The translations under genes were made by a program, and so were the position numbers. From positions 124,001-188,000 of the forward strand of contig RXJR01000024.1 of the NCBI GenBank assembly GCA_003963305.1: a DNA stretch of 64,000 bases. The letters run 5' to 3'. The stretch is from Candidatus Melainabacteria bacterium. Lineage in GTDB: Bacteria; Cyanobacteriota; Vampirovibrionia; Obscuribacterales; Obscuribacteraceae. The notes under the pieces were generated by a model. It was not told the origin of the DNA. It saw nothing but the letters and a program-made list of their open reading frames with translations, and searched no databases. Of the stretch, positions 1 through 64,000 are shown one piece after another (the stretch's first letter is position 1; each line of letters opens with the position of its first letter).

Positions 1-771
1 CGAAGACGATACCACATTGGTAGGCTTACGACTGGCCACCAAGCCCATTGGAGAGTCAGTTGCCGACCTGATTTTGTAGAGAAAGTTGCCTTCGATAGGA
101 ACCATGCGAGGATAAACGACAATGGTTGGGCGACTGTCTTCTTCAGTCTCACTTTTCAGTTCAAAAGTACGAGACCACCAGGCCAACCCCAGTGGGAAAC
201 AAGAATAAATCTCCACACCATAGAGATGATAGACGCCTCTGCGGAGCGGTGATGTGGCAGCATAGACCCACGACTCATGCCCCACGTGCTCGACGAGCAT
301 GGGCTTCAAGACGCTGCTTTTGCCGTTGTTAGCAACGAGATTAGCCCGCACGAGCAGCCATTTGATCGGAAAGAACAGAGAAAATAATTTGCTGTGCTTG
401 CGTCGCTCCAGAGTAATTTTTAAGAGCACACTGTCGCCGTCCATAGAATTGTTCGGAAGCGAGCACTGGGTAGTTACGTCCAGAACCTGGAAAAGCGGCA
501 TGATCACGCCAAGCACTATGGCCGAAATCACACCGGCGGCAATAAGGTAAAACCACTGATTGGTCGTCTCACCGGCAAAAACATAAAGCAAAGGCACGAG
601 AAGAGCAGCAATGAAGACGCGTTGTTCTAAATAGAGTGCAATCTTTGTATTTGGACTATCTCGAAAACCGATGCGAAGGGCCTTCAGCCCCCACTCTTCG
701 CCCTCAGGTGTGGCAACAAATTTAGACCGGAACTGGTACTTGCTCCAGAACCCTTTCAATAAGGTCTGCAT
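1..771 (-). CDS. DUF58-family membrane protein (partial, runs off the window)
   Basis: The reverse strand from an ATG at 771 stays open for 257 codons to base 1, so the C-terminal part is missing. The product begins with a charged stretch and has two hydrophobic helices (about residues 52-67 and 73-94). A beta-rich domain follows, containing the family signature RRGVYHL followed by CFPLGLAWW. DUF58 proteins are nearly always encoded beside a MoxR ATPase and are thought to take part in assembling or modulating extracytoplasmic complexes. Here the gene follows moxR on the same strand and its start overlaps the moxR 3' end by 50 bp, which indicates translational coupling; a later start would reduce the overlap, but no good ATG is visible nearby. 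Function is inferred from family and context. Confidence 0.8.
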   Translation of the reverse strand, partial: MQTLLKGFWSKYQFRSKFVATPEGEEWGLKALRIGFRDSPNTKIALYLEQRVFIAALLVPLLYVFAGETTNQWFYLIAAGVISAIVLGVIMPLFQVLDVTTQCSLPNNSMDGDSVLLKITLERRKHSKLFSLFFPIKWLLVRANLVANNGKSSVLKPMLVEHVGHESWVYAATSPLRRGVYHLYGVEIYSCFPLGLAWWSRTFELKSETEEDSRPTIVVYPRMVPIEGNFLYKIRSATDSPMGLVASRKPTNVVSSS

Positions 772-1756
772 GACTAACCCTATTATCTCTCACTTTAGGA
801 ATGACTCTGTGTCCCAAAACAAATGGACTGAGAGCCTTTACGTCCTCCGGGCGAACGAAATTTCTTCCGTCCAGAAATGCTACCGCTTGCGCGGCACGCA
901 TCAGCAACTGGCTGCCGCGGGGGCTCACGCCCAGAACAATTTGAGGATGCTTTCTCGTTGAACTGACGATGTTGACGATATATCTCTTGATAGATGGCTC
1001 AACAAAGATATTCTTCACGGCACTACGGCATTCGACCACTTCAGACTCAGACAATACTGGTTCGACCTGAAAAGCGCGCTCATCGAGCGTCTTGTCGAGA
1101 ATCTCCACTTCTTGTTCGAACTTGGGATAGCCCAGCGAAAGCGAGAGCATGAACCGGTCTAACTGAGCTTCAGGCAACGGGAAAGTGCCGTGATATTCAA
1201 TTGGGTTTTCTGTCGCGATGACAAAAAATAGTTCCGGCAATTTTCGAGTCGCACCGTCTGTGGTGACCTGATTTTCTTCCATCGCCTCCAGCAAACTTGA
1301 CTGAGTACGAGGCGTGGCGCGGTTGATTTCGTCTGCCAGCAATATGTTGGTAAAAATCGGACCGGGAATAAATTTGAAGGTACCTTCCTTCTGCTCGAAG
1401 ATACTGACGCCGCATACATCGGAAGGCAACAAGTCAGGTGTACACTGCACCCGCTTGAATGTGGCGGTAACAGACATGGCGAGCGTCTTAGCCATGAGCG
1501 TCTTACCGACACCCGGCACGTCTTCGATCAAAACATGACCACCAGACAAAAACGCGATTACAGCCAGCCGCACCGCTTGCTGCTGACCGACAAGAACACT
1601 GTTGATGTTGTTAAGAAGTGACTGAGCCTTGCCGCTAAGTTCGGCTAATCGTGTCGGAGAGGTCGCCTCTGCTTGCGTCTTTGTCGCAGTCGGTTGCTCC
1701 ATTTGGTCATCATCCAACTCCGCCGTGCTCTCGGCTTTGGTCTCTGCTTGCGTCAC
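722..1756 (-). CDS. MoxR-family AAA+ ATPase
   Basis: The 344-aa product has a Walker A motif (GVGKT, about residue 85), a Walker B motif (LLADEINRA), the MoxR-typical SLLEAMEE segment and a sensor-like IATENP, followed by the lid domain. It should be a cytoplasmic ATP-driven chaperone-like ATPase acting on a neighbouring membrane or VWA protein. The first 40 or so residues are an acidic, Thr/Ala/Glu-rich extension not needed for the fold. It overlaps the DUF58 gene, forming the classic MoxR-DUF58 operon. It is divergent from glyQ, with 280 bp between the two starts that must hold both promoters; I could not pick out convincing -35/-10 pairs there. Confidence 0.92.
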   Translation of the reverse strand: MTQAETKAESTAELDDDQMEQPTATKTQAEATSPTRLAELSGKAQSLLNNINSVLVGQQQAVRLAVIAFLSGGHVLIEDVPGVGKTLMAKTLAMSVTATFKRVQCTPDLLPSDVCGVSIFEQKEGTFKFIPGPIFTNILLADEINRATPRTQSSLLEAMEENQVTTDGATRKLPELFFVIATENPIEYHGTFPLPEAQLDRFMLSLSLGYPKFEQEVEILDKTLDERAFQVEPVLSESEVVECRSAVKNIFVEPSIKRYIVNIVSSTRKHPQIVLGVSPRGSQLLMRAAQAVAFLDGRNFVRPEDVKALSPFVLGHRVIPKVRDNRVSHADLIERVLEQVPVPV

Positions 1757-2036
1757 TTTTACTCCTTGTGCAAACCGATTATCAGACTGACGCCCCGAGG
1801 TGCGTCAGAAAGGGCGACACGTGCGTTATGCCCGGCAATTTCACTTTCTAGACATACGCCAATGTGAATAGTAACCGGTCGAACCCGCTTGCAGGTGAGC
1901 AAACGGCTGCCATTAGCTGAATTTTTCAAATGCCGCGATTGTATCGGGCAACCTTGATGACCGCTCGGAAGATAGGATAAACTAGCTTCCCTGTTGGATT
2001 TCCTTGAGAAATCGCCTTATATTTCGAGGTCATGTC

Positions 2037-3017
2037 ATGCAAGAAGCAGTGCGCTTGCGAGCCGAAGAAGCCGTTGGTCAGAAATTTCTATCGTTTCAAA
2101 AGGTAATTCAGACCCTGAATGACTTCTGGGGCGACCGCGGCTGCGCAGTGATGCAGACATTCGACCTGGAGAAAGGGGCCTCGACCATGAGCCCCGGCAC
2201 TTTTCTGCGTGTGCTCGGTCCCGAACCCTGGAACATGGCCTGCGCCGACGCCTGTCGGCGCCCCACCGATGGTCGATACGGCGAGAATCCGAACCGATTG
2301 CAGCATTACTTTCAATATCAGGTGATCCTCAAACCCTCTCCAGATGACGTACAAGACGTCTACCTGGACAGCTTGAGAGCCCTCGGAATCAATCCGCTCA
2401 AACATGACATCCGTTTCGTCGAAGATAACTGGGCTTCCCCTACACTGGGTGCCTGGGGTGTCGGCTGGGAAGTCTGGCTGGATGGGCTGGAAGTGACACA
2501 ATTCACTTACTTCCAACAAGCCGGAGGTTTAGAGGTCAAACCAGTTGCCGCAGAAATAACATATGGATTGGAACGCCTTTCAATGTATTTGCAGAACGTC
2601 GACAACGTTTACGACCTGAAGTGGAACGACCACATCAAATATGGTGAGCTCTATCACAAAAACGAAGTCGAACAATCGACCTACAACTTTGAAGAAAGCA
2701 ACCCTGATTTGCTCAAGCAGCTCTTCAGTCTGCACCAGGAAGAAGCCCAACGCCTGATCGGCAAGAAGCTGATTATGCCTGGCTACGAGCAGATTCTGAA
2801 GTGCTCTCACTACTTCAACTTGTTGGATGCGCGTGGCGTCTTGGGTAGAGACGAACGCATGGCAAACATCATAAAAATCAGCAAATTGTCAGAGAAGATA
2901 GCCCGTGGATATCTGGAACAGCGTATCGAAATGGGCTTTCCGCTCCTGGACGAATCAGTTAGAGCAGAGACAGTCAAAACTTATCGCGAGAAATATTTGT
3001 CCGCGGAAGAAAAGTAA
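2037..3017 (+). CDS. glyQ: Glycyl-tRNA synthetase alpha subunit
   Basis: This class II aminoacyl-tRNA synthetase alpha subunit is expected to work with a separate beta subunit (glyS) to charge tRNA-Gly; glyS is not in the window. Family blocks are clear: [69 protein letters not shown] and [13 protein letters not shown]. The start is set by ATG 2037, preceded six bases upstream by GAGGT; an in-frame TTG at 2004 has no such site. The product of 326 aa is slightly longer than usual because of a charged N-terminal extension of about 25 residues. Stand-alone location without glyS is common outside enterobacteria. Confidence 0.96.
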
Positions 3018-3183
3018 GGACGAGCGCTTCAGGGTTCAACCAGCGCACGCCCGCCACTTCACGCCCACTTCACGCCTGGAATCCATCAATGGAGATCGGC
3101 TCCAGGCGCGGCTTTCAGTTGCTCATCTGCAGGCGCGAGTCTGATACAGAGCCAAAAAAGGGGTACATTCTACCACCTGAAAA

Positions 3184-3204
3184 CCAAGCGTATATGCCGC
3201 TTGG
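3184..3204. other. Small perfect hairpin upstream of the glycosidase gene
   Basis: CCAAGCG and CGCTTGG form a 7-bp stem around a 7-base loop, about 90 bp before the start codon of the next gene. No T-tract follows, so it is more likely an operator or an mRNA leader structure than a terminator. The preceding stretch 3055-3076 is a double copy of an 11-bp CACTTCACGCC unit. Confidence 0.35.
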
Positions 3205-3297
3205 ACACCTTGTTTCAATTTGTCAATACTGTTTATTGACGATCACTTTGGGTATAAAGAAGATGAGGGAAGGTTGCCATTTAGTAAGGAACTCTTG

Positions 3298-4842
3298 ATG
3301 GAAAAAACTGTTCGCAATGAGTTGATTCGGCCGCTGCGAAAGTTTGCCGGATTATTGACATTATCTGCAGTGCTTGCCGGGTCATTCAGCCTCAGAGCTG
3401 AATCATTGGGAATGATTACTCCGCACGTCTTTAGAGGCGTAAGCCCTCACCTGGTTCCACACCGCGTGCCAAACAGAGTTCCTTCAAGGCGTTATGCGCC
3501 GGCTCCGGCTCGCTCATATCAAACTTCAAAATCCTCGGCGAAATCTTCAGCCAAAGCTCGTGCCCTTGCCTCTAAAAAGAAAGTGGTGGCAAAAGCAGTC
3601 AATCATCCCATTCAGCCGCAGAAATTTACTGACAGCATGAGCTCGGAAACGCTCGCACCAGGCGTAATTCACCGCTTTGTGCGCGGACCGCTTTCCATTC
3701 ATTTGCTCGACATCGACATGAACTCGGCTCCAGTGAAAGTGCAACCGACCCTGGCCGGTGACTCATTCAATCAACTGAAAGACGTCGCTGCTCACGCGCG
3801 AGAAAACAACGCCATCGCCGCTATCAACGCCAATTACTTCAAGACCAACGGCACTCCTCTGGGCACTCTCATTATCAATGGAGAGTGGATTGCAGGACCG
3901 CTATACGACCGTGTTTCGATGGGTATCACCGACAACGGCCGTGTAAAAATCGATCGTGTCAGCTTGAGGGGCACACTCACCACCGACAATCCGGAAGTAC
4001 CGTCGCTCTTTTGCAACACTATCAATCAGCCGAGACGACACGGTTCTCGCCTGGTTGTCTACACGCGCCGGTGGGGCAGTTTCGTGCGCCTGCCTTATGA
4101 AGGGTGTGTTGTAGCAGTGAACGCCCAGGGCGAAGTGCAAGATATCAGCTTGAAAGAGATGGCCATTCCATATGGTGGCTATGTTCTTACTGATTCCAAA
4201 ATCGGCGAAATCTCAAAACTGAAAGTGGGAGACAAAGTCGATCTATCCTGGCACACAGGTCCAAACGACTGGCATGACGTGGTTCAAGCCGTGAGCGGCG
4301 GACCGATGCTGATCAAAGACGGCAACCTCTTTCTCGACCTGAAGGCAGAAAATTTCCGCAAAGGTTGGACAGGCGCGCAAATTCACGCTCGCACCGCCGC
4401 TGGAGTCACAGCCAACAACCACCTGCTGCTTGCCACCATTGAAGGACCGCACACACTCTGGGATGTAGCAAAATTCCTCCATAAGCTCGGCGCAGTCGAT
4501 GCAATGAACCTGGACGGTGGCGGCTCAACGACTATGGTCGTACACGGCAATACCGTCACACGCAACGCCAACTCGCATCAGCGGCACGTAGCCAGCTCGA
4601 TTGCAGTTGTCGACATGCGTACAGCCATGCAAAACAATCTCAATCGCGTGCCGCCTGAAACAGCCGAGCCGACCGAAACTCCTCCGGCAAAGGAAGAGAC
4701 GAGCGAATTTACAGTGCAAAAACCGAGTCAGACTGAAGAACCAGCTGCAGTGATGCCCGAAGCACCAGAGGACCTGATGCAGTCACCAGCTCAACAACCG
4801 ATCAAGCCGCCCAAAAAGCATTTGTTTGGTTTATTTCATTAA
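3298..4842 (+). CDS. Secreted phosphodiester glycosidase (NAGPA/DUF2233-like)
   Basis: The 514-aa product starts at ATG 3298, which has AAGGA seven bases upstream; the frame is open further upstream to 3220 but without a ribosome site. A signal peptide (positive n-region, LLTLSAVLAGSFSLRA) is followed by a Pro/Ser/Lys-rich linker. The catalytic domain spans roughly residues 120-440 and carries NAGPA hallmarks: AAINANYF, GTLIINGEW, VSGGPMLIKDG, RTAAGV, and DAMNLDGGGSTTMVV near the end. Such enzymes cleave GlcNAc-1-phosphodiester or related exopolysaccharide/teichoic-type linkages outside the cytoplasm. The last 80 residues are Pro/Glu-rich and disordered-looking, ending in basic residues. The substrate cannot be told from sequence. 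Confidence 0.88.
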   Translation: MEKTVRNELIRPLRKFAGLLTLSAVLAGSFSLRAESLGMITPHVFRGVSPHLVPHRVPNRVPSRRYAPAPARSYQTSKSSAKSSAKARALASKKKVVAKAVNHPIQPQKFTDSMSSETLAPGVIHRFVRGPLSIHLLDIDMNSAPVKVQPTLAGDSFNQLKDVAAHARENNAIAAINANYFKTNGTPLGTLIINGEWIAGPLYDRVSMGITDNGRVKIDRVSLRGTLTTDNPEVPSLFCNTINQPRRHGSRLVVYTRRWGSFVRLPYEGCVVAVNAQGEVQDISLKEMAIPYGGYVLTDSKIGEISKLKVGDKVDLSWHTGPNDWHDVVQAVSGGPMLIKDGNLFLDLKAENFRKGWTGAQIHARTAAGVTANNHLLLATIEGPHTLWDVAKFLHKLGAVDAMNLDGGGSTTMVVHGNTVTRNANSHQRHVASSIAVVDMRTAMQNNLNRVPPETAEPTETPPAKEETSEFTVQKPSQTEEPAAVMPEAPEDLMQSPAQQPIKPPKKHLFGLFH

Positions 4843-4950
4843 TCGCAATTGATGGGGCGATTGTGACCGGCAGCTAAGAGGAATAGCCTGCATTTCAGAG
4901 GCATTCTGTAATAGAATTGCGTGGTCTTTCCAACTCGATGTATATACAAA

Positions 4951-5910
4951 ATGCCAGACAAATTCGCTGTCGGAGTCGATTTTGGCGGAACCAAAATTTC
5001 AGCAGGCGTGGTCAGCTTAGAGACCGGACGCCTGGTGAGCGCCGCCAAGAAAAAAACTCGTCAAGTCCAGGAAGAAACCGACGTGGTCAAGAGAATCATC
5101 TCAGTGATCGATGATTGCTTGAATGACGCCAACGTCGATATGAAGAAAGTGGTTGGCATCGGCGTTGGTGCCGCCGGCATGGTCAACAGACAGAAAGGTA
5201 TTCTTTTGGCAGCCGTCAATATAGGTGCCAATGATTTACCGCTGACTGAGCCGCTCTCCAAGTACTACGGCGTTCCGAGCAAGTTAGGAAACGATGTTGA
5301 AGTGGCTACTCTCGGAGAACTGACTTTCGGGGCCGGACAAGGCTGCGACGATTTCGTCTGCATTTTTGTTGGCACTGGTATCGGATCTGGTATCGTTCGA
5401 AATGGCAAGATCATTCGCGGTGCTACCGGCACTGCCGGCGAAATAGGGCACATGATCTTGTTTCCAGACGGCAAACAATGCGGTTGCGGCGCCTTCGGCT
5501 GCCTGGAGGCTTACGCATCACGTACGGCTGTCGCCAAGAACATTCTTGTCGATTTACAACGTGGACTTGATTCGTCCATCCGAGACAAAGTCGATATGCA
5601 AAAAGGAATTTTGCGTTCAAAAGCAATTTCTCAGGCAATTCAAGCAGGTGACGAACTTGTCACCCGTGCGGTCGTAGACTGCGCCCAGTTCATGGGAGTA
5701 GGGCTGGCTAGCGTCGTCAATTTCTACAATCCACAGCGAATCATTCTTGGTGGCGGGCTGGTAGAGGCTGTCGACTTGTATTTAGAAGTTGCAGAGAAAG
5801 AAGCAAAACGACGCTGTTTGAAAATTCCTTCCAAAAAACTTGAAGTAGTGAAGGCCGATCTCGGCGACTATGCAGGCATCATCGGCGCTGCACTGCTTTG
5901 CGCAAACTGA
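4951..5910 (+). CDS. ROK-family sugar kinase (glucokinase-like)
   Basis: The 319-aa product has the N-terminal ATP phosphate loop DFGGTKISAGVV, the sugar-binding GNDVEVATLGE segment with its catalytic-type Asp, GTGIGSGIV, and the ROK zinc motif built from GHM, CGCG and GCLEAYAS. These support an ATP-dependent hexose kinase in the cytoplasm, most like bacterial glucokinases; ROK repressors are excluded because there is no N-terminal helix-turn-helix. ATG 4951 aligns with the family N-terminus (MPDKFAVGVDFGG), although no clear Shine-Dalgarno precedes it; a GTG at 4921 is in frame but would add an atypical extension. The glycosyltransferase gene follows after 51 bp and may be co-transcribed. 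Confidence 0.9.
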   Translation: MPDKFAVGVDFGGTKISAGVVSLETGRLVSAAKKKTRQVQEETDVVKRIISVIDDCLNDANVDMKKVVGIGVGAAGMVNRQKGILLAAVNIGANDLPLTEPLSKYYGVPSKLGNDVEVATLGELTFGAGQGCDDFVCIFVGTGIGSGIVRNGKIIRGATGTAGEIGHMILFPDGKQCGCGAFGCLEAYASRTAVAKNILVDLQRGLDSSIRDKVDMQKGILRSKAISQAIQAGDELVTRAVVDCAQFMGVGLASVVNFYNPQRIILGGGLVEAVDLYLEVAEKEAKRRCLKIPSKKLEVVKADLGDYAGIIGAALLCAN

Positions 5911-5961
5911 TACGCTTCGACATGAGGATGCGCGGAGTCATGCACGAGGTTTGTTTGGTCA

Positions 5962-7629
5962 GTGCAAAACCAGGCAGTTGAAACTCCTTCTCAGCCCAAT
6001 GCTGCGCGCAACTGGTCTCGCAACGACTATGTGGCGCTAATGGCCATCTGCGCGGCAGCAGCCATGGTTGTTCTGCCGGGACTCGGCACTTTTGGCATTA
6101 TCGATCCCAGTGATGGACTCTACGCAGAAGGCGCGCGCGAAATGATGGAGTTGAAAAACTACATCACACCTCATTTCAACTATCTGCCCTTCTACGAAAA
6201 ACCAATCTTGCTCTACTGGATGATGATCGCGTCCTATTCGATTTTTGGGGTTCAGGAGTGGGCGGCGCGGCTGCCCTCGGCGCTTTGCGCCATCAGCACG
6301 TGCGGGGTCGTATTCGCGCTCTCGCGATTTTTCATTGCCCGCAATGCGGCTGTTTATTCCGCGCTGATCCTGATCTCTTGCCCGCTCTTTGCGGCAGTTG
6401 GTATGCTTGCGCTCACCGACATGCCTCTTTGCTTTTTCCTCACCACGACAATGCTCATATTCCTGCGAAGATTGAGCGGCGACAATTCGAAATTGATCTG
6501 GGCCGGTTATGTCAGCCTGGGATGCGCAGTTCTTACCAAGGGACCTCTGCCGATAGCGCTGACAGTCATGGTCTTCGCAGTCTATCTCTTGCTTATTAGC
6601 GGTGACAATTTAAAGAAACCAGCCTGGTATTGGCAAAAATTTCAACAATTAGAACCCGCCATAGGCATTCCGATCGTGCTGATTATTGCGCTGCCCTGGT
6701 TCGTCATAGAGAGCGTAGTCACCAACGGTGAATTTTTTCAGGAGTTCTTCATCAGACAGAACCTCGGGCGATTAGGAGGAATGGTCAATCATGTAATGCC
6801 ATTCTGGTTTTACTTTCCAGTCTTGCTGGTCGGAACCATTCCATGGGTGGCATTTCAATTCCTCGTGCCCGAGATGCTAAGAAAGCTCCTGGAGAGGAGA
6901 TCAATTGCTTTTCCGGCAAACGCACTGGCGCTCTTCTGTCTTTGCTGGAGCGTCGTAGTCTTTGTTTTTCTGACCATAGTCAAAACCAAGCTTGCCACCT
7001 ACATACTACCGGTGGTACCACCAATTGCTCTGACCGTGGGTATACTTTTCGACCGCTGGGAATTGGTAAAACCGCGCACACGCTTGTTTTCCGCTGGTGC
7101 TTTGATGGCATCGCTGCTTTTCATCGGCGCCGGAATACTGCCTATGATTTCCGATCATCTGCCGCAAAAACTTACAGATGGACGAATTACACTTCTGGAA
7201 ATCGGCGCGGTGCTACTGGCGATCGGATGGATTGAATTCAGCTATAGAATCTGGCGCGACCAGATCAATCAAGCCTTCAAAACGGTACTCTCATTTTCAG
7301 TTGCAGCTATGGCAATAATCATTCCGACCGCCATCTCGGTCGTCGACAAAGAAGACGATCAGCCCCTTCGTCAACTCATATTTCAAGCACGAGATGCCCA
7401 TGCCCGCCTTTCCGTCTTCGCGAGAACCTGTACAGCGGCGCCTTTCTATCTAAGGGAAAGTGTACCGATGATAACGAACGAACAAGAATATCAAGCCTTT
7501 GTACACGATAGCGACCGACCACACTGGATACTCGCAAGCAAAGATGTGGTGCCGCAGTTACTTGTTCACCCGGGCGAAATCAAACTGGTCGGAAAGAAAG
7601 GCAAGTGGTCGATGTTCTCGTTGCAGTGA
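5962..7629 (+). CDS. ArnT/PMT-type (GT39/GT83) integral membrane glycosyltransferase
   Basis: The 555-aa polytopic membrane protein has about 11-12 hydrophobic helices. The first periplasmic loop holds the acidic motif DPSDGLYAEGAREMM followed by PFYEKPILLYW, the signature of polyprenyl-phosphate sugar transferases such as ArnT and dolichyl-P-mannose-protein mannosyltransferases. It should move a sugar from a lipid-phosphate carrier to lipid A, a glycan or a protein on the outer face of the inner membrane. The C-terminal 80 residues form a soluble domain. The start is a GTG with GAGGT 11 bases upstream. It lies just after the ROK kinase, perhaps in one transcript. Confidence 0.87.
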   Translation: MQNQAVETPSQPNAARNWSRNDYVALMAICAAAAMVVLPGLGTFGIIDPSDGLYAEGAREMMELKNYITPHFNYLPFYEKPILLYWMMIASYSIFGVQEWAARLPSALCAISTCGVVFALSRFFIARNAAVYSALILISCPLFAAVGMLALTDMPLCFFLTTTMLIFLRRLSGDNSKLIWAGYVSLGCAVLTKGPLPIALTVMVFAVYLLLISGDNLKKPAWYWQKFQQLEPAIGIPIVLIIALPWFVIESVVTNGEFFQEFFIRQNLGRLGGMVNHVMPFWFYFPVLLVGTIPWVAFQFLVPEMLRKLLERRSIAFPANALALFCLCWSVVVFVFLTIVKTKLATYILPVVPPIALTVGILFDRWELVKPRTRLFSAGALMASLLFIGAGILPMISDHLPQKLTDGRITLLEIGAVLLAIGWIEFSYRIWRDQINQAFKTVLSFSVAAMAIIIPTAISVVDKEDDQPLRQLIFQARDAHARLSVFARTCTAAPFYLRESVPMITNEQEYQAFVHDSDRPHWILASKDVVPQLLVHPGEIKLVGKKGKWSMFSLQ

Positions 7630-7821
7630 TACTGAATACGGTTGCACTCGAATAATCAAACCTCTTTGAGCGCCATGGCTCACTGTCGCGCTCACTATAG
7701 CGCTCACTGTTGAGCTAGCGCTACTAATTCATTGCCGCCATGAACCCCAAACTAGTTTTGGCGAGAATACTTATTCATAGCGATATAATTTCAAACCATG
7801 TCTACCAAAGGAATTCCCGCC

Positions 7822-8436
7822 ATGCCAAAGTACAGCAAATTGTCTAAAGAGAACGCCGCCGTGTTGCTCATCGACCACCAGGCAGGGCTGCTATCTTTAG
7901 TGCGAGACTTTCAACCTGATGAGTTCAAAAATAATGTCCTGGCGTTAGCTGATATTGCTAAGTTTTTCAATTTGCCAACCATTCTGACAACAAGCTTTGA
8001 TCAGGGACCAAACGGTCCAATCGTGCCAGAACTGAAGGCGATGTTCCCAGATGCCCCCTACATCGCCAGACCCGGGCAGATAAACTGCTGGGACAACGCC
8101 GATTTCGTTGACGCGGTAAAGAAAACCGGTCGCAAGCAATTGATCATGGCGGGCGTTGTCACTGACGTTTGCGTTGCATTTCCGGCGCTGTCAGCGCTTG
8201 AAGAAGGATTCGAAGTTTTCGTCGTCACCGACGCATCAGGTACATTCAACACGACGGTCAGAGATGCAGCATGGAGCCGCATGACGGCTAATGGTGCTCA
8301 ACTGATGAATTGGTTCAGCGTTGCATGTGAATTGCATAGAGACTGGCGCAATGACATCGAAGGACTCGGCAACTTGCTTTCAAATCATCTGCCCGCATAC
8401 GCGAACCTGATGCAAAGCTTCGGCACAAAAAAATAG
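7822..8436 (+). CDS. Isochorismatase-family cysteine hydrolase (YcaC-like)
   Basis: This 204-aa single-domain enzyme has the isochorismatase fold, with catalytic Asp in AVLLIDHQAGLL and the nucleophile Cys in GVVTDVCVAFPAL, plus VVTDASGTF, typical of the YcaC subgroup whose substrates are largely unknown (amides or nicotinamide-like compounds have been suggested for relatives). ATG 7822 is preferred: AAAGGA lies nine bases upstream, and the resulting length fits YcaC. An in-frame ATG at 7798 has no ribosome site. A TATAAT hexamer at 7784-7789 would put the transcript start near 7796, which also favours the downstream codon, but no good -35 goes with it. The gap before it (7630-7821) contains three copies of a CGCTCACT unit. 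Confidence 0.88.
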   Translation: MPKYSKLSKENAAVLLIDHQAGLLSLVRDFQPDEFKNNVLALADIAKFFNLPTILTTSFDQGPNGPIVPELKAMFPDAPYIARPGQINCWDNADFVDAVKKTGRKQLIMAGVVTDVCVAFPALSALEEGFEVFVVTDASGTFNTTVRDAAWSRMTANGAQLMNWFSVACELHRDWRNDIEGLGNLLSNHLPAYANLMQSFGTKK

Positions 8437-8448
8437 AACGTGCCAAAC

Positions 8449-8503
8449 AAATTCGCGACAAATTCGCGACAAATTCGAGACAAATTCGAGACAAGGTCCA
8501 GAC
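8449..8503. repeat. 11-bp tandem repeat, five copies, between convergent genes
   Basis: Four copies of AAATTCGNGAC (two with C, two with A at the variable place) and one degenerate copy fill the gap between the hydrolase stop (8436) and the convergent radical SAM stop (8520). There is no stem or T-tract, so a terminator role is not evident. It is one of several short tandem repeats placed right after stop codons in this window. Confidence 0.8.
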
Positions 8504-8519
8504 AGGATTCGAGAAGGGG

Positions 8520-9473
8520 TCAAGCAGGCTTAAACCGGCTGCCCTGGCTGGTGCCGCGCCGCGCCATTTCTTTGTCGATCAGATCCATCGTGTGACGCTT
8601 ATCAAAGCACCACTCCGGACCAATTACGTCCTTGCGCGAACCTTCAGCGACAAGTCGCATAATCACCTGATTTGGTGGCAACATTTCCAGAGCATCGCAA
8701 ACCATCTGCACATATTTCTCTTCTTCGAGGAACTTCAGCTTGCCGCGCTCTAACTCGCTTTCCAGAGGTGTTCCTTTGTAGACGCATAGCTGGTGAATTT
8801 TCACACCGTCTACGGGCGAATTGGCAATCTTCTGAACTGTCTCGAACATCTCTTCTTCAGTTTCGCCCGGAAGTCCAAAAATCAAATGTGTTGCTACTTT
8901 CAGGTTGCGCTTCTTAGCTCGCTCAAGGGCATCGAAAAACTCTTCTGAAGTATGACCTCGATTGATAAGGTCAAGGGTTCGGTTGTGAATCGACTGCAAA
9001 CCCACTTCCAACCAGACAAAGGTTTTTCTGTCGTATTCCGCCAACAGATCAAGGATGTTGTCAGGCATGCAATCGGGTCGAGTGCCGATACACAATCCAA
9101 CAACGTCCTCGAACTCGAAGCAAACATCGTAAAGACTGCGCAACACTCCTTCTGGTGCGTAAGTGTTTGTGAAGGCCTGGAAGTAACCGAGAAATTTTTT
9201 CGCCTTGTATCGCCCGATAATGCGCTCTATTCCCGTACTCAGCTGTTCCCTGACATTGAGGGTCTGGTCGATCGTTGGCGCGCCCGACCCCTTCTCGTCA
9301 CAGAACGTACAACCGCCAAAAGCACGAACACCGTCGCGATTGGGGCAAGTAAAGCCTGCGTCGATAGGCACTCGATAAACTCGCGTTCCGAAATATTCCT
9401 TCAAGTAATTATTGAAAGTTCGATATCTTGGCGAGTCGGTTTCGATGACTTCAGTGTCGAGTAACGTGTTCAT
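8520..9473 (-). CDS. TIGR01212/YhcC-family radical SAM protein
   Basis: The 317-aa product carries the YhcC-type N-terminus: RVYRVPIDAGFTCPNRDG followed by GGCTFC gives the Cys-rich motif that binds the 4Fe-4S cluster and SAM. FGLPGETEEEM and later VDGVKIHQL, VYKGTPLE and the C-terminal MRLVAEGSR also match this Elp3-like radical SAM group. The exact reaction is unknown for the family. The start at 9473 places the first residues (MNTLLDTEV) just before the conserved RYRTFNNYLKEYFG block. It is convergent with the hydrolase and divergent from the tRNA gene. Confidence 0.92.
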   Translation of the reverse strand: MNTLLDTEVIETDSPRYRTFNNYLKEYFGTRVYRVPIDAGFTCPNRDGVRAFGGCTFCDEKGSGAPTIDQTLNVREQLSTGIERIIGRYKAKKFLGYFQAFTNTYAPEGVLRSLYDVCFEFEDVVGLCIGTRPDCMPDNILDLLAEYDRKTFVWLEVGLQSIHNRTLDLINRGHTSEEFFDALERAKKRNLKVATHLIFGLPGETEEEMFETVQKIANSPVDGVKIHQLCVYKGTPLESELERGKLKFLEEEKYVQMVCDALEMLPPNQVIMRLVAEGSRKDVIGPEWCFDKRHTMDLIDKEMARRGTSQGSRFKPA

Positions 9474-9565
9474 AGGCGCAATGGGACGTCGTTAGCTGGA
9501 AATATGGAATGGAAAACCTCAATACTACTACGAGTTGCCAGTAATAAGTAATGAAGCACTTCGAG

Positions 9566-9595
9566 TTGACACCATTTAGTGCGTTTTGTTATTCT
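9566..9595 (+). promoter_or_regulatory. Likely sigma-70-type promoter of tRNA-Glu
   Basis: A perfect TTGACA (9566-9571) is followed after 18 bp by TATTCT (9590-9595). The predicted transcript start is about 9602, roughly 26 bases before the mature tRNA 5' end, a normal leader length. Confidence 0.6.
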
Positions 9596-9627
9596 GGCTT
9601 ACCGATGCTGTCTGCGTCTTAGACTAT

Positions 9628-9700
9628 GCCCCCATCGTCTAGAGGCCTAGGACACCTCCCTTTCACGGAGGTAACGGGGATTCGAATTCCCCTGGGGGTA
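9628..9700 (+). tRNA. trnE: tRNA-Glu (anticodon TTC)
   Basis: The 73-base cloverleaf has acceptor GCCCCCA pairing with TGGGGGT (one G-U at the end) and a D-loop containing TCTAGAGGCCTAGGACA. The anticodon stem CCTCC/GGAGG encloses loop CTTTCAC with anticodon TTC at 9662-9664. The T-arm is GGGGATTCGAATTCCCC, and the discriminator base is A. The sequence is close to the E. coli tRNA-Glu. The CCA end is not encoded. A 6-bp hairpin AGGCAT-TTG-ATGCCT lies 9 bases downstream (9709-9723) but lacks a T-tract. Confidence 0.97.
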
Positions 9701-9809
9701 AATTTTTCAGGCATTTGATGCCTTGCACCTTGAAGACCTCCATCCAACCCTCGCTGCGGTTGATGAGCTAGTCGTATACAATTTAAGCGTGACGACACAG
9801 GTGCGCTAA

Positions 9810-11042
9810 ATGGAACCGGAGAGCAAGCCAATCAGACTTGGCGAATTGCTCACAAGAGTTGGCTTATTGCGCTCACATGAGTTGACAGAAGCCATCCAAA
9901 TCGCTGGTGAAACGGGCTTGCCCATTGGGCGCGTCTTGATTATGTCTGGTTACCTGACCGATCAAGAGCTGCAGGCAGCGGTACAGGCACAGTCTTTTAT
10001 CAAAGACAAAGTGATTGACATGGATCTGGCAGTCAATGCGCTGCAAAAGGTCTCACAAGATGACCTGACTTTCGAGCAAGCGCTTCGCCAGTTGGGCTTT
10101 ACAGTTAAACCATCCCATCAGACTGCCAAGCTGGGTGAACTGGTTATCGGTGCTGAACTGGTCACTCAGGCACAGTTGAATGAAGCTTTGCGCACTAGTC
10201 AAGAAACGGGACTGCCGTTAGGGCGGGTACTCGTACTCACTCAAGCCCTGAACGACGAAATGTTATCAGCAGCTTTGACCGCGCAGGTTCTCGTGCGCGA
10301 CGGCAAAATTTCCCGAGACCAGGCAATTCAAGGACTTAAATCGGCAAAACGACGTCGCGTCACGCTTGAAGTGTCGCTCATGGATCACGGATTCTATCGA
10401 CCACCTGTGCGCCAGTCAGTAAAACTTGGTGAGCTGCTGGTGTTGTCGGGGCTGGTAAATGAGGGCGATTTGATGAACGCACTCGAACTCGGGCTACTCA
10501 GGGAACAACCGATCGGGCAGGTGCTTGTAGAGTCCGGATACATTACAAAGGAAATACTCTCAGCATCACTGAAATTACAGCAGATGGTGACTAACGGAAC
10601 GTTGAATGCCCTGCAAGCCTCGGAAGCGATTCGCCAGGTGGCAACTCGTGGCGTGTCGATGGCACAAGCGGTTGCTGAACTCGGCTTGCTCAAATTCGAA
10701 GCCAACGAGACCATTAAACTGGGCGAAATCTTGACGGTATCAGGCGTAATCACTGATGAAGATATCAAAAAAGCGATCGATCTCAGTTCGCGGAACTCTG
10801 CACTGGTAGGCAAAATGCTGCTCGTGACCGGTATGATTGACGAACAGATGTTGCACGCCTCACTGCGCTGTCAATTTCTTTTGAGAGAAGGCTTTCTTCA
10901 AATGGAACAAGCCAAACAAGCGCTATTGCACTGTCAGCGAAACCGCTGCAACTTCGACGATGCGCTGCGAGAATTGGGTTTTGAAACCAACACTCGCTCG
11001 AATGATGTTCTCGATATAGCTGACGCCCCGCACGAATTCTAG
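9810..11042 (+). CDS. Protein with four MshEN-like (GspE N-terminal-like) repeats
   Basis: The 410-aa protein consists of four repeats of about 95-100 residues. Each opens with a variant of KLGELLVxxGLVxxxxLxxAL, continues with PIGRVLVxxGYIT and ends with FDDALRELGF-type helices. This pattern resembles the MshEN/T2SSE-N domains that precede secretion and pilus ATPases, which in some proteins bind cyclic di-GMP, but no ATPase domain is present. No signal peptide or membrane helix is seen, so it is probably a cytoplasmic scaffold or adaptor. AGGTG lies six bases before the ATG. Family assignment is by pattern only, and its function is unknown. Confidence 0.75.
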   Translation: MEPESKPIRLGELLTRVGLLRSHELTEAIQIAGETGLPIGRVLIMSGYLTDQELQAAVQAQSFIKDKVIDMDLAVNALQKVSQDDLTFEQALRQLGFTVKPSHQTAKLGELVIGAELVTQAQLNEALRTSQETGLPLGRVLVLTQALNDEMLSAALTAQVLVRDGKISRDQAIQGLKSAKRRRVTLEVSLMDHGFYRPPVRQSVKLGELLVLSGLVNEGDLMNALELGLLREQPIGQVLVESGYITKEILSASLKLQQMVTNGTLNALQASEAIRQVATRGVSMAQAVAELGLLKFEANETIKLGEILTVSGVITDEDIKKAIDLSSRNSALVGKMLLVTGMIDEQMLHASLRCQFLLREGFLQMEQAKQALLHCQRNRCNFDDALRELGFETNTRSNDVLDIADAPHEF

Positions 11043-11058
11043 ATAACAGAATTTAGCG

Positions 11059-11868
11059 CTAAATAACCAGAGTTTCGAGTTGGTCGTGCACAGCCACTGG
11101 ACCGGCGACCACGCGTACTCCCTTCAACAATGCGTCCGGAACATCGAACTTATTGACTTTGCCACCGGCGGCTTCGATTATTGCAATTGCGCCAAAGCAA
11201 TCCCAGGACCACATGTGTGGTTCGACATGTCCGAGCAGCCTACCGCAGGCGACATATACCAGAGAAAGAGCACCCGATCCACTTCGGAAAAACATGCCTT
11301 TACCATCTAAAAGTTTAGTCAGCGAATCGAAGAGGAACTCTCGCGGCGACCTGCTGGAAAAGCCGATGCTGACAAGACCGGCGGTAAAATCAGTACCGGC
11401 ATTTGGCGAGACCGGCTCACCATTGACGGTGGCAGGAAAGTCTCTGCCGCCCGAAAATAATTCGTCCATAGGTGGGTTATAGATCAATCCAAACTCAATA
11501 ACCCCATCGAGAACGTAGGCAATTGAAATGCACCAATTCGGCATGCTGAAAAGGAACGGCTGAGTTCCGTCTATCGGGTCTACAACCCAGACGCCGCGCG
11601 CCGTATCGAGGGCAGTGGCACCGGTCTCCTCTCCAAAAAATGCGTCGTCGGGAAAATGTGTATTAAAACGCTCCTTGATCAGAAGCTCCGTGTTCAGATC
11701 TGCTTCACTGACCAGGTCATGTGAACCTTTGCTTTTGACAGTCAGCGAGGAAAGCTTTTTGAAGTATCCGTTCGCAAGCTCTCCAGCCTCACGGATAACT
11801 GCTTGAGCAACTTCGAAGCGCTTTCGCAAATGCTCGACTCTATTAAAAGTAGCTGTGGATGAAGTCAC
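11059..11868 (-). CDS. Inositol-monophosphatase-family phosphatase
   Basis: The 269-aa product has the metal-dependent IMPase motifs: GEE (in FFGEETG), WVVDPIDGTQPF and, near the end, WDCFGAIAIIEAAGG. The Asn normally found in DGTxNF is Gln-Pro here, which may shift specificity. Likely substrates are inositol-1-phosphate, histidinol-phosphate or 3'-phosphoadenosine phosphates; the sequence does not decide. The start is placed at GTG 11868 because AGGGGA lies seven bases upstream and the length then matches the family; the frame is open to a TTG at 11964, which would add 32 unlikely residues. Confidence 0.88.
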   Translation of the reverse strand: MTSSTATFNRVEHLRKRFEVAQAVIREAGELANGYFKKLSSLTVKSKGSHDLVSEADLNTELLIKERFNTHFPDDAFFGEETGATALDTARGVWVVDPIDGTQPFLFSMPNWCISIAYVLDGVIEFGLIYNPPMDELFSGGRDFPATVNGEPVSPNAGTDFTAGLVSIGFSSRSPREFLFDSLTKLLDGKGMFFRSGSGALSLVYVACGRLLGHVEPHMWSWDCFGAIAIIEAAGGKVNKFDVPDALLKGVRVVAGPVAVHDQLETLVI

Positions 11869-12041
11869 GATAGGTCCCCTGAAAGAAGACCAGATTTTAA
11901 CAGAGTTGCCGCTCCCCCCTGGCGAACTGTTGAAAAATAATTCGCCCTGCCAAATTTCTGCCAAACGATTTGATTATCTTCTTGTTGTCGATGGATTTCG
12001 CAGTTCGACAAACCAACTCAACTTACCAGCAGGTGATCAGC

Positions 12042-12227
12042 ATGAACAATTCAGAAAATTCTTTAGTCAAACATGTTGTACACGAAGGAAACATCTATAT
12101 CGTCGACTTCAACGCACCTGCAGCGGTGTGGACCTATGCCATGCCTTTAGCGCTCTGGGCTGCCAGACAAAACCAGCAATGCCGCAATCAATTTCCTTCT
12201 TTCCACGCTGATTCAGAAAGCCGATAG
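12042..12227 (+). CDS. Small hypothetical protein (61 aa)
   Basis: An ATG at 12042 is preceded by AGGTG at a good distance and opens a 61-codon frame with codon use like its neighbours. The product begins MNNSENSLVKHVV, has a mildly hydrophobic centre (VWTYAMPLALWAA) and ends in a polar tail. It lies between two minus-strand genes and no similarity is recognised. It could be a real small protein or a chance frame in the IMPase upstream region. Confidence 0.4.
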   Translation: MNNSENSLVKHVVHEGNIYIVDFNAPAAVWTYAMPLALWAARQNQQCRNQFPSFHADSESR

Positions 12228-12240
12228 AAAATATATTGCC

Positions 12241-13800
12241 TCACCTCATAAAGTCTGTCACGAAACTTCTGAAAGGATCATGGAAGCTCAATTTTTGCGC
12301 TGGTTGCGGTACGACAGCTGCTGTATCGACGGGAAATTTTCCAGCGAAATCGGCAATGACGGAATCAATCGAACCTTCCTGTAGATTCGCGAATGGCAGC
12401 AGGAACTGTTTGTCCACAGGATCCGAAAGGTAATAGCTCGCTGTCGAAACAAGCGGTAGTCTAGCGGACTCCGCCGCATCGAGAACCTCTTCAGCGCTGC
12501 AGTCAGCCTTGAACGTAACGATCAGATTTGTACCACTGTCTTCTGTAGCAATTGATATGCGCTGCGCAAAATGCTTCATCAAAGCAATCACAAGTTGCTG
12601 GCGACGATGAGACAGCAAGCGCTGATTCTTTCTCAAAGCCCGCTCGTACAGACCGCGTTCGAGGAAATGAGTGAGAACTTGCTGCTCGAGAAAGTTGACA
12701 TCGCGCTCGAGCATTTCTTTGTATTTAGTGACGAGCGGCATCCAACTGTCGGGAAAGACTGCAAAGCTGATTCTCGTAACGGGCAGAAGAACTCTCCAGA
12801 ACGAGGCAAGATAGACAACGACCCCGTGATCATCAAGTCCCTGAATCGCAGGTACAGGGCGATTCCGACGATGCCAGTACTCGCTGTCATAGCCATCTTC
12901 AATAATTGCAGTGTTCGAACGAGCAGCCCACTTGAGCAGCTGCCGACGCTTCTCGAGGCTCATCGTTGCGCCTGTCGGATTCTGATGGGCCGGAGTGACG
13001 TAAACGAATTTGGCGTTTTTCTCACTATGGACAAGCTGGTGAACATCGATTCCGTCATTCTCAACGCCAATCGCTTCGATCTGCGCGCCATAAGCAGCGA
13101 AGACATTTCGAGCATGCTTGAAGCCGGGATCCTCCATAAAAATGGAGTCGCCTCGATCAATCACTAATCGCGCAATAAATTCAAGCGCCGAAGTTGGTCC
13201 AGAAAAAACCACCACATTTGACGGCTTGCATCGTGTCGAGCGAAATCTATTTACATACTTGCTTATCGCCTCCCGCAACGGTTCATGCCCGAGCGGATCG
13301 CTCTCACCATCATGCCTGGATTCCTTAATGACTTCGATCATGATACGGCGCCATTGTTCAAGAGGTGTCAAATCTTCCTGAGGCGATGAAACCTGCGATT
13401 CAGGGAATCGATAGTTACGGTCTGAGAAAAGCAAAGAGCGCCCGAACCCAGAAAGCAGGTTCTCGGACACGACAGCCCCCGACTCAGGCGGAGGCGAAAA
13501 ATCGCAGTCAGCATCCTTATCTACAACAGAATCAGCTTGCGAACTTTCTCTGCAAAAGACACGTAGACTCTGATCTCCTGAATCTAAATAGCCTTGCGTC
13601 ACCAACAATTTTGTCGATTTCAAAACCGTATGACGCGAGACTCCGAGCTTTCTCGCCAGATCGCGCGTTGAAGGCAAAACCTGACCGCCCTCCAATCGCC
13701 CGTCCAAAATAGCATCACGCAAAATCTCGTAAAGCTCGATAAACAGCGGTTTTTCCGAAACACCGAGGACAATCGGAATATCAGCAAAAGAAGTTTTCAA
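12241..13800 (-). CDS. MocR-like GntR/aminotransferase-fold regulator lacking the PLP lysine
   Basis: An N-terminal GntR winged helix-turn-helix (PLFIELYEILRDAILDG, then LPSTRDLARKLGVSRHTV) is followed by a class I aminotransferase fold with GPTSALEFIARL, YVTPAHQNPTGA and EDGYDSEYW. In MocR/PdxR proteins the PLP-binding Lys lies in YxGSFSKTLFPGLR. Here the aligned stretch is YLASFWRVLLPVTR, so Lys is replaced by Arg, and the preceding EDDYD Asp is Gly. It probably no longer forms a Schiff base and may sense another ligand. Start: TTG 13800 has AAGGTG six bases upstream; other in-frame starts reach 13827. The conserved 35-bp element lies 60 bp upstream. Confidence 0.85.
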   Translation of the reverse strand: MKTSFADIPIVLGVSEKPLFIELYEILRDAILDGRLEGGQVLPSTRDLARKLGVSRHTVLKSTKLLVTQGYLDSGDQSLRVFCRESSQADSVVDKDADCDFSPPPESGAVVSENLLSGFGRSLLFSDRNYRFPESQVSSPQEDLTPLEQWRRIMIEVIKESRHDGESDPLGHEPLREAISKYVNRFRSTRCKPSNVVVFSGPTSALEFIARLVIDRGDSIFMEDPGFKHARNVFAAYGAQIEAIGVENDGIDVHQLVHSEKNAKFVYVTPAHQNPTGATMSLEKRRQLLKWAARSNTAIIEDGYDSEYWHRRNRPVPAIQGLDDHGVVVYLASFWRVLLPVTRISFAVFPDSWMPLVTKYKEMLERDVNFLEQQVLTHFLERGLYERALRKNQRLLSHRRQQLVIALMKHFAQRISIATEDSGTNLIVTFKADCSAEEVLDAAESARLPLVSTASYYLSDPVDKQFLLPFANLQEGSIDSVIADFAGKFPVDTAAVVPQPAQKLSFHDPFRSFVTDFMR

Positions 13801-13860
13801 CTCAATCACCTTTTCCAACTTGAACAACTGATTTTCAAATCCAAATTACTTATCAGCGCA

Positions 13861-13895
13861 GGAATTTGTCTGGAATTTCCTGTGACAAAATCGGG
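13861..13895 (-). promoter_or_regulatory. Conserved 35-bp upstream element, site A
   Basis: On the minus strand it reads CCCGATTTTG, then TCACAGGAAA, then TTCCAGAC and a terminal ATTCC. It matches the shared pattern (CCCAAA, CACAA, TTCCGG, GTTCC at fixed spacing) described in the findings and ends 60 bp before the MocR-like gene. Confidence 0.6.
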
Positions 13896-13949
13896 TAAAA
13901 ACTTTTCAAAATCAGGCTTGAAATTCACCAATCATTCCTCTCCGGCTTT

Positions 13950-15527
13950 CTATGCCTGCTTGCCACCAGTTGCTTTCTGCAAGAGGGATTCAACCATGTC
14001 GCCAGGTTTGAAATCGAGAGCAGAGAACGGAACGTATGCGAGCATCACCATAAAAGCTGTGTACACAATGGGTTCCCACGCGCTTGACGGGTCGTAACTT
14101 CCCATCTCTTGCAGCCAGTGAATGCGCGTGCACATGCACAATAAGATAATGCACCACCAGAAGCGCCAGAGAACAAGGTCGATAAGAGCATTGACCCAGT
14201 TGGAAAAAACTGGACGAAAGAGCGTTCCTGCGCCCTCCGGCCAGGCGAACATAGCAGCAGCAATCGGACCAAGCAAAAACAGGTAGCAGACTGCAACCAG
14301 TTGATATGTGGTCAGCACCATAAGTCCGGTGTTAAGAAGAGCCTGCACGCCTCCAAACACAGCGCGGGTCGTGGAATCAGCCGTAGACTCGCTCTTGTTG
14401 CGAGCTGATACCTGAGCCGGAGTCATGTTTTTGGTCGGATTCATCAAATCTTGTGACCACTGACTCACCGTTTGAAGATCGATTTCTTGCTTCACAGCAT
14501 CAGTCATAGAATTGCCGAAATCGATGGAATAGCTTACGACCAGTTGCACCGTTCCCAGTAAAAATATCGCCACGATGGAACGGAGAATGCCTTCAAATGG
14601 CTGCCACGTAGATGCCATAGCGGACGCAAAAGGTGCAGACACGTAATTTTTGGTCTGAGTTATAACCGCTCCCACAAGCAAAAGGAGAACTCCCAGCGGA
14701 AGAAAAAACGCTTTGTACATTTGCTGGACAATCCAGACTGACTGCGACAACGTGCGCTGCGTATCAGTGCCTCTCGCGGGAGTGGCGACAATTTCGTTGG
14801 CGACGTTGATTAGTGGACTGGAAGTAGCATTGAGATTAGCCTGAAAAGCAGAAGCAGCGGCACCGTTGGCGGCATCAGCTGTCTGCTGCGCGGTACCCTG
14901 ATATGTTGCCTGAGTTGTCTGGATATTAGGATTAAGCAATTGCTCTGCGGTTCGCTGCGTTGCCGTCAATCGCGCCGCCTGATCCACCAGGTCACTGGCA
15001 GGAGCACCAGTCATCAGTGGCATGCCCGAAAAAGTGTTGACGTTCTGAGTATTCGAAATCGGATTATTAGGCAGAATATGCATATAAAAGTGTTCGCCGA
15101 CTGGTGGTCCGAAGTGACTGAGCATCGGATTAGAATCGATTGTGAATTCCTTCTGCATGAAAGGCTGTGGTATCACGCCCGGCAGCACTTGCTGCGCTGT
15201 AGCGGAGAACGCTGGTGTCGTCACAGAAGGGGCTCTGCCTGAAGGGCGAGTTCCTGCTTGATTAGGCATCTGGTAGGTTGCCGGCTGATCGGCGCCCAGC
15301 TCAACGGAGAAGGGCTGCATCAAATCGGAGATGCCGAGGTGCGGCAGCATTTGATAGAAATTCTGCTTGATTCCGAAGAAAGAATTGCTCTGAGGCAACG
15401 TAAATGAAACTGCCCCTGCTTTACCCGTTAAGTTGTTACTGATAGCGGCTGGCGCACCTGCAGTAAAGGATGCACCGACAAGTAAACACAAGGCGAAAAG
15501 AGAGTCAATTCTATGTATTCGGTTCAT
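13950..15527 (-). CDS. VirB6/TrbL-like polytopic membrane protein
   Basis: The 525-aa product starts at ATG 15527 with AGGG seven bases upstream. It begins with a signal peptide (MNRIHRIDSLFALCLLVGASFTAGA), then about 230 exported, Gln/Ala/Thr-rich residues. The C-terminal half has five to six membrane helices with FEGILRSIVAIFL, SYSIDFGNSM, LFLLGPIAAAMFAWP and FSNWVNALIDLVLW. The large divergent gene at 16411 encodes the same block (FEGILRAVVAIFL, NYGIDFSNS, LFFVGPIAAALWVWP, FPNWIEGVI), so the two are paralogues. Topology resembles the VirB6/TrbL inner-membrane components of type IV secretion, but no other T4SS gene is visible here. That role is inference. A 65-aa gene precedes it. Confidence 0.75.
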   Translation of the reverse strand: MNRIHRIDSLFALCLLVGASFTAGAPAAISNNLTGKAGAVSFTLPQSNSFFGIKQNFYQMLPHLGISDLMQPFSVELGADQPATYQMPNQAGTRPSGRAPSVTTPAFSATAQQVLPGVIPQPFMQKEFTIDSNPMLSHFGPPVGEHFYMHILPNNPISNTQNVNTFSGMPLMTGAPASDLVDQAARLTATQRTAEQLLNPNIQTTQATYQGTAQQTADAANGAAASAFQANLNATSSPLINVANEIVATPARGTDTQRTLSQSVWIVQQMYKAFFLPLGVLLLLVGAVITQTKNYVSAPFASAMASTWQPFEGILRSIVAIFLLGTVQLVVSYSIDFGNSMTDAVKQEIDLQTVSQWSQDLMNPTKNMTPAQVSARNKSESTADSTTRAVFGGVQALLNTGLMVLTTYQLVAVCYLFLLGPIAAAMFAWPEGAGTLFRPVFSNWVNALIDLVLWRFWWCIILLCMCTRIHWLQEMGSYDPSSAWEPIVYTAFMVMLAYVPFSALDFKPGDMVESLLQKATGGKQA

Positions 15528-15601
15528 TTTTCTGCCCTGAGAATGTATTTCGAAAGAATGCCGTAACATCAGGTGAGGTCGAAGGTGAGGCGCTCGATGT
15601 A

Positions 15602-15799
15602 TCAGCAATTAGCCAGTGGTGGCAATGCGATACCATGATCGTGTTCGGCGGCGAAAAACATTACACTCTCCAGGCTTTCATTTTGAGAACTGCGCGGCTT
15701 CAAGCCACTGGTATTGTGCAGCATGTCGAAGCGTGGAGCTGACGTAGAAGCGTCTGACATACGTCTAAAGAACTCACGGATTGACTCAGAATTATTCAT
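15602..15799 (-). CDS. Small hypothetical protein (65 aa), first gene before the VirB6-like gene
   Basis: ATG 15799 has GAGGAA seven bases upstream, a strong ribosome site. The product begins MNNSESIREFFRRM, is polar in the middle and ends in a hydrophobic HGIALPPLANC tail with a terminal Cys. It is separated from the membrane-protein gene by 74 bp on the same strand and probably shares its transcript. No family recognised. The conserved upstream element (site B) sits 112 bp before it. Confidence 0.6.
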   Translation of the reverse strand: MNNSESIREFFRRMSDASTSAPRFDMLHNTSGLKPRSSQNESLESVMFFAAEHDHGIALPPLANC

Positions 15800-15911
15800 T
15801 GCAGTTTCCTCAAATCAAATCCTCGAACGAGGATCAGGAGTTAGTAAAAGCCAGACATGGTGAGCTGAAGGGCATTTATTCGCTGGCAATGAAAGATTAG
15901 CTGGGACGACG

Positions 15912-15946
15912 TTACAGCCACCGGACAAAATTGTAACTAAATTGGG
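15912..15946 (-). promoter_or_regulatory. Conserved upstream element, site B
   Basis: The minus strand reads CCCAATTTAG, TTACAATTTT, GTCCGG and then diverges from the consensus. It lies 112 bp before the 65-aa gene; the left two-thirds match the other sites well, the right end poorly. Confidence 0.5.
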
Positions 15947-16006
15947 TAAACGAAAATTCCGTGCTCAAAGCAGCCTTGCTTACTTCGTGTTGCGCCATTT
16001 AAAATC

Positions 16007-16072
16007 ACCCTCTCTTCTTCGTTGCCTCATCTAAAATCCACCCTCTCTTCTTCGTTGCCTCATCTAAAATCC
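16007..16072. repeat. 33-bp perfect tandem duplication in a divergent promoter region
   Basis: A 33-bp unit (ACCCTCTCTTC ... CATCTAAAATCC) occurs twice in perfect tandem, with a degenerate third copy just before it (about 15981-16006). It lies between the divergent VirB6-like genes. The unit is a multiple of three and in one minus-strand frame encodes WILDEATKKRG twice, but that frame has no convincing start. Confidence 0.85.
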
Positions 16073-16088
16073 AACTCCTTACTTGAAG

Positions 16089-16151
16089 GTAATTAATTAG
16101 ATGACAAACGATGCCCACCAGCTGGCACTCAGGCCGCATCGAATTAATTAC
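16089..16151. other. Long inverted repeat with nested palindrome
   Basis: Arms 16089-16103 and 16137-16151 are 15 bp with a single mismatch (GTAATTAATT, A or C, GATG). Inside are a second inverted pair CGATGC/GCATCG and the palindrome CCAGCTGG. Its position between two divergent genes, away from either ribosome site, suggests a dimeric regulator site or a cruciform-prone element. Confidence 0.6.
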
Positions 16152-16322
16152 ATCGAAGTAAGGGGCTTGAAAGTTCCATATCGCCAAGAAGCAGGCGCAG
16201 TAGGGTTTTCAGAACAGAAACGTAGCATTACCGACTTTGACGATGGCTGCGAGGGTCATAGGCTGGCTGTTACGAAGAACAAGCGAGAAAAACGCATATA
16301 GAAAGGACTCGGGGCAAGCTTA

Positions 16323-16357
16323 CACAAAAAACACACAAATCGTTCCGTTGCTGTTCC
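16323..16357 (+). promoter_or_regulatory. Conserved upstream element, site C
   Basis: CACAAAAAAC, ACACAAATCG, TTCCGTTGCT, GTTCC: the same length and spacing as site D at 25647. It ends 53 bp before the ATG of the 1232-aa protein. Confidence 0.6.
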
Positions 16358-16410
16358 TCCAGCGCTTGCTAGATTTCATGCACCGCACGAGTCCATTCTG
16401 GGAGATTGAA

Positions 16411-19400
16411 ATGACTTCTAGCGCTCGCTCTATAAGCAAAGCTTTCAAACTGGCTCTGGTAGCCTGTCTATTCATAAGCATAAAAACAGCATCAGCAGCT
16501 CCTGGCGCCCCCGCCAATCCAAATATCGGTCATGCATCGCTAAATACGATGGCTGATCAATACTTGCAACAGTATCCTGAAGCGAAGTTCTTGCGAGATG
16601 CAGACCTACGTGATGCCAACAACAATGCGATCCCAGGCATTGTTACTCCTGCGGCGATCCCCGGTGCGGGTCCGTTAGGCACAATGTTTCCACCTACGCC
16701 GGCAGCAGCAATGAACTTTCCGACTCCCAGCAGAATGGAAGCTGCCATGATCACAGCCGGGCTCACGCAGATGGGCGGATTCAGTGGGCAACAACCGTCA
16801 GACCTGAAAACCTATCTCGGTCAAATGGTATCAGGCAGCTTCATGGCTCGCTCACTGCAATACCCGCCCAACGTTGCTAACCAGGCTCGTGCGCAAGCGA
16901 TCGGACAGTCGCAGGCGATGACGAACGCCATGGGCGACATGTCCAAATCGCAGGCAGCAAGTGCGATTGGATACTGCTCCAGCTTTCTGCAGAACTTTAC
17001 TAGCGACGACAGCAACAGATGGAACAAAATTCGCAACGGCTTGTTCGTTCCAATAGCTGTTCTACTGCTACTCCCAGGCGCTATCCTCACCCAGGTAAGA
17101 GCCATGGCTGTTGCCGGTAACCCAGTGTTATCCGACCCTTCAAAAGGCGATGTCAATCCGTTCGAAGGAATTTTACGTGCGGTTGTGGCAATTTTCTTGA
17201 TTCCAGCAACTTACCTTGTTATTAACTACGGCATCGACTTTTCTAATTCCGTTGTCGATTCAATCGCATCGACTTACCAGACCATCATGGGCTCGAACAT
17301 GTATCAAGATGCGCTTGGAACACAAGTGAACGCATTTCCGGTTCGCACTCCAAAGCAAAATCAGAACGCAGGTTTTGCCAAAGAATGGCCGCAAACGGCT
17401 ATTACAGATCCAAAATCATTCGAACAGAACTTGATCAGAAATCTCGATCCTGTCACCGGTCAACCTATACCCGGCAAAACTGACGAAGCGATGCCATCGG
17501 CAGCCGTAGCCGCTCGCCAGCTCTCGTTTGGCGCCAACGCTGGTCTGACGGCGGCATGGAACATTCTCTGCGCCTTCCAGATGGCATATCTCGGCTACCT
17601 CTTTTTCGTTGGACCAATTGCAGCGGCACTCTGGGTGTGGCCAATGGCAAACTTCCGCAGTGCCTTTCCAAACTGGATTGAAGGCGTAATTACACTCTGC
17701 TTCTGGAGTCTCTTCTGGAACACTACCATCTTGCTGATGGCATGCTTCAAAGGCTCTGACGAAAGCACCACAATGATTACTACTGCTCTGAATTTCCTGG
17801 CCACGTCATCCGTCAAATTCGCGTTCGATTTCGCCAGCCTGGTCAAAGCGGCGGGACAAGAAGCCGGTTCCAAGGCACTGGCTGGGAACCAGGGCGGCGG
17901 CGGCAAGGGCGGTGGTGCCGGCGGAAAAGGAGCGCAAGGAAAGGCCGGCGCAGGCATGGACGCGGCGCATAAAAATGCGGGGGCGCTAGCACATCAACCG
18001 ATGGGAGCAACGCACGGAGCAGCCCCAGCATCCGATGCATCGCACGCCGAACAAGCAACGGTACAGCCCTCAGGCTTGAGCTCCGCTCCATCGCAAGGTG
18101 GGTTCGAGCCAGGCGCTACCCCTTCCTCCACCGACAGTTCAACAGAAACAAGCAATGCCTCTTATTTCGCAGCACCGCAACTGCCACCACTGGCACTAGC
18201 ACCGCGCCAGGAAGCCAACTCGATCAGAACTGAAAACACATCCCTGGGCAATTTTACAGTCAGCCGCAGTTTCAATGAAAATGGAGAGCCAGTAGATGTT
18301 CTGAGAACGGCTACTGGAGAAGACATCGGTACACTTCCATCCGACCCGTCTCTTCCCGCACATTTGAACTACGACGGTCAACAAATCGACGTTGCACGCG
18401 TAAACACAGCGGAAGGCACCAGATTCACATTGAGCAGCCCATCTGACCCTGGTCATTCTTTCACAGCCATGATGCCACCCGCCAGCGCTTTCCAACCAGA
18501 AGCTGTTTTGGGCGGAATGCTGAACGGCAGCGGCAATAGAGCAGAAGATTCAATCGCGCTTCGCTCAAACTGCGGCACGCTACTTCTAGAAGATGGCGGC
18601 AACACCATTCTCGTACCATCGAGCGATCAAAACGGATACGACTCCTTCACGTTGCAGCCAGGTGCTTCGGAAGGAACATTCTTGAGCGAAGGACGAGCAG
18701 TTACAATATCATCCCTCAACCCTGGAGACCCATCGAATCCAGACCGAGCGGTTTCTCTGCGCGCCGCAAATGGCGCACTAGAGTCGTTCAACATCAGAAT
18801 GACAGGCGACGGGGCGTACAACATCGCGCATAGCATCAATGGACAAAACGCCGGCAGCAGCTACGTTTCAACAGACGGACAGAACACCTATTACGCAAAA
18901 TACGACGCCAACGGTGTGCTCACCGACATGGATCAGATCAATGGCAATCAAATCAACAGCACGCTTTACTCCGATGACTCCACTGTGCTTGGTTCCGTCA
19001 GTACAACCTACGAAGCTAACGGCAATTCCGAATCGCTCTACTATCAGCCAGACGGCACACTCGCAGCCAGTGCCACGCACATGTACAAACCAGAAGGTGG
19101 CTTCATCGACACAGTACGCAACGCTCAGGGCGAAGTAGTTAGCGTGCAGAACGTCGGTCCGAACCAGTACTACGGCAGCGCATATGCACCAGCCAGCAGT
19201 TATCAAACGGATGCGAGTTATCAAACAAACGCAAGCTATCAATCAGCTGCGGGTTCCGAACCAGCCAACGTAATGCAACAATACAGTTCCGCAGCTTCGA
19301 CAACTCACAACTATAACGACGACTCACAGACCGTTGTCGCCGAAACGTCCGCCATGGCTAATCAAGCCGCCGCATTATTGCATCGAGACGCGCAATCGGC

Positions 19401-20109
19401 AATCGCGCACCAGAGCGCCTCTTCCGCACCAGCACCGGCACTTGCTCCGGCCCTGGCACCGGCGGCACCAGTCCGCGCTCGCGACGCTGCCGATGTGCAC
19501 GCAGCAGCGGCGACTGCGGCATCGGCAGCAGCAAACGCTGCAACCAGCAATCAAAATGCAAACATGCGCAGCTTCAGAACCATTTCTGCCATCCTCGCAG
19601 GAACTACGCCTGCTGCAGTGGCTCGAAACAATAGCCAGAGCATAGATAGCAATGGCACCGGAAGAACCAGTGGCGAAAAAGTTTCAGCCCCGACAGTTGA
19701 TGTTCAGGAGCAATATGCAGCAGCAGCCATGGCTGCACAACATGCTACCTATGCGAGGGAGCAGCTTAACTCAAACAGCCAGGTGCTAAGCGTTTCATCC
19801 ACACCAAACAACACCAACGTCAATCCCATTTTGAGAAGTAGCTCCTATCCCGAACATGCACGGGAAAAAACTTCCGCCAACAACGCTTCGAACTACGAAA
19901 TTCTCAATTCGCTGCTGCAGATTGGTCACTTTCAGCAGGCCCGATTAATCATCCCGATCATTCATCAAGAAATCGCTAAACAGCACATCACAAATGACAC
20001 CCGACAAATGGTCAACGCCTACGTTCGATTGTTGCAGCAATACAACATGAATGACGAGGCGAAGTTGATTCAGAGCACAATCGGTCAGCCAGCCAGCGCA
20101 ACGCTCTAA
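16411..20109 (+). CDS. Giant VirB6/TrbL-like membrane protein with long repetitive C-terminal extension
   Basis: The 1232-aa product starts at ATG 16411 with GGGAG six bases upstream. It opens with a signal sequence (FKLALVACLFISIKTASA), then an exported region of about 170 residues, and a membrane domain (about 200-490) paralogous to the divergent 525-aa protein. A Gly/Lys hinge (GGGGKGGGAGGKGAQGK) leads to a tail of about 700 residues. That tail has a beta-rich YD-like stretch (PDGTLAA, NAQGEVVSV), Tyr/Gln/Ser repeats (YQTDAS, YQTNAS), an Ala/Pro-rich coil, and a final helical-repeat-like segment of about 75 residues. Such fused tails are known in some VirB6-like proteins of intracellular bacteria; a role in secretion is inferred. 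Site C lies just upstream. Confidence 0.8.
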   Translation: MTSSARSISKAFKLALVACLFISIKTASAAPGAPANPNIGHASLNTMADQYLQQYPEAKFLRDADLRDANNNAIPGIVTPAAIPGAGPLGTMFPPTPAAAMNFPTPSRMEAAMITAGLTQMGGFSGQQPSDLKTYLGQMVSGSFMARSLQYPPNVANQARAQAIGQSQAMTNAMGDMSKSQAASAIGYCSSFLQNFTSDDSNRWNKIRNGLFVPIAVLLLLPGAILTQVRAMAVAGNPVLSDPSKGDVNPFEGILRAVVAIFLIPATYLVINYGIDFSNSVVDSIASTYQTIMGSNMYQDALGTQVNAFPVRTPKQNQNAGFAKEWPQTAITDPKSFEQNLIRNLDPVTGQPIPGKTDEAMPSAAVAARQLSFGANAGLTAAWNILCAFQMAYLGYLFFVGPIAAALWVWPMANFRSAFPNWIEGVITLCFWSLFWNTTILLMACFKGSDESTTMITTALNFLATSSVKFAFDFASLVKAAGQEAGSKALAGNQGGGGKGGGAGGKGAQGKAGAGMDAAHKNAGALAHQPMGATHGAAPASDASHAEQATVQPSGLSSAPSQGGFEPGATPSSTDSSTETSNASYFAAPQLPPLALAPRQEANSIRTENTSLGNFTVSRSFNENGEPVDVLRTATGEDIGTLPSDPSLPAHLNYDGQQIDVARVNTAEGTRFTLSSPSDPGHSFTAMMPPASAFQPEAVLGGMLNGSGNRAEDSIALRSNCGTLLLEDGGNTILVPSSDQNGYDSFTLQPGASEGTFLSEGRAVTISSLNPGDPSNPDRAVSLRAANGALESFNIRMTGDGAYNIAHSINGQNAGSSYVSTDGQNTYYAKYDANGVLTDMDQINGNQINSTLYSDDSTVLGSVSTTYEANGNSESLYYQPDGTLAASATHMYKPEGGFIDTVRNAQGEVVSVQNVGPNQYYGSAYAPASSYQTDASYQTNASYQSAAGSEPANVMQQYSSAASTTHNYNDDSQTVVAETSAMANQAAALLHRDAQSAIAHQSASSAPAPALAPALAPAAPVRARDAADVHAAAATAASAAANAATSNQNANMRSFRTISAILAGTTPAAVARNNSQSIDSNGTGRTSGEKVSAPTVDVQEQYAAAAMAAQHATYAREQLNSNSQVLSVSSTPNNTNVNPILRSSSYPEHAREKTSANNASNYEILNSLLQIGHFQQARLIIPIIHQEIAKQHITNDTRQMVNAYVRLLQQYNMNDEAKLIQSTIGQPASATL

Positions 20110-20365
20110 GAATAAACTGGAAACAGTTGTGCACTCTTGAATGGCTGTGTGGTCTCCACACATTGGCCACAAAAAACGTGCATTCTCTAGATAGCCCAAT
20201 TCAAATCTCTTACCATCACAATGCAACGGCGCTCGCCAGGCGCCTACTTCAGCTGCACCAGAACACACGCTTCGTCGACCAATCGGACGGGCACGGTTTC
20301 GTTTTACTGAAGAGAAATCTCAGTCAATCAACGTGAACACGGCACCCTAAAGAACAGGAGCTTCC

Positions 20366-23038
20366 ATGTCTAGTGACTCGCAAAGAAAGGGCGATTCGTG
20401 CCATGAAGGTCGAGATACCGGTTCGATTTCAGTTAATTCGAATCTGATGCATGAAATTTCGGAACTGCGGAGAAATCAATCTGCACGTGGTCAATGCGCA
20501 CAAACTCAAGAGAGCCCGGATAATCGACCAAACACCCTCGCATACCTACCTTGTTTACACCTTTACAGCGGGAACGACCAACATTCCAGCACGGATGACG
20601 AACACCATCGGCGCAACGGTTACGACCCTCATCCAGACCGTGACGAGCATCACCGGCATCACGATGACGAACATCATTCAGACCGAGATGAACACCACCG
20701 GCATCACGATGACGAACATCACCCAGACCGTGATGGACAGCACCGGCATCACGATGACGAACATCATTCAGACCGCGATGGACATCATCGGCATCACCAC
20801 AGACATGACCACGGCGAACACGGTGAACATCACCACGGGCACCGTCATCAGCACCACGCTCACAACCACCCGAGCCAAGATGGGAACGACAACAATTCTT
20901 CTGCATCTCAGCCAGACAAACCGCCTGTGGGACAACCGAGTGACTCAAATAACGAACAAACTACGAATCCGCCGGAGACCTCTCCAAGTACACAAACAAG
21001 CCTGGGCAGCCATATCTACAGCGATGGTCCTTCATACTATGTTTCTCCCAATGGAGATGACAAAGCCGATGGCAGCAAAGAACATCCATTCGCCACGCTG
21101 AAACGTGCTGCTCTGGCGATGGAAAACTCGTCAATCAAGACAACGACAGTAGAAGCTGGAAACTACAAGATGCAAGAAACACTTCATCTAACCCAAAAGG
21201 ATGATGGCGTTACTTTCCAGTTTGATAAAGCAAGCGGTCCAAACCAAGCGGTTTTCGACGGCGGAAATTCAATAGACCGCATGATTGATATCGAAGGCGG
21301 CTCACACATTACGATCAACGGATTGCGCCTCACTAATTTCAAATGGACTGGCATCTTCAACCACGGTGGCACGGTCGATCATCGAGATAAATCAAGTCAA
21401 AATGTCGGCTCGGCAAGCGGGAATAGATTCGTCAACAATGAAATCGATCACAATTCTCAAACAGGTGATTGGACTGTCGGCGCCACGGGAGTTAGTGCGG
21501 CCATCGTCAACGACCAGGTGACACCCGACACACTCGTCGCCAACAATTACATTCACGACCTCCAATACATGGGCATACAGGCAGGACGCTCATCTGATCT
21601 ATCTGCCGCAGCAGGGGATTACAGCGGCACCGTAATTAGTGGCAACGTCATCGACCACGTCATGCAAGGCAGGCACGATGGAGGCGCGATCTACTTATGG
21701 AACGCGCGCAAGCAAATCTCCGGTGGAGAAATTATCGAAAACAACTTCATCACGAACTACAGCAGTTCGACGCTGGGAGACGGGAAGGGCATCTATCTCG
21801 ATGATGGAGCATCAAACACTATAGTCAGAGGCAACGTCATCTCTGAAACAGACCCTCAAAAGTCCACATCTGAAGCCATTTTTATTCATGGAGGAATTAA
21901 CAACACAATCACCAATAACTTGATTGATCTTGGTGACTCGGGAAAAATTGCGGCACTGGGATACGCTTCAAGCCCTCTGCATCCCGGCGGAATGACAGGC
22001 AACGTTTTTGAGAACAACGTTATCGTCTCCGATTTTAAAGGCAATCAGCAGACAAGTGGGATGGGAGTGACCGGCTACACCTACTTGAACGGTTATGGCA
22101 ATGCAGCACGCGGAGCCAATCCCCAGATCAAAAACAACATCTATCACAACTACGCCGGTGGACAAGAGCGCACTGATGGTAACGGTATTGGCGATAGTAG
22201 TCCAATCCACGAAACGCCGAACCAAATACCACTGGAAGGGAATTGGGGTCCGCTTGGATACTCTCTCCCGGCAGATCGAAAGGCTGCCCTTCAGGAAACT
22301 AACTCCTCACCAATTGCCGAGACAAGTCCCTCTCCATCAAACTCAGCTAACGGTTCCCCAAGCAAAACCCTCGACTTCACGCCTCTTCCATATGCGGAAT
22401 CAGCCGCTACCATTGCCGTTCTTCCGGTCAATCAGATTCAGGCGCACGTCGATGAAAACAATAAGTACAACAATCAGGCTAAAGCTGGTGGAATCAAAAA
22501 GCTGTTTGTCGGCGACTCACTGACGGAACTGCAACCTGCGGATATATTTCAGCAAAACTTCGGCACAGATGCAGCCAAATTCGGAGTAGGCGGCGATAAG
22601 ACGCAGAATCTCCTCTATCGCTTGAAAAATGGCGAATTGGACTTTCCAGCCAACGATCAGCCCAAAGTTGTTGTCATGGAAATCGGCACCAACAACATCG
22701 GAAACACAACAGCCAGCCAAATTCTTGACGGCATAAAAGCAAATATAGATACGATAAAGTCGAAACTGCCTCACACAAAAATCTTGCTGGAAGGCATATA
22801 TCCGCGTGGCACGTCCATGACTCCGGCGTCCATCGTGGCCCTTAATACCGAAATCGCGAAGCTTGCAGATAACAAGAGTATTTATTACACGAACGCGGGC
22901 GGAGAAAAGCTCCTGAACGCAGACGGCAGCGTCAACACAAGCTTATTTAGATCGGATCATGTGCATCCCAACGCTCAAGGTTACGCCATATTGGATGCAG
23001 CGCTTGCTCCGATCGTCGACGAGCTAGCCGCGAGCTAG
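20366..23038 (+). CDS. His-rich repeat / parallel beta-helix / SGNH hydrolase fusion protein
   Basis: The 890-aa product starts at ATG 20366 with AGGAG upstream. Three parts are visible. Residues about 90-170 are dominated by His, Asp and Glu in 15-residue repeats (DRDEHHRHHDDEHHS), a likely metal-binding region. Residues about 225-640 form a right-handed beta-helix of the pectate-lyase type, opening with YYVSPNGDDKADGS and continuing with NxIxxN-type coils. Residues about 710-890 are an SGNH/GDSL hydrolase with all blocks: FVGDSLTE (Ser), GVGGDKT, EIGTNN and DHVHPN (catalytic Asp/His). No classical signal peptide is seen, so export would need a non-Sec route or a missed start. Activity is probably on a polysaccharide or its acyl esters (inference). 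Confidence 0.85.
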   Translation: MSSDSQRKGDSCHEGRDTGSISVNSNLMHEISELRRNQSARGQCAQTQESPDNRPNTLAYLPCLHLYSGNDQHSSTDDEHHRRNGYDPHPDRDEHHRHHDDEHHSDRDEHHRHHDDEHHPDRDGQHRHHDDEHHSDRDGHHRHHHRHDHGEHGEHHHGHRHQHHAHNHPSQDGNDNNSSASQPDKPPVGQPSDSNNEQTTNPPETSPSTQTSLGSHIYSDGPSYYVSPNGDDKADGSKEHPFATLKRAALAMENSSIKTTTVEAGNYKMQETLHLTQKDDGVTFQFDKASGPNQAVFDGGNSIDRMIDIEGGSHITINGLRLTNFKWTGIFNHGGTVDHRDKSSQNVGSASGNRFVNNEIDHNSQTGDWTVGATGVSAAIVNDQVTPDTLVANNYIHDLQYMGIQAGRSSDLSAAAGDYSGTVISGNVIDHVMQGRHDGGAIYLWNARKQISGGEIIENNFITNYSSSTLGDGKGIYLDDGASNTIVRGNVISETDPQKSTSEAIFIHGGINNTITNNLIDLGDSGKIAALGYASSPLHPGGMTGNVFENNVIVSDFKGNQQTSGMGVTGYTYLNGYGNAARGANPQIKNNIYHNYAGGQERTDGNGIGDSSPIHETPNQIPLEGNWGPLGYSLPADRKAALQETNSSPIAETSPSPSNSANGSPSKTLDFTPLPYAESAATIAVLPVNQIQAHVDENNKYNNQAKAGGIKKLFVGDSLTELQPADIFQQNFGTDAAKFGVGGDKTQNLLYRLKNGELDFPANDQPKVVVMEIGTNNIGNTTASQILDGIKANIDTIKSKLPHTKILLEGIYPRGTSMTPASIVALNTEIAKLADNKSIYYTNAGGEKLLNADGSVNTSLFRSDHVHPNAQGYAILDAALAPIVDELAAS
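20636..20815 (+). repeat. 45-bp coding tandem repeat (His/Asp-rich)
   Basis: Units at 20636, 20681, 20726 and 20771 are each 45 bp, the first three nearly identical and the fourth diverging in its second half. They encode the 15-residue His/Asp repeat. Because the unit is in phase, the +1 frame is also open here, giving a Thr/Ile-rich shadow frame. Confidence 0.9.
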
Positions 23039-23219
23039 CCGCCTGATCGGTCCTGAGGTGGCAAATTAGGGTCTTCTGCGCGATTAACGTTCCGTCTCAG
23101 GCATGGGATACAATCATTAGACGATCGTTCGACAAGTGGGCGAAAGGTCGCGTTCAGACCTGGATGAAAAGTCGAGTTTAGACCTGGCTGCCCATTGCAG
23201 GGAAAAGGTAGACCGAAAA

Positions 23220-23894
23220 ATGCCGAAATTGCTTCTAGCAGATGACGACAATCAGCTCCGCCAACTCGTGGGTGACTGGTTAGAACATGAGAATTACAAC
23301 GTAGACCTCGCCTGCGACGGACCTGAAGCAAAAGAATATCTGTTATCCGGTGACTACGACGTGCTCATCCTCGATTGGAGCATGCCGGAACCTTCCGGCA
23401 TCGAACTCTGCAAATGGTTCAGGGCAAAAGGCGGCAGCACGCCAATTATTATGCTGACTGGTAAAGACGAAATCGAACACAAAGAAGTCGGGTTCAGCGC
23501 CGGAGTAGACGATTACCTCACCAAACCATTCGAATTGCGAGAACTGGCGGCGCGCTTGCGGGCTCTGCTGCGACGTGGAAATGTGGCAGCATCGCGCACT
23601 GTCAAGGTTGGTCCTCTTGTGCTGGACCCTGACAGCCACAGCGTCACTGTTGACGGTGGACCGCTGACACTAACAGCGACAGAATTTGCGGTGCTCGAGT
23701 TTCTCGGACGTCATCCCAACCAGGTCTTTAACGCGAACGCGCTTTTGGACCGAGTTTGGAGCAGCTCATCCGAGGTATCACCAGATACGGTGCGCGTCTA
23801 CATCAAGCGACTGCGAGCGAAATTCGAAGGCATTGGATATCCCGACTTGATTCAGAACATACACGGCGTTGGTTATAAATTGAACGTGGTGTGA
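23220..23894 (+). CDS. OmpR-family response regulator
   Basis: The 224-aa product starts at ATG 23220, giving the standard N-terminus MPKLLLADDD. The receiver domain has the acidic pair, phospho-acceptor Asp in LILDWSMPEPSG, Thr in IIMLTGKDE and Lys in YLTKPF. The C-terminal winged helix has TATEFAVLEFL, DTVRVYIKRLRAKF and NIHGVGYKL. It should bind DNA when phosphorylated. No kinase gene is adjacent; the nearest is 9.5 kb away. It is closely similar to the regulator at 42388, so the two may share kinases or targets. Confidence 0.93.
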   Translation: MPKLLLADDDNQLRQLVGDWLEHENYNVDLACDGPEAKEYLLSGDYDVLILDWSMPEPSGIELCKWFRAKGGSTPIIMLTGKDEIEHKEVGFSAGVDDYLTKPFELRELAARLRALLRRGNVAASRTVKVGPLVLDPDSHSVTVDGGPLTLTATEFAVLEFLGRHPNQVFNANALLDRVWSSSSEVSPDTVRVYIKRLRAKFEGIGYPDLIQNIHGVGYKLNVV

Positions 23895-24075
23895 TGCCCG
23901 CGAGACGCGGGCGTTCCATTCGGCCTGTCCGCTAGACGCGGGCGCTCCATTCGGCCTGTCCGCTAGACGCGGGCGCTCCATTCGGCCTGCCCGCGAGACG
24001 CGGGCGCTCCATTCGGCCTGCCCGCGAGACGCGGGCGCTCCATTCGGCCTGCCCGCGAGACGCGGGCGCTCCATG
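23895..24075. repeat. 31-bp tandem array of hairpin units, six copies (array A)
   Basis: Starting one base after the response-regulator stop, a 31-bp unit repeats six times. Copies 1, 4, 5 and 6 contain GCCCGCG-AGA-CGCGGGC, a perfect 7-bp stem with AGA loop; copies 2 and 3 have decayed left arms. Each unit also carries GCGCTCCAT. The array fills the gap to the convergent gene stop at 24084. It may act as a transcriptional buffer and belongs to the same family as arrays at 58548 and 63350. Confidence 0.9.
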
Positions 24076-24083
24076 CGCGCGAA

Positions 24084-25595
24084 TCAGCTCATTGCCAGTG
24101 ATTGATTGAATAGTTTTAGCGCCTCCGGCTCTCCTATCTGTGCCACCTTGTCAGGCGTCAAACCAGCGCGCTCCATTGCCGCTTGCACTCCTTTTGGTCC
24201 CGCTTGATTGAGGGCATCGCACAAAGTAGCCAGAGCGGAATCGCTCTTGATTCCCACTGAAAGTCCAATCTTCTCAGCAGAAACTACATTTTCGCGAGCC
24301 AGAGCCAACTGCACCTCTTTCATTTTTGGATCGCTCAATCCCTTCTTCAGTTCGCCAAGCATTGCGTCGGCTTCGGGACCGCCCGAGAAATCGAAGTTAC
24401 GAAGCTTCTCCTCATCTATCTTTCCGTCGGGTCCAACGAACTGCTTGAACAAATCAGGAAACAATTTCTTGAATAACTCCGGATCGTTCTCCAACATTTT
24501 TTGCAAAAGCTCAGGCAATCCTCCGACTCTCTGATTCCATTGCAACATTCCAACCGACAATCCGTGACCAGAATCATTTTTATTGATGCTGTCGAACGAA
24601 CCTGCATTCTTAGCCAGATTGCCGACTATCTTGTCAGTCAGCGCGGACATCAGCAAGTGCTGATCGGCAGGCAAGCTATTATAGAATTGGTTCTCCTCGG
24701 CACCAGGACTGCCCGTGGCGACTCCCGCAGGCGTGTCGGACAGGCGCTGTGGAATACCACCACCTGTGCCACTATTATCACCGCCGAACATCGATCCATT
24801 ACCACCGCCACCGCCGCTCTGACCAATCGCAGACTGATCGCCGCGTGGAACAAAAGGTGCCTCAGTATTGCCGGCGCCACCATCATTAGTGACAATACGC
24901 GGTTGATTGGTACCATCACCTGACCATACCGCCGTAAAACCCTTTACCGGCGAATTTGTAAGGAAACTCGAGAGATGGTCTTTCGTCCAGTGCGTAACTC
25001 CGGGGCTGGCTGGGTCTCCAACTATGTACGTGCCGTCAGGAGCTTTTCCTGCCACATAGATAAAATGATGCGGACCATTGACGATGCACCCACGCCCTTG
25101 CGCCAACTGCTCATCTAAAGCGTTTATATCAGTGCAGTTTGCCTTATCTTCAACGCTCAGACCCCTTTTCTGCGCCTCCTGCGCCATGAGCGAAGGACCA
25201 CCCGGGAACTGACCTTGAGCCATCACCCCAGTCTCATTCATGACACGCACACGCTCATCTTCAGTTGGCGGATGCGAAAAACCCGGTGCGTTAAAGTCTG
25301 CGCAAGCCATAGTCAGGCTCGTCGCGCCGCAGCCAAAGAGCCCGCCACTGCCAAATTTGCGATCGCCCATTTGCGAGATATAAAACCTGTTCCTGTCCAC
25401 AGTATGCTCTGGTGCTACCGGTTGAGCTTGTGGAACAGCCACAGCCGCCTCAGGCGAACCCGGCCGAGCGGCAGCTTGCAGCTTGTCCGTGGGCGAATCA
25501 GTCATACGAGGAGAAGCGGATATCGCTTGTTCGGAGCGCGCCGCAGTTGCACCAGCCGCTGCTGTTTCAACTCGTGCCATCGCTGGTGCTACCAT
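24084..25595 (-). CDS. C39-peptidase-like plus lysozyme-like two-domain protein
   Basis: The 503-aa product starts at ATG 25595 with AAGGTG nine bases upstream (GTG 25607 is the outer limit). After an Ala/Pro-rich N-terminus, residues about 70-240 look like a C39-type papain fold: nucleophile Cys in GGLFGCGATSLTMA, His in GPHHFIYVAG and Asp in YIVGDPASPG. A Gly/Ser-rich linker follows. Residues about 330-500 contain SGHGLSVGMLQWNQ and a helical region ending EALKLFNQSLAMS, resembling muramidase/chitosanase-like folds, though the catalytic Glu is not obvious. A cell-wall-active or toxin-like protein is plausible. There is no Sec signal. Conserved element site D lies 51 bp upstream. Confidence 0.65.
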   Translation of the reverse strand: MVAPAMARVETAAAGATAARSEQAISASPRMTDSPTDKLQAAARPGSPEAAVAVPQAQPVAPEHTVDRNRFYISQMGDRKFGSGGLFGCGATSLTMACADFNAPGFSHPPTEDERVRVMNETGVMAQGQFPGGPSLMAQEAQKRGLSVEDKANCTDINALDEQLAQGRGCIVNGPHHFIYVAGKAPDGTYIVGDPASPGVTHWTKDHLSSFLTNSPVKGFTAVWSGDGTNQPRIVTNDGGAGNTEAPFVPRGDQSAIGQSGGGGGNGSMFGGDNSGTGGGIPQRLSDTPAGVATGSPGAEENQFYNSLPADQHLLMSALTDKIVGNLAKNAGSFDSINKNDSGHGLSVGMLQWNQRVGGLPELLQKMLENDPELFKKLFPDLFKQFVGPDGKIDEEKLRNFDFSGGPEADAMLGELKKGLSDPKMKEVQLALARENVVSAEKIGLSVGIKSDSALATLCDALNQAGPKGVQAAMERAGLTPDKVAQIGEPEALKLFNQSLAMS

Positions 25596-25646
25596 GATCT
25601 TTGTCACCTTACCAGTATTACAATTCCAACTCTAAACTCTTCCAGC

Positions 25647-25681
25647 GGAACGAAGCCGGAAATATTTGTGCATTTTTTGGG
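25647..25681 (-). promoter_or_regulatory. Conserved upstream element, site D
   Basis: Minus strand: CCCAAAAAAT, GCACAAATAT, TTCCGGCTTC, GTTCC. It is one of the best matches and ends 51 bp before ATG 25595. Confidence 0.7.
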
Positions 25682-25696
25682 ACAAAACAGTCCTGG

Positions 25697-26848
25697 CTAG
25701 TCGTTGTGAATGCCATCACTGGTTGTTTCGGAACTGCTCATTGTATGATGCGCGCCGCGCGACTCCTCGAACGAAACTTTGCCATTGTCCAGCTTGATGG
25801 TGCTGCCAACGATTTCAACAAACGTTTGACTGCCTTCTCTGTTGTAGTACCACTTGCCGTCTCTTTGCGTCAGAGTGTAATCACCCTGCCCATTGTGCAC
25901 GCTGTACTGATTGACGTTTCCATCTTTATCGTATTTAACTCTGGTACCATTTTGGTTCTGCTCGTAGGTCGGCTCGCCCTTTTCATTAAGCGTCACGTGT
26001 GTTTGGCCCTCATGCCCCTTGAAGCCTTGTGGCAAATCATATGAAATCTGCCCATTTGCTTCGATGCGAACGTTCTGCGGTTGCTTGCCATCTGCCTGTC
26101 CGGGAAGTCCAGTCCACTGCCCATCTTCACAATGAACCCCACTCATACCAGGAGCGTTTGAGGCAAACTTGGTGACATCGCCACCGGCCCTGGCGCGATC
26201 GACTGTTGTAACAGTGTTGTCCTTATTTGTAATTTGGGTTGTCTCTGTGCCGCCCGGATGAACGGTGACAGTACCGTGTTGACCATCGCCAAGACCAGTG
26301 CGATTCATCGTCAACTCACCCGAATTCGGATCGAGTTTTACTGATTTCGGATCGACATCGGTGTGGTTGAAAGTATCCACAGAGCCGTCCTGGGATGTAC
26401 TGGTGACCTGAACACCTTTATCGCCGACACTGAATGCTGTTGTCCGTCCCGCATTGTCCATGAACATTCCACTTTTACCATCAGCGGAAGTTCCACCATA
26501 TCCGGTGGCGTATCCTCGATCGTCAACCTGCACACCAGCAACAGCCTTATCACCGGTGAAGTTGGCACGATCACCGGCGGCGCCATCTGGGTCTACAGCC
26601 GCGTCAGTAAGATCAATTTGTGGAAGCAATCCATTCAAAGTTGGATTGCTGCGCGCATCAGAATGGACTTGATTATAGACAGCATCAATCGTTGCACGAT
26701 ACTGGTCCGGATTATTTTGACGAAGATCACGAACATACGCTTGAATGTCTTGCGACGTCCGACCTTGCTGTTCGAGATATTTGACGCCATCGTCGACCTT
26801 GCCTTTGGAAGCATTCTGCGCGTCGGCAGTATCATATTTCGGTGCCAT
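25697..26848 (-). CDS. Modular YD-like repeat protein with C-terminal WYY module
   Basis: The 383-aa product has a strong ribosome site (GAGGAA, seven bases). A short helical N-terminus (GVKYLEQQGRTSQDIQAYV) is followed by many short beta-hairpin-type repeats rich in Gly, Asp and Thr (DDRGYATGYGG, DPNSGELTMN, NEKGEPTYEQN). The C-terminal module contains GDYTLTQRDGKWYY, FVEI, STIKLD and GKVSFEES. The same module occurs in the proteins at 27065 and 37034. No signal peptide or catalytic motif is seen. It lacks an enzymatic C-terminus, so it may be a structural or carrier member of the family. Element site E lies 141 bp upstream. Confidence 0.7.
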   Translation of the reverse strand: MAPKYDTADAQNASKGKVDDGVKYLEQQGRTSQDIQAYVRDLRQNNPDQYRATIDAVYNQVHSDARSNPTLNGLLPQIDLTDAAVDPDGAAGDRANFTGDKAVAGVQVDDRGYATGYGGTSADGKSGMFMDNAGRTTAFSVGDKGVQVTSTSQDGSVDTFNHTDVDPKSVKLDPNSGELTMNRTGLGDGQHGTVTVHPGGTETTQITNKDNTVTTVDRARAGGDVTKFASNAPGMSGVHCEDGQWTGLPGQADGKQPQNVRIEANGQISYDLPQGFKGHEGQTHVTLNEKGEPTYEQNQNGTRVKYDKDGNVNQYSVHNGQGDYTLTQRDGKWYYNREGSQTFVEIVGSTIKLDNGKVSFEESRGAHHTMSSSETTSDGIHND

Positions 26849-26989
26849 TTCTCATTCCTCGTCTGATTGCAGCAATAGGACTGTAGAGGCGACAAAACTC
26901 AGATCGGGTAGCATTAATTGCTCTGCGATTGCTTATTGTCTTGCGATTGGTAAGTTCCTGCTGATGCTTTTAAGAATATCGCTGAAAAC

Positions 26990-27025
26990 GGAACTAAGTC
27001 TGGTACACATTGTGAATTTTTTGGT
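26990..27025 (-). promoter_or_regulatory. Conserved upstream element, site E
   Basis: Minus strand: ACCAAAAAAT, TCACAATGTG, TACCAGACTTA, GTTCC. It is very close to site F in its right half. It lies 141 bp before the ATG at 26848, the longest spacing of the ten. Confidence 0.65.
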
Positions 27026-27064
27026 TATGCAATATCGAGTTGCACACTAACAACCCGACTCGAC

Positions 27065-29062
27065 TTAGGACACGATATCTATGTGGCTCTGGATCTGACT
27101 CAGTGTCTGGGGTAGCCAGGTCCGAAACAACGAGCTGAACTGACTTTGACCAGTCAATACGGCAAAACCTTCTGCAAACGACTCAGAGCGCGCACTCCAT
27201 TCCGAGTCATTCTTTATGAAGTATGCAAGCTGGTCGATATCCTTCTTCTGAGCAAATGCCTTGATGTTTTCCACGTCCTTCCGCCACGCCCAATCAAATG
27301 AGGTGCGCTGGGATATGTAGTTTTCGGCCCGATCGAATGCATGTCCGAACTCATGTCGCACGACATTAGCTACATCCATTGCAGAAACTTGTGGACCGTC
27401 TGGTCCATACTTATACGTCTGAGCCAAAACAATTTCGTTGTTTCCGGTGTCGTAAAAGGCAGGATTATTTTCGAATGTCAAATTGGAGTCATAGCCGGAA
27501 GGCTTGGTACCGGCAAGATGGGGGTAAGGGTCTGTAACCTTTTCACAGAGACGGATTTTAGTATTTCCTTCTAAAAATACGACGTCTCTCACGCCCTCAG
27601 GAATCTCAGACAACCCGCGACAAGCTTGCTCAGGCATGGAAGTCGAAACTGGAGAAGCTATCTCAATCGCATCACCGACCTCGCGATAACTTAACCCGAA
27701 GTTTTGGGCTGGCAAAAAAGTATCACCCGGGTTCAGAGTTTCCGTAGGTTGAGCGATCTCCAACCTGCCATCCTTCACGACTCGATGAACAAGATTGCCT
27801 GGTACCGAAGGAGATTCTCCGCTCACAGGCACTTCAGCTGCACCGCCAGGCTCTTCAGTCGCCCGGAGTGGCAACTTGAACTTAGATGCAACAGTGACGG
27901 CAGTTCTGGGTACAACGCCGTCCAACCCAGCTGCCGCGACGCCAGCTCCGCCTGCCACGCCACCTGCGATACCAGCAGCAGTTTGCGCTCCGAAGGCTCC
28001 TAACTGGCGCAAACCCGCCTCCGCAGACAACTCCTCTTCTTTAGTGTGTGGACCAGATCCGGCGACGACAGCCAGGTCATTGCCCCAGTCGACCACAGAA
28101 TTTCCTAATGCTTTAGCATCATTAACAACACCATCAATACTCCCATCGTTCTTCACCAGTTCTGTAGTCGCAAGCGCTGCCGCACCGAGCCCCAGAGCCA
28201 CAAGCGCACCACCACCAGTAGCAACAGTAAGAGCACCAACGGCTGCGCCAATTGCCACATCCTTCAGAATTTCACCAGGGTGATGTATAACCTCATCGAC
28301 GGCACCCTTCTCAATTTCTCCTATAGCTTTAATTGCATGAGTTCCTGTTAGCGCGTCCATAGCAGCTATTGGCGCAAACGCGACACTATTGAACGTATCG
28401 AGGGGATGATTCACAACCGCATCCTCTACATGACTGGCAGCACTTGTGATTGAAGACATAAATCCAGTACTTCCGTTGCCCAAAGTCTGGTTATCTTTAC
28501 CGAATAAGCCACTTTCGCTGTAAGTAACTTTACCCTGCTCATCCATCTTTATCGAGTCGCCATTGACCTCGACAAAATCATGGCCTTCACCATTTTGATG
28601 GTAATACCACTTTCCATCATCGTGCCTGGATAGCGTGTAGTCACCGTTAGAGTACTCTTTGACTTTGCCCTGATCGTCCTTCTTTACTGAAGTGGCTCCA
28701 TGAGCTTCATCGCATCCGGTGGCTGATGCCGGGGACTCTGAAGCATTGCCGGCGTTTGTCTGATCGTTCGGTTTACTGCCAACTCCAGTTCTGTTCGAAC
28801 TGGAATCAATGATTTGCAAATCGTGAGGAAGATACAAAGACGCAGTGTTAACACCTTTAGAGATATTCCCGAAGTCACCCGGCTTTACGACGGACAGCAT
28901 GTTCAAACTTTGATTATCTGTTTCGTTACGCTGCTGCAGATTAGTATCATCAGCCGCTTTATAAACACTGCGTGTGGTGTCTGCAACCATACCGCGAACC
29001 TCATTCAACAAAGCGAGGCGCACCGATCTACTCTCGATAAACCGATCTAGAAGCGCAGCCAT
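27065..29062 (-). CDS. WYY-module protein with ATLF-like HExxH metalloprotease domain
   Basis: The 665-aa product carries the shared module at about residues 120-200 (GDYTLSRHDDGKWYY, FVEV, SIKMD, GKVTYSES). A hydrophobic Ala/Gly-rich segment at about 265-310 (ILKDVAIGAAVGALTVATGG) could insert into a membrane. The C-terminus (about 450-665) resembles the anthrax-lethal-factor-like/PPEP metallopeptidases: NVVRHEFGHAFD gives the zinc HExxH near residue 570, and ESFAEGFAVL near 630 supplies the downstream Glu. This is the layout of a toxin or effector: module, translocation-like helix, enzyme. Substrate unknown. Site F lies 46 bp upstream. Confidence 0.75.
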   Translation of the reverse strand: MAALLDRFIESRSVRLALLNEVRGMVADTTRSVYKAADDTNLQQRNETDNQSLNMLSVVKPGDFGNISKGVNTASLYLPHDLQIIDSSSNRTGVGSKPNDQTNAGNASESPASATGCDEAHGATSVKKDDQGKVKEYSNGDYTLSRHDDGKWYYHQNGEGHDFVEVNGDSIKMDEQGKVTYSESGLFGKDNQTLGNGSTGFMSSITSAASHVEDAVVNHPLDTFNSVAFAPIAAMDALTGTHAIKAIGEIEKGAVDEVIHHPGEILKDVAIGAAVGALTVATGGGALVALGLGAAALATTELVKNDGSIDGVVNDAKALGNSVVDWGNDLAVVAGSGPHTKEEELSAEAGLRQLGAFGAQTAAGIAGGVAGGAGVAAAGLDGVVPRTAVTVASKFKLPLRATEEPGGAAEVPVSGESPSVPGNLVHRVVKDGRLEIAQPTETLNPGDTFLPAQNFGLSYREVGDAIEIASPVSTSMPEQACRGLSEIPEGVRDVVFLEGNTKIRLCEKVTDPYPHLAGTKPSGYDSNLTFENNPAFYDTGNNEIVLAQTYKYGPDGPQVSAMDVANVVRHEFGHAFDRAENYISQRTSFDWAWRKDVENIKAFAQKKDIDQLAYFIKNDSEWSARSESFAEGFAVLTGQSQFSSLFRTWLPQTLSQIQSHIDIVS

Positions 29063-29108
29063 TAAGTAGTAATTGCGTTACGAACGTTTCGATAGTAGAA
29101 GAAGCGAT

Positions 29109-29144
29109 GGAACTAATTCCGGTACCTAAAGGGAATTTTTTGGG
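29109..29144 (-). promoter_or_regulatory. Conserved upstream element, site F
   Basis: Minus strand: CCCAAAAAAT, TCCCTTTAGG, TACCGGAATTA, GTTCC. It ends 46 bp before the metalloprotease gene and overlaps the last 19 bp of the preceding RDD/TPR gene, so the next gene has its own control signal despite the close spacing. Confidence 0.7.
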
Positions 29145-31090
29145 TACGGTTTATTTAAGGCGCCCAACTTTTCCCGCACTTCCGCATCATCCTTTATTTT
29201 CAAAGCCAGCGCATATTCAACCGCAGCACCTTCTAAGTCTTTCTTTGCAACGGCACTTTCTGCCAGTTTGACGTGGTCACCAAACGAATCAGGATCCAGA
29301 CCCAACTTTCTGATTGTGTCTGAAATGTTGACTTGCGCAGGCTCGTTGAGAGGGTCAAAAAACAGGGCACGATGATAGTAAGTTAGAGCTAACTGCGGAC
29401 TAGCTATGCTTTTCGCTTTGCCATTGTAGGCAATAGACAAATTGCGCGAGGCTAAATCATGTCTCTTATTTAAGTCCAATGCAATCTGCCATTTTTTAAA
29501 AGCTGTTGAAAATTCGTCGTGAGCGTCCACGCCCTCCTCACGATTAAGACTGGCTTCTAGGTCCATAGCCATTTTGAACTGCTTAATTGCCGAATCATAA
29601 TTAAGGCGTGCAATGTCATCTACACCACCATTGTTCAACATGATGATTCGATTATAAATATCCTTCTTCGCTTGAAATCGTGCGGGACTTTTCAACAAGA
29701 TCTTGTAAGCATCGTTGGCAATTACTGTTGCCTGCGCCAGCTGAATCTTTACTTCTGACTCCTTTTGCTTTCGAATCGACTCGTGTAAAGCAAGCCACTG
29801 TTTGTAATCATCGGCATGAGAAGCAGCGCTGATAGCTCTGTTTAAGTTCTCAGAAGCAGCAACGCTGTTACCTAGTTGTTGATAAACCGATGCCCGCATT
29901 GAATAAAGCGAACCCTCCTCGACGTCTTTTTCCGGCACCACTTGTACACGAAAAGTGCCGAACATTGATTGAAGAGGAATACTGACGCTGCCTCTATCAT
30001 AAAGCTGAATAGACTGCGAAATCTCTGCCAGAGCTTCTCTATATCGCTTCTCGGCGTAATGAATCTGCGCTTGCCAGTACCAATAGAAGTATACTTCTGG
30101 CTTCAACATTATGGCAGTGGAAAGGCAACGGCGCCGGAATTCAGCGGAGCCTTCGAAATCCTTAGATAACAAGCCATAGATCAAGTCGAGGCGACTGAAC
30201 AATGAGCCTCGATTGTATTCTCGAAGTGAGTTCAAATCTGCCGCTCTAACAAGCTGCTCCACCTTGAACATACAGACAGGGAAGGTGAAGAGAGCACTAA
30301 TACATACAGTCAGCGGAAAAGCCCAGAGCGCCAGAACCAACAGAACCGGTGCGCCCTTGCATTTCCAGATGTTCGATGGCAACAAGGCTATCGAAGAAAA
30401 CAACTTCAAAAGATAGTCCCGAAGCAAACCATTCAAAGACGCATTAGAAGACAACCTATCCCTGCCGTCCTCTGCCCGAACCAATCTTCCTGCCATCAAA
30501 TCTGCGAGAGTTTGATTCCGCGGCGTCAGCAGTGCCATTAGATATGGTGCCAGCAGAAACCCCAGTACCAGAAAAACAGTCTCGCCTTGCATGGACGGAA
30601 CCGCCGCACCAAAAGCCTTTAACTCGGCAGGGCTGCTGACAAGTTGACTAGACGTGCCGGACATGATCAACAAAACAATGGAAACAAGCAGGGCGAAGAT
30701 AAGCGGCTGCAAGAGTACATGCCGCGCCGCCTGACCGAAAGTTTGCCTCTGCCCTGACACACTTGAACATCTGAGCCCGAGAACGTACTTGCCTAAAGTC
30801 CCCTGCCAATCAGAACTCTCAAAGTGGCATGGATAATAGAACAGGAGAAACGCAAATGCGCAGCTCACAGCAATCAAGCAAAGCAAAAGACCATCTACCA
30901 TCACGGTATAAAGCAGTCCAAAATTTTCCAGATAGCCGAAAACAGCCAGCCAAAGCGAAGCTATGATTGGAGCAAATGCAACGACTGCAATGACAAGCAG
31001 CAAAGCCAGATCAATGGCGGCCGCGAGCATCCTGCGGAAGCAAAGCCCGATCCTGGATTGAACCGATTGTCTCAGGCTTCCCTGCTGCAT
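29126..31090 (-). CDS. RDD-family membrane protein with TPR-type C-terminus
   Basis: The 654-aa product starts with an RDD domain: RRMLAAAIDLALL, several helices, then WQGTLGKYVLGLR and RNQTLADLMAGRLV. A further helix near residues 250-275 (VLALWAFPLTVCISALFTFP) precedes roughly 380 residues of TPR-like helical repeats (YFYWYWQAQIHYAEKRYREALAEISQS, SPQLALTYYHRALFFDPLNEPAQ, LEGAAVEYALALKIKDDAEV). It likely anchors a TPR scaffold at the membrane and may serve the modular proteins encoded downstream. No clear Shine-Dalgarno precedes the ATG. Confidence 0.8.
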   Translation of the reverse strand: MQQGSLRQSVQSRIGLCFRRMLAAAIDLALLLVIAVVAFAPIIASLWLAVFGYLENFGLLYTVMVDGLLLCLIAVSCAFAFLLFYYPCHFESSDWQGTLGKYVLGLRCSSVSGQRQTFGQAARHVLLQPLIFALLVSIVLLIMSGTSSQLVSSPAELKAFGAAVPSMQGETVFLVLGFLLAPYLMALLTPRNQTLADLMAGRLVRAEDGRDRLSSNASLNGLLRDYLLKLFSSIALLPSNIWKCKGAPVLLVLALWAFPLTVCISALFTFPVCMFKVEQLVRAADLNSLREYNRGSLFSRLDLIYGLLSKDFEGSAEFRRRCLSTAIMLKPEVYFYWYWQAQIHYAEKRYREALAEISQSIQLYDRGSVSIPLQSMFGTFRVQVVPEKDVEEGSLYSMRASVYQQLGNSVAASENLNRAISAASHADDYKQWLALHESIRKQKESEVKIQLAQATVIANDAYKILLKSPARFQAKKDIYNRIIMLNNGGVDDIARLNYDSAIKQFKMAMDLEASLNREEGVDAHDEFSTAFKKWQIALDLNKRHDLASRNLSIAYNGKAKSIASPQLALTYYHRALFFDPLNEPAQVNISDTIRKLGLDPDSFGDHVKLAESAVAKKDLEGAAVEYALALKIKDDAEVREKLGALNKPYPKNSL

Positions 31091-31499
31091 GACTAGAACT
31101 CGAGAAACGCCTGAGATATCTTATACATAGCGATTCTAACCCTTTTGCCCATCGGCTTCCATAACGTGGCCGGACCCGTCTAAAATAGTCTGCAAACCAT
31201 AGCAGAATCTTACAGCAGCACCCTCAGGACTGCTTTAGATTTGGGGAAACCGGCCCTTAGCCCAACCGCAAGAACAGGCCGGATATGCGCGCCCCAGCCG
31301 ATCTTCTAGGCACTGATCGGTATTTGAGGTAGACTGGAACCTATCGAGTCTCCTTCCCTCAAAATTCGACCAATGGCTAAGATCGAGGGTCTGTAGTCGA
31401 CATGTTAGACTGCGATCTGAAGACGAGTCGATAGAAGTCGAGTAGCATCGTTGCACGAACTAAATTCGGACTCTTATTCACAGGAGTTTGTCGCCGATT
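31091..31499. other. Intergenic region between divergent RDD/TPR and TadE-like genes
   Basis: These 409 bp must hold the promoters of both divergent genes. I see no convincing frame; a minus-strand frame of 73 codons at 31235-31456 has no ribosome site. A partial match to the right half of the conserved element (CACGAAC ... TTCGGACTCTTATTC, ending about 31479) lies 21 bp before ATG 31500, but the CCCAAA half is missing. No terminator is visible. Confidence 0.5.
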
Positions 31500-32114
31500 A
31501 TGATTGCCAAACGACAAAGAAGACATCAGAGTGGCGCCAGCCTGGTTGAAACTGTCGTTGGGCTCTTAATCATAGTTATAGGTACAGTGTTCGGAGCGCT
31601 CTTGCTCTTGAACGTCGGCAGAGTCACCTATTACAAACAGAAAATCAGCTTTGTGGCGCAACAGCTTGCTTACTATGCAGCCATCCTTCCAGCCCCTCAA
31701 GACGACCCAACTGTGCAACCTCTCCTTCAGACTATGGGTCAACAAATGATCGATCGAATGGGGTTGAATGCTTCGACAGTAACGGTAAATGCTGGACCAG
31801 CCCCAATTGCAATCGATCCCGATGCGGGCGTAGGCGTTAAGGTTGACCTGACTGTCAGTTTTCCGACTTTGCTCTCGGCAGGCTTCAATGCGACGATTCC
31901 ACTAAACGTTACTCTGTCCGATTCCGCTGTCACTGCTCAGAGTGCATGGTTCAGACAATACGGAGTGCTCTACAATCCACCGCTCGTAGATAAGGTGACA
32001 TTTCCAGTATTTGAACACCAACCCCTGACCGGATACATTGCGCCTCCGCATGATGGATTGCCAGCCTGGAGCATGAGTATCGTGAACATGTGGCCAATAC
32101 CAGGATACCCATAA
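31500..32114 (+). CDS. TadE-like single-helix exported protein 1
   Basis: The 204-aa product starts at ATG 31500; AGGAG lies 13 bases upstream, slightly far. After a basic leader (AKRQRRHQ) comes SGASLVETVVGLLIIVIGTVFGALLL: a small residue, then a Glu five residues on, then one membrane helix, like TadE/TadG pseudopilins or type IV prepilin-like proteins. The rest is a predicted extracytoplasmic domain. Two paralogues follow directly (LVEGVVGL and ILQGIVCL variants), each sharing YxKEKLxFVAxQ after the helix. They probably form a surface or pilus-like assembly, and the kinase gene directly downstream suggests a sensing link. Confidence 0.7.
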   Translation: MIAKRQRRHQSGASLVETVVGLLIIVIGTVFGALLLLNVGRVTYYKQKISFVAQQLAYYAAILPAPQDDPTVQPLLQTMGQQMIDRMGLNASTVTVNAGPAPIAIDPDAGVGVKVDLTVSFPTLLSAGFNATIPLNVTLSDSAVTAQSAWFRQYGVLYNPPLVDKVTFPVFEHQPLTGYIAPPHDGLPAWSMSIVNMWPIPGYP

Positions 32115-32185
32115 CGCATTACACAAACACCGCTGGCAACCCTTAAAGACCCTCTTCAATTCCCAAGTCCCGACTCGAGAAAGCT

Positions 32186-32770
32186 ATGCCTTCAAAGAAA
32201 AACAAAATCAGAAACGCTCGTGGCGCCGGAATTCTGCAAGGGATTGTTTGCTTGATGATTTTGGTGATCGGAATAATACTAGGTGTGCTTTTGCTCATCA
32301 ACACAGGAATTGCGGCATATCAGAAGGAAAAACTCTGCTTTGTAGCCAATCAATCAGCTGCCTATGCCACATCGTTTCTGCCAAGCGAACAAGCAACAGC
32401 GCCGCCGAAGGTTATAAATTTTGCGCGTCAAATTCTGAGCAATATGGGCGTCAATTCCGCCGATGTCACCGTCAACCTCGGAGTTCCTTATGGCACGCAA
32501 AAGGCAGCGCAGGTGGGCATCACAGCACCAATCGGCACCTTTGTTCCAGCCGCTTTCACATCAGTCATGCCCACCGGTTTGCAGATGTCCGACACCGAAT
32601 CCGTTCCTAATCACTCATATTACACAGCTTATGGACTGGGTATCCTCGGCCAAGCTGGTATCGTGGGTGGTAGCGTTCTTTTCCCTGTGACAAAACTCGG
32701 TTTAATTCCGCCGGACGACGGATTGCCTGCCTGGACTATAAACCAGGGCATTATGATTCGTATTCGTTGA
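32186..32770 (+). CDS. TadE-like single-helix exported protein 2
   Basis: This 194-aa paralogue of the preceding protein has a basic leader (PSKKNKIRNARGAG), helix ILQGIVCLMILVIGIILGVLLL and the shared AYQKEKLCFVANQ block. The Glu at position +5 is replaced by Gln, so processing may differ from member 1. The external domain ends in PPDDGLPAWTI, matching PPHDGLPAWSM of member 1. The ribosome site is weak. It sits 71 bp after member 1 and 9 bp before member 3, clearly one operon. Confidence 0.7.
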   Translation: MPSKKNKIRNARGAGILQGIVCLMILVIGIILGVLLLINTGIAAYQKEKLCFVANQSAAYATSFLPSEQATAPPKVINFARQILSNMGVNSADVTVNLGVPYGTQKAAQVGITAPIGTFVPAAFTSVMPTGLQMSDTESVPNHSYYTAYGLGILGQAGIVGGSVLFPVTKLGLIPPDDGLPAWTINQGIMIRIR

Positions 32771-32779
32771 GGAACGTTT

Positions 32780-33382
32780 ATGCATTTACATAATCAGCTC
32801 AGAAAGAATCGCGGCGCCGCAGAATTAGTCGAAGGCGTGGTCGGACTCTGGCTCATTATCGGATTCACGATTGTTGCAGTCGTCTTGCTTATAAACATAT
32901 TGGCCGCCTCATACAACAAAGAAAAACTTGGCTTCGTGACAGACATGGCAGCCGTATACGGCAGCAACTTGCCACCAGACACAACCAATGCGCCCCAACT
33001 TATCGAAGACAGAGTGCGATTGCTCTTGAACCAGATGAGTGTAAAAACGACTACATTGAACGTGACTTCGAAATGGAACGACCACAGCGCCGCCGGCAAA
33101 GTCGGCACCCGCCCGGTGTGCTCAGTCACAATCGATGCAACGGTGCCAACGCTGTTGTCAGCCAGCCTCCCCGCTTTCATGCCCGTTAACATCAAAATGT
33201 CGGACACTTCGATTGCTTTAATGCGCCCCTGGAACTGGAGCTACGGCTCCTGCTCGATCGCAGCGGCCGTTCTGCCCGGCTGGATAACACCGGGTTTGAA
33301 CGTAACCGGATACGTGCCTAAAGACAACAAACCAGTCTGCAACGTGATTCTTCCTGAGCTGGTCACGCGAGGTCACCACTAG
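32780..33382 (+). CDS. TadE-like single-helix exported protein 3
   Basis: This third tandem paralogue is 200 aa, with GAGGAA at the right distance from ATG 32780. The leader HLHNQLRKNRGAAELVEG keeps the Glu, followed by one helix (VVGLWLIIGFTIVAVVLLI) and the YNKEKLGFVTDMA block. The external domain contains two extra Cys residues that could form a disulphide. The kinase gene starts 9 bp after its stop, so the three exported proteins and the kinase are very probably translated from one mRNA. Confidence 0.7.
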   Translation: MHLHNQLRKNRGAAELVEGVVGLWLIIGFTIVAVVLLINILAASYNKEKLGFVTDMAAVYGSNLPPDTTNAPQLIEDRVRLLLNQMSVKTTTLNVTSKWNDHSAAGKVGTRPVCSVTIDATVPTLLSASLPAFMPVNIKMSDTSIALMRPWNWSYGSCSIAAAVLPGWITPGLNVTGYVPKDNKPVCNVILPELVTRGHH

Positions 33383-33391
33383 AATTCACGA

Positions 33392-36300
33392 ATGAAAATT
33401 CTGTCAAAAGGATTGATTCTTGTTGTCGTTCCACTGATATTTGGCATCTGTTTTATTTTATGGCTGTTCAACGGTCTTTCAGAAGTAAACACTCTGGTTC
33501 AACGCGGATTGATACTGAAAGACTCAATCATCACCTACATCACCGCAGATCGTCATAACCTCGTCGCCAGGCGCTGCTACCTGGTTTTTAAATACTCAAA
33601 CGACCCATACTACAAAGAAAACTGGCAGTCCAACAAAAAGGATTCGCAGGCTGCAGTCGATCATATTCATGCACTTTTGAAAGCGGATCCATCGCTGCCT
33701 TTGCCACCACTGCATGGAACAGGCGAGCAAACCACGCTCTTCGGGGCGCTGGACAAAGAGCTGACAGAGATTTGTCAATTGGGTCTGGGACAAAAACAGG
33801 ACCTCAGCGAGACATCGGAGACGCTGCTACCGCTGCAATATGCAAGCGACGTTCAAACCAAAAGAGCAGTGACGGCGATGGACGCGCAGATCGCGACTCT
33901 CAATACTGGCGTGATCAGCGAGCTGCTTATATCCATCGCGTTGATGCTCTTCTTCTGCTTGAGCGTAACGCTCCGCTTGAGCAAAATGGTCGACAACACC
34001 CTCAGCCTCGCCAATGGATCGGACCTGAAACCGCCGGTGAAGGGGAAAGACGAGATCGCCGAGCTGGACCAATTTATTTTCAAGTCGGCACTGGAAATAA
34101 AAGAGCTTGAAGAATTCAAGAAAGGAATGATCGGCGTAGTGAAAGACGAGCTCAGTAACCCGCTCAATTCAATCGGGCAGTTTCTCAATTCACTCAGTCA
34201 GGGCGCGTTCGGAGAGCTTGCAGGCAAAGCCAAAGACAGAGTTGACGGCGCAGCGTTGAGTATCAAACGACTGGCGGGACTCCTGACCGATCTGCTCATG
34301 CTTGATAGATCTCAATTGAAAATATCCCCCCGACAAACAGACGTGCAACGAGTTTTAAATTCAGCTGTAAATTCTGTGCAGGAGCTGGCTAACCAATCAG
34401 GCATCGAGATTGTCGTAAAGAATGAGACTGGAACAATCGTTGCTGACGACGACCGATTGGTGCAAGTAGTCGTCAATTTCCTTTCAAATGCCATCAAATT
34501 TTCGCCAGCAAAAGCAAAAGTAATAGTCCAAACAGTGCAGCGCGGCGATTGGTTCGAGTGCAGAGTAAGCGATCAGGGGCGCGGCATTCCAGAAGAATTT
34601 CGGAAGACGATCTTTGAACCGTTTACACAAGTGGATGCCAAAGATGCAACTACCAAGAAGGGTACAGGTTTGGGTCTTACGATTTCACGCTCCATCATCG
34701 AGCAGCATGGTGGCGTTATTGGCGTCGACTCCGAGGTCGGCAAGGGAACAACATTCTGGTTCAAAATTCCCGCATCAGGGCTCGAACAATCCACACAGAA
34801 CTATCTGTCGCAAGATCAGCGAAAGGCGGAAGTGGGCGCCCCTGCTGCTGCTGCAACCACAAAACGGAATGAGAAAAAGAAAAAAGGAAAGTTCAGCGTT
34901 CTCATGCAGGGCATCGTAATCATCTCGGTGCCGCTGATCTTTCAATTGTGCTTCATCGCGTCACTGGTCGATCTGTTCAAACATGCAGGAGAACAGGTTC
35001 AACGAGAAGAAGCATCAAAAAACGCCCTCGTAGCACTCAATCACATGTCAGACGAATACACCGATTCGGCGCGATGCGGCGTCATGTACGCGTATACGAA
35101 GAGTCCCTCTTTCTGGAAGCTGTTCGAGATGAGTAAAGGCAAAGCACTGGAGCAACTGGAAAAAGCAAGAACGTTTTTAAGTGACGCCAACGCTCAGTCT
35201 GCCGAGGATCTGAAACAGATTCGCTCCTCTCTGGATGGCTTTTCAACGATGCTCAAAGAAGAGGCAGACCGCTTGCACGAGTCGAATGCTACAAGTGAGC
35301 TGCGACCATATTTTACAGAAGGGAAAATGCCTACTGCTGCGCAAATTCACGCTCTTGCCTCAGACAAGACCAAGCAACATGCGGTCGTGACCCAGATTGT
35401 CTCACTGCTTGAAGATAAGACTCACATCGCGAGACTCTATACACCACTGGTTGAAGTCTACAAAGCACAAGAGCGAGTTATGGCACGAGAGCAGGTAACC
35501 GGTGAAGAGCTGGCGAATCAGCGTGCCGACATGGTCAAGCGCCTTCAAAACGCATTCCTGGCAGGACTCATCGTCAACGTCATAATTTCGATTTTTCTCG
35601 TAGTATTCCTGATGAAAAATCTTACCGACCGCCTCAAGCATGTTATGAACAACACTGCACGTATCGTGAAACGAGAACCACTGGCGGCGCCGGAAAGAGG
35701 CATCGATGACGAAATCGCTTACCTGGACCGAGTCTTGTTTTCTACGGGCACGCACATTATCGAACTCGACAACTTTAAGCGCGACCTGATCGGCATCGTC
35801 AGCCATGAACTGCGAACGCCCCTTTCGTCTATTTCAGCGACGTTAGAAGCTCTGAGCCTGGGAGTCTTCGGCGAACTGTCTGACTCAGCTCAATCGCGCC
35901 TGAAGCTCGCGGATGAAGAAGCGCGTCAATTGGTAGCGCTCATTAACGACCTGCTCGATCTTGAAAAGATGGATGCCGGCAAATTCATCATGGACAAATC
36001 CGAGTGCAACATTCTAGATGCAGTGGAGGCGGCAGTGGAAGCTGTTGCAGCGCCTGCGGAATCTAAAAACGTGCAACTCGTCATTGACGAATTTGATGAC
36101 AGCCTGAAAATTCACGCGGATAAAAGTCGCTTACGCCAGGCTCTGACAAACTTACTGACAAATGCAATCAAGCTATCACCAGGGAATGAGACTGTTCGTC
36201 TAACAGTCTCTAAAACGGCTGAAAACGCAATCGAATTTCGATTCGTCGACCACGGAACAGCCATTTCAGACGAACTGCAGAAGCGAATCTTCGATCGATT

Positions 36301-36463
36301 TATTCAAGTGGATAGCTCAGACGACGGCAGATTCCGTACTTCAGGGCTCTCACTGGCGATTACAAAAGCAATTGCAGAACAACATGGCGGATGCGTCGGT
36401 GTAGAGGCGCAGCAAGGAGCCGGAAATACCTTCTGGATAAAAGTTCCAGTCGGCATGCTCTAA
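33392..36463 (+). CDS. Double-module histidine kinase with split active sites (1)
   Basis: The 1023-aa product contains two complete sensor-kinase architectures in tandem. Module 1: helices at about 7-27 and 172-195, then a dimerisation helix whose H-box reads VVKDELSNPL, so the phospho-acceptor His is Asp252. Its ATP-binding domain is intact (NFLSNAIKFSP, DQGRGIP, GTGLGLTIS). A Lys-rich linker follows. Module 2: helices at about 505-525 and 715-740, intact H-box IVSHELRTPL (His805), but a decayed ATP site (DHGTAIS instead of DxGxGI, TSGLSLA instead of GxGLGL). Module 1 may phosphorylate the His of module 2. It lies in an operon behind the three TadE-like genes. Confidence 0.9.
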   Translation: MKILSKGLILVVVPLIFGICFILWLFNGLSEVNTLVQRGLILKDSIITYITADRHNLVARRCYLVFKYSNDPYYKENWQSNKKDSQAAVDHIHALLKADPSLPLPPLHGTGEQTTLFGALDKELTEICQLGLGQKQDLSETSETLLPLQYASDVQTKRAVTAMDAQIATLNTGVISELLISIALMLFFCLSVTLRLSKMVDNTLSLANGSDLKPPVKGKDEIAELDQFIFKSALEIKELEEFKKGMIGVVKDELSNPLNSIGQFLNSLSQGAFGELAGKAKDRVDGAALSIKRLAGLLTDLLMLDRSQLKISPRQTDVQRVLNSAVNSVQELANQSGIEIVVKNETGTIVADDDRLVQVVVNFLSNAIKFSPAKAKVIVQTVQRGDWFECRVSDQGRGIPEEFRKTIFEPFTQVDAKDATTKKGTGLGLTISRSIIEQHGGVIGVDSEVGKGTTFWFKIPASGLEQSTQNYLSQDQRKAEVGAPAAAATTKRNEKKKKGKFSVLMQGIVIISVPLIFQLCFIASLVDLFKHAGEQVQREEASKNALVALNHMSDEYTDSARCGVMYAYTKSPSFWKLFEMSKGKALEQLEKARTFLSDANAQSAEDLKQIRSSLDGFSTMLKEEADRLHESNATSELRPYFTEGKMPTAAQIHALASDKTKQHAVVTQIVSLLEDKTHIARLYTPLVEVYKAQERVMAREQVTGEELANQRADMVKRLQNAFLAGLIVNVIISIFLVVFLMKNLTDRLKHVMNNTARIVKREPLAAPERGIDDEIAYLDRVLFSTGTHIIELDNFKRDLIGIVSHELRTPLSSISATLEALSLGVFGELSDSAQSRLKLADEEARQLVALINDLLDLEKMDAGKFIMDKSECNILDAVEAAVEAVAAPAESKNVQLVIDEFDDSLKIHADKSRLRQALTNLLTNAIKLSPGNETVRLTVSKTAENAIEFRFVDHGTAISDELQKRIFDRFIQVDSSDDGRFRTSGLSLAITKAIAEQHGGCVGVEAQQGAGNTFWIKVPVGML

Positions 36464-36472
36464 AAGTCGCTT

Positions 36473-36508
36473 CACAAATCCGGCACGCTCCACAAATCCG
36501 GCACGCTC
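36473..36508. repeat. 18-bp tandem repeat, two copies, after the kinase stop
   Basis: Two perfect copies of CACAAATCCGGCACGCTC begin 9 bp after the stop codon. CACGCTCC resembles the GCGCTCCAT core of the larger GC-rich arrays. Confidence 0.8.
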
Positions 36509-36515
36509 CCACATA

Positions 36516-36550
36516 CCCAAATTAGTCACAACGCTGTACGGATTTATTCT
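36516..36550 (+). promoter_or_regulatory. Conserved upstream element, site G
   Basis: CCCAAATTAG, TCACAACGCT, GTACGGATTT, ATTCT. It ends 53 bp before the ATG of the 112-aa gene. Confidence 0.6.
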
Positions 36551-36603
36551 AGCTTCGCGGCGCATGCTGCTTCCAAGCATGGAAAACGGCACAGAGGTGA
36601 TTT

Positions 36604-36942
36604 ATGGCAAACGTTGATTACGACGGGCTGAATCCAGAAGAACTGTTGCTCATCGATGCTGCGCTGCAATCGACGCCGGACAACTGGGCTAACATTGCGT
36701 TGCAGATTCAAGATGATTTAAAAGAAGGCAAGATAGGCAAATTCGAAAGCTCAAGCGCTCAGGAAGTAGCAAAACTCGATCGAATCATTTCACAGAATAT
36801 CGACCCTGGTTCGCCCGATCGCTTGTTCCCTCAGTTTCAAGTCGACAGCAAAGGAACCATCACTTTCACACCGCAGGAACATCATCTGCAAAGAAAAGTA
36901 CTCAATCATCATGATCATCCACTCAACAGCAGTCCGCGATGA
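36604..36942 (+). CDS. Small acidic hypothetical protein (112 aa)
   Basis: The product has GAGGTG close before the ATG. It is acidic and mostly helical at the N-terminus (NPEELLLIDAALQS, NWANIALQIQDDL), then has a beta-like stretch (QFQVDSKGTITFTPQE) and a His-rich tail (HHDHPL). No family is recognised. It carries the conserved element (site G) and precedes the GH76 protein by 91 bp, so it may be the first gene of that transcript and could act as a chaperone or immunity-like partner (speculative). Confidence 0.65.
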   Translation: MANVDYDGLNPEELLLIDAALQSTPDNWANIALQIQDDLKEGKIGKFESSSAQEVAKLDRIISQNIDPGSPDRLFPQFQVDSKGTITFTPQEHHLQRKVLNHHDHPLNSSPR

Positions 36943-36948
36943 TCACAG

Positions 36949-37004
36949 CTAAGACCGATACAGACATCTAAGACCGATACAGGCATTTAAGACCTGACAG
37001 ATAT
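36949..37004. repeat. 19-bp tandem repeat, three copies, after a stop codon
   Basis: Two near-identical copies of CTAAGACCGATACAGRCAT and one degenerate copy fill the gap between the 112-aa gene and the GH76 gene, starting 7 bp after the stop. Confidence 0.8.
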
Positions 37005-37033
37005 CACTTTTACTCTCACGACAATTTCTTACT

Positions 37034-38596
37034 ATGTCAAAAACAGAAGCTACGCCGGAATCATCAAAACCTTCAGACCAGACGCACAAGAACGACAGCA
37101 AAACTCATGCTGATCCTCAAAGACTGTTCGCAGAAGGCTACGGAAGCGCGCCAGGATCAAAAGGTTCGGACACAAATCAATTTCTGCCAAGTTTGGCCAT
37201 ACACGGAGAGGAACCTGGGCAGAGAGATTATGGTGCTCCCAAAGTTCCTGAAACTCCAAAAGACGGCGGACCAGAAGCATCTGCCACAGCTCTGACCATC
37301 ACGCGCGATGCGGATGGAAAACCTACCGCGTATCACAGCAACGGCTTTTCATTCGAATACCATAAAGACAACGACACCTGGTACTACCATCAGGACTCGG
37401 GCGGCGACTACGTCAAAATTGATATCCCGACAGTAAATGACAACGGCACGGTATCAACACATGAGAGCGGCGGCTTCAATGCAGGCAGGACGCATGAGCT
37501 TTCAGGCAGCGGACAAACGACCGAAGATTGGCTGGATTTGAAGAAGAATGATCCTTTGATTGCGGGTATCTGGCACGGTCTACCTGGCAAACTGGCCGGC
37601 GACATAATCAGAAGCGATGTGCAAATCGGAAAAGATTTACTACACGGAAATTTTCTAGATGCGGCGACGGGTCTTGTAAAACGTGACGTGAATGAATTCA
37701 ACGATTTACTTACTGCCGCCAAAGGCAAAAATCCAGTCAGTGCCTGGGACTGGGGGCAGCGACTGGAAGCGGATCTAGCCACCAGTGGTGAAGGCTCGGA
37801 GCAGTTCAAAAAAGACCTCGACTGGCTCAACGAACTCTGGGACGGCACTAGTTACGGTGGCACGACGCGCGGCGACCTTTCGCGCTACTACGACGACAAT
37901 GCCTGGATCGGAATTGCCATGGTCGATGCTTACAAACAGAATCCAAACAATCCAGAGTATTTAGACCGTGCGAAGAAACTGTTCGATTACGTTTCGTCCG
38001 CAGCTGAAGGAACTGAAAATCTGCCGCACCCAGGTGGATTATTCTGGCAGCAGGGTGAGGATGTTCGCACAGCTGTGAGCACCGCTGGAGGGACACAGCT
38101 GGCGCTAGAGCTATACCAGCAGACACACGACGAAAAGTATCTCGACTTTGCAAAGAAACAGTACAACTGGATGAATGATACGCTCAAAAACAAAGACGGA
38201 CTATTTCTTGACGGCATTAATGCCAACGGAAGTAATGACAATCACGAAACGCTCTTCAGCTACAATCAAGGATTGATGCTGGGTAACGCGACAATGCTCT
38301 ACCAGATCACTGGTGACAAAAACTATCTCGACCAGGCCAATCAGATCGCAAAGGGAACCATAGACTGGCGTTTCAACGAGCAGGAGCCGTTCTTCAATGC
38401 AGTCTATTTCAAGAATCTGATGCTTCTCGATTCTGTCCAACCTAACAACGAATATCGTCAGGCATTGAGCAAGTACGCTGGCGAATTACAAAATACGCTC
38501 AAGGGCGGAAATATCGACAAATGGCATGATCACGAGCTGACCCAGGCAGCAGCAAGGCAAATTTTCGCACTATCCGAACAGAATCCGCCCACTTAA
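37034..38596 (+). CDS. WYY-module protein with GH76-like glycosidase domain
   Basis: The 520-aa product has a polar N-terminus, then the shared module at about residues 85-160 (GFSFEYHKDNDTWYYHQ, DYVKID, GTVSTHESGG). A linker follows with IAGIWHGLPGKLAGDII and VQIGKDLLHGNFLDAA, reminiscent of the membrane-active segment of the metalloprotease relative. Residues about 255-515 match glycoside hydrolase family 76 (alpha-1,6-mannanase fold): RYYDDNAWIG with the catalytic Asp pair, GGLFWQQG, AGGTQLALELYQ, FSYNQGLMLGNATMLYQ and NYLDQANQIAKG. It probably cleaves mannan-type glycans. No Sec signal and no clear ribosome site were seen. Confidence 0.82.
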   Translation: MSKTEATPESSKPSDQTHKNDSKTHADPQRLFAEGYGSAPGSKGSDTNQFLPSLAIHGEEPGQRDYGAPKVPETPKDGGPEASATALTITRDADGKPTAYHSNGFSFEYHKDNDTWYYHQDSGGDYVKIDIPTVNDNGTVSTHESGGFNAGRTHELSGSGQTTEDWLDLKKNDPLIAGIWHGLPGKLAGDIIRSDVQIGKDLLHGNFLDAATGLVKRDVNEFNDLLTAAKGKNPVSAWDWGQRLEADLATSGEGSEQFKKDLDWLNELWDGTSYGGTTRGDLSRYYDDNAWIGIAMVDAYKQNPNNPEYLDRAKKLFDYVSSAAEGTENLPHPGGLFWQQGEDVRTAVSTAGGTQLALELYQQTHDEKYLDFAKKQYNWMNDTLKNKDGLFLDGINANGSNDNHETLFSYNQGLMLGNATMLYQITGDKNYLDQANQIAKGTIDWRFNEQEPFFNAVYFKNLMLLDSVQPNNEYRQALSKYAGELQNTLKGGNIDKWHDHELTQAAARQIFALSEQNPPT

Positions 38597-38599
38597 AAT

Positions 38600-39304
38600 T
38601 CAATCTAATTCTGAGGGGCTTTTCAGCACTTTGTAAAGTGAGGCGCGCGAGATCCCCAGGTGTTCAGCAGCAGTAGAGGCAGCCCCGCGCAGTTGCAAAA
38701 GACCTTCTGCCGACAGGAGCAGAATCACCTCACGGCGCTGCTGTGTCGATAGAGCACGTGGCTGTGTGTTACGCTGAGCGGCGTATGTTCCGATTGCATT
38801 ACGCACCTCGTCTAGCGAGCGTGAACGCAGAGTTTCCCGCACTGGCGCGCTGTTTGAATATGACGAGGTAAGCTGTTCAATCACCATCTTCATGGACGAG
38901 AAAAGAGAGATGTCCAGATTCAAACAGATTGCGGCAACGAACGTACCCTGACTGTTTCTTATACCGATTGATGTGCTTTTGACTGGGCGCCCATCTGGAA
39001 AGGTGTTGGCATAGTTCTGAACCACATCAGGAAAAGACGCATCGTTGATGCGCGCCAATCCCATCTCGGTTGCAGGTTCACCAACTCGACGTCCAGACAG
39101 TGGACATTCGATAGCCAGTATCGCGTGTTCTGGATTCGTGAGGTCATGAAGCACAACTTCGCAACAAGGGGCAAACATCCGTCCCAATGCTTCCACAATC
39201 TTGCGCGACTCCTTTAATAGGAGCGCGTTCTCCGTCTGAACTGGAGATTCGGATTGTTTTGCGCTGGTTGTTTTGCGCTTTGAATTACCTTGTGTATTTG
39301 ACAT
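38600..39304 (-). CDS. DauR/YheO-like transcriptional regulator (PAS plus HTH)
   Basis: The 234-aa product has a basic N-terminal tail, a YheO-type PAS-like domain (about 35-145: MFAPCCEVVLHDLTNP, STSIGIRNSQGTFVAAICLNLDIS) and a C-terminal helix-turn-helix (about 190-232: LRGAASTAAEHLGISRASLYKVL). Relatives regulate D-amino-acid or threonine/serine catabolism. It is divergent from the dehydratase-RidA operon, with half-sites for a dimeric regulator between them, so it most likely controls that operon and itself. It is convergent with the GH76 gene, 3 bp between stops. Confidence 0.9.
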   Translation of the reverse strand: MSNTQGNSKRKTTSAKQSESPVQTENALLLKESRKIVEALGRMFAPCCEVVLHDLTNPEHAILAIECPLSGRRVGEPATEMGLARINDASFPDVVQNYANTFPDGRPVKSTSIGIRNSQGTFVAAICLNLDISLFSSMKMVIEQLTSSYSNSAPVRETLRSRSLDEVRNAIGTYAAQRNTQPRALSTQQRREVILLLSAEGLLQLRGAASTAAEHLGISRASLYKVLKSPSELD

Positions 39305-39327
39305 CTACCGCCTCACTTCCTCTTGGT

Positions 39328-39397
39328 TGACATTTTGTAATTTATTAGACACAATGTCACCCGGTTGACTATTTGCACACTATTATACAAAACGTCA
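39328..39397 (+). promoter_or_regulatory. Divergent promoter/operator of the dehydratase operon
   Basis: TTGACA (39328-39333) and CACAAT (39351-39356) with 17-bp spacing form a likely promoter for the plus-strand operon. It is overlapped by the inverted pair TGACATTTTGT (39329-39339) and ACACAATGTCA (39350-39360). A third half-site ACAAAACGTCA lies at 39387-39397. On the minus strand TATAAT (39387-39382) may serve the regulator gene. The half-sites are good candidates for DauR-like regulator binding. Confidence 0.55.
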
Positions 39398-39421
39398 CCC
39401 ACCAGGAGGAGGAACGCATCT

Positions 39422-40426
39422 ATGAATGGACAGCTTATTGCCACGTCGCTAGCGGTTACCTATGCTGATATAGAGGAAGCAGCCCAAACACTGCACGGTA
39501 TTGCTCACCGCACTCCGGTCATTACCTCGCGGCAAGCTAATGAACAGGCAAACGCCAGGATTTTTTTCAAGTGCGAAAATTTCCAACGCGTCGGCGCCTT
39601 CAAATTTCGCGGTGCTTATAACGCCATATCTCACTTAGACGACCGTCAAAAACAGCGAGGAGTGGTTGCTTTTTCATCAGGCAATCATGCTCAGGCGATT
39701 GCGCTGGCGGCACGCCTTCTTAACGTGCAAGCGACCATCGTCATGCCAACTGATGCTCCTTCTATCAAACTTGCGGCAACGAAAGGTTACTCTGCTGAAG
39801 TAATTCCCTACGACAGAGAGCAGGAAGAGCCAGAGTCCGTCGCGGCCCGAATTGCCAGCGAGCGCGGATTGACGCTGATTCCGCCTCACGATCACCGCCA
39901 CGTCATTGCCGGACAAGGAACAGCTGCGCAGGAACTGATAGAGGAGGTTGGAGAACTCGACTATCTCTTCGTCCCCGTCGGCGGCGGGGGCCTGATCTCC
40001 GGCTCAGCCATTGCTGCCCATCACCTTTCTCCGAAGTGCCAGGTCATAGGGGTCGAGCCAGAAGCGGGCAACGATGCACAACAATCCTTCCGCACTGGAC
40101 GGATTGTAACCATTCCAGTGCCTGACACAATTGCCGACGGTGCACGAACACAGCACGTTGGCCAGATGGTGTTACCGATCCTGCGCGCCCATGTAAAAGA
40201 CATCATTACGGTAAGCGATCTTCAGTTGTGCCAGCAAATGCGATTCTTTGCTGAACGCATGAAATTGGTCGTGGAGGCAACTGGTTGCTTGGCTGCAGCT
40301 GCCGTATTCAATCGTGCTATCAATTTTGACGGAGCTCGCGTTGGTGTCATACTGAGCGGCGGTAACGTAGATGCCAGTTCATTCGCTCGCTACATCAATA
40401 CGGCTCTTTCGGAGAACGCTGAATGA
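39422..40426 (+). CDS. Threonine/serine dehydratase (PLP fold type II)
   Basis: The 334-aa product starts at ATG 39422 after AGGAGGAGG; the frame is open from 39365 without a ribosome site. PLP-enzyme landmarks are present: Lys in GAFKFRGAYNAI, SSGNHAQAIALAA, the Gly-rich phosphate loop VGGGGLISG and a C-terminal SGGNVD. It deaminates threonine or serine to the 2-oxo acid through an enamine intermediate. It lacks the C-terminal ACT regulatory domain, so it is of the catabolic or serine-racemase-like type. The downstream RidA gene overlaps its stop codon. Confidence 0.93.
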   Translation: MNGQLIATSLAVTYADIEEAAQTLHGIAHRTPVITSRQANEQANARIFFKCENFQRVGAFKFRGAYNAISHLDDRQKQRGVVAFSSGNHAQAIALAARLLNVQATIVMPTDAPSIKLAATKGYSAEVIPYDREQEEPESVAARIASERGLTLIPPHDHRHVIAGQGTAAQELIEEVGELDYLFVPVGGGGLISGSAIAAHHLSPKCQVIGVEPEAGNDAQQSFRTGRIVTIPVPDTIADGARTQHVGQMVLPILRAHVKDIITVSDLQLCQQMRFFAERMKLVVEATGCLAAAAVFNRAINFDGARVGVILSGGNVDASSFARYINTALSENAE

Positions 40427-40821
40427 TGCAATTTATTGAAACCAGTGCTGCACCATTGCCCGCGGGACATTATTCACAAGCTGTTGTTGTGAACGGATTA
40501 GTGTTTGTGTCTGGAGTGTTACCCCTTGCACCGAACACAGGGTGTCTCATTCCGCAGGGCATCGCCGCCCAGGCAACGCAACTATTTGAGAATCTAAGCG
40601 CTGTTCTCCGTGCAGCCGGCAGCGATCTGCAGCAGTTGGTCAGCATACAATTGTTTATTCCAGATATAGGGTCGTGGGAATCCGTAAACGGCATCTACCA
40701 GAAGATTCTTGGAGCTCATAAACCGGCGCGATCGATCATCCCTTGTGGACCTCTACACTATGGAGTTCTGATAGAGGCAAATGCAGTTGCCATTGTTCCT
40801 GCGATTGAAGCGAGCGGCTAA
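40423..40821 (+). CDS. ridA: RidA-family enamine/imine deaminase
   Basis: The 132-aa product is of standard RidA length, with GHYSQAVVVNGLVFVSGVLPL at the N-terminus and the substrate-binding Arg in KPARSIIP. The ATG overlaps the TGA of the dehydratase, indicating translational coupling. RidA hydrolyses the reactive 2-aminoacrylate/enamine products of PLP dehydratases, so the pair is a logical unit. The usual C-terminal Glu-x-Glu-Ala is EANAVAIV here, a mild variation. Confidence 0.92.
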   Translation: MMQFIETSAAPLPAGHYSQAVVVNGLVFVSGVLPLAPNTGCLIPQGIAAQATQLFENLSAVLRAAGSDLQQLVSIQLFIPDIGSWESVNGIYQKILGAHKPARSIIPCGPLHYGVLIEANAVAIVPAIEASG

Positions 40822-40994
40822 CATTCCTCATTCGTCGTCCATTTCACATCTTGCAATTAGAGAAGAGGAATGGCCATCCCTGACCAAACCTCTCTCTTCC
40901 TGCTTAACTTGTTGACCATATTGATTCCGCTGAAACTTACTTCTTCAGCAGAAACCGACTTGATATTTCGCTAGACAAAAACTTTCCAACATCG

Positions 40995-41735
40995 CTACTG
41001 ATACGGTGCAAATGCCGACACAAGTGAACCAACAGGAAAACCAGCCACCTGAGCCGTCTCCGCAGCGGTCGTATTTAACCGATAGCCGACACCGTGCACG
41101 TTCTCAATCAGATTCCGGTAGCCCACAGCTTCCAACTTTTGACGCAGACGTTTTACGTAAGCACGCACGGTATCACATGAGGTGTCCATAGAATCTTTCC
41201 AAACGTTGTTCAGGAGTACTGTTGGAGACAACACGTTATTCGGATGCAGAGCGATATATTCGAGCAAGGCAAACTCAGTTGCGGTCAAACTCAACATATG
41301 TCCAGAAATAGAGGCGGTATGCATAGTCGGATCGATAGTGAGCGGACCTTCCACAATGCGACTATATGAAGTCATGCTGCGACGCCTCAGAGCGTTGACT
41401 CTGACAGCCAGTTCTCGCAGAGCCAATGGTTTGCTCAAGCAATCATCCGCACCAGCGGCGAAAGCCGCAACTTTATCCTCGATATCGTCGCTGCCCATTA
41501 GCACGAGCAGCGGGCTTCTGCCTCCACGGGATCGAAACCACTTGATCATTTCGAGACCGGTTGGTGCTGCAAGATGCCAATCAAGCACGACGACGTCAAA
41601 GAGATGTTTGGCCAGCAATTTCTGGCATGCCGCACCAGTAGAGGCTGTTTCCACAGTCAGATGCTGGCTCTCAAGCCAACTACATATCTGGATCAACAAG
41701 CTCTCGTCTTGATCGACAACTAGAACTTTAGGCAT
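40995..41735 (-). CDS. OmpR-family response regulator with atypical receiver
   Basis: In this 246-aa product the receiver keeps the acidic residues, the phospho-acceptor Asp (VVLDWHLAAPTG) and Lys (CLSKPL). The conserved switch Thr is Met (LLVLMGSDD) and the switch aromatic is Cys (DDCLSKP), and the usual MP after the Asp is replaced. The winged helix is normal (TATEFALLEYI, DTVRAYVKRLRQKL, NVHGVGYRL), followed by a 25-residue tail. It may signal without normal phosphorylation switching. The gene carries conserved element site H 52 bp upstream, so it may be part of the regulon. Confidence 0.9.
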   Translation of the reverse strand: MPKVLVVDQDESLLIQICSWLESQHLTVETASTGAACQKLLAKHLFDVVVLDWHLAAPTGLEMIKWFRSRGGRSPLLVLMGSDDIEDKVAAFAAGADDCLSKPLALRELAVRVNALRRRSMTSYSRIVEGPLTIDPTMHTASISGHMLSLTATEFALLEYIALHPNNVLSPTVLLNNVWKDSMDTSCDTVRAYVKRLRQKLEAVGYRNLIENVHGVGYRLNTTAAETAQVAGFPVGSLVSAFAPYQ

Positions 41736-41787
41736 TGATTATGATTCCTCGGGTAACCGAACAACCTGATGTTATTTCGCGAGCGAG

Positions 41788-41822
41788 GAATAAAGCCGTA
41801 ATAGGTTGTGTAATGTTTGGGT
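41788..41822 (-). promoter_or_regulatory. Conserved upstream element, site H
   Basis: Minus strand: CCCAAACATT, ACACAACCTA, TTACGGCTTT, ATTCC. It ends 52 bp before the atypical response regulator gene. Confidence 0.65.
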
Positions 41823-42063
41823 ATTGAGATCCGGCTGTTTACTCAAGAAATTCACAACAAAATCCAGATTTGTTAACGGTGACAAAGTTATAAACAATGC
41901 AGTTGAAAACAAGGAATCAGCGAGGCACAAACGAGGAGCAATCGCCTTTTCAACAATTCACTTCAATAGACAATTTTGCAAAGGGGTCGTCCGGTCATTC
42001 AGTGAGTGAGCGGGCGATTGCATCTTTAATTGCGTATACGGCAGTTCTGCAAAAACCGAACGC

Positions 42064-42102
42064 AAAAACACGAGAGCAGCGGTCATAACTCGCTGCTCTC
42101 GT
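42064..42102 (-). terminator. Rho-independent terminator of the 45-aa gene
   Basis: On the minus strand ACGAGAGCAGCG and CGCTGCTCTCGT form a perfect 12-bp stem with a 9-base loop, followed by GTTTTTG. It lies 24 bp after the stop of the small minus-strand gene at 42126. Confidence 0.75.
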
Positions 42103-42125
42103 ATTGCTTCTACCAAAACTAACGC

Positions 42126-42263
42126 CTAGCGGATGAGGCGAGCACCATTTTTCACAACTCCGAAGACGGACTCTTTCGCAGTATAAGAAACTACAGCCGA
42201 ATGATTGCAGAGCGGCTTACTTGAGAATTCACTGTTCTGATAACTCATGACACCGGAATTCAT
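42126..42263 (-). CDS. Small hypothetical protein (45 aa) with its own promoter element and terminator
   Basis: ATG 42263 has GGAG eight bases upstream and opens 45 codons ending at TAG 42126. The product begins MNSGVMSYQNSEFSS and ends FGVVKNGARLIR; it is basic at the C-terminus with no membrane helix. It is flanked by the conserved element (site I, 44 bp upstream) and a strong terminator downstream, so it is a complete transcription unit. It is too short for common annotation cut-offs. No family recognised. Confidence 0.6.
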   Translation of the reverse strand: MNSGVMSYQNSEFSSKPLCNHSAVVSYTAKESVFGVVKNGARLIR

Positions 42264-42307
42264 TTTGCCGTCTCCGTTTATCTTTCCGCAATTTACATGC
42301 GCAGAGG

Positions 42308-42342
42308 GGAAGCAAAACGGAATCTTTCGTGTACATTTTGGG
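42308..42342 (-). promoter_or_regulatory. Conserved upstream element, site I
   Basis: Minus strand: CCCAAAATGT, ACACGAAAGA, TTCCGTTTTG, CTTCC. It ends 44 bp before the 45-aa gene. It also lies 45 bp before the divergent response-regulator ATG at 42388 and could influence both. Confidence 0.6.
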
Positions 42343-42387
42343 TAGGATTAGTTGGATGATATTTCAGGACGCAATTAGGAGTTCCAC

Positions 42388-43065
42388 ATGCCAAGGGTAC
42401 TGGTAGCCGACGATGATGATCAGTTGCGCGGAGTAGTTACCGATTGGCTCGAAAGCCAAAATTTCGAAGTGGAAGCGGTCAACAACGGTTCGGCGTGCAA
42501 AGAAGTATTGGAAGGCAAGACCTTTGATGTCATGGTTCTCGATTGGCAAATGCCGGGTATGTCCGGCGTTGAGGTCTGCCGTTGGTATCGCGAGAAGGGA
42601 GGCACCACGCCAGTGCTGATGCTGACAGCAAAGGACGAAATCAAAGACAAAGAAGCCGGCTTTGGTGCGGGAGTCGATGACTATCTGACAAAACCATTCA
42701 TACTGCGAGAACTTTCGGCACGTCTGTCAGCCCTGCTGCGAAGAGGACAAGTAGCGCCTTCTCTCGTGGTCGAATTCGGACCTCTGAAAGTCGATCCAGA
42801 CAAACATCTTGTCACCGTCAATGGTGCACCGATAAAAGTGTCGCCGACAGAATTCTCTATTCTCGATTTTCTGATACGACACCCAGGGCAGGTCTTCAAC
42901 ACCACAGCTTTACTGGATAGAGTCTGGAAAAGCACGGCTGACGTTTCACCTGATACGGTGCGTGTCTATATTCGCCGATTGAGAGACAAATTCAAAGAAG
43001 TCGGCTATCCCGAACTGCTTCAGAATATTCATGGCGTCGGTTATAAGTTGCAGATACCAGAGTGA
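42388..43065 (+). CDS. OmpR-family response regulator
   Basis: The 225-aa product has AGGAG six bases before ATG 42388. All receiver residues are present: LVADDDD, VLDWQMPGMSG (phospho-acceptor Asp), MLTAKDE and YLTKPF. The winged helix has SPTEFSILDFL, DTVRVYIRRLRDKF and NIHGVGYKLQI. It is closest to the regulator at 23220. Its stop is 13 bp from the stop of the convergent double kinase, which is its most likely partner. Confidence 0.94.
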   Translation: MPRVLVADDDDQLRGVVTDWLESQNFEVEAVNNGSACKEVLEGKTFDVMVLDWQMPGMSGVEVCRWYREKGGTTPVLMLTAKDEIKDKEAGFGAGVDDYLTKPFILRELSARLSALLRRGQVAPSLVVEFGPLKVDPDKHLVTVNGAPIKVSPTEFSILDFLIRHPGQVFNTTALLDRVWKSTADVSPDTVRVYIRRLRDKFKEVGYPELLQNIHGVGYKLQIPE

Positions 43066-43078
43066 ACGGATCTTTTAC

Positions 43079-45997
43079 TCAGGCGCCAGCCGGTAAGCAA
43101 ATCTCTATTGTTCGACCTCGATTAGAAGTAGTGAGCTGCAAGTCTCCACCGTGTTGCTGAGCAGTCTGTCGCGCCAGGTTGATCGCCATTTGTTCTCGCG
43201 CCAGCTCCCGATGTTTGTTCGAGTAACCACTTTTGGAAATTCCATAAGGCGCGCCAACTGCAAGGACTATTTGATCTCTTACGGTTTTGCACTCAACCGA
43301 CACTGAAGATTTCGCAGGCAACCGCTCAACTATGCTGCGAATCAGCGCCGTCAAAGCCTGACTGAGACGACTGCTGTCGCCCAACAGCTCTTGCTTGCAG
43401 TTCTGTATCTCAAGAATGACACCTCGATTGTCGGCAGGCTGCAAATTATCGTTCTTGATCTGCTCGAACACGGTTTCGACATTGATCTTCTGCTTGGTCA
43501 CCAGTATTTTGCCTGATTCCATTTTTTCAAGATCGAGCAAATTTGTAATCAAAACAATCAGCTCACTTGTCTCGAGGCGAGCACTGGCAAGAAGCTTGTG
43601 CCCCTCGTCAGTCAACTCACCAAATACGCCCGCTTCCATAACCTCAATCAACGCGATGATCGATGTTAGCGGCGTCCGCAGCTCATGACTGGTTATACCG
43701 ATCATTTCGGCACGTAGAGCTTCTAATTCAATCAACTTCTTTCCAGCTACGTACAGTTGCTGCTCAACAAACGCCAGCTCATCATCTCCTGGCTCCGGCT
43801 CAGGAAGCTCGCGACGTTCCGAAAAATGCAACGCCCTGTCGGACAATCTGGTTGCGCGGCTGGTAAGACTTTTCGCAATTAATAAACCTAGAGCAGCGGC
43901 TACGAGCGAAGCAACGATAGCAGACACAAACAACAGCGTTGAAAACGCATGCCGTATTTCCTCCGAAGCAAGAGCGTTGCTGGCAATCAAATCCTTCTGA
44001 TACAAAAGCATATCGTGCATCGGGCGGCGTACATCAATCAAGAGACTTTCCTTCTTATCAGTGCCTCGTTCACCGATAAAAGTTGTCAGATCCGCATCCT
44101 GCGGCGCATCGATCAGATGTTCGTGAAAAGCAAGATGAGCGCTAATCATATCCAGCAGTTTTTGGGTCAAACCATCAGTGATCGGTTCACCAGCCGTTAG
44201 CTTTTCTAATTCAGCCATGTTCTTGCGCAGGCTTTCGTCTTCGGCCCTGGCTGCGTCAAGGTCGGCTTGACGCCTGTCGGCGTTATACAGTAAGGCATAC
44301 ATTCCGCCTTTGGCAACACTAGCCATGAGCATGTCGCACAACGCAGTGACGCGCGGAATTTTTTGCATCTCTGCTATCTTCTCAGAGTTTTGATGCAAGA
44401 AATTGAACAAAGCAAATACTGTAACGAGTTGCACAATCATCGGCAACGCCACCACCAGCAATGCCTTCTTCCAAATTGTAGGTCTCCACCCCCGTTCCTC
44501 AACGCTCAGCTTCTTATCGACGCGCTGCGCGTGTTTTTCAGGTGCCTTTTTCGGCAGCGAAAACCAAAATGTAGACCCCTCACCAATTTTGGAGGAGAAA
44601 CCAATCTCACCTCCTTGAGATTCAATTATTTCCTTGCTTATCTGCAAACCAAGCCCGGAGCTAGCCGGTCGCTCAGCGCCCGGGTTCTCGGCCTGCTCGA
44701 AGCGTCCGAAAATTCTGGCATGAAACTTTTCCGGAATCCCTGGCCCCTGGTCGCGAACAGATACACGAGCCTGGCTTTCGGAGGAACTGATATCAACTTC
44801 GATTGTGGAATTGACTGGAGAATATTTGATTGCATTAGAAAGCAAATTGATTAAAACTTGAGTCGTTTTGTCGGCATCGGCGAAGACAGTGACATCATCA
44901 GCGCGACGGGTGGATATGGATATCGACTTTAACCGCGTTAGAGGTTCGACAATCTTCAAACATTTATTGACAGTTTCGTTCAAGTCGAGCATATGAACGT
45001 CCAGGCGCCGCCCGGCTGCGTCCAGGTTCACCAATTCGAAAACAAGCGAGCCAAGACGCTTAACTTCAGCGAGCGAATCGCTCAGCCGCCTTGAGCCCTT
45101 TTCGCTCAAACTTGCGAAACCTACTTGAGGCAAAGCCTGCAGCGCGGCTTCTACTTCGGCTAGAGGTTTGTTCAACTCCTCTGCGATGATGGCAGTCGTT
45201 TGCGCCTGAAATTCTTCTGCATCTCTGATTTTATTCGCCGTCGACACCACCGCCGCATTCAACTTGCTGATTTCATCCCCGCCCTTCATAGAGACAAGTT
45301 CGCTCTTGCCATCAGCGAGAGCATTGATGTTTGCAAGAACAGTCTTCAGACGGCGCGAAACAGAGAAACTAAACATCAACCCACTTACCAGGCTGGCAAG
45401 CAACATGGCGAAAAGTCCGAAGTAGAGCATGGAATAGATAAATTGCATACGCGACTGTACGGCTTCATCTTCCTGCTGCTTTTTCTGCTTATCTTCAACA
45501 AAATATTGTTCGATAAACGGCACCTTGGTCATTTTGATGTTATGTTCAATCATCATGCGACCGCCGGCCACACCCTGGCCCATCAGCTCGCCGACAGTTT
45601 GTCTCCGACCCGTATGCCCAAACTGGCTGATCACAATGCGGTCTCGTTGCGAACTCATATTCCAGAGTTTCTGCAAGCCCTGAGCGCGCTCCTGTTTGTC
45701 AATCCAGAGCTTCGAAAGATCGTTGCAGATAACACGCGTGTCGGCACAAGCTTCTTCGAACTTGCGTGCGCAACTTTCCTCAACGGTTGCCAGATACATC
45801 GTCATAAGAAGCAGCAGCTGGCGTTCATTAATGAACAATCGGTCACGAGCCATGACAGTCTCGATATCATGTTCTGCGAGAATCTGCTCGTCGGCGAGTT
45901 TCTTCAAGTTGTCCGACAAAAATAGGAGAAACGTCACTTGAATAGCAAGCGGAATCGCCACAACCAGCAATATTTTCTGCGTCAGAGATAACTTCAT
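43079..45997 (-). CDS. Double-module histidine kinase with split active sites (2)
   Basis: The 972-aa product starts at ATG 45997, where the membrane-anchor MKLSLTQKILLVV begins; the frame is open to 46165. Module 1 has helices at about 8-28 and 190-215, HAMP-like sequence, an H-box IIAEELNKPL in which His is Glu273, and an intact ATP site (NLLSNAIKYSP, DQGPGIP, SSGLGLQIS). Module 2 has helices at about 520-540 and 680-705 and an intact H-box ITSHELRTPL (His771). Its ATP domain is badly decayed: no N-box Asn, VGAPYGIS in place of DxGxGI, no GxGLGL. The design is the same as the kinase at 33392. It is convergent with the regulator at 42388. Confidence 0.9.
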   Translation of the reverse strand: MKLSLTQKILLVVAIPLAIQVTFLLFLSDNLKKLADEQILAEHDIETVMARDRLFINERQLLLLMTMYLATVEESCARKFEEACADTRVICNDLSKLWIDKQERAQGLQKLWNMSSQRDRIVISQFGHTGRRQTVGELMGQGVAGGRMMIEHNIKMTKVPFIEQYFVEDKQKKQQEDEAVQSRMQFIYSMLYFGLFAMLLASLVSGLMFSFSVSRRLKTVLANINALADGKSELVSMKGGDEISKLNAAVVSTANKIRDAEEFQAQTTAIIAEELNKPLAEVEAALQALPQVGFASLSEKGSRRLSDSLAEVKRLGSLVFELVNLDAAGRRLDVHMLDLNETVNKCLKIVEPLTRLKSISISTRRADDVTVFADADKTTQVLINLLSNAIKYSPVNSTIEVDISSSESQARVSVRDQGPGIPEKFHARIFGRFEQAENPGAERPASSGLGLQISKEIIESQGGEIGFSSKIGEGSTFWFSLPKKAPEKHAQRVDKKLSVEERGWRPTIWKKALLVVALPMIVQLVTVFALFNFLHQNSEKIAEMQKIPRVTALCDMLMASVAKGGMYALLYNADRRQADLDAARAEDESLRKNMAELEKLTAGEPITDGLTQKLLDMISAHLAFHEHLIDAPQDADLTTFIGERGTDKKESLLIDVRRPMHDMLLYQKDLIASNALASEEIRHAFSTLLFVSAIVASLVAAALGLLIAKSLTSRATRLSDRALHFSERRELPEPEPGDDELAFVEQQLYVAGKKLIELEALRAEMIGITSHELRTPLTSIIALIEVMEAGVFGELTDEGHKLLASARLETSELIVLITNLLDLEKMESGKILVTKQKINVETVFEQIKNDNLQPADNRGVILEIQNCKQELLGDSSRLSQALTALIRSIVERLPAKSSVSVECKTVRDQIVLAVGAPYGISKSGYSNKHRELAREQMAINLARQTAQQHGGDLQLTTSNRGRTIEICLPAGA

Positions 45998-46073
45998 GCG
46001 TAAATCATATAAGCCTGGCAGCTTTGCTGCATAGACTACCTCAGACAAGTCGAATCGCTTCCCTGCATACTTA

Positions 46074-46108
46074 CCCAAAAACTTCACACCAAATTCCGGA
46101 GTAATTAT
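46074..46108 (+). promoter_or_regulatory. Conserved upstream element, site J
   Basis: CCCAAAAACT, TCACACCAAA, TTCCGGAGTA, ATTAT. It ends 47 bp before ATG 46156 and points to the small plus-strand gene as real. Confidence 0.6.
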
Positions 46109-46155
46109 TTGCCTTACTCGAATATGAATGTGTTCCCAGGCCGAGGTCGGTGCCG

Positions 46156-46440
46156 ATGTGTGCACATGAGAATTTCGATGTTGGCACTTCTAGTTCTGCC
46201 ATCAATTCATTTGCGCTGTTGACCAGAACGCCGATTCACAAACACATTCCGGCTCCTGGTGGGCAAACAACCTTGCCGGATGGCTCCAGAGTAGTAGCAA
46301 ATGAAAAGGGTGAACTTATCTATGTAAGTTACTCAGAAGGCAGTACCATGATGCGCTTCCAAGATTATGTCGTTTGCTCAAACGTTCTTTCGGACCACTG
46401 GTTCAGAAACCGGAAAATGGAGTGGATGCGCCTGGATTGA
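46156..46440 (+). CDS. Small YD-like module protein (94 aa)
   Basis: ATG 46156 has GAGG nine bases upstream. The product has a short N-terminus, then TTLPDGSRVVANEKGELIYVSYSEGS, which resembles a repeat of the large YD-like proteins nearby (for example PDGSKVVSTPDN in the 811-aa protein), and a basic, Trp-rich C-terminus. It looks like a stand-alone single module or the remnant of a larger gene; the promoter element upstream argues for the former. It is convergent with the 811-aa gene. Confidence 0.55.
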   Translation: MCAHENFDVGTSSSAINSFALLTRTPIHKHIPAPGGQTTLPDGSRVVANEKGELIYVSYSEGSTMMRFQDYVVCSNVLSDHWFRNRKMEWMRLD

Positions 46441-46582
46441 ACTTTTCGTTCAATGCTCAGACGCATTCATTCCTCAGCGTAAACTTTTTTCGAATCAAGA
46501 AAGAAGAGAATAGCGACGCGAATTCAAGTCGGTTTGATTGCCTGCCAAATCAAATCAAAATCACGCCGCCTGTCTCATCCTG

Positions 46583-49018
46583 CTACTTTTTGGTCCCCGC
46601 TTGAGAGTCAGGCGGTATCGACATTTCCTGTCCGGAAGCATCTGTATAACTGAACGAACCATCTGGTTGAACAACTGGATTATTGAATGGTGCCGGCGAG
46701 CCGTCTGCTGCGACCCATGCACCGTCCTTCATCGAATATGTCTGACCACCGTCCTGAATTCCAGACAACTGAATCGACGTAAGATTGTGCTGCTCGTCGT
46801 AGGTGAAGCTCAAGCTGGAATCATTAGCATATTTGACGCTGGCTACATAACCGTCCTTAACTTCTACGTTCGAGGCGAGATTGTCTCCGGCTGCAGGGTT
46901 AGGCTGTGCTTTGGCATCAGTTGAGGAGGTCTGCGAACTATCCGTTGAAGCACTGGTCGAGGAAGTCGAAGCATCGGTCGAAGTAGCCGCAGCCGTCGAC
47001 GCATCAGTTGTGGTCAACAAGTCCTTTGGAATTATGTAATCGCCGGGTTGATAGTTGCCGACATTGTCACCAGTGGCGTCAGCAGCAAGACCATTCTTGC
47101 CCTGATTGGCTTTTACGATCTCGTCCAACACTTGCTGGGTATCTTTACCGCTCGCCTTAGCGATTTGATCGGCATAGTTCCACAACCACTTACCGTCGCC
47201 GCCTTCCAGGTTGAATGTAGTGTTACCTTGATCGTCGGTCTTGGTTTCGAAAGGCAATTTCACATCAGCAGGCTGATTGTTTCCGTCAGTGGAGTTACTT
47301 CCATCGCTGGAGCTGGTAGCAGAAGCGGACGAATCTGCACCGACTACAGGACCATCAGCGGTATCTTTGTGATTAACATTGTCTGGAGTGGAAACGACCT
47401 TCGATCCGTCGGGCATAGTCAGCGTAACGTTGCCGGAGGAATCGATAGAAGCGTCGCTGAACGGTGCGGCAGTCGTTGTGGGCTTACCATCCGCACCAAC
47501 TGTCACCCATTTACCGGAGCCATCCTTAGCGAAAGCCATAGGATTACCCTTCTCGTCGACGGCGGTCAGACCTGTCAACTTGCTGGCGTCGTTCGCATCA
47601 TAGGTGAATTTAGAAACAGAGCCGTCTGGCGCTTTAATCTGCGTCACCTGACTGTCGCTATTGACGGTGATTTCACTGGTCTGAACCTGGCCGGGAATTG
47701 GATTTCCTTCTTTGTCTAATTTAGGGAATCCTTGCTGGTAAGTAAAATCGGCGCTTGGCGGAACGAAATTGCCGTGATCATCTGCCTCGACCCATTTTCC
47801 ATCCTTGTTTTGGAACGCATAACGTCCATCACTGGTAACGACCGGATTTCTGTTGCCTGTGCTGTCATCAATGGTGCCGTCAGCCTTGACCGCTCCCCAA
47901 ACACCTTTGTCGTTGGCTTTGTAGACAACAGGATCGCCACCGCCAGGAGGTGTTTCGGTGATGCGATTGATATTTCCATTGGCGTCGTATTCGAACTGAT
48001 CGACGCGTCCGTTATCGTAGCTGACACTTAGAGGCTTGCCATCAGCACCTTTGACCACGGTTGGTGCAGGAACGGGATCGCCGTCGCGAGCTTCGCGATA
48101 GGCTTTGGCCAGATCCGCATATGAGGATTTGCCGTCTTTGATATTTCCTTCCAGGTCAGGAATTCCGAAGTCGGCCGACAACTCACCGACGCTGAATCCG
48201 TCGCTGATTTTGTCGTTGCCGTCGCTCTTCTTGAGCTGCCCGTCATACTTACCGTCACGAATATCGCGCACCACCTGGTAATTCTTATCGTTCTTATCGT
48301 GCGAATTCAGCCAGGCATCCAGGTCATCTTGCGAAACCTTTCCGTCTGCTTTGCCGCCGTCTTTGGCAGTGTCTAGTTGTTGGATAAGAGGCGTGTCTCC
48401 GTCGAACAACTGGCTAATTTTGCTGGTTGTTTTATCGCCATCTTTTGCGACCAGGCCGCGATTAGTAATAGCGCGAGTTTCTTGATCGAAGTATGCCTGC
48501 GTGCTCTTCGGTCCAAGATATGCGTCATGTCCCGGGTTGCCGCCTGTGGCAGCAGTAGCTGCGTCAAAGGTGCCGCCGTTGATATGCACTCCGGCGACAT
48601 CGCCGCCATTCTCCAGCTGCGCGCCGTAAGCTTGAACCAATGTGCCGTCGAAGTTGCCTTTCATCAAGCCGACTGTGGTGCCAATTGCGTCGTGACTGAT
48701 ACCGTTATCGGGCAGATTATTGCCGCCTCCATCACCTTGTTTGGAGCTGAGTTTGTGCAAAATGTCTTTATTTGCACTGGCCCACTCCAGCGAGAGGTCG
48801 GGCAAGGTGCCGTTAGCAACAAGGTCCTTAACGAGGGCATTCTGGTAATTCTGAAAGTCAGCCTGCGTATAACCGTTTTTGCCAATCTGGTTATAGTGAT
48901 CCTGAACTTCGGAGTTCAAAGCCTTGTAAGCGTCTCCAGCGCCTTTGCCGCCCTGGTCTGCCGCCTTCACCTTGTCAGCGGTGGCTTGCGCGTCCTTCGT
49001 AGTATTGATGTCCACCAT
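46583..49018 (-). CDS. Large YD-like repeat protein with EF-hand-like and LysM-like segments
   Basis: The 811-aa product starts at ATG 49018 with GGAGG nine bases upstream (frame open to 49054). The N-terminal 200 residues are mostly helical. Then come Asp-rich segments resembling EF-hands (DTAKDGGKADGKVSQDDL and KSDGNDKISDGFSVGEL), followed by repeated hairpin units (DGRVDQFEYDANGNI, PDGSVSKFTYDAND, KDGSGKWVTVGADG). Residues about 635-700 resemble a LysM domain (YADQIAKASGKDTQQVL, then YQPGDYIIP). A Ser/Thr/Asp-rich linker precedes the last hairpins. It is probably a surface or secreted wall-associated protein. There is no Sec signal and no enzyme motif. Confidence 0.75.
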   Translation of the reverse strand: MVDINTTKDAQATADKVKAADQGGKGAGDAYKALNSEVQDHYNQIGKNGYTQADFQNYQNALVKDLVANGTLPDLSLEWASANKDILHKLSSKQGDGGGNNLPDNGISHDAIGTTVGLMKGNFDGTLVQAYGAQLENGGDVAGVHINGGTFDAATAATGGNPGHDAYLGPKSTQAYFDQETRAITNRGLVAKDGDKTTSKISQLFDGDTPLIQQLDTAKDGGKADGKVSQDDLDAWLNSHDKNDKNYQVVRDIRDGKYDGQLKKSDGNDKISDGFSVGELSADFGIPDLEGNIKDGKSSYADLAKAYREARDGDPVPAPTVVKGADGKPLSVSYDNGRVDQFEYDANGNINRITETPPGGGDPVVYKANDKGVWGAVKADGTIDDSTGNRNPVVTSDGRYAFQNKDGKWVEADDHGNFVPPSADFTYQQGFPKLDKEGNPIPGQVQTSEITVNSDSQVTQIKAPDGSVSKFTYDANDASKLTGLTAVDEKGNPMAFAKDGSGKWVTVGADGKPTTTAAPFSDASIDSSGNVTLTMPDGSKVVSTPDNVNHKDTADGPVVGADSSASATSSSDGSNSTDGNNQPADVKLPFETKTDDQGNTTFNLEGGDGKWLWNYADQIAKASGKDTQQVLDEIVKANQGKNGLAADATGDNVGNYQPGDYIIPKDLLTTTDASTAAATSTDASTSSTSASTDSSQTSSTDAKAQPNPAAGDNLASNVEVKDGYVASVKYANDSSLSFTYDEQHNLTSIQLSGIQDGGQTYSMKDGAWVAADGSPAPFNNPVVQPDGSFSYTDASGQEMSIPPDSQAGTKK

Positions 49019-49397
49019 GATTGGCGTCCTCCAGAATCTAGTAATTTTGGGCATAAGTCCGCGCGGTGCTCACAGAGTGCCACACGACTTAAGGGGATAT
49101 AGAGGGGCAGTTCGGGCTTTGGGCAAGGGCAGTTCGGACTGTTGGTAAATCTTGTCGAGAACTTGCGTTCTTGCAAGGTTTGTATCGGCTGCAATCTGCT
49201 GATGATTAATATATAGCGGAAGGATGTGGCCGAAATGTGGCCGTCAAGAGCAAATCTGCAAGGAATGTAATCTTCTTGTGCTCCAAAATCTTTCCTGACT
49301 GTGGTTGGATGAGTTGTTGCTTGCTCAAAGCGACAACTAACCTCAGCAGCAGCAGCTTATCGGTCACCTCAAAACAACACGCTTGAAAGGTATCCTT
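49019..49397. other. Intergenic region between divergent genes
   Basis: These 379 bp hold the upstream regions of the 811-aa gene and the methyltransferase. A direct repeat of GGGCAGTTCGG occurs at about 49105 and 49127. CCCAAAATTACTAG on the minus strand near 49050 recalls the left half of the conserved element but lies too close to the start codon and lacks the right half. No RNA gene or terminator seen. Confidence 0.5.
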
Positions 49398-50450
49398 ATG
49401 CCAACTTCAACTCAGACGGCTCCAGAATGTACTCCAGCTATGCGCGTGTCACAACTGGCACATGGCTTCATCGTTTCTTCGGCGCTGAGCGCCGCGATAC
49501 GTCTCAATCTCGCAGAAACAATCGGCGATGAAAGCATATCCATAGATGCATTAGCCTCAAAAACCGGCACCGATCCAGATGCGTTAAACCGCCTCCTGCG
49601 ACTGCTTGCCAGCCTGGAGATATTTGTTCAAACGGGCGACAAAACCTACGCGAATAATGAAGCCAGCAACAGCCTTCGCGGCGACAGAGCCGAATCGCAA
49701 CGTGGATTCGTTGAGTTCATAACCGATCCCTTCCACTTTACCTACTACGCAGACATCGTCCCGACAATAAGAACTGGGCGCCCGGCACCCGAAATAGCGA
49801 CAGGAAAGAATATATTTGAATTGCTGGCAGGCGACCCTGTAGAACAGACGCGCTTCGACAACGCCATGACCGACCTCTCAAAAGCAGGGGTGCATGCTGT
49901 TCTTGAGGCATATGATTTCATCAATATCAACCACCTTGTCGATGTCGCCGGTGGACACGGCAAACTGTTAACGGCAATCCTGACGCAGTATCCTCAGCTT
50001 AAGGGAACGCTGTTCGACCAACCTCATGTAGCGGCCGGAGCAGCAGTACATATAAAAGATGTGGGATTAGAGAGCCGCTGTGGCACCGCGGGTGGTGACT
50101 TCTTCAAAGAAGTGCCGCAAGCCGACGCATACATCATGAAACACATTATTCACGACTGGGATGATGAAAGAGCCTCCCTGATCCTCAAGAACTGTCGCGC
50201 CGGTCTGGCAAGAAAGGGCGGCGGTAAGTTGCTGCTCGTCGAGATGATACTGCCAGAAACTGCACAACCGCACCCCAGCGTGTTTCTGGATGTCGAAATG
50301 CTAGTCTTGCCGGGCGGACGCGAACGCACCGAGCAGGAATATCGAGATCTTCTGGAGCGCACTGGTTTTCGTTTAACCAGGGTGATTCCGACTAAGTCGC
50401 CCTGGTGTATATTGGAAGCGGTTCCGGTTGAGCATGCAGCTCCGATTTAG
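49398..50450 (+). CDS. SAM-dependent O-methyltransferase (COMT-like)
   Basis: The 350-aa product starts at ATG 49398 with AAAGG eight bases upstream. The N-terminal winged-helix dimerisation domain (FIVSSALSAAIRLNLAE, LNRLLRLLASLEIF) is followed by a Rossmann domain with DVAGGHGKLL (SAM loop), GDFFKEVPQADAYIMK, the catalytic HIIHDWDDE and KLLLVEMILPE. This is the family of plant COMT, hydroxyneurosporene methyltransferase and polyketide O-methyltransferases. Acceptor unknown; no biosynthetic cluster is next to it. The last codons lie within the tandem repeat at 50431. Confidence 0.92.
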   Translation: MPTSTQTAPECTPAMRVSQLAHGFIVSSALSAAIRLNLAETIGDESISIDALASKTGTDPDALNRLLRLLASLEIFVQTGDKTYANNEASNSLRGDRAESQRGFVEFITDPFHFTYYADIVPTIRTGRPAPEIATGKNIFELLAGDPVEQTRFDNAMTDLSKAGVHAVLEAYDFININHLVDVAGGHGKLLTAILTQYPQLKGTLFDQPHVAAGAAVHIKDVGLESRCGTAGGDFFKEVPQADAYIMKHIIHDWDDERASLILKNCRAGLARKGGGKLLLVEMILPETAQPHPSVFLDVEMLVLPGGRERTEQEYRDLLERTGFRLTRVIPTKSPWCILEAVPVEHAAPI

Positions 50451-50483
50451 CGTGCAGCTCCGGTTTGGCGTGTAGTTACGCCT
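50431..50483. repeat. 18-bp tandem repeat overlapping a stop codon
   Basis: Units AGCATGCAGCTCCGATTT and AGCGTGCAGCTCCGGTTT, then a degenerate third, begin inside the methyltransferase gene and contain its stop codon. The repeat therefore contributed the C-terminal residues. Confidence 0.75.
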
Positions 50484-50515
50484 GGCGTTTAGCCGCCTAG
50501 CATGATATTCAGCGC

Positions 50516-52453
50516 CTATTGCTCAAAGTAGCGCTGCTTTTCCACTTCCTCGGTGGCGATGTTCAGCAACTTGCAACCAGGTTTCGCACGACGGAAGCGC
50601 TTGATACCAGATGCGGTGACATTCCAACAATCCTGAACGCTCATCTCTCGAAGATTCTTCAGGGCAGCCAGTCGCCGCAGCTGATCATCACTGATGGCAC
50701 TGCGATTAAGAGAGATGCGAGTCAGCTTCTTATGCCGCAGCAATGCATCTATCAATTCGTCGGTTATTGCTGCAGCGTTAGCGCTAATATTTGTCAGCTC
50801 AGGATTGTCTAGCTCGCTCAGGTCCACGCGACTGCCGTCGAGCAACAGAGTGCGCAACTTCGTAAATTTGGAAAGATAGCCGCAGGGCTTAGATATATCG
50901 GTCATTTTTAAGTCCAGCCCCTCAAGCTGTTTCAGTGGAGCAAGACGCCTGACTCCCTCATCCGTAATGCCTGTGTCCTGCAAACATAGAAAACTCAAAT
51001 TCGGGAAATACTCAGCGATTCGCGAGCAGCCAGTGTCCTTAATCGCGGTTCCTTTCAAATTCAAACCGATTAACGGCAGATGCCTGCCATACGCCAAACC
51101 TCGTTCCGTCACGTTTTCACAACCGCCGAGATTCAAATTCACAATAGAATTTGCTCCATGCAAGGCAACCAGGTCATCATCTGTGATAGAACGATCTTGC
51201 ACAATCAGCTCTCGGCGCTGTCGATCCTGTCTGATCTGGTGCTGAATGCTGGTACCAAAAGCTTTCGCAACATCTATGCCGCCTAGCAGTTGTTCAGACA
51301 TCACGTCATTCGTGTGCGACAATTCCACAGATGGCGGGGTTTGAGAAGTCACAAAGAAGCAAATCGCCGCTGCTCCCGAAAGAAACACGAACAGGGCAGA
51401 GAAGCCTACAGCCAGCCCGGTCCAAAACGGAAGTGTCGACGATATATTTGCTACAGTCGGATTTGGTTGAGTGATCCGCAGCCCAGTATCGGCTTTACTA
51501 ACTAAATTGCTGAAAGTATCGACGACACTTTCGGCTTCGGACCGGGAAGCGACCAGATTTTCATAAACTTCGTTCATCGACTCGTAACGCTCGTCCGGAA
51601 ATTTGGCGAGCATCTTATCGAGCACGGACTGAATTTGAGGCGAAAAAACACGACCATCGAAAGTGCACTCTTCCAAAGAAGGAGCATCGGACTGCACATG
51701 CTGCATGAGAATACTGAGCTGGCCACTACCCACAAATGGTGGATTGCCTGTAAGACACTCGAACAAGACACAACCGAGTGAATACTGATCGCTGCGGCGG
51801 TCGACGGCTTTGCCGAGTGCTTGCTCCGGGCTCATGTAGGCAGGTGTACCAAACAAGTCACCGGTAGTTGTTGCTCCAGGCGTGTTATCGTCGACCATTT
51901 TGGCAATACCGAAATCAAGTATCTTCGCCTGCACACTCGCAGAATCGAAGTGCTCAATGATGATATTGCTAGGCTTCAGGTCACGATGAATAATTCCATT
52001 ATCGTGTGCATATTGCAGACCTCTGCAAAGCTGCTCGGCTAATCGGAACACCTGATCAACGGCAAGAGGTCCATTGGAAGCGATTAACTCAGCCAGAGTA
52101 ATTCCGTCGACGTTCTCCATCACTATGTAAGGCGTCGACAAATCAAAATTGAAGGAGTGCAATCGAACGATATTAGGATGGTCCATTTTGGCGATGGCTC
52201 GAGCTTCCCGCCGAAACCTATTGAGCGATTTGGGGTTTGCTGTTTGAGCTGCGAATAAAAGTTTCACCGCCACAATACGTTCGACAAACATGTCGAAACA
52301 GCGATAGACGCTGCTCATTCCACCGGAGCCAAGTTTAGTCAGCACCTCGAACTGTCCGGCAATGACCTCGCCTGGAGCTAAAGAGGTCGCGTCATCCTGC
52401 ATAGCGTCATCCGCCACGGGTGAGAGATTGATGTGGGGCTCAATGTTGAACAC
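50516..52453 (-). CDS. Ser/Thr protein kinase with transmembrane helix and leucine-rich repeats
   Basis: The 645-aa product starts at GTG 52453 with AGGA upstream. Residues about 30-300 form a PknB-type kinase: LGSGGMSSVY (P-loop), VAVKLL (ATP Lys), IIHRDLKPSNI (catalytic loop), DFGIAKM and GTPAYMSPEQ. One membrane helix follows at about 340-365 (FWTGLAVGFSALFVFLSGAAAICFF). The outer part has about eight leucine-rich repeats (NLNLGGCENVTERGL, LSFLCLQDTGITDEGV, LRTLLLDGSRVDL). An LRR sensor outside the membrane controlling a cytoplasmic kinase is the natural reading. Confidence 0.9.
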   Translation of the reverse strand: MFNIEPHINLSPVADDAMQDDATSLAPGEVIAGQFEVLTKLGSGGMSSVYRCFDMFVERIVAVKLLFAAQTANPKSLNRFRREARAIAKMDHPNIVRLHSFNFDLSTPYIVMENVDGITLAELIASNGPLAVDQVFRLAEQLCRGLQYAHDNGIIHRDLKPSNIIIEHFDSASVQAKILDFGIAKMVDDNTPGATTTGDLFGTPAYMSPEQALGKAVDRRSDQYSLGCVLFECLTGNPPFVGSGQLSILMQHVQSDAPSLEECTFDGRVFSPQIQSVLDKMLAKFPDERYESMNEVYENLVASRSEAESVVDTFSNLVSKADTGLRITQPNPTVANISSTLPFWTGLAVGFSALFVFLSGAAAICFFVTSQTPPSVELSHTNDVMSEQLLGGIDVAKAFGTSIQHQIRQDRQRRELIVQDRSITDDDLVALHGANSIVNLNLGGCENVTERGLAYGRHLPLIGLNLKGTAIKDTGCSRIAEYFPNLSFLCLQDTGITDEGVRRLAPLKQLEGLDLKMTDISKPCGYLSKFTKLRTLLLDGSRVDLSELDNPELTNISANAAAITDELIDALLRHKKLTRISLNRSAISDDQLRRLAALKNLREMSVQDCWNVTASGIKRFRRAKPGCKLLNIATEEVEKQRYFEQ

Positions 52454-52835
52454 GGTAGTGATTCCTGTGCTTGTCTCTCATATACAGCTCCAGTGTTACC
52501 AATTCCGAACCAATGGCACTCGCTGCCGCGATTTAATGTGGTAGCGACGGTGCCTAACATAATTTTGTCGTGCCGAAATCACAATCCAGAAAGTCTTTTA
52601 GGATGGGCAAAGTGATTGAACAAGCGTCCGAATTCGTCAAGGAATCGGACACCGCGTAATAGCCTAAAATATCTTTTTAAGCCACTAAAGAGCCCCAAAA
52701 GACCGAGGTCAACCCAGTTATGAGTAATCACCCATTTGAGCGATAATCTTTCATTCTTTACTGGCTGGGCAAGAAGAGGAAACTGAGCTATAAAGGTTAT
52801 AGCGGTAAAGTGGAATCATTTAAGGGGGACAGTCA
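52454..52835. other. Intergenic region between divergent kinase and TPR genes
   Basis: These 382 bp hold no convincing gene. Short frames on both strands lack ribosome sites. An imperfect inverted repeat GTCCGAATTC / GAATCGGAC lies near 52626-52650. No match to the conserved element was found. Confidence 0.5.
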
Positions 52836-54149
52836 ATGGCGACTGGCTACGGATCATCGACTGTGGCGTTGGAAAAAATGCTCAAGATGCAGGAGTCGAT
52901 GTATGGTCCAACAAGCGTTCAAGCCGCAGCTGCGGCACACAAACTAGCCAGTTCATTGGTGGAGCAAGGCGCCTTCGACAGAGCAGAACCCCTACTCCGT
53001 CGTGCTCTACATATTTACTCGAACGAAAAATCGCCAGACCCAGCCAAGGCAGCAGCGGTGCAGGCGGTTTTAGACCAGACCATGGCTGGATTGAACAAAG
53101 AAGATGGAGACTCGCTCGAAAAACTCACGGTAAGCAGCGACCACATTCCGACCTTCTTGCCCAGTGATCAGGCGCTACGACAACCACAAGCAGAGTCCAA
53201 AACACACCTCACGCCTGTGGAAATACTGGCGAATGAAATTATAGAACTACGCAAGAGTGGCAAACCAAGCCAGGCGATGGCTGAAGCTTTAGTAAAACTG
53301 GCAGGACTTTATAACGAACAGTCGAAACTAGACAAGATGGAACCACTTCTGAAGGAAGCACTTCAAATACGTGAGTCTCTCGACGGCAGCTCCCATCTAA
53401 GTGTCTCGACCGACCTGAAAAATCTGGGCAGGCTTCTCTATTTTATGGCGCGGTACGACGAAGCGGAGGGGTACTTAAAGCGAGCGCTAAACATCAGACA
53501 GAAGGAGTTGGGCGAATTTCACCCGTATGTAGCCGATGTGGCTGAATGGTACGCACGCGTTTTGAGAAAGTCGAGCCGTCCCGAGGAAGCCATGGCAATG
53601 GAGGCGCTGGTCCGTGACAGTCGCTCCAAATTTGGCAGCGAGTGGGAGCATTATAAAGCCGCAGCCGTTAAAGCGAGTGAACGGGAAAACTACTTCCTAG
53701 CGCAAGCCCTGTGGTTGGCTGCACTGGATGAAGCAAAAGATTATCGCTCTGACGACCCGCGCTTGAGCTTGACGCTTGAAAGTCTCGCGGAAGTGTACTG
53801 GAAACAACTCAAATACGACAAAGCAGAGCCGCTGTGCAAAAGACTCTTGCAAATTTGGGAGAGCGTCTTGGGACCAGACCATGCAGATGTCGCAGTCGCT
53901 GCGAATAATCTTGCCATGCTGTGTGAACGGCAGGGCAAGCATGTTGAATCTGCACTTCTTTACCAGCAAGTTCTCGGCATCAATGAGAAATTGCTTGGAC
54001 CCAACCACCCTGATGTAGAAAACATCCGCCAGAGCTGGTCGAAAGCCAGACAACTGGCTCAGAAACAAGTGGAGCTCAAGGTGGCTAGAGCTGAGGCGAG
54101 CGCCCACCACAATGATGGCGCAGACGGCTCTGGCGGCCAGAGAACTTAG
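52836..54149 (+). CDS. TPR protein (kinesin-light-chain-like repeats)
   Basis: The 437-aa product has a purine-rich ribosome site (AGGGGGA) nine bases before the ATG. It carries seven or more TPR_12-type repeats of about 42 residues, such as FDRAEPLLRRALHIY, LDKMEPLLKEALQI, YDEAEGYLKRALNI and YDKAEPLCKRLLQIW, each followed by LGPDHADVA-type turns. No signal peptide is seen. Likely a cytoplasmic scaffold. It is divergent from the LRR kinase, and such TPR proteins are often partners of bacterial Ser/Thr kinases, but the link is only positional. Confidence 0.87.
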   Translation: MATGYGSSTVALEKMLKMQESMYGPTSVQAAAAAHKLASSLVEQGAFDRAEPLLRRALHIYSNEKSPDPAKAAAVQAVLDQTMAGLNKEDGDSLEKLTVSSDHIPTFLPSDQALRQPQAESKTHLTPVEILANEIIELRKSGKPSQAMAEALVKLAGLYNEQSKLDKMEPLLKEALQIRESLDGSSHLSVSTDLKNLGRLLYFMARYDEAEGYLKRALNIRQKELGEFHPYVADVAEWYARVLRKSSRPEEAMAMEALVRDSRSKFGSEWEHYKAAAVKASERENYFLAQALWLAALDEAKDYRSDDPRLSLTLESLAEVYWKQLKYDKAEPLCKRLLQIWESVLGPDHADVAVAANNLAMLCERQGKHVESALLYQQVLGINEKLLGPNHPDVENIRQSWSKARQLAQKQVELKVARAEASAHHNDGADGSGGQRT

Positions 54150-54174
54150 GAATCAACGGGCTCTTAAACTTGAA

Positions 54175-54196
54175 TTTTTTCCGATATCGGAAAAAA
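54175..54196. other. Perfect 22-bp palindrome (possible bidirectional terminator)
   Basis: TTTTTT, CCGATATCGG and AAAAAA form a perfect palindrome 25 bp after the TPR gene stop. It could act as a weak terminator, since transcripts in both directions end in a stem with A/U flanks, or as a protein-binding site. Confidence 0.5.
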
Positions 54197-54284
54197 TACC
54201 AACACGCGAATATTATCAGACCGGTCTATTAAAAATAAACAGCAAAAAAATGTGCGCTGGCAGGCTGCGCAGGCGATCGTCTGG

Positions 54285-54641
54285 CTAAGATTTCTCGCCA
54301 TGATAGAAATTGAGAACACGTCCGCCAATCCAGGATGTGGCAGCTAATGCGATTTTGAGCCTGGTATCGAGCGGAGCGGCGGCAATCACAGAAACTCCAA
54401 ACTCCTCCGCCGCTGTTGGTCTGAAAAGATCTTTGCCGGCTATATTCTCACCGAACACACCTTGCAGAGCCGTATTCAAACCGACATCCGCGAGGGCAGC
54501 ACCGATACCGATAGCTGCTCCCTTCCCGATGCTTTTAAACGCGCCTCCAGTGGAGTCGAGATGCTCAACGGCGTGAAGCGCTGGAGAGGCAGACTCGGAT
54601 GGCGGTGATGACGGCGATGATGACCCTGCGTCCAGATGGAC
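54285..54641 (-). pseudogene. 3' remnant of an unidentified gene beside the recombinase
   Basis: The minus-strand frame is open from 54641 (after a TGA at 54642-54644) to the stop at 54285. It reads like real protein: a Ser/Pro linker (SSSPSSPPSESASPALHAV), a Gly/Ala-rich segment (SIGKGAAIGIGAALADVGL) and a C-terminus with SVIAAAPLDTRLKIALAATSWIGGRVL. No ATG, GTG or TTG start exists before residue 55. The Gly/Ala-rich segment resembles those of the WYY-module proteins. It directly follows the recombinase gene, so it is probably what was left after an insertion or rearrangement. Alternatively a 64-aa product could start at TTG 54479. Confidence 0.45.
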
Positions 54642-54652
54642 TCACTGCTCGG

Positions 54653-55345
54653 CTAATCCTTTCCGAACCCCTTATAACTCTGCTTCGAATCTTGCTTCGT
54701 GTAGCGCACAGTGTGCTGAATCGCCTTATGACCAAAGTACCCCTGAATGGCTAATGTATCTGCTCCTTTTGCAGCCAGTTGAAAGCCCTTCGTATGCCGC
54801 AGCATATGCGGATGGACGGTGACCTCTAGCCCAGCTTCCTCACCGGCGCGAGCAATGATGGTGTGCACCTGCCGCGACGAAATTTTGCCACCACGTTGTG
54901 AATTGAAGACGAATTCGGAATCAGGATGCTCCTCACGTAGTTTTTTCAACGCCTTGATCTCATCCGGCTCCAGAAAGTGAACGGAGGCATCACCGTTTTT
55001 CATGCGATGAACCTGGAGTTTTCCGCGTTTGAGGTCGACTTCATCCCAGCGCAAGTCGCAAGCCTCGCTGACTCGCAGGGCGTGAGCGTAAATCATCGAA
55101 ACCAGCCAATAGTCTCGAAATCCGTTCCGAGGTGCCTTGACCGCAGCTGCCTTGAGTAGCTTAATCTCGCGCGGTGTCAGATACTCTCGGGCCCGCGCCT
55201 CGATATTGCGTGGCTTCGTCGGCGGAAGTGGTCTGCTGCTTTTTTGTTTTCTCTTTGGCAAAGCAAGATAGCCGAAAAGGTGACTGTATAAGTTTAGCTG
55301 GAGCTCCGCTATCTCGCAACGGACCGACGATATGGTATGCCGCAT
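54653..55345 (-). CDS. Tyrosine recombinase (short, FimB/integrase-like)
   Basis: The 230-aa product has the full tyrosine-recombinase set: Arg in YAHALRVSEACDLRW, a Lys in the beta-hairpin (HRMKNGDA), HxxR in HPHMLRHTKGF, His in YFGHKAIQHT and nucleophile Tyr in VRYTK. The core-binding domain is very short, as in FimB/FimE-type or small mobile-element recombinases. LTPREIKLLKAA marks the start of the catalytic domain; the first 45 residues are doubtful and no ribosome site was seen. Flanking att or inverted repeats were not recognised. The adjoining gene remnant suggests it marks a rearranged locus. Confidence 0.87.
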   Translation of the reverse strand: MRHTISSVRCEIAELQLNLYSHLFGYLALPKRKQKSSRPLPPTKPRNIEARAREYLTPREIKLLKAAAVKAPRNGFRDYWLVSMIYAHALRVSEACDLRWDEVDLKRGKLQVHRMKNGDASVHFLEPDEIKALKKLREEHPDSEFVFNSQRGGKISSRQVHTIIARAGEEAGLEVTVHPHMLRHTKGFQLAAKGADTLAIQGYFGHKAIQHTVRYTKQDSKQSYKGFGKD

Positions 55346-55460
55346 GGCCGGGGTGATGATTTGCGTAACAGTCCAAAGAGCTCGTAATTCCGACGGTGAA
55401 GCCAGTATTTTTTGCGCAGACTAGTCGTAAGATAGTCTCTTCCTGAAATTAAAGATTTAA

Positions 55461-57752
55461 ATGCATACTAAAAGCGACACAACAGAATCAAGCGCACGTC
55501 TAACTTCAGAAGCCAAGACAAGCCTGCCATGGGTATTAGCGCTAGCACTCCTTGGGTATCTTTATATCTTCCTCTTAATCATTGGACTCATTTTGCTCGC
55601 GGCGCTGATCGCGTACTTCACTTTCAAATACAGTCATCTCTGGTTCGCGAAACTTGCCATTCTTTTGGTTATAAGCGCTGGTTTGATGTTAAAAGCACTT
55701 TTTGTTAGATTTCCGGAGCCAGAAGGACTATTGATAGACCAGACCTTTGCGCCACGCTTGTCAGAAATCATTGAAGAATTGCGTAGTAAAACAGGATGTC
55801 CCAAAATTCATCAAGTTCAGCTCACCGGGGAATTCAATTGTGGAATAGTTCAAGTCCCAAAATTAGGCATTTTAGGATTTCACAAAAACATTCTGAGATT
55901 AGGTCTACCAATTTTAGATTCAGTCACGGTGGATGAGTTCAAGTCTGTTCTCGCTCATGAGATGGGACATCTTTCAAAAAAACATGGTGTAATCGCGTGC
56001 TGGATCTACCAGGTGCAAAAATCATGGGACCAACTTTTTGAGGTCCTACAGGCATCTGAAGAATCGGTTGGAAGGCTTCCACTGCAATTGTTCGCTAGAT
56101 GGTACGATCCTCTCTTCGCAAAATACTCTCTTGCCTTATGCAGAGAACACGAATTAGCAGCCGATCAACTTGCTGCCACCGCAGCCGGTGCAGCCGTCAG
56201 TTGCGATGCACTCATACGCGTTCATGTAGTTCTAGAACAACTGCAGGACAAAATGTCTGAAAGATTGACATTTGCTCAACAAGAATTACCCGAGCCGTTC
56301 CCTAACTTCTTTCATATTCTGCGTGCTGAGGTTTCTTCAAAACCAAAGGAAGCGGAAGTCCAGTCAACACTAGAGCGAAATTGGCGAATTGATGATGATA
56401 GCTCACATCCATCTCTGGGAACCCGACTAAAAGCACTGCAACCATCCAAAGATTGGTCCGACTTATCCGCAATAGCTAAACAATTCGTCAGTCAAAAACA
56501 TATAGAAGAGACACCTGCCGAGTTGTTTTTTGCTGAGCAAACTTCGGCAGTCAGGCAACAGCTTTCAGACGAATGGTATGAAAAGAAATTAGAAAGTTGG
56601 CAAGCCGAACATGCACGACTGCAAGCGCTGAAAGCGGAATTTGCGCCGCTGCAGGAAGCAGCTGAACGAAACGAACTCAACTTTGCAGAAGCAGGCAGGT
56701 TGGCTGATTTGCTCTCTGAGCTGCTTACGCGCGACCAGGCAATTCTGCGGCTGCGAAGACTAATTCAGACGTTTCCAGACAACGCTGCCATTCTTTTCAA
56801 TCTGGGTGTGCAGCTTGTATTTGATGAAAACGAAGAGGGTATCGTATATCTCGAAAAGGCAATCGAACTAGACGAACCTTACGCACTTGTTGGATTCCTC
56901 GCCATTTACTCTTTCCTCCGCAAAAAGGGAGACGAAAAGCAAGCCAAGATTTACGAAGACCGTATTAAAGCGCATGCGGAGAACCAGCTAGATAAGCAAG
57001 AAGAAACCCCAAATTCAGGCGAAAGTAATGAATTTACGAGAAAGTCCAATTTATTTGCACAATGGCAGATAGTCGCGCTGGGTGTAGTAGTAATTTGTAC
57101 ATTTGTGACCTATGAAAGCTCAGTTCATCATCCTACTGTCATTCCGCTCCCCGAACCCCACAACCATCCAGCCTATGTGCGTGAAGTCTGGACACGCCTG
57201 AAGCAACACTGGAAGCCAATCAATCAATCCCAAATAGCTCGTTCTACTCGCGTCGTCATGGAGGTTAGAAGAGATGGAACCATATCGAAAACCAGAGTTG
57301 AGAGGAGTTCGGGGAACCAAGCCGCCGACGAATCAGCACTGAAGTCAATCGCTGAATCTGCGCCCTTCCCCGTAATCAACGGACGGGCCGAAGACGAAGT
57401 TGAGGTACTGCATCACACCTTCGACTCGCCCAGTATTCACTACACGGACATCAATGACTTTATGGCAGACTTTCAACTTAAATTGAAAGAAAACTGGTTT
57501 CCACCACACGGCGATCGAACGCTGCGGTCGGTGCTTCGATTTACTCTGTTACCGAACGGACAAGTCAAAAATGTTCATGTCACCAAAAGCTCAGGAGACA
57601 AATTGATGGACGACGCTTCCGTGAATGCGGTCGAGCAATCGACTCCGTTTTCAATTCCGCCAACGGAAAACAAACCAGCAGAGATAGAGTTTACTTTTGA
57701 CTACCATGTAAATCCCTCCCAGGATGATGATCGAGCGAGTACGGAAAAGTAG
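55461..57752 (+). CDS. M48-family membrane metalloprotease with TPR and two TonB-like C-terminal domains
   Basis: The 763-aa product has two N-terminal helices (about 23-50 and 58-78), then an HtpX/Ste24-like M48 domain with zinc motif VLAHEMGHLSKKHG (about 167-180) and third ligand in REHELAADQLA. A middle helical part includes one TPR-like unit (NAAILFNLGVQLVFDENEEGIVYLEKAIELD). A further membrane helix near 535-552 leads to two copies of a TonB C-terminal-like domain (VREVWTRLKQHWKPI with VVMEVRRDGTISKTRVERSSG, and FQLKLKENWFPP with LPNGQVKNVHVTKSSG). Linking a protease to duplicated TonB-like domains is unusual. It may couple envelope stress to proteolysis. Confidence 0.88.
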   Translation: MHTKSDTTESSARLTSEAKTSLPWVLALALLGYLYIFLLIIGLILLAALIAYFTFKYSHLWFAKLAILLVISAGLMLKALFVRFPEPEGLLIDQTFAPRLSEIIEELRSKTGCPKIHQVQLTGEFNCGIVQVPKLGILGFHKNILRLGLPILDSVTVDEFKSVLAHEMGHLSKKHGVIACWIYQVQKSWDQLFEVLQASEESVGRLPLQLFARWYDPLFAKYSLALCREHELAADQLAATAAGAAVSCDALIRVHVVLEQLQDKMSERLTFAQQELPEPFPNFFHILRAEVSSKPKEAEVQSTLERNWRIDDDSSHPSLGTRLKALQPSKDWSDLSAIAKQFVSQKHIEETPAELFFAEQTSAVRQQLSDEWYEKKLESWQAEHARLQALKAEFAPLQEAAERNELNFAEAGRLADLLSELLTRDQAILRLRRLIQTFPDNAAILFNLGVQLVFDENEEGIVYLEKAIELDEPYALVGFLAIYSFLRKKGDEKQAKIYEDRIKAHAENQLDKQEETPNSGESNEFTRKSNLFAQWQIVALGVVVICTFVTYESSVHHPTVIPLPEPHNHPAYVREVWTRLKQHWKPINQSQIARSTRVVMEVRRDGTISKTRVERSSGNQAADESALKSIAESAPFPVINGRAEDEVEVLHHTFDSPSIHYTDINDFMADFQLKLKENWFPPHGDRTLRSVLRFTLLPNGQVKNVHVTKSSGDKLMDDASVNAVEQSTPFSIPPTENKPAEIEFTFDYHVNPSQDDDRASTEK

Positions 57753-57842
57753 GCTTAATTGGGAAATTTACGAACTGCGGTGTCACTAGAATGTCACGGA
57801 GTCCGAACAATAATTGGGCAAATAAACGTGAGGAACCGCCCT

Positions 57843-58481
57843 ATGTCCCACATCGAACAGAAAGCCGAGCGTATAGCGTCCGATCTCAGCTACGGACAGG
57901 TTGGAAACGCAGCTAGAGAATTGCGTTGCGAGCTCGACCGCAATCCCCGAGAAGCGCTAGCTCTTATTCAAATGGCAAATCAAATGCGCGACCCCCGCAG
58001 CCCTGACCACATTGTGGTGCAAAACGGCAACGTGTTCGTTCGCGACGAGTATCATCACACACAAACTTATGCCGGTCATCTCGACTTCAACCGGAACTAC
58101 GGACGGCAAGATGACTGCGATCCTCGCTATAACCGGGGAGGATACGATCGCTACAACCAGGGTGGATACGACAATCGTAATGACCCCCGATACAATCAGG
58201 GACGCAACGACAACTGCGACCCACGCTATGGTCGCCCCGACGTAAACAATGGACCCTATTACGGCAACCCGTATCCAAATGGTGGCGATTGCCCACCAGT
58301 TTATCGCCAGCCGGAAGTCTATCCGCGTCAGCAGATCTACATTCCCGACTGCTACGGCAACGGCGAACGCAACGGAATCAACGCTGGAACCGCTGCACTA
58401 CTTGTGCTCGGAGGCGTAGTGCTAGGCAGATCGCTAGGACATGGCGGCGGACATTATTCTGTCCGCGATCATCGTCGATAG
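57843..58481 (+). CDS. Asn/Tyr/Gly-rich repeat protein with C-terminal hydrophobic segment
   Basis: The 212-aa product starts at ATG 57843 (GAGGAA nine bases upstream; frame open to 57759). The first 75 residues are helical (IEQKAERIASDLSYG, NPREALALIQMANQM). Residues about 95-180 are low-complexity Asp/Asn/Arg/Tyr/Gly repeats (DPRYNRGGYD, RYNQGGYDNRND). Near the C-terminus is a Gly-rich hydrophobic segment (GTAALLVLGGVVLGRSLG) and a basic tail. No family known; perhaps a membrane-associated or condensate-forming protein. A strong terminator follows. Confidence 0.7.
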   Translation: MSHIEQKAERIASDLSYGQVGNAARELRCELDRNPREALALIQMANQMRDPRSPDHIVVQNGNVFVRDEYHHTQTYAGHLDFNRNYGRQDDCDPRYNRGGYDRYNQGGYDNRNDPRYNQGRNDNCDPRYGRPDVNNGPYYGNPYPNGGDCPPVYRQPEVYPRQQIYIPDCYGNGERNGINAGTAALLVLGGVVLGRSLGHGGGHYSVRDHRR

Positions 58482-58518
58482 CCGCTTCAGCATCCAGGCT
58501 GGTGAATTATTGGCGCTT

Positions 58519-58544
58519 AACGCACCCTCCGGGGTGCGTTTTTT
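58519..58544 (+). terminator. Rho-independent terminator
   Basis: AACGCACCC and GGGTGCGTT form a 9-bp stem with loop TCCG, followed by TTTT. It lies 38 bp after the repeat-protein stop. Confidence 0.92.
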
Positions 58545-58547
58545 GTT

Positions 58548-58682
58548 GCGTTCCATGGCACCCGAGACGGGCACGTTCCATGGCACCCGAGACGGGCGCG
58601 TTCCATGGCACCCGAGACGGGCGCGTTCCATGGCACCCGAGACGGCGCGTTCCATGGCACCCGGGACGGGCGCGCTCCATGG
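58548..58682. repeat. 25-bp tandem array, 5.5 copies (array B)
   Basis: Unit GCGTTCCATGGCACCCGAGACGGGC repeats (one copy is 24 bp, the last is partial). Each contains CCCG-AGA-CGGG, a short stem with the same AGA loop as array A, and the palindrome CCATGG. It fills the gap between a terminator and the stop of the convergent aminopeptidase gene. Confidence 0.9.
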
Positions 58683-58693
58683 TCCGCGTTTTT

Positions 58694-61288
58694 CTAGTCG
58701 AGTTTTTGGAGAGTGGCTTTTTCTCTGTCTTTGAAAGCAATCGCCACCTGAAGTTTCTCCAGATGTTGCGCCACAGTTTTCTGACCTTGTTTGACTGGAT
58801 GTTCCTTCAAGAACTCCGTCACTTTGGGCAGATAGTCACTCTCCACCAATCCTGTGATGCCCTCGAACATTCGCGTAATCGAAACTTCCGGGAAGGTGTC
58901 CTTAATTTTCGGATAGTTCTGATTGATGAACTCCCACGACACTTTGCGACCGAAGGGATTGAGCATCACCTGACGCACCAGATATGGTGCATTCTGTGTT
59001 CTCACTTCGCCATTCAAGGTCTTCTCAAGCGTCTGTTTAAGAAGCTTCTCGTTACGGAAAGCAGAAAGCGCATACATAAACCTGTCTTCTTCTTGCGGAG
59101 TCGACGCAGTCTTGAACTCATGCACGAACCTGCTGTATCTGTCTTCAGCGCCTGTGTGAGCCATGATCGTCACAAGAGCGGGAGCGATATCTGTCGAAAC
59201 AGAAGAGCGATCTTTCAGATAGCGCTCAAATAGCTCGCCTGCCTGCTCCTGCACTTTCTCATCTTCGCCGAGCGTGCCCAAAGCACCGATGATCATGCCG
59301 CGCAGTTGCTTCGTCAGCTCGTCTTCGTGAGCCTTATTTTCCCAACCAAAGCGTTTGTAAGCTTTGTCGAAAAGAGTGCGTGTCAGCTTCTGCAGCGGCT
59401 CGAATGTTTTTGCATTCTTGCCATCGGCAGTCAGACGATCGAGATATTGAAGTGAGCCTAGAATGACCGTCCAGACATTCTTGTCTCGCTCTTCGATAAA
59501 CAATCTGATCATATCGAGATACTGCTGCAGCGGCATCAATCCCGCCAGAACCGCAGCCCAACTGTCATTGACCAGGTTAAAGCGCTCAATCGGTGCGAAC
59601 TGATTGATATTCGTCATGATCGTCTTGAGCAAATCAGCGCCATAACGAACTCTGTAGAAGCCGTGTCCACCGTCGTTTACGACTACCCATTCCAATTTGG
59701 CGGGAAGGTCTACGGTTGTCGATTTCCCAGTGAGGATCACTTTCTTCTCGAAGTGCCCTTCAGCAGTTCGAGCCTTGAGCATTATGGGCACATGGAAAAG
59801 CGTGTCTTTTCCTGGTGCATTCTCGCCGAAATACATAAATCGCTGCTGCGTCAAACTCAGTGACTTGCCGTCGTTTATTGATTCAACGGTGATCATCGGA
59901 TGCCCTTCCTGATAAATCCAGGAGTCCATCATCTGGCGAACCGGCTCTTTGGTTGACTCTTCGATCGCATCCCACAAGTCGGTCGTTTCTGTATTGGCAT
60001 ATTTATGCTTGCTCAAGTACAAGCTGATGCCTCTGCGGAACGGCTCTGCACCCAGGTATTGCTCCAACATGCGGAGCACTGATGCACCCTTCTCGTAAGT
60101 GAGTACATCGAACATACCTTGCGCTTCTTCCGGACGCTTGACTGGGAACTCGATCGTACGAGTTGCCCGCAAACCGTCTGTAGCGAAGGCTGATGCGCGC
60201 GAGACGCCGAAAGATTCCCAACGTTTCCAGTTTGGCTTCCAGGAATCAACCGCCAGCATTTCCATAAATGTAGCGAATGCTTCATTCAGCCAGATGCCGT
60301 TCCACCAGCTCATCGTGGCAAGATCACCAAACCACATATGAGCTATTTCATGAGCGACAACATCGGCGACGCGCTCCAACTCTGCATGTGAAGCCGTCTT
60401 CTCGTCAACCAGCAAAGCCGTGTCTCTGAAAGTGACAGCGCCAAGATTTTCCATTGCACCAAAAGCAAAATCTGGAATGGCAATCAACTCGAGCTTGTCG
60501 CCTGGATATTTGAGTCCATAATACGAATTGAAGAAGGTGAGCGCATGCACTGCAATTCCTTCAGCGAACTTAGCCAGGTGCAATTGACCTGGACGCGTCC
60601 ATATGCGGACGGGCGTTCCATCAGCATCTACGATTTCAGTCGCTTCAAACTCACCGACGATAAAGGCGACAAGATAGGTCGACATTTTCATCGTGTCGTT
60701 GAATCGCACTACTTTCTTACCACTCGGCAAGAGCTTCTCAGCGCGGATTTTCGCGTTCGAAATAGCGGTCAAATGGCGATCGACAATTAGCGTGACGCGG
60801 TAGACGGCCTTGAAGTCAGGCTCGTCAAAACAAGGGAACGCGCGCCTGGCATCGGTCGCTTCGAACTGAGTTGTGGCGATAACTTTCGTTTGCCCTTCAG
60901 GGTCTTTATAGGTACTGCGGTAAAAGCCGTGCAGTTTGTCGTTCAAAATTCCTTTGAATTTGATGCTCAGCTTCCAAGATCCCGACTCCAGCTGCTCTGG
61001 GAAGCTTAGAATGGCGCGCTCATTCTCTGCATCCAGCCGAATTTGCGCTACCACCTTTTTTTGCTGATTGTTAGTTACGAAAGCATCGAAAAGCTCTAGC
61101 TCAAGCGCATTCAATATGATTTCACGCACCGGTTCAGCTATGGTGACGTGGATTAATTCCTCACCGTCGAATCTGAAATTGACCAGATCCGGCTCGATTT
61201 TAATCTCATACTTCTCAGGAACCACATTACGTGGCAGCCTGTACGAAACGGTTTCCGGATCCATCACAGCGGTTGTGTCCTTTGACAT
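58694..61288 (-). CDS. M1-family zinc aminopeptidase (puromycin-sensitive/ERAP type)
   Basis: The 864-aa product starts at ATG 61288 (GGAAG six bases upstream; a TTG precedes it). The N-terminal beta domain is followed by the exopeptidase motif GAMENLGAVTFRD and the zinc site HEIAHMWFGDLATMSWWNGIWLNEAFA (HExxH-18-E). The C-terminal ERAP-like helical domain (RFNLVNDSWAAVLAG onward) is complete. It removes N-terminal residues from peptides in the cytoplasm; no signal peptide is present. Length is normal for the family. Confidence 0.96.
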   Translation of the reverse strand: MSKDTTAVMDPETVSYRLPRNVVPEKYEIKIEPDLVNFRFDGEELIHVTIAEPVREIILNALELELFDAFVTNNQQKKVVAQIRLDAENERAILSFPEQLESGSWKLSIKFKGILNDKLHGFYRSTYKDPEGQTKVIATTQFEATDARRAFPCFDEPDFKAVYRVTLIVDRHLTAISNAKIRAEKLLPSGKKVVRFNDTMKMSTYLVAFIVGEFEATEIVDADGTPVRIWTRPGQLHLAKFAEGIAVHALTFFNSYYGLKYPGDKLELIAIPDFAFGAMENLGAVTFRDTALLVDEKTASHAELERVADVVAHEIAHMWFGDLATMSWWNGIWLNEAFATFMEMLAVDSWKPNWKRWESFGVSRASAFATDGLRATRTIEFPVKRPEEAQGMFDVLTYEKGASVLRMLEQYLGAEPFRRGISLYLSKHKYANTETTDLWDAIEESTKEPVRQMMDSWIYQEGHPMITVESINDGKSLSLTQQRFMYFGENAPGKDTLFHVPIMLKARTAEGHFEKKVILTGKSTTVDLPAKLEWVVVNDGGHGFYRVRYGADLLKTIMTNINQFAPIERFNLVNDSWAAVLAGLMPLQQYLDMIRLFIEERDKNVWTVILGSLQYLDRLTADGKNAKTFEPLQKLTRTLFDKAYKRFGWENKAHEDELTKQLRGMIIGALGTLGEDEKVQEQAGELFERYLKDRSSVSTDIAPALVTIMAHTGAEDRYSRFVHEFKTASTPQEEDRFMYALSAFRNEKLLKQTLEKTLNGEVRTQNAPYLVRQVMLNPFGRKVSWEFINQNYPKIKDTFPEVSITRMFEGITGLVESDYLPKVTEFLKEHPVKQGQKTVAQHLEKLQVAIAFKDREKATLQKLD

Positions 61289-61455
61289 CAATGCTTCCGA
61301 CCCTCACTTTGTCAGCAGGTAGCAAATAAATGAGCAAGAGGTTAGCATATTAGGCAATCGTTTTGATCTAAGTCAGTGTGGCTCGATTCCCCGCAATCAG
61401 CCAAAGCTGCAAGGGTTCTCATGGCGGCAATCCCTTAAGAAAAAAGGAACAGGCA

Positions 61456-63345
61456 ATGGTAGAAGTTCAATTCGCGAAGACTCAAACAATTCAGCAGCTC
61501 GGCTCTCAACTACGTGTTGACAGCATCCGCGCCACAACGCAAGCGGGCTCTGGACACCCGACTTCGTCGATGTCGGCCGCCGACTTGATGGCAGTGCTGA
61601 TGGTCAAGTACCTGAAATACGACTTTGACAAACCAGAGAACCCGAACAATGACAGGCTGATCTTCTCCAAAGGTCATGCCGCACCGTTGCTGTACGCGAT
61701 GTATAAAGCCGCCGGCGCCGTCAGTGATGAAGAACTGATGACATTGCGTAAGTTCGGCAGCAGACTGGAAGGTCATCCGGTTCCGAAAATCATTCCCTGG
61801 GTCGACGTCGCTACTGGTTCGCTCGGCCAGGGTCTAGCCATGGGCGTCGGCATGTCGCTGAACGGCAAATATTTGGATAAACTCGATTATCGCGTCTGGG
61901 TTCTGCTCGGCGACAGCGAAATGGCTGAAGGTTCAGTTTGGGAAGCGATGATGTCAGCTTCCTACTACAAGCTCGACAACATCACAGCCATCCTCGACAT
62001 GAACCGTCTCGGTCAGCGCGGCGAGACCGAACTCGGCTGGGATTCACGCACTTACGCAGAAAGAGCACGTGCATTCGGCTGGAACGTCATCGAAATCAAC
62101 GGTCATGATTACGACCAGATCGACCAGGCTCTAGGACAATCTGTGACCTGCAAAGGTCAGCCGACTTTCATCGTTGCCAAGACGGAGAAGGGTCATGGGT
62201 TCCCCGAAATCGCCAACAAAGATGGTTGGCACGGCAAGCCACTCAGCGCCGAACAAGCCGTGCAGGCAATTGAAGGACTCGGCGGCATCCAGAACTCGGT
62301 AATTAAAGTTCAGAAGCCGGAAGAAGTGAAGACAAAACTGCCTGCCACTACCCGCAGTGGCGAGTATCTGCCGCCCAAGTATGATAAGCCGATCGCCACT
62401 CGTGAAGCTTACGGCGACGCGCTCAAAGCACTTGGCGGCTGCCAGGAAAACGTCGTAGCGCTGGACGCGGAAGTCGGCAACTCGACCTATTCCGAAAAAT
62501 TCGGCAAAGCTTATATGGATCGCTTCTTCGAGATGTTCATCGCAGAACAACTGATGGTTGGAGCAGCAATCGGACTTTCAACACGCGCAAAGATTCCATT
62601 TGCCTCGACATTCGCCGCGTTCTTGAGCCGCGCCTACGATTTCATTCGTATGGCTGCCATCAGCCGCGCCAGAATCTGCCTGGCTGGTTCGCATGCCGGT
62701 GTTTCAATCGGTCAAGACGGACCATCACAAATGGCGCTGGAAGACCTTTCAATGATGCGTTCAATTTTCGACAGCATCGTTCTCTATCCTTCAGACGGCA
62801 CTTCCACTGCCGCTCTGATCGAGCATATGGCTGATTACAATGGCATTTCTTACATGCGCACAACGCGTGAAAAGACACCGATTTTGTACAAGTCAGACGA
62901 AAAATTCGAAATTGGCGGCAGCAAAGTTTTGAAGAGTTCGAAAGACGACAAAGCCACGTTGATAGGCGCTGGAATCACGCTGCATGAATGCCTGAAAGCA
63001 TACGAAACACTGCAGAAAGAAGGCATCAATGTGCGAGTGATTGACCTTTATTCAGTCAAGCCGGTAGATGCAAAAACAATCAAAGCTGCCGCTAAAGAAA
63101 CTGGAACGCTCGTGGTCGTAGAAGACCACTGGCCGGAAGGTGGACTTGGCGATGCAGTGCTCGATGTCTTTGCCGGCAAAGGCACCTGGACGAACGATGG
63201 TAGCGCCAATGGTGGCAGCGGTGCGCCGCGCGTCATCAAGGTGGCTGTCAAAGCGCTGCCGGGATCAGGCACTCCGGAAGAGTTGATGGATGCCGCCGGC
63301 ATTTCAGCCAAGCACATTGTCGAGGCGGTTAAGTCGGTTAAGTAA
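61456..63345 (+). CDS. tkt: Transketolase
   Basis: The 629-aa product starts at ATG 61456 with AAGGA eight bases upstream. The TPP-binding domain has SGHPTSSMSAADLM, FSKGHAAPLLYAM, TGSLGQGLAMGVGMSLN and the metal motif GDSEMAEGSVWEAMMSA ending in MNRLGQRG. The pyrimidine domain has DAEVGNST, FIAEQLMVGAAIGLS and FASTFAAFLSRAYDFIR. It transfers two-carbon ketol units in the pentose-phosphate pathway. The length and sequence type are nearer the vertebrate/archaeal-like lineage than E. coli TktA. A strong terminator follows. Confidence 0.96.
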   Translation: MVEVQFAKTQTIQQLGSQLRVDSIRATTQAGSGHPTSSMSAADLMAVLMVKYLKYDFDKPENPNNDRLIFSKGHAAPLLYAMYKAAGAVSDEELMTLRKFGSRLEGHPVPKIIPWVDVATGSLGQGLAMGVGMSLNGKYLDKLDYRVWVLLGDSEMAEGSVWEAMMSASYYKLDNITAILDMNRLGQRGETELGWDSRTYAERARAFGWNVIEINGHDYDQIDQALGQSVTCKGQPTFIVAKTEKGHGFPEIANKDGWHGKPLSAEQAVQAIEGLGGIQNSVIKVQKPEEVKTKLPATTRSGEYLPPKYDKPIATREAYGDALKALGGCQENVVALDAEVGNSTYSEKFGKAYMDRFFEMFIAEQLMVGAAIGLSTRAKIPFASTFAAFLSRAYDFIRMAAISRARICLAGSHAGVSIGQDGPSQMALEDLSMMRSIFDSIVLYPSDGTSTAALIEHMADYNGISYMRTTREKTPILYKSDEKFEIGGSKVLKSSKDDKATLIGAGITLHECLKAYETLQKEGINVRVIDLYSVKPVDAKTIKAAAKETGTLVVVEDHWPEGGLGDAVLDVFAGKGTWTNDGSANGGSGAPRVIKVAVKALPGSGTPEELMDAAGISAKHIVEAVKSVK

Positions 63346-63349
63346 GCGG

Positions 63350-63448
63350 GGCACCCGTCCCGGGCGCGTTCCATAGCACCCGGGACGGGCTGCTCCATAG
63401 CACCGGGACGGGCACGCTCCATGGCACCCGGGACAGTCCGCGCTCCAT
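63350..63448. repeat. Degenerate 24-26-bp tandem array, four copies (array C)
   Basis: Four units built on GCACCCGGGACGGGC followed by a GCGCTCCAT-like core begin 5 bp after the transketolase stop. The core and the CCCG-NNN-CGGG stem are shared with arrays A and B. Confidence 0.85.
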
Positions 63449-63466
63449 TGCAACGCTTAGATTACA

Positions 63467-63498
63467 AAGCCCATCCAATCCGGATGGGCTTTTTCTTT
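63467..63498 (+). terminator. Rho-independent terminator of transketolase
   Basis: AAGCCCATCC and GGATGGGCTT form a 10-bp stem with a 5-base loop, followed by TTTCTTT. It lies beyond array C, so the array is transcribed with the gene. Confidence 0.92.
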
Positions 63499-63520
63499 AC
63501 GGTGATTTTTGGAGTGGAAA

Positions 63521-63988
63521 TCAAAAAATCCACTGCTCAGCGCGCAGCAATTCGACCGCTATTTCGCGAATTCTTTCAGCAAATGCAAACTGTTTGCGCT
63601 GCAGCTCATTCAATGAGCTCAAATCGACGCGCCCATGCTCATCTCTTTCAGGATACTTGAGCGGAGTGTTCCAGTACGGCAATTTCAGCGCGCCTGGCTC
63701 AACCTTATCTTTGGGATTGAATGGAATGCTCCCTTGAGTGTCAAACCAGTCTTGCAACAGATCGCCGATATGTTCGACGACCTTGTCGTGGTACTCTCGG
63801 CCGGCACCGGAAATCCTCTTGTGCTCAACCGTAAAAAGCTCTGGATCTTTATCGTGAGCCTTTTCAATTGCTTGCAAAACCTTTTGAATTCCAGTCGTTG
63901 GTTCTTCTTTGGGACCAATGATTATCCCGGAAAAGAGTTCACGCATAATCCTGGTTACTCTTTCCACTGCCGTTTTTGTTCGTCTCAA
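63521..63988 (-). CDS. Hypothetical protein (about 155 aa, possibly cut by the window edge)
   Basis: The frame is open from base 64000 to the stop at 63521; a TTG at 63988 and an ATG at 63946 are possible starts, and the true one may lie outside the window. The product is basic and helical at the N-terminus (AVERVTRIMRELFSG), with EKAHDKDPELFTVEHKRI, EHIGDLLQDWFD, then PYWNTPLKYPERDEHGRVDL and a helical end (QRKQFAFAERIREIAVELL). No family recognised and no membrane segment. Confidence 0.65.
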   Translation of the reverse strand: MRRTKTAVERVTRIMRELFSGIIIGPKEEPTTGIQKVLQAIEKAHDKDPELFTVEHKRISGAGREYHDKVVEHIGDLLQDWFDTQGSIPFNPKDKVEPGALKLPYWNTPLKYPERDEHGRVDLSSLNELQRKQFAFAERIREIAVELLRAEQWIF

Positions 63989-64000
63989 TCCTGAAAGTGC

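Follow-up and report, generated by a model that had tools for sequence, protein, structure and literature searches.

What kind of signal is the element of about 35 bp that recurs upstream of ten genes in a 64,000-nucleotide stretch of a Candidatus Melainabacteria genome (referred to as the window), and which protein reads it? The original prediction assigned the ten sites to one putative regulon and proposed either an alternative-sigma promoter or a dedicated activator site. Coordinates and strands of all ten sites proved to be as given, and when each was left out in turn and both strands were scanned with a matrix from the other nine, excluding the training sites from the ranking, the omitted site came first (five of ten) or second (five of ten) among 128,000 positions. 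A matrix scan of the window also revealed an eleventh box of similar strength, absent from the earlier list, at 41840-41877 on the plus strand and divergent from the box of gene 40995-41735. The set is discrete, because scores below these eleven sites drop from 27.4 to 12.8 bits. The window ends had been described as lacking the element, and indeed no box of that strength was detected before 13.8 kb or after 46.2 kb. The boxes, with the -10 motif described below and with orthologues in the related genome G001, are as follows:

13843-13897, minus strand: box and -10 before the MocR-type gene 12241-13800; orthologous box in G001
15894-15948, minus strand: box and -10 before the 65-aa ORF 15602-15799, then the VirB6-like gene 13950-15527; orthologous box in G001
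16321-16375, plus strand: box and -10 before the VirB6-like gene 16411-20109, then the same-strand gene 20366-23038 and the response regulator gene RR3; orthologous box in G001
25629-25683, minus strand: box and -10 before gene 24084-25595 (C39 in the original prediction)
26973-27027, minus strand: box and -10 before gene 25697-26848; orthologous G001 promoter, box 55% identical
29092-29146, minus strand: box and -10 before the metalloprotease-domain gene 27065-29062; orthologous box in G001
36514-36568, plus strand: box before the 112-aa ORF 36604-36942; the -10 place reads CATGCT
41769-41823, minus strand: box and -10 before the response regulator gene RR1 (40995-41735)
41840-41894, plus strand: the eleventh box, which may drive a 63-aa ORF (ATG at 41897) or the response regulator gene RR2 via a long leader
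42290-42344, minus strand: box and -10 before the 45-aa ORF 42126-42263
46072-46126, plus strand: box before the 94-aa ORF 46156-46440, which diverges from the kinase ORF 43079-46165; TAnnnT is missing from the exact place

For the eleventh box, the ATG of the small ORF (41897) precedes the predicted +1 (41901), so this promoter may drive RR2 through a 487-nt leader. Elsewhere in the window, direct repeats of 11 bp (AAATTCGCGAC / AAATTCGAGAC) form a short array at 8448-8505, just after ORF 7798-8436; with the box matrix this array scores 12-13 bits and does not qualify as a box.

The genome that contains the window comprises 7.48 Mb in 44 contigs. A matrix scan covered 400 kb beyond the window in 20 stretches, of which 14 lay on or close to contig regions where the model had matches, and yielded five more sites of at least 27 bits and one of 19.6 bits. 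The latter candidate, at L039 19102(+), fell to 14.3 bits with an independent matrix, lies inside an 899-aa ORF and was dropped. A simple pattern allowing one mismatch was too crude, matching three places genome-wide (two in the window) against six in the reversed control. A first model, built from the sequences of the eleven window sites only and run over 60 genomes, gave 15 matches in the window's genome, 13 and 20 in two genomes of the same genus, and 8 in G024, a member of another genus. It found nothing in 53 of the 60 genomes, and its single weak matches in three (G026, G041 and G053, E <= 0.05) disappeared with a longer model at E <= 0.001 and are attributed to chance.

Stretches around the matches in G001, G002 and G024 contained 48 sites of at least 20 bits and six of 12-20 bits, counts that do not represent a density since these stretches were picked for their model matches. 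Run on 1.245 Mb of the window's genome, a matrix derived from the 48 foreign sites alone recovered all 16 known sites and no others, with scores of 24.2-41.6 bits; the next score was 14.3 bits, and the reversed control peaked at 15.9 bits with nothing above 20. Equally good matches inside genes, which would speak against a regulatory element, were thus not encountered in this 1.245 Mb, where the best non-accepted place, within an 899-aa ORF, stands at 14.3 bits against 24.2 for the weakest accepted site. An ORF of at least 100 aa in any frame overlaps the centre of five of the 16 accepted sites, which counts against the box; at two of these, 16319 and 46070, what overlaps is the stretch by which the longest reading extends in the 5' direction (in ORF 16237-20109 and in the kinase ORF 43079-46165, respectively).

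Whole-genome search with the longer model brought the total to 18 boxes, 11 in a 32-kb island and seven elsewhere, so the proposal of one regulon is upheld and extends beyond the window. The two boxes added by this model score 30.0 and 28.2 bits by matrix; that on contig C26 precedes a 547-aa ORF with matches to Peptidase_M23 and lysozyme-like domains in its first 503 aa, and that on contig C31 precedes a 301-aa ORF resembling, by eye, a boxed gene of G001. At E <= 0.001, boxes numbered 18 in the window's genome (G000), 16 in G001, 23 in G002, 10 in G024, 12 in G111 and 10 in G124. None was listed in the other 188 of the 194 genomes of the class, where single weak boxes are possible, searches of more than 40 genomes having scored only part of the first-look candidates. 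Among 50 genomes of the family that were covered, boxes occur in three of three genomes of genus g1 and three of eight of genus g23.

The anatomy of the element points to its class. Sixty-four sites align without gaps, and their conserved blocks start at columns 2, 13, 24 and 35, reading TACCCAAAAAA, TnCACAAAnnA, TTCCGGAnTTA and TTnC, so that the box consists of four tandem half-sites with an 11-bp period, as in OmpR/PhoB-type boxes. The autocorrelation of the motif is 0.58 at shift 11 and 0.40 at shift 22, with lower shoulders at 12 and 23, and none of 5000 column shuffles reached the shift-11 value, whether at that shift or as the maximum over shifts 6-15. Comparison of the units showed that 1 and 2 correlate at 0.77 and 3 and 4 at 0.63, against 0.24-0.37 between the pairs. 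Several sites deviate from the consensus first quoted (15911-15948, for example, ends in GTAA). The unit of 35-36 bp was too short, since the conserved unit comprises four 11-bp repeats with a -10 hexamer 11 bp further on, and the two sites regarded as 36-bp length variants fit a 65-site alignment without a gap.

This -10 block occupies columns 51-56 (T in 47, A in 58 and T in 53 of the 64 sites) and lay outside the search matrix, which stopped at column 39. TAnnnT stands exactly at column 51 in 43/64 sites and within columns 50-52 in 49/64; among box-only sites of G111 and G124, neither of which was used in training, 15 of 19 carry it at columns 50-52. In the window, eight of eleven sites have it at column 51, and the three without count against a promoter reading. 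Column 63, the expected +1, is a purine in 50/64 sites. No -35 hexamer was recognized at its usual place, with at most three of six matches to TTGACA in 61 of 64 sites, and the location of the box over the -35 region, together with a retained -10, is that of an OmpR/PhoB-type activator box. Between column 63 and the chosen start codon, the leaders measure 51 nt in the median (19-52 nt in 30/64; longest 225), based on start codons that were picked by rule and of which some will be wrong. In seven G000/G001 promoter pairs, box and -10 are on average 76% identical and the flanks 47% and 53%, the weakest pair having a box 55% identical.

Candidate readers of such a box, and candidate partners for them, are encoded within the island itself:

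23220-23891, plus strand: RR3, an OmpR/PhoB-family response regulator and the best candidate box reader (longest ORF 23136-23894)
40995-41735, minus strand: RR1, a clade paralogue with its own box; atypical receiver, with one acidic residue and the switch Thr missing
42388-43065, plus strand: RR2, a clade paralogue with intact receiver residues
33392-36463, plus strand: candidate partner, a large histidine kinase whose single chain contains two HisKA and two HATPase_c stretches
43079-46165, minus strand: candidate partner, a large histidine kinase to which the box islands of five other genomes encode relatives

RR3 matches Response_reg (PF00072, 98.3 bits) and the winged helix Trans_reg_C (PF00486, 75.8 bits), both over the cut-offs. 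The acidic pair, phosphoacceptor Asp, Thr/Ser and Lys of the receiver are kept in RR3, RR2 and the orthologues (with Ser for Thr in G002), and the DNA-binding domain of RR1 stays in the clade despite its degenerate receiver. A search of 36 + 14 genomes with RR2 returned RR3 and one protein each of G001, G002 and G024 as the best non-self matches (289-326 bits), the next best match anywhere reaching 245 bits; in the species collection, the nearest named relative of RR2 comes from Candidatus Obscuribacter (42%). A phylogenetic tree of 50 regulators places the three window proteins and those of G001, G002 and G024 in a single clade (100/100, stem 0.66). Residue V193 is present in 7/8 clade members, compared with T in 35/44 other regulators, and N213 in 8/8, compared with T in 37/44; both are located in the DNA-binding domain, in what we take from the fold to be the recognition helix and the wing. 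RR3 is 93-94% identical between the window's genome and G001, and RR1 80%.

The distribution of this clade follows that of the boxes. At E <= 1e-78, a threshold set after the gap in the RR2 searches had been seen, RR3 finds matches in the same six box genomes and in none of the other 188 of the 194 of the class. G111 and G124 were new to this co-occurrence test, having surfaced in the 194-genome box search, and within genus g23 both boxes and clade are present in three of eight genomes and both absent from five. The reciprocal of the number of ways to choose six of 194 genomes is about 1.5e-11, but since the six fall in two genera they are not independent, and the co-occurrence amounts to far fewer than six independent events. 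A comparison of box islands at E <= 1e-15, islands being of unequal size (42-285 kb), revealed that among 43 window ORFs of at least 90 aa only the three response regulators and the two large kinases have relatives in the islands of all five other genomes; the kinase relatives may be distant kin only, because identity goes down to 25%. Taken from sequence comparison, the RR3-type clade is the likely regulator acting on the boxes. The regulator's own gene is not always preceded by a box: G001, G024 and G111 are exceptions, no box being found before the RR1 orthologue of G001 or directly before the regulators of G024 and G111.

As for the kinases, HATPase_c precedes HisKA in 43079-46165, an order that suggests a doubled plan like that of 33392-36463. 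Directly before kinase 33392-36463, at 31488-33382, lie the genes of three small proteins that are paralogues of one another and have a hydrophobic stretch at the N-terminus, and the same order of three paralogues and kinase is observed in G001 (L171).

We consider it probable, with good confidence, that the box is a class II activator promoter whose repeats are bound by OmpR/PhoB-family response regulator dimers of the island-encoded clade. In this mechanism, the four half-sites 11 bp apart would cover the place of the -35, with the TAnnnT -10 at a fixed distance. Once phosphorylated, a clade member, most likely RR3, would occupy the box as two adjacent dimers, one at about -61 to -40 and the other at about -39 to -18, and would recruit RNA polymerase via sigma region 4 in a PhoB-like manner. 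One of the two large kinases of the island might supply the phosphate. A point that speaks against this mechanism is the unlike sequence of units 1-2 and 3-4, which one regulator need not explain.

This dissimilarity could instead reflect different response regulators sitting side by side on units 1-2 and units 3-4, an arrangement we regard as unlikely. It would suit units that are alike within but not between pairs, the three clade paralogues of the window's genome and the precedent of the quadripartite PhoB/TctD motif (as outlined in PMC4513871). However, G024, G111 and G124 display the same four-unit box with a single RR3 match at E <= 1e-78, although a more distant partner is possible; because of that single RR3-grade match, one regulator on both unlike pairs is favoured. 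An extended form of the two-regulator proposal, which appears doubtful to a similar degree, is a lineage-specific switch in which two unlike dimer sites in a rigid 44-bp box are occupied by two response regulators (two clade paralogues, or one clade member and an outside partner), the whole secretion-and-hydrolase regulon fires only when two signals agree, and box set and regulator have come or gone together within a single genus. Repression is another role that a box over the -35 region might have, the bound regulator blocking RNA polymerase in the way that RpaB is described to repress from HLR1 sites in some core promoters (PMC6331805). The overlap of the box with the core promoter would fit, but no -35 hexamer is kept and the promoter would therefore be weak without an activator, and a gap of 11 bp separates the end of the box from the -10, which is left uncovered, so that repression as the main role seems quite improbable.

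Of the two possibilities first offered for the element, the dedicated activator site agrees with the 11-bp repeats, the sigma70-type -10, the missing -35 and the strict co-occurrence with one response regulator clade. An alternative sigma factor could account for the fixed place and orientation relative to a -10-like motif and for a small regulon, yet the roughly 38 bp of four tandem repeats are much longer than a -35 element, the -10 is an ordinary TAnnnT rather than part of a short -35/-10 pair unlike that of the housekeeping sigma, and the link is to a response regulator clade. The tandem 11-bp repeats, fixed TAnnnT and absent -35 thus argue for a class II response regulator promoter, and we give the sigma factor very little credence. 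Hardly any more plausible is that the box is read by the MocR-like regulator 12241-13800, which is itself boxed, as are MocR-type genes in the window's genome, G001, G002 and G024. Its distribution does not track the boxes, and this candidate was rejected: at E <= 1e-75, 34 of the 194 genomes encode relatives, of which 30 genomes have no listed box, and relatives are missing from the box genomes G024 and G111, whose island copies are only 25% and 22% identical.

To describe what the class II promoter would control, families were scanned in 58 proteins, comprising 56 first genes of the 64 boxes and two second genes; eight first genes were set aside because their ORFs were short, cut or doubtful. 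Boxed genes include, among the 25 of 40 matched families that were listed, four MocR-type regulators, two response regulators and at least four TPR proteins, and further matches listed comprise alpha/beta hydrolases, a PE-PPE domain, a calpain-type peptidase and weak LysM matches; the second gene 20366-23038 encodes a GDSL lipase. Domain searches bore out the MocR label of 12241-13800 (GntR and aminotransferase Pfam matches) and the metalloprotease label of 27065-29062, whose C-terminal part matches PF07737 (ATLF domain) with 31.6 bits against a cut-off of 27.4. The C39 label of 24084-25595 obtained no Pfam match at E 0.001.

Two boxed window genes, labelled VirB6-like, encode paralogous membrane proteins. 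For a model of one of them, TrwI/VirB6 and DotA, both of type IV secretion, came out first; the fold scores are marginal, and the label is thus a lead only. When profiles of these proteins were compared with PDB sequences, no match fell below E 0.7, and precomputed Pfam labels of four relatives were not reproduced in a fresh scan at 0.01. NCBIfam at 0.01 returned no family for the two VirB6-like genes, 20366-23038, 24084-25595 or 27065-29062. Some relatives of the membrane proteins are named Obscuribacterales or Melainabacteria. Several boxed genes encode small proteins, of which 36604-36942, scanned singly, matched no Pfam family at 0.001. Beside the island, 46583-49054 encodes an 823-aa protein with YD-repeat similarity (NCBIfam TIGR01643), before which no box of accepted strength is present.

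The regulon genes are possibly secretion-related and are mostly of unrecognized function. Vampirovibrio, another member of the Melainabacteria, is portrayed in PMC4451040 as a proposed algal predator using a type IV system and hydrolases, and a Vampirovibrio-like function of the regulon is a speculation by analogy. The significance of the system is that, in a lineage that probably comprises relatives of Candidatus Obscuribacter, sequence alone connects a DNA element with the regulator likely to act on it, and that each box flags a likely co-regulated gene, many of them for small proteins without a known family. The regulon would provide a parts list for a single behaviour, which may be secretion aimed at other cells, and a genus with the set in three of eight genomes would allow functional comparison. 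If two regulators did act on the unlike halves, the box would constitute a clear natural case of built-in signal integration.

Systems of this kind, with an OmpR/PhoB-type box, are known, while this box and its clade are apparently undescribed in the literature searched: neither they nor such a regulon were found, among the matches listed, in work on regulation in Obscuribacter, Melainabacteria or Obscuribacterales, a search whose scope lay largely outside the subscription literature. The pho box is described as two 7-bp direct repeats, each followed by 4 bp of A/T to give 11 bp (PMC4971064), and PhoB promoters as lacking a canonical -35, with PhoB holding sigma region 4 (PMC4496699). The present box resembles them in having 11-bp direct repeats in lieu of a -35 and, in RR3, a protein with receiver and winged helix; it differs in its half-site sequence and in comprising four units in two unlike pairs, and RR3 scores 187 bits against the PhoB family (NCBIfam TIGR02154), under the cut-off of 296.2. 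RpaB and HLR1 of cyanobacteria, for which PMC6331805 reports TTACA-like repeated half-sites and a TA-N3-T -10 box in the phylum, share with our system an OmpR-family regulator, repeated half-sites and a TAnnnT-type -10. In contrast, HLR1 is presented there as a 16-bp site of another sequence, and RR3 reaches 141.7 bits against RpaB (NCBIfam NF045944), under the cut-off of 330. The PhoB/TctD motif of P. aeruginosa is, according to PMC4513871, built from two unlike pairs of half-sites, four in all, that are set at a fixed distance, with two regulators shown. Our box likewise contains four half-sites in two unlike pairs, whereas its binding is predicted from sequence, and three of the six box genomes have a single RR3-grade member.
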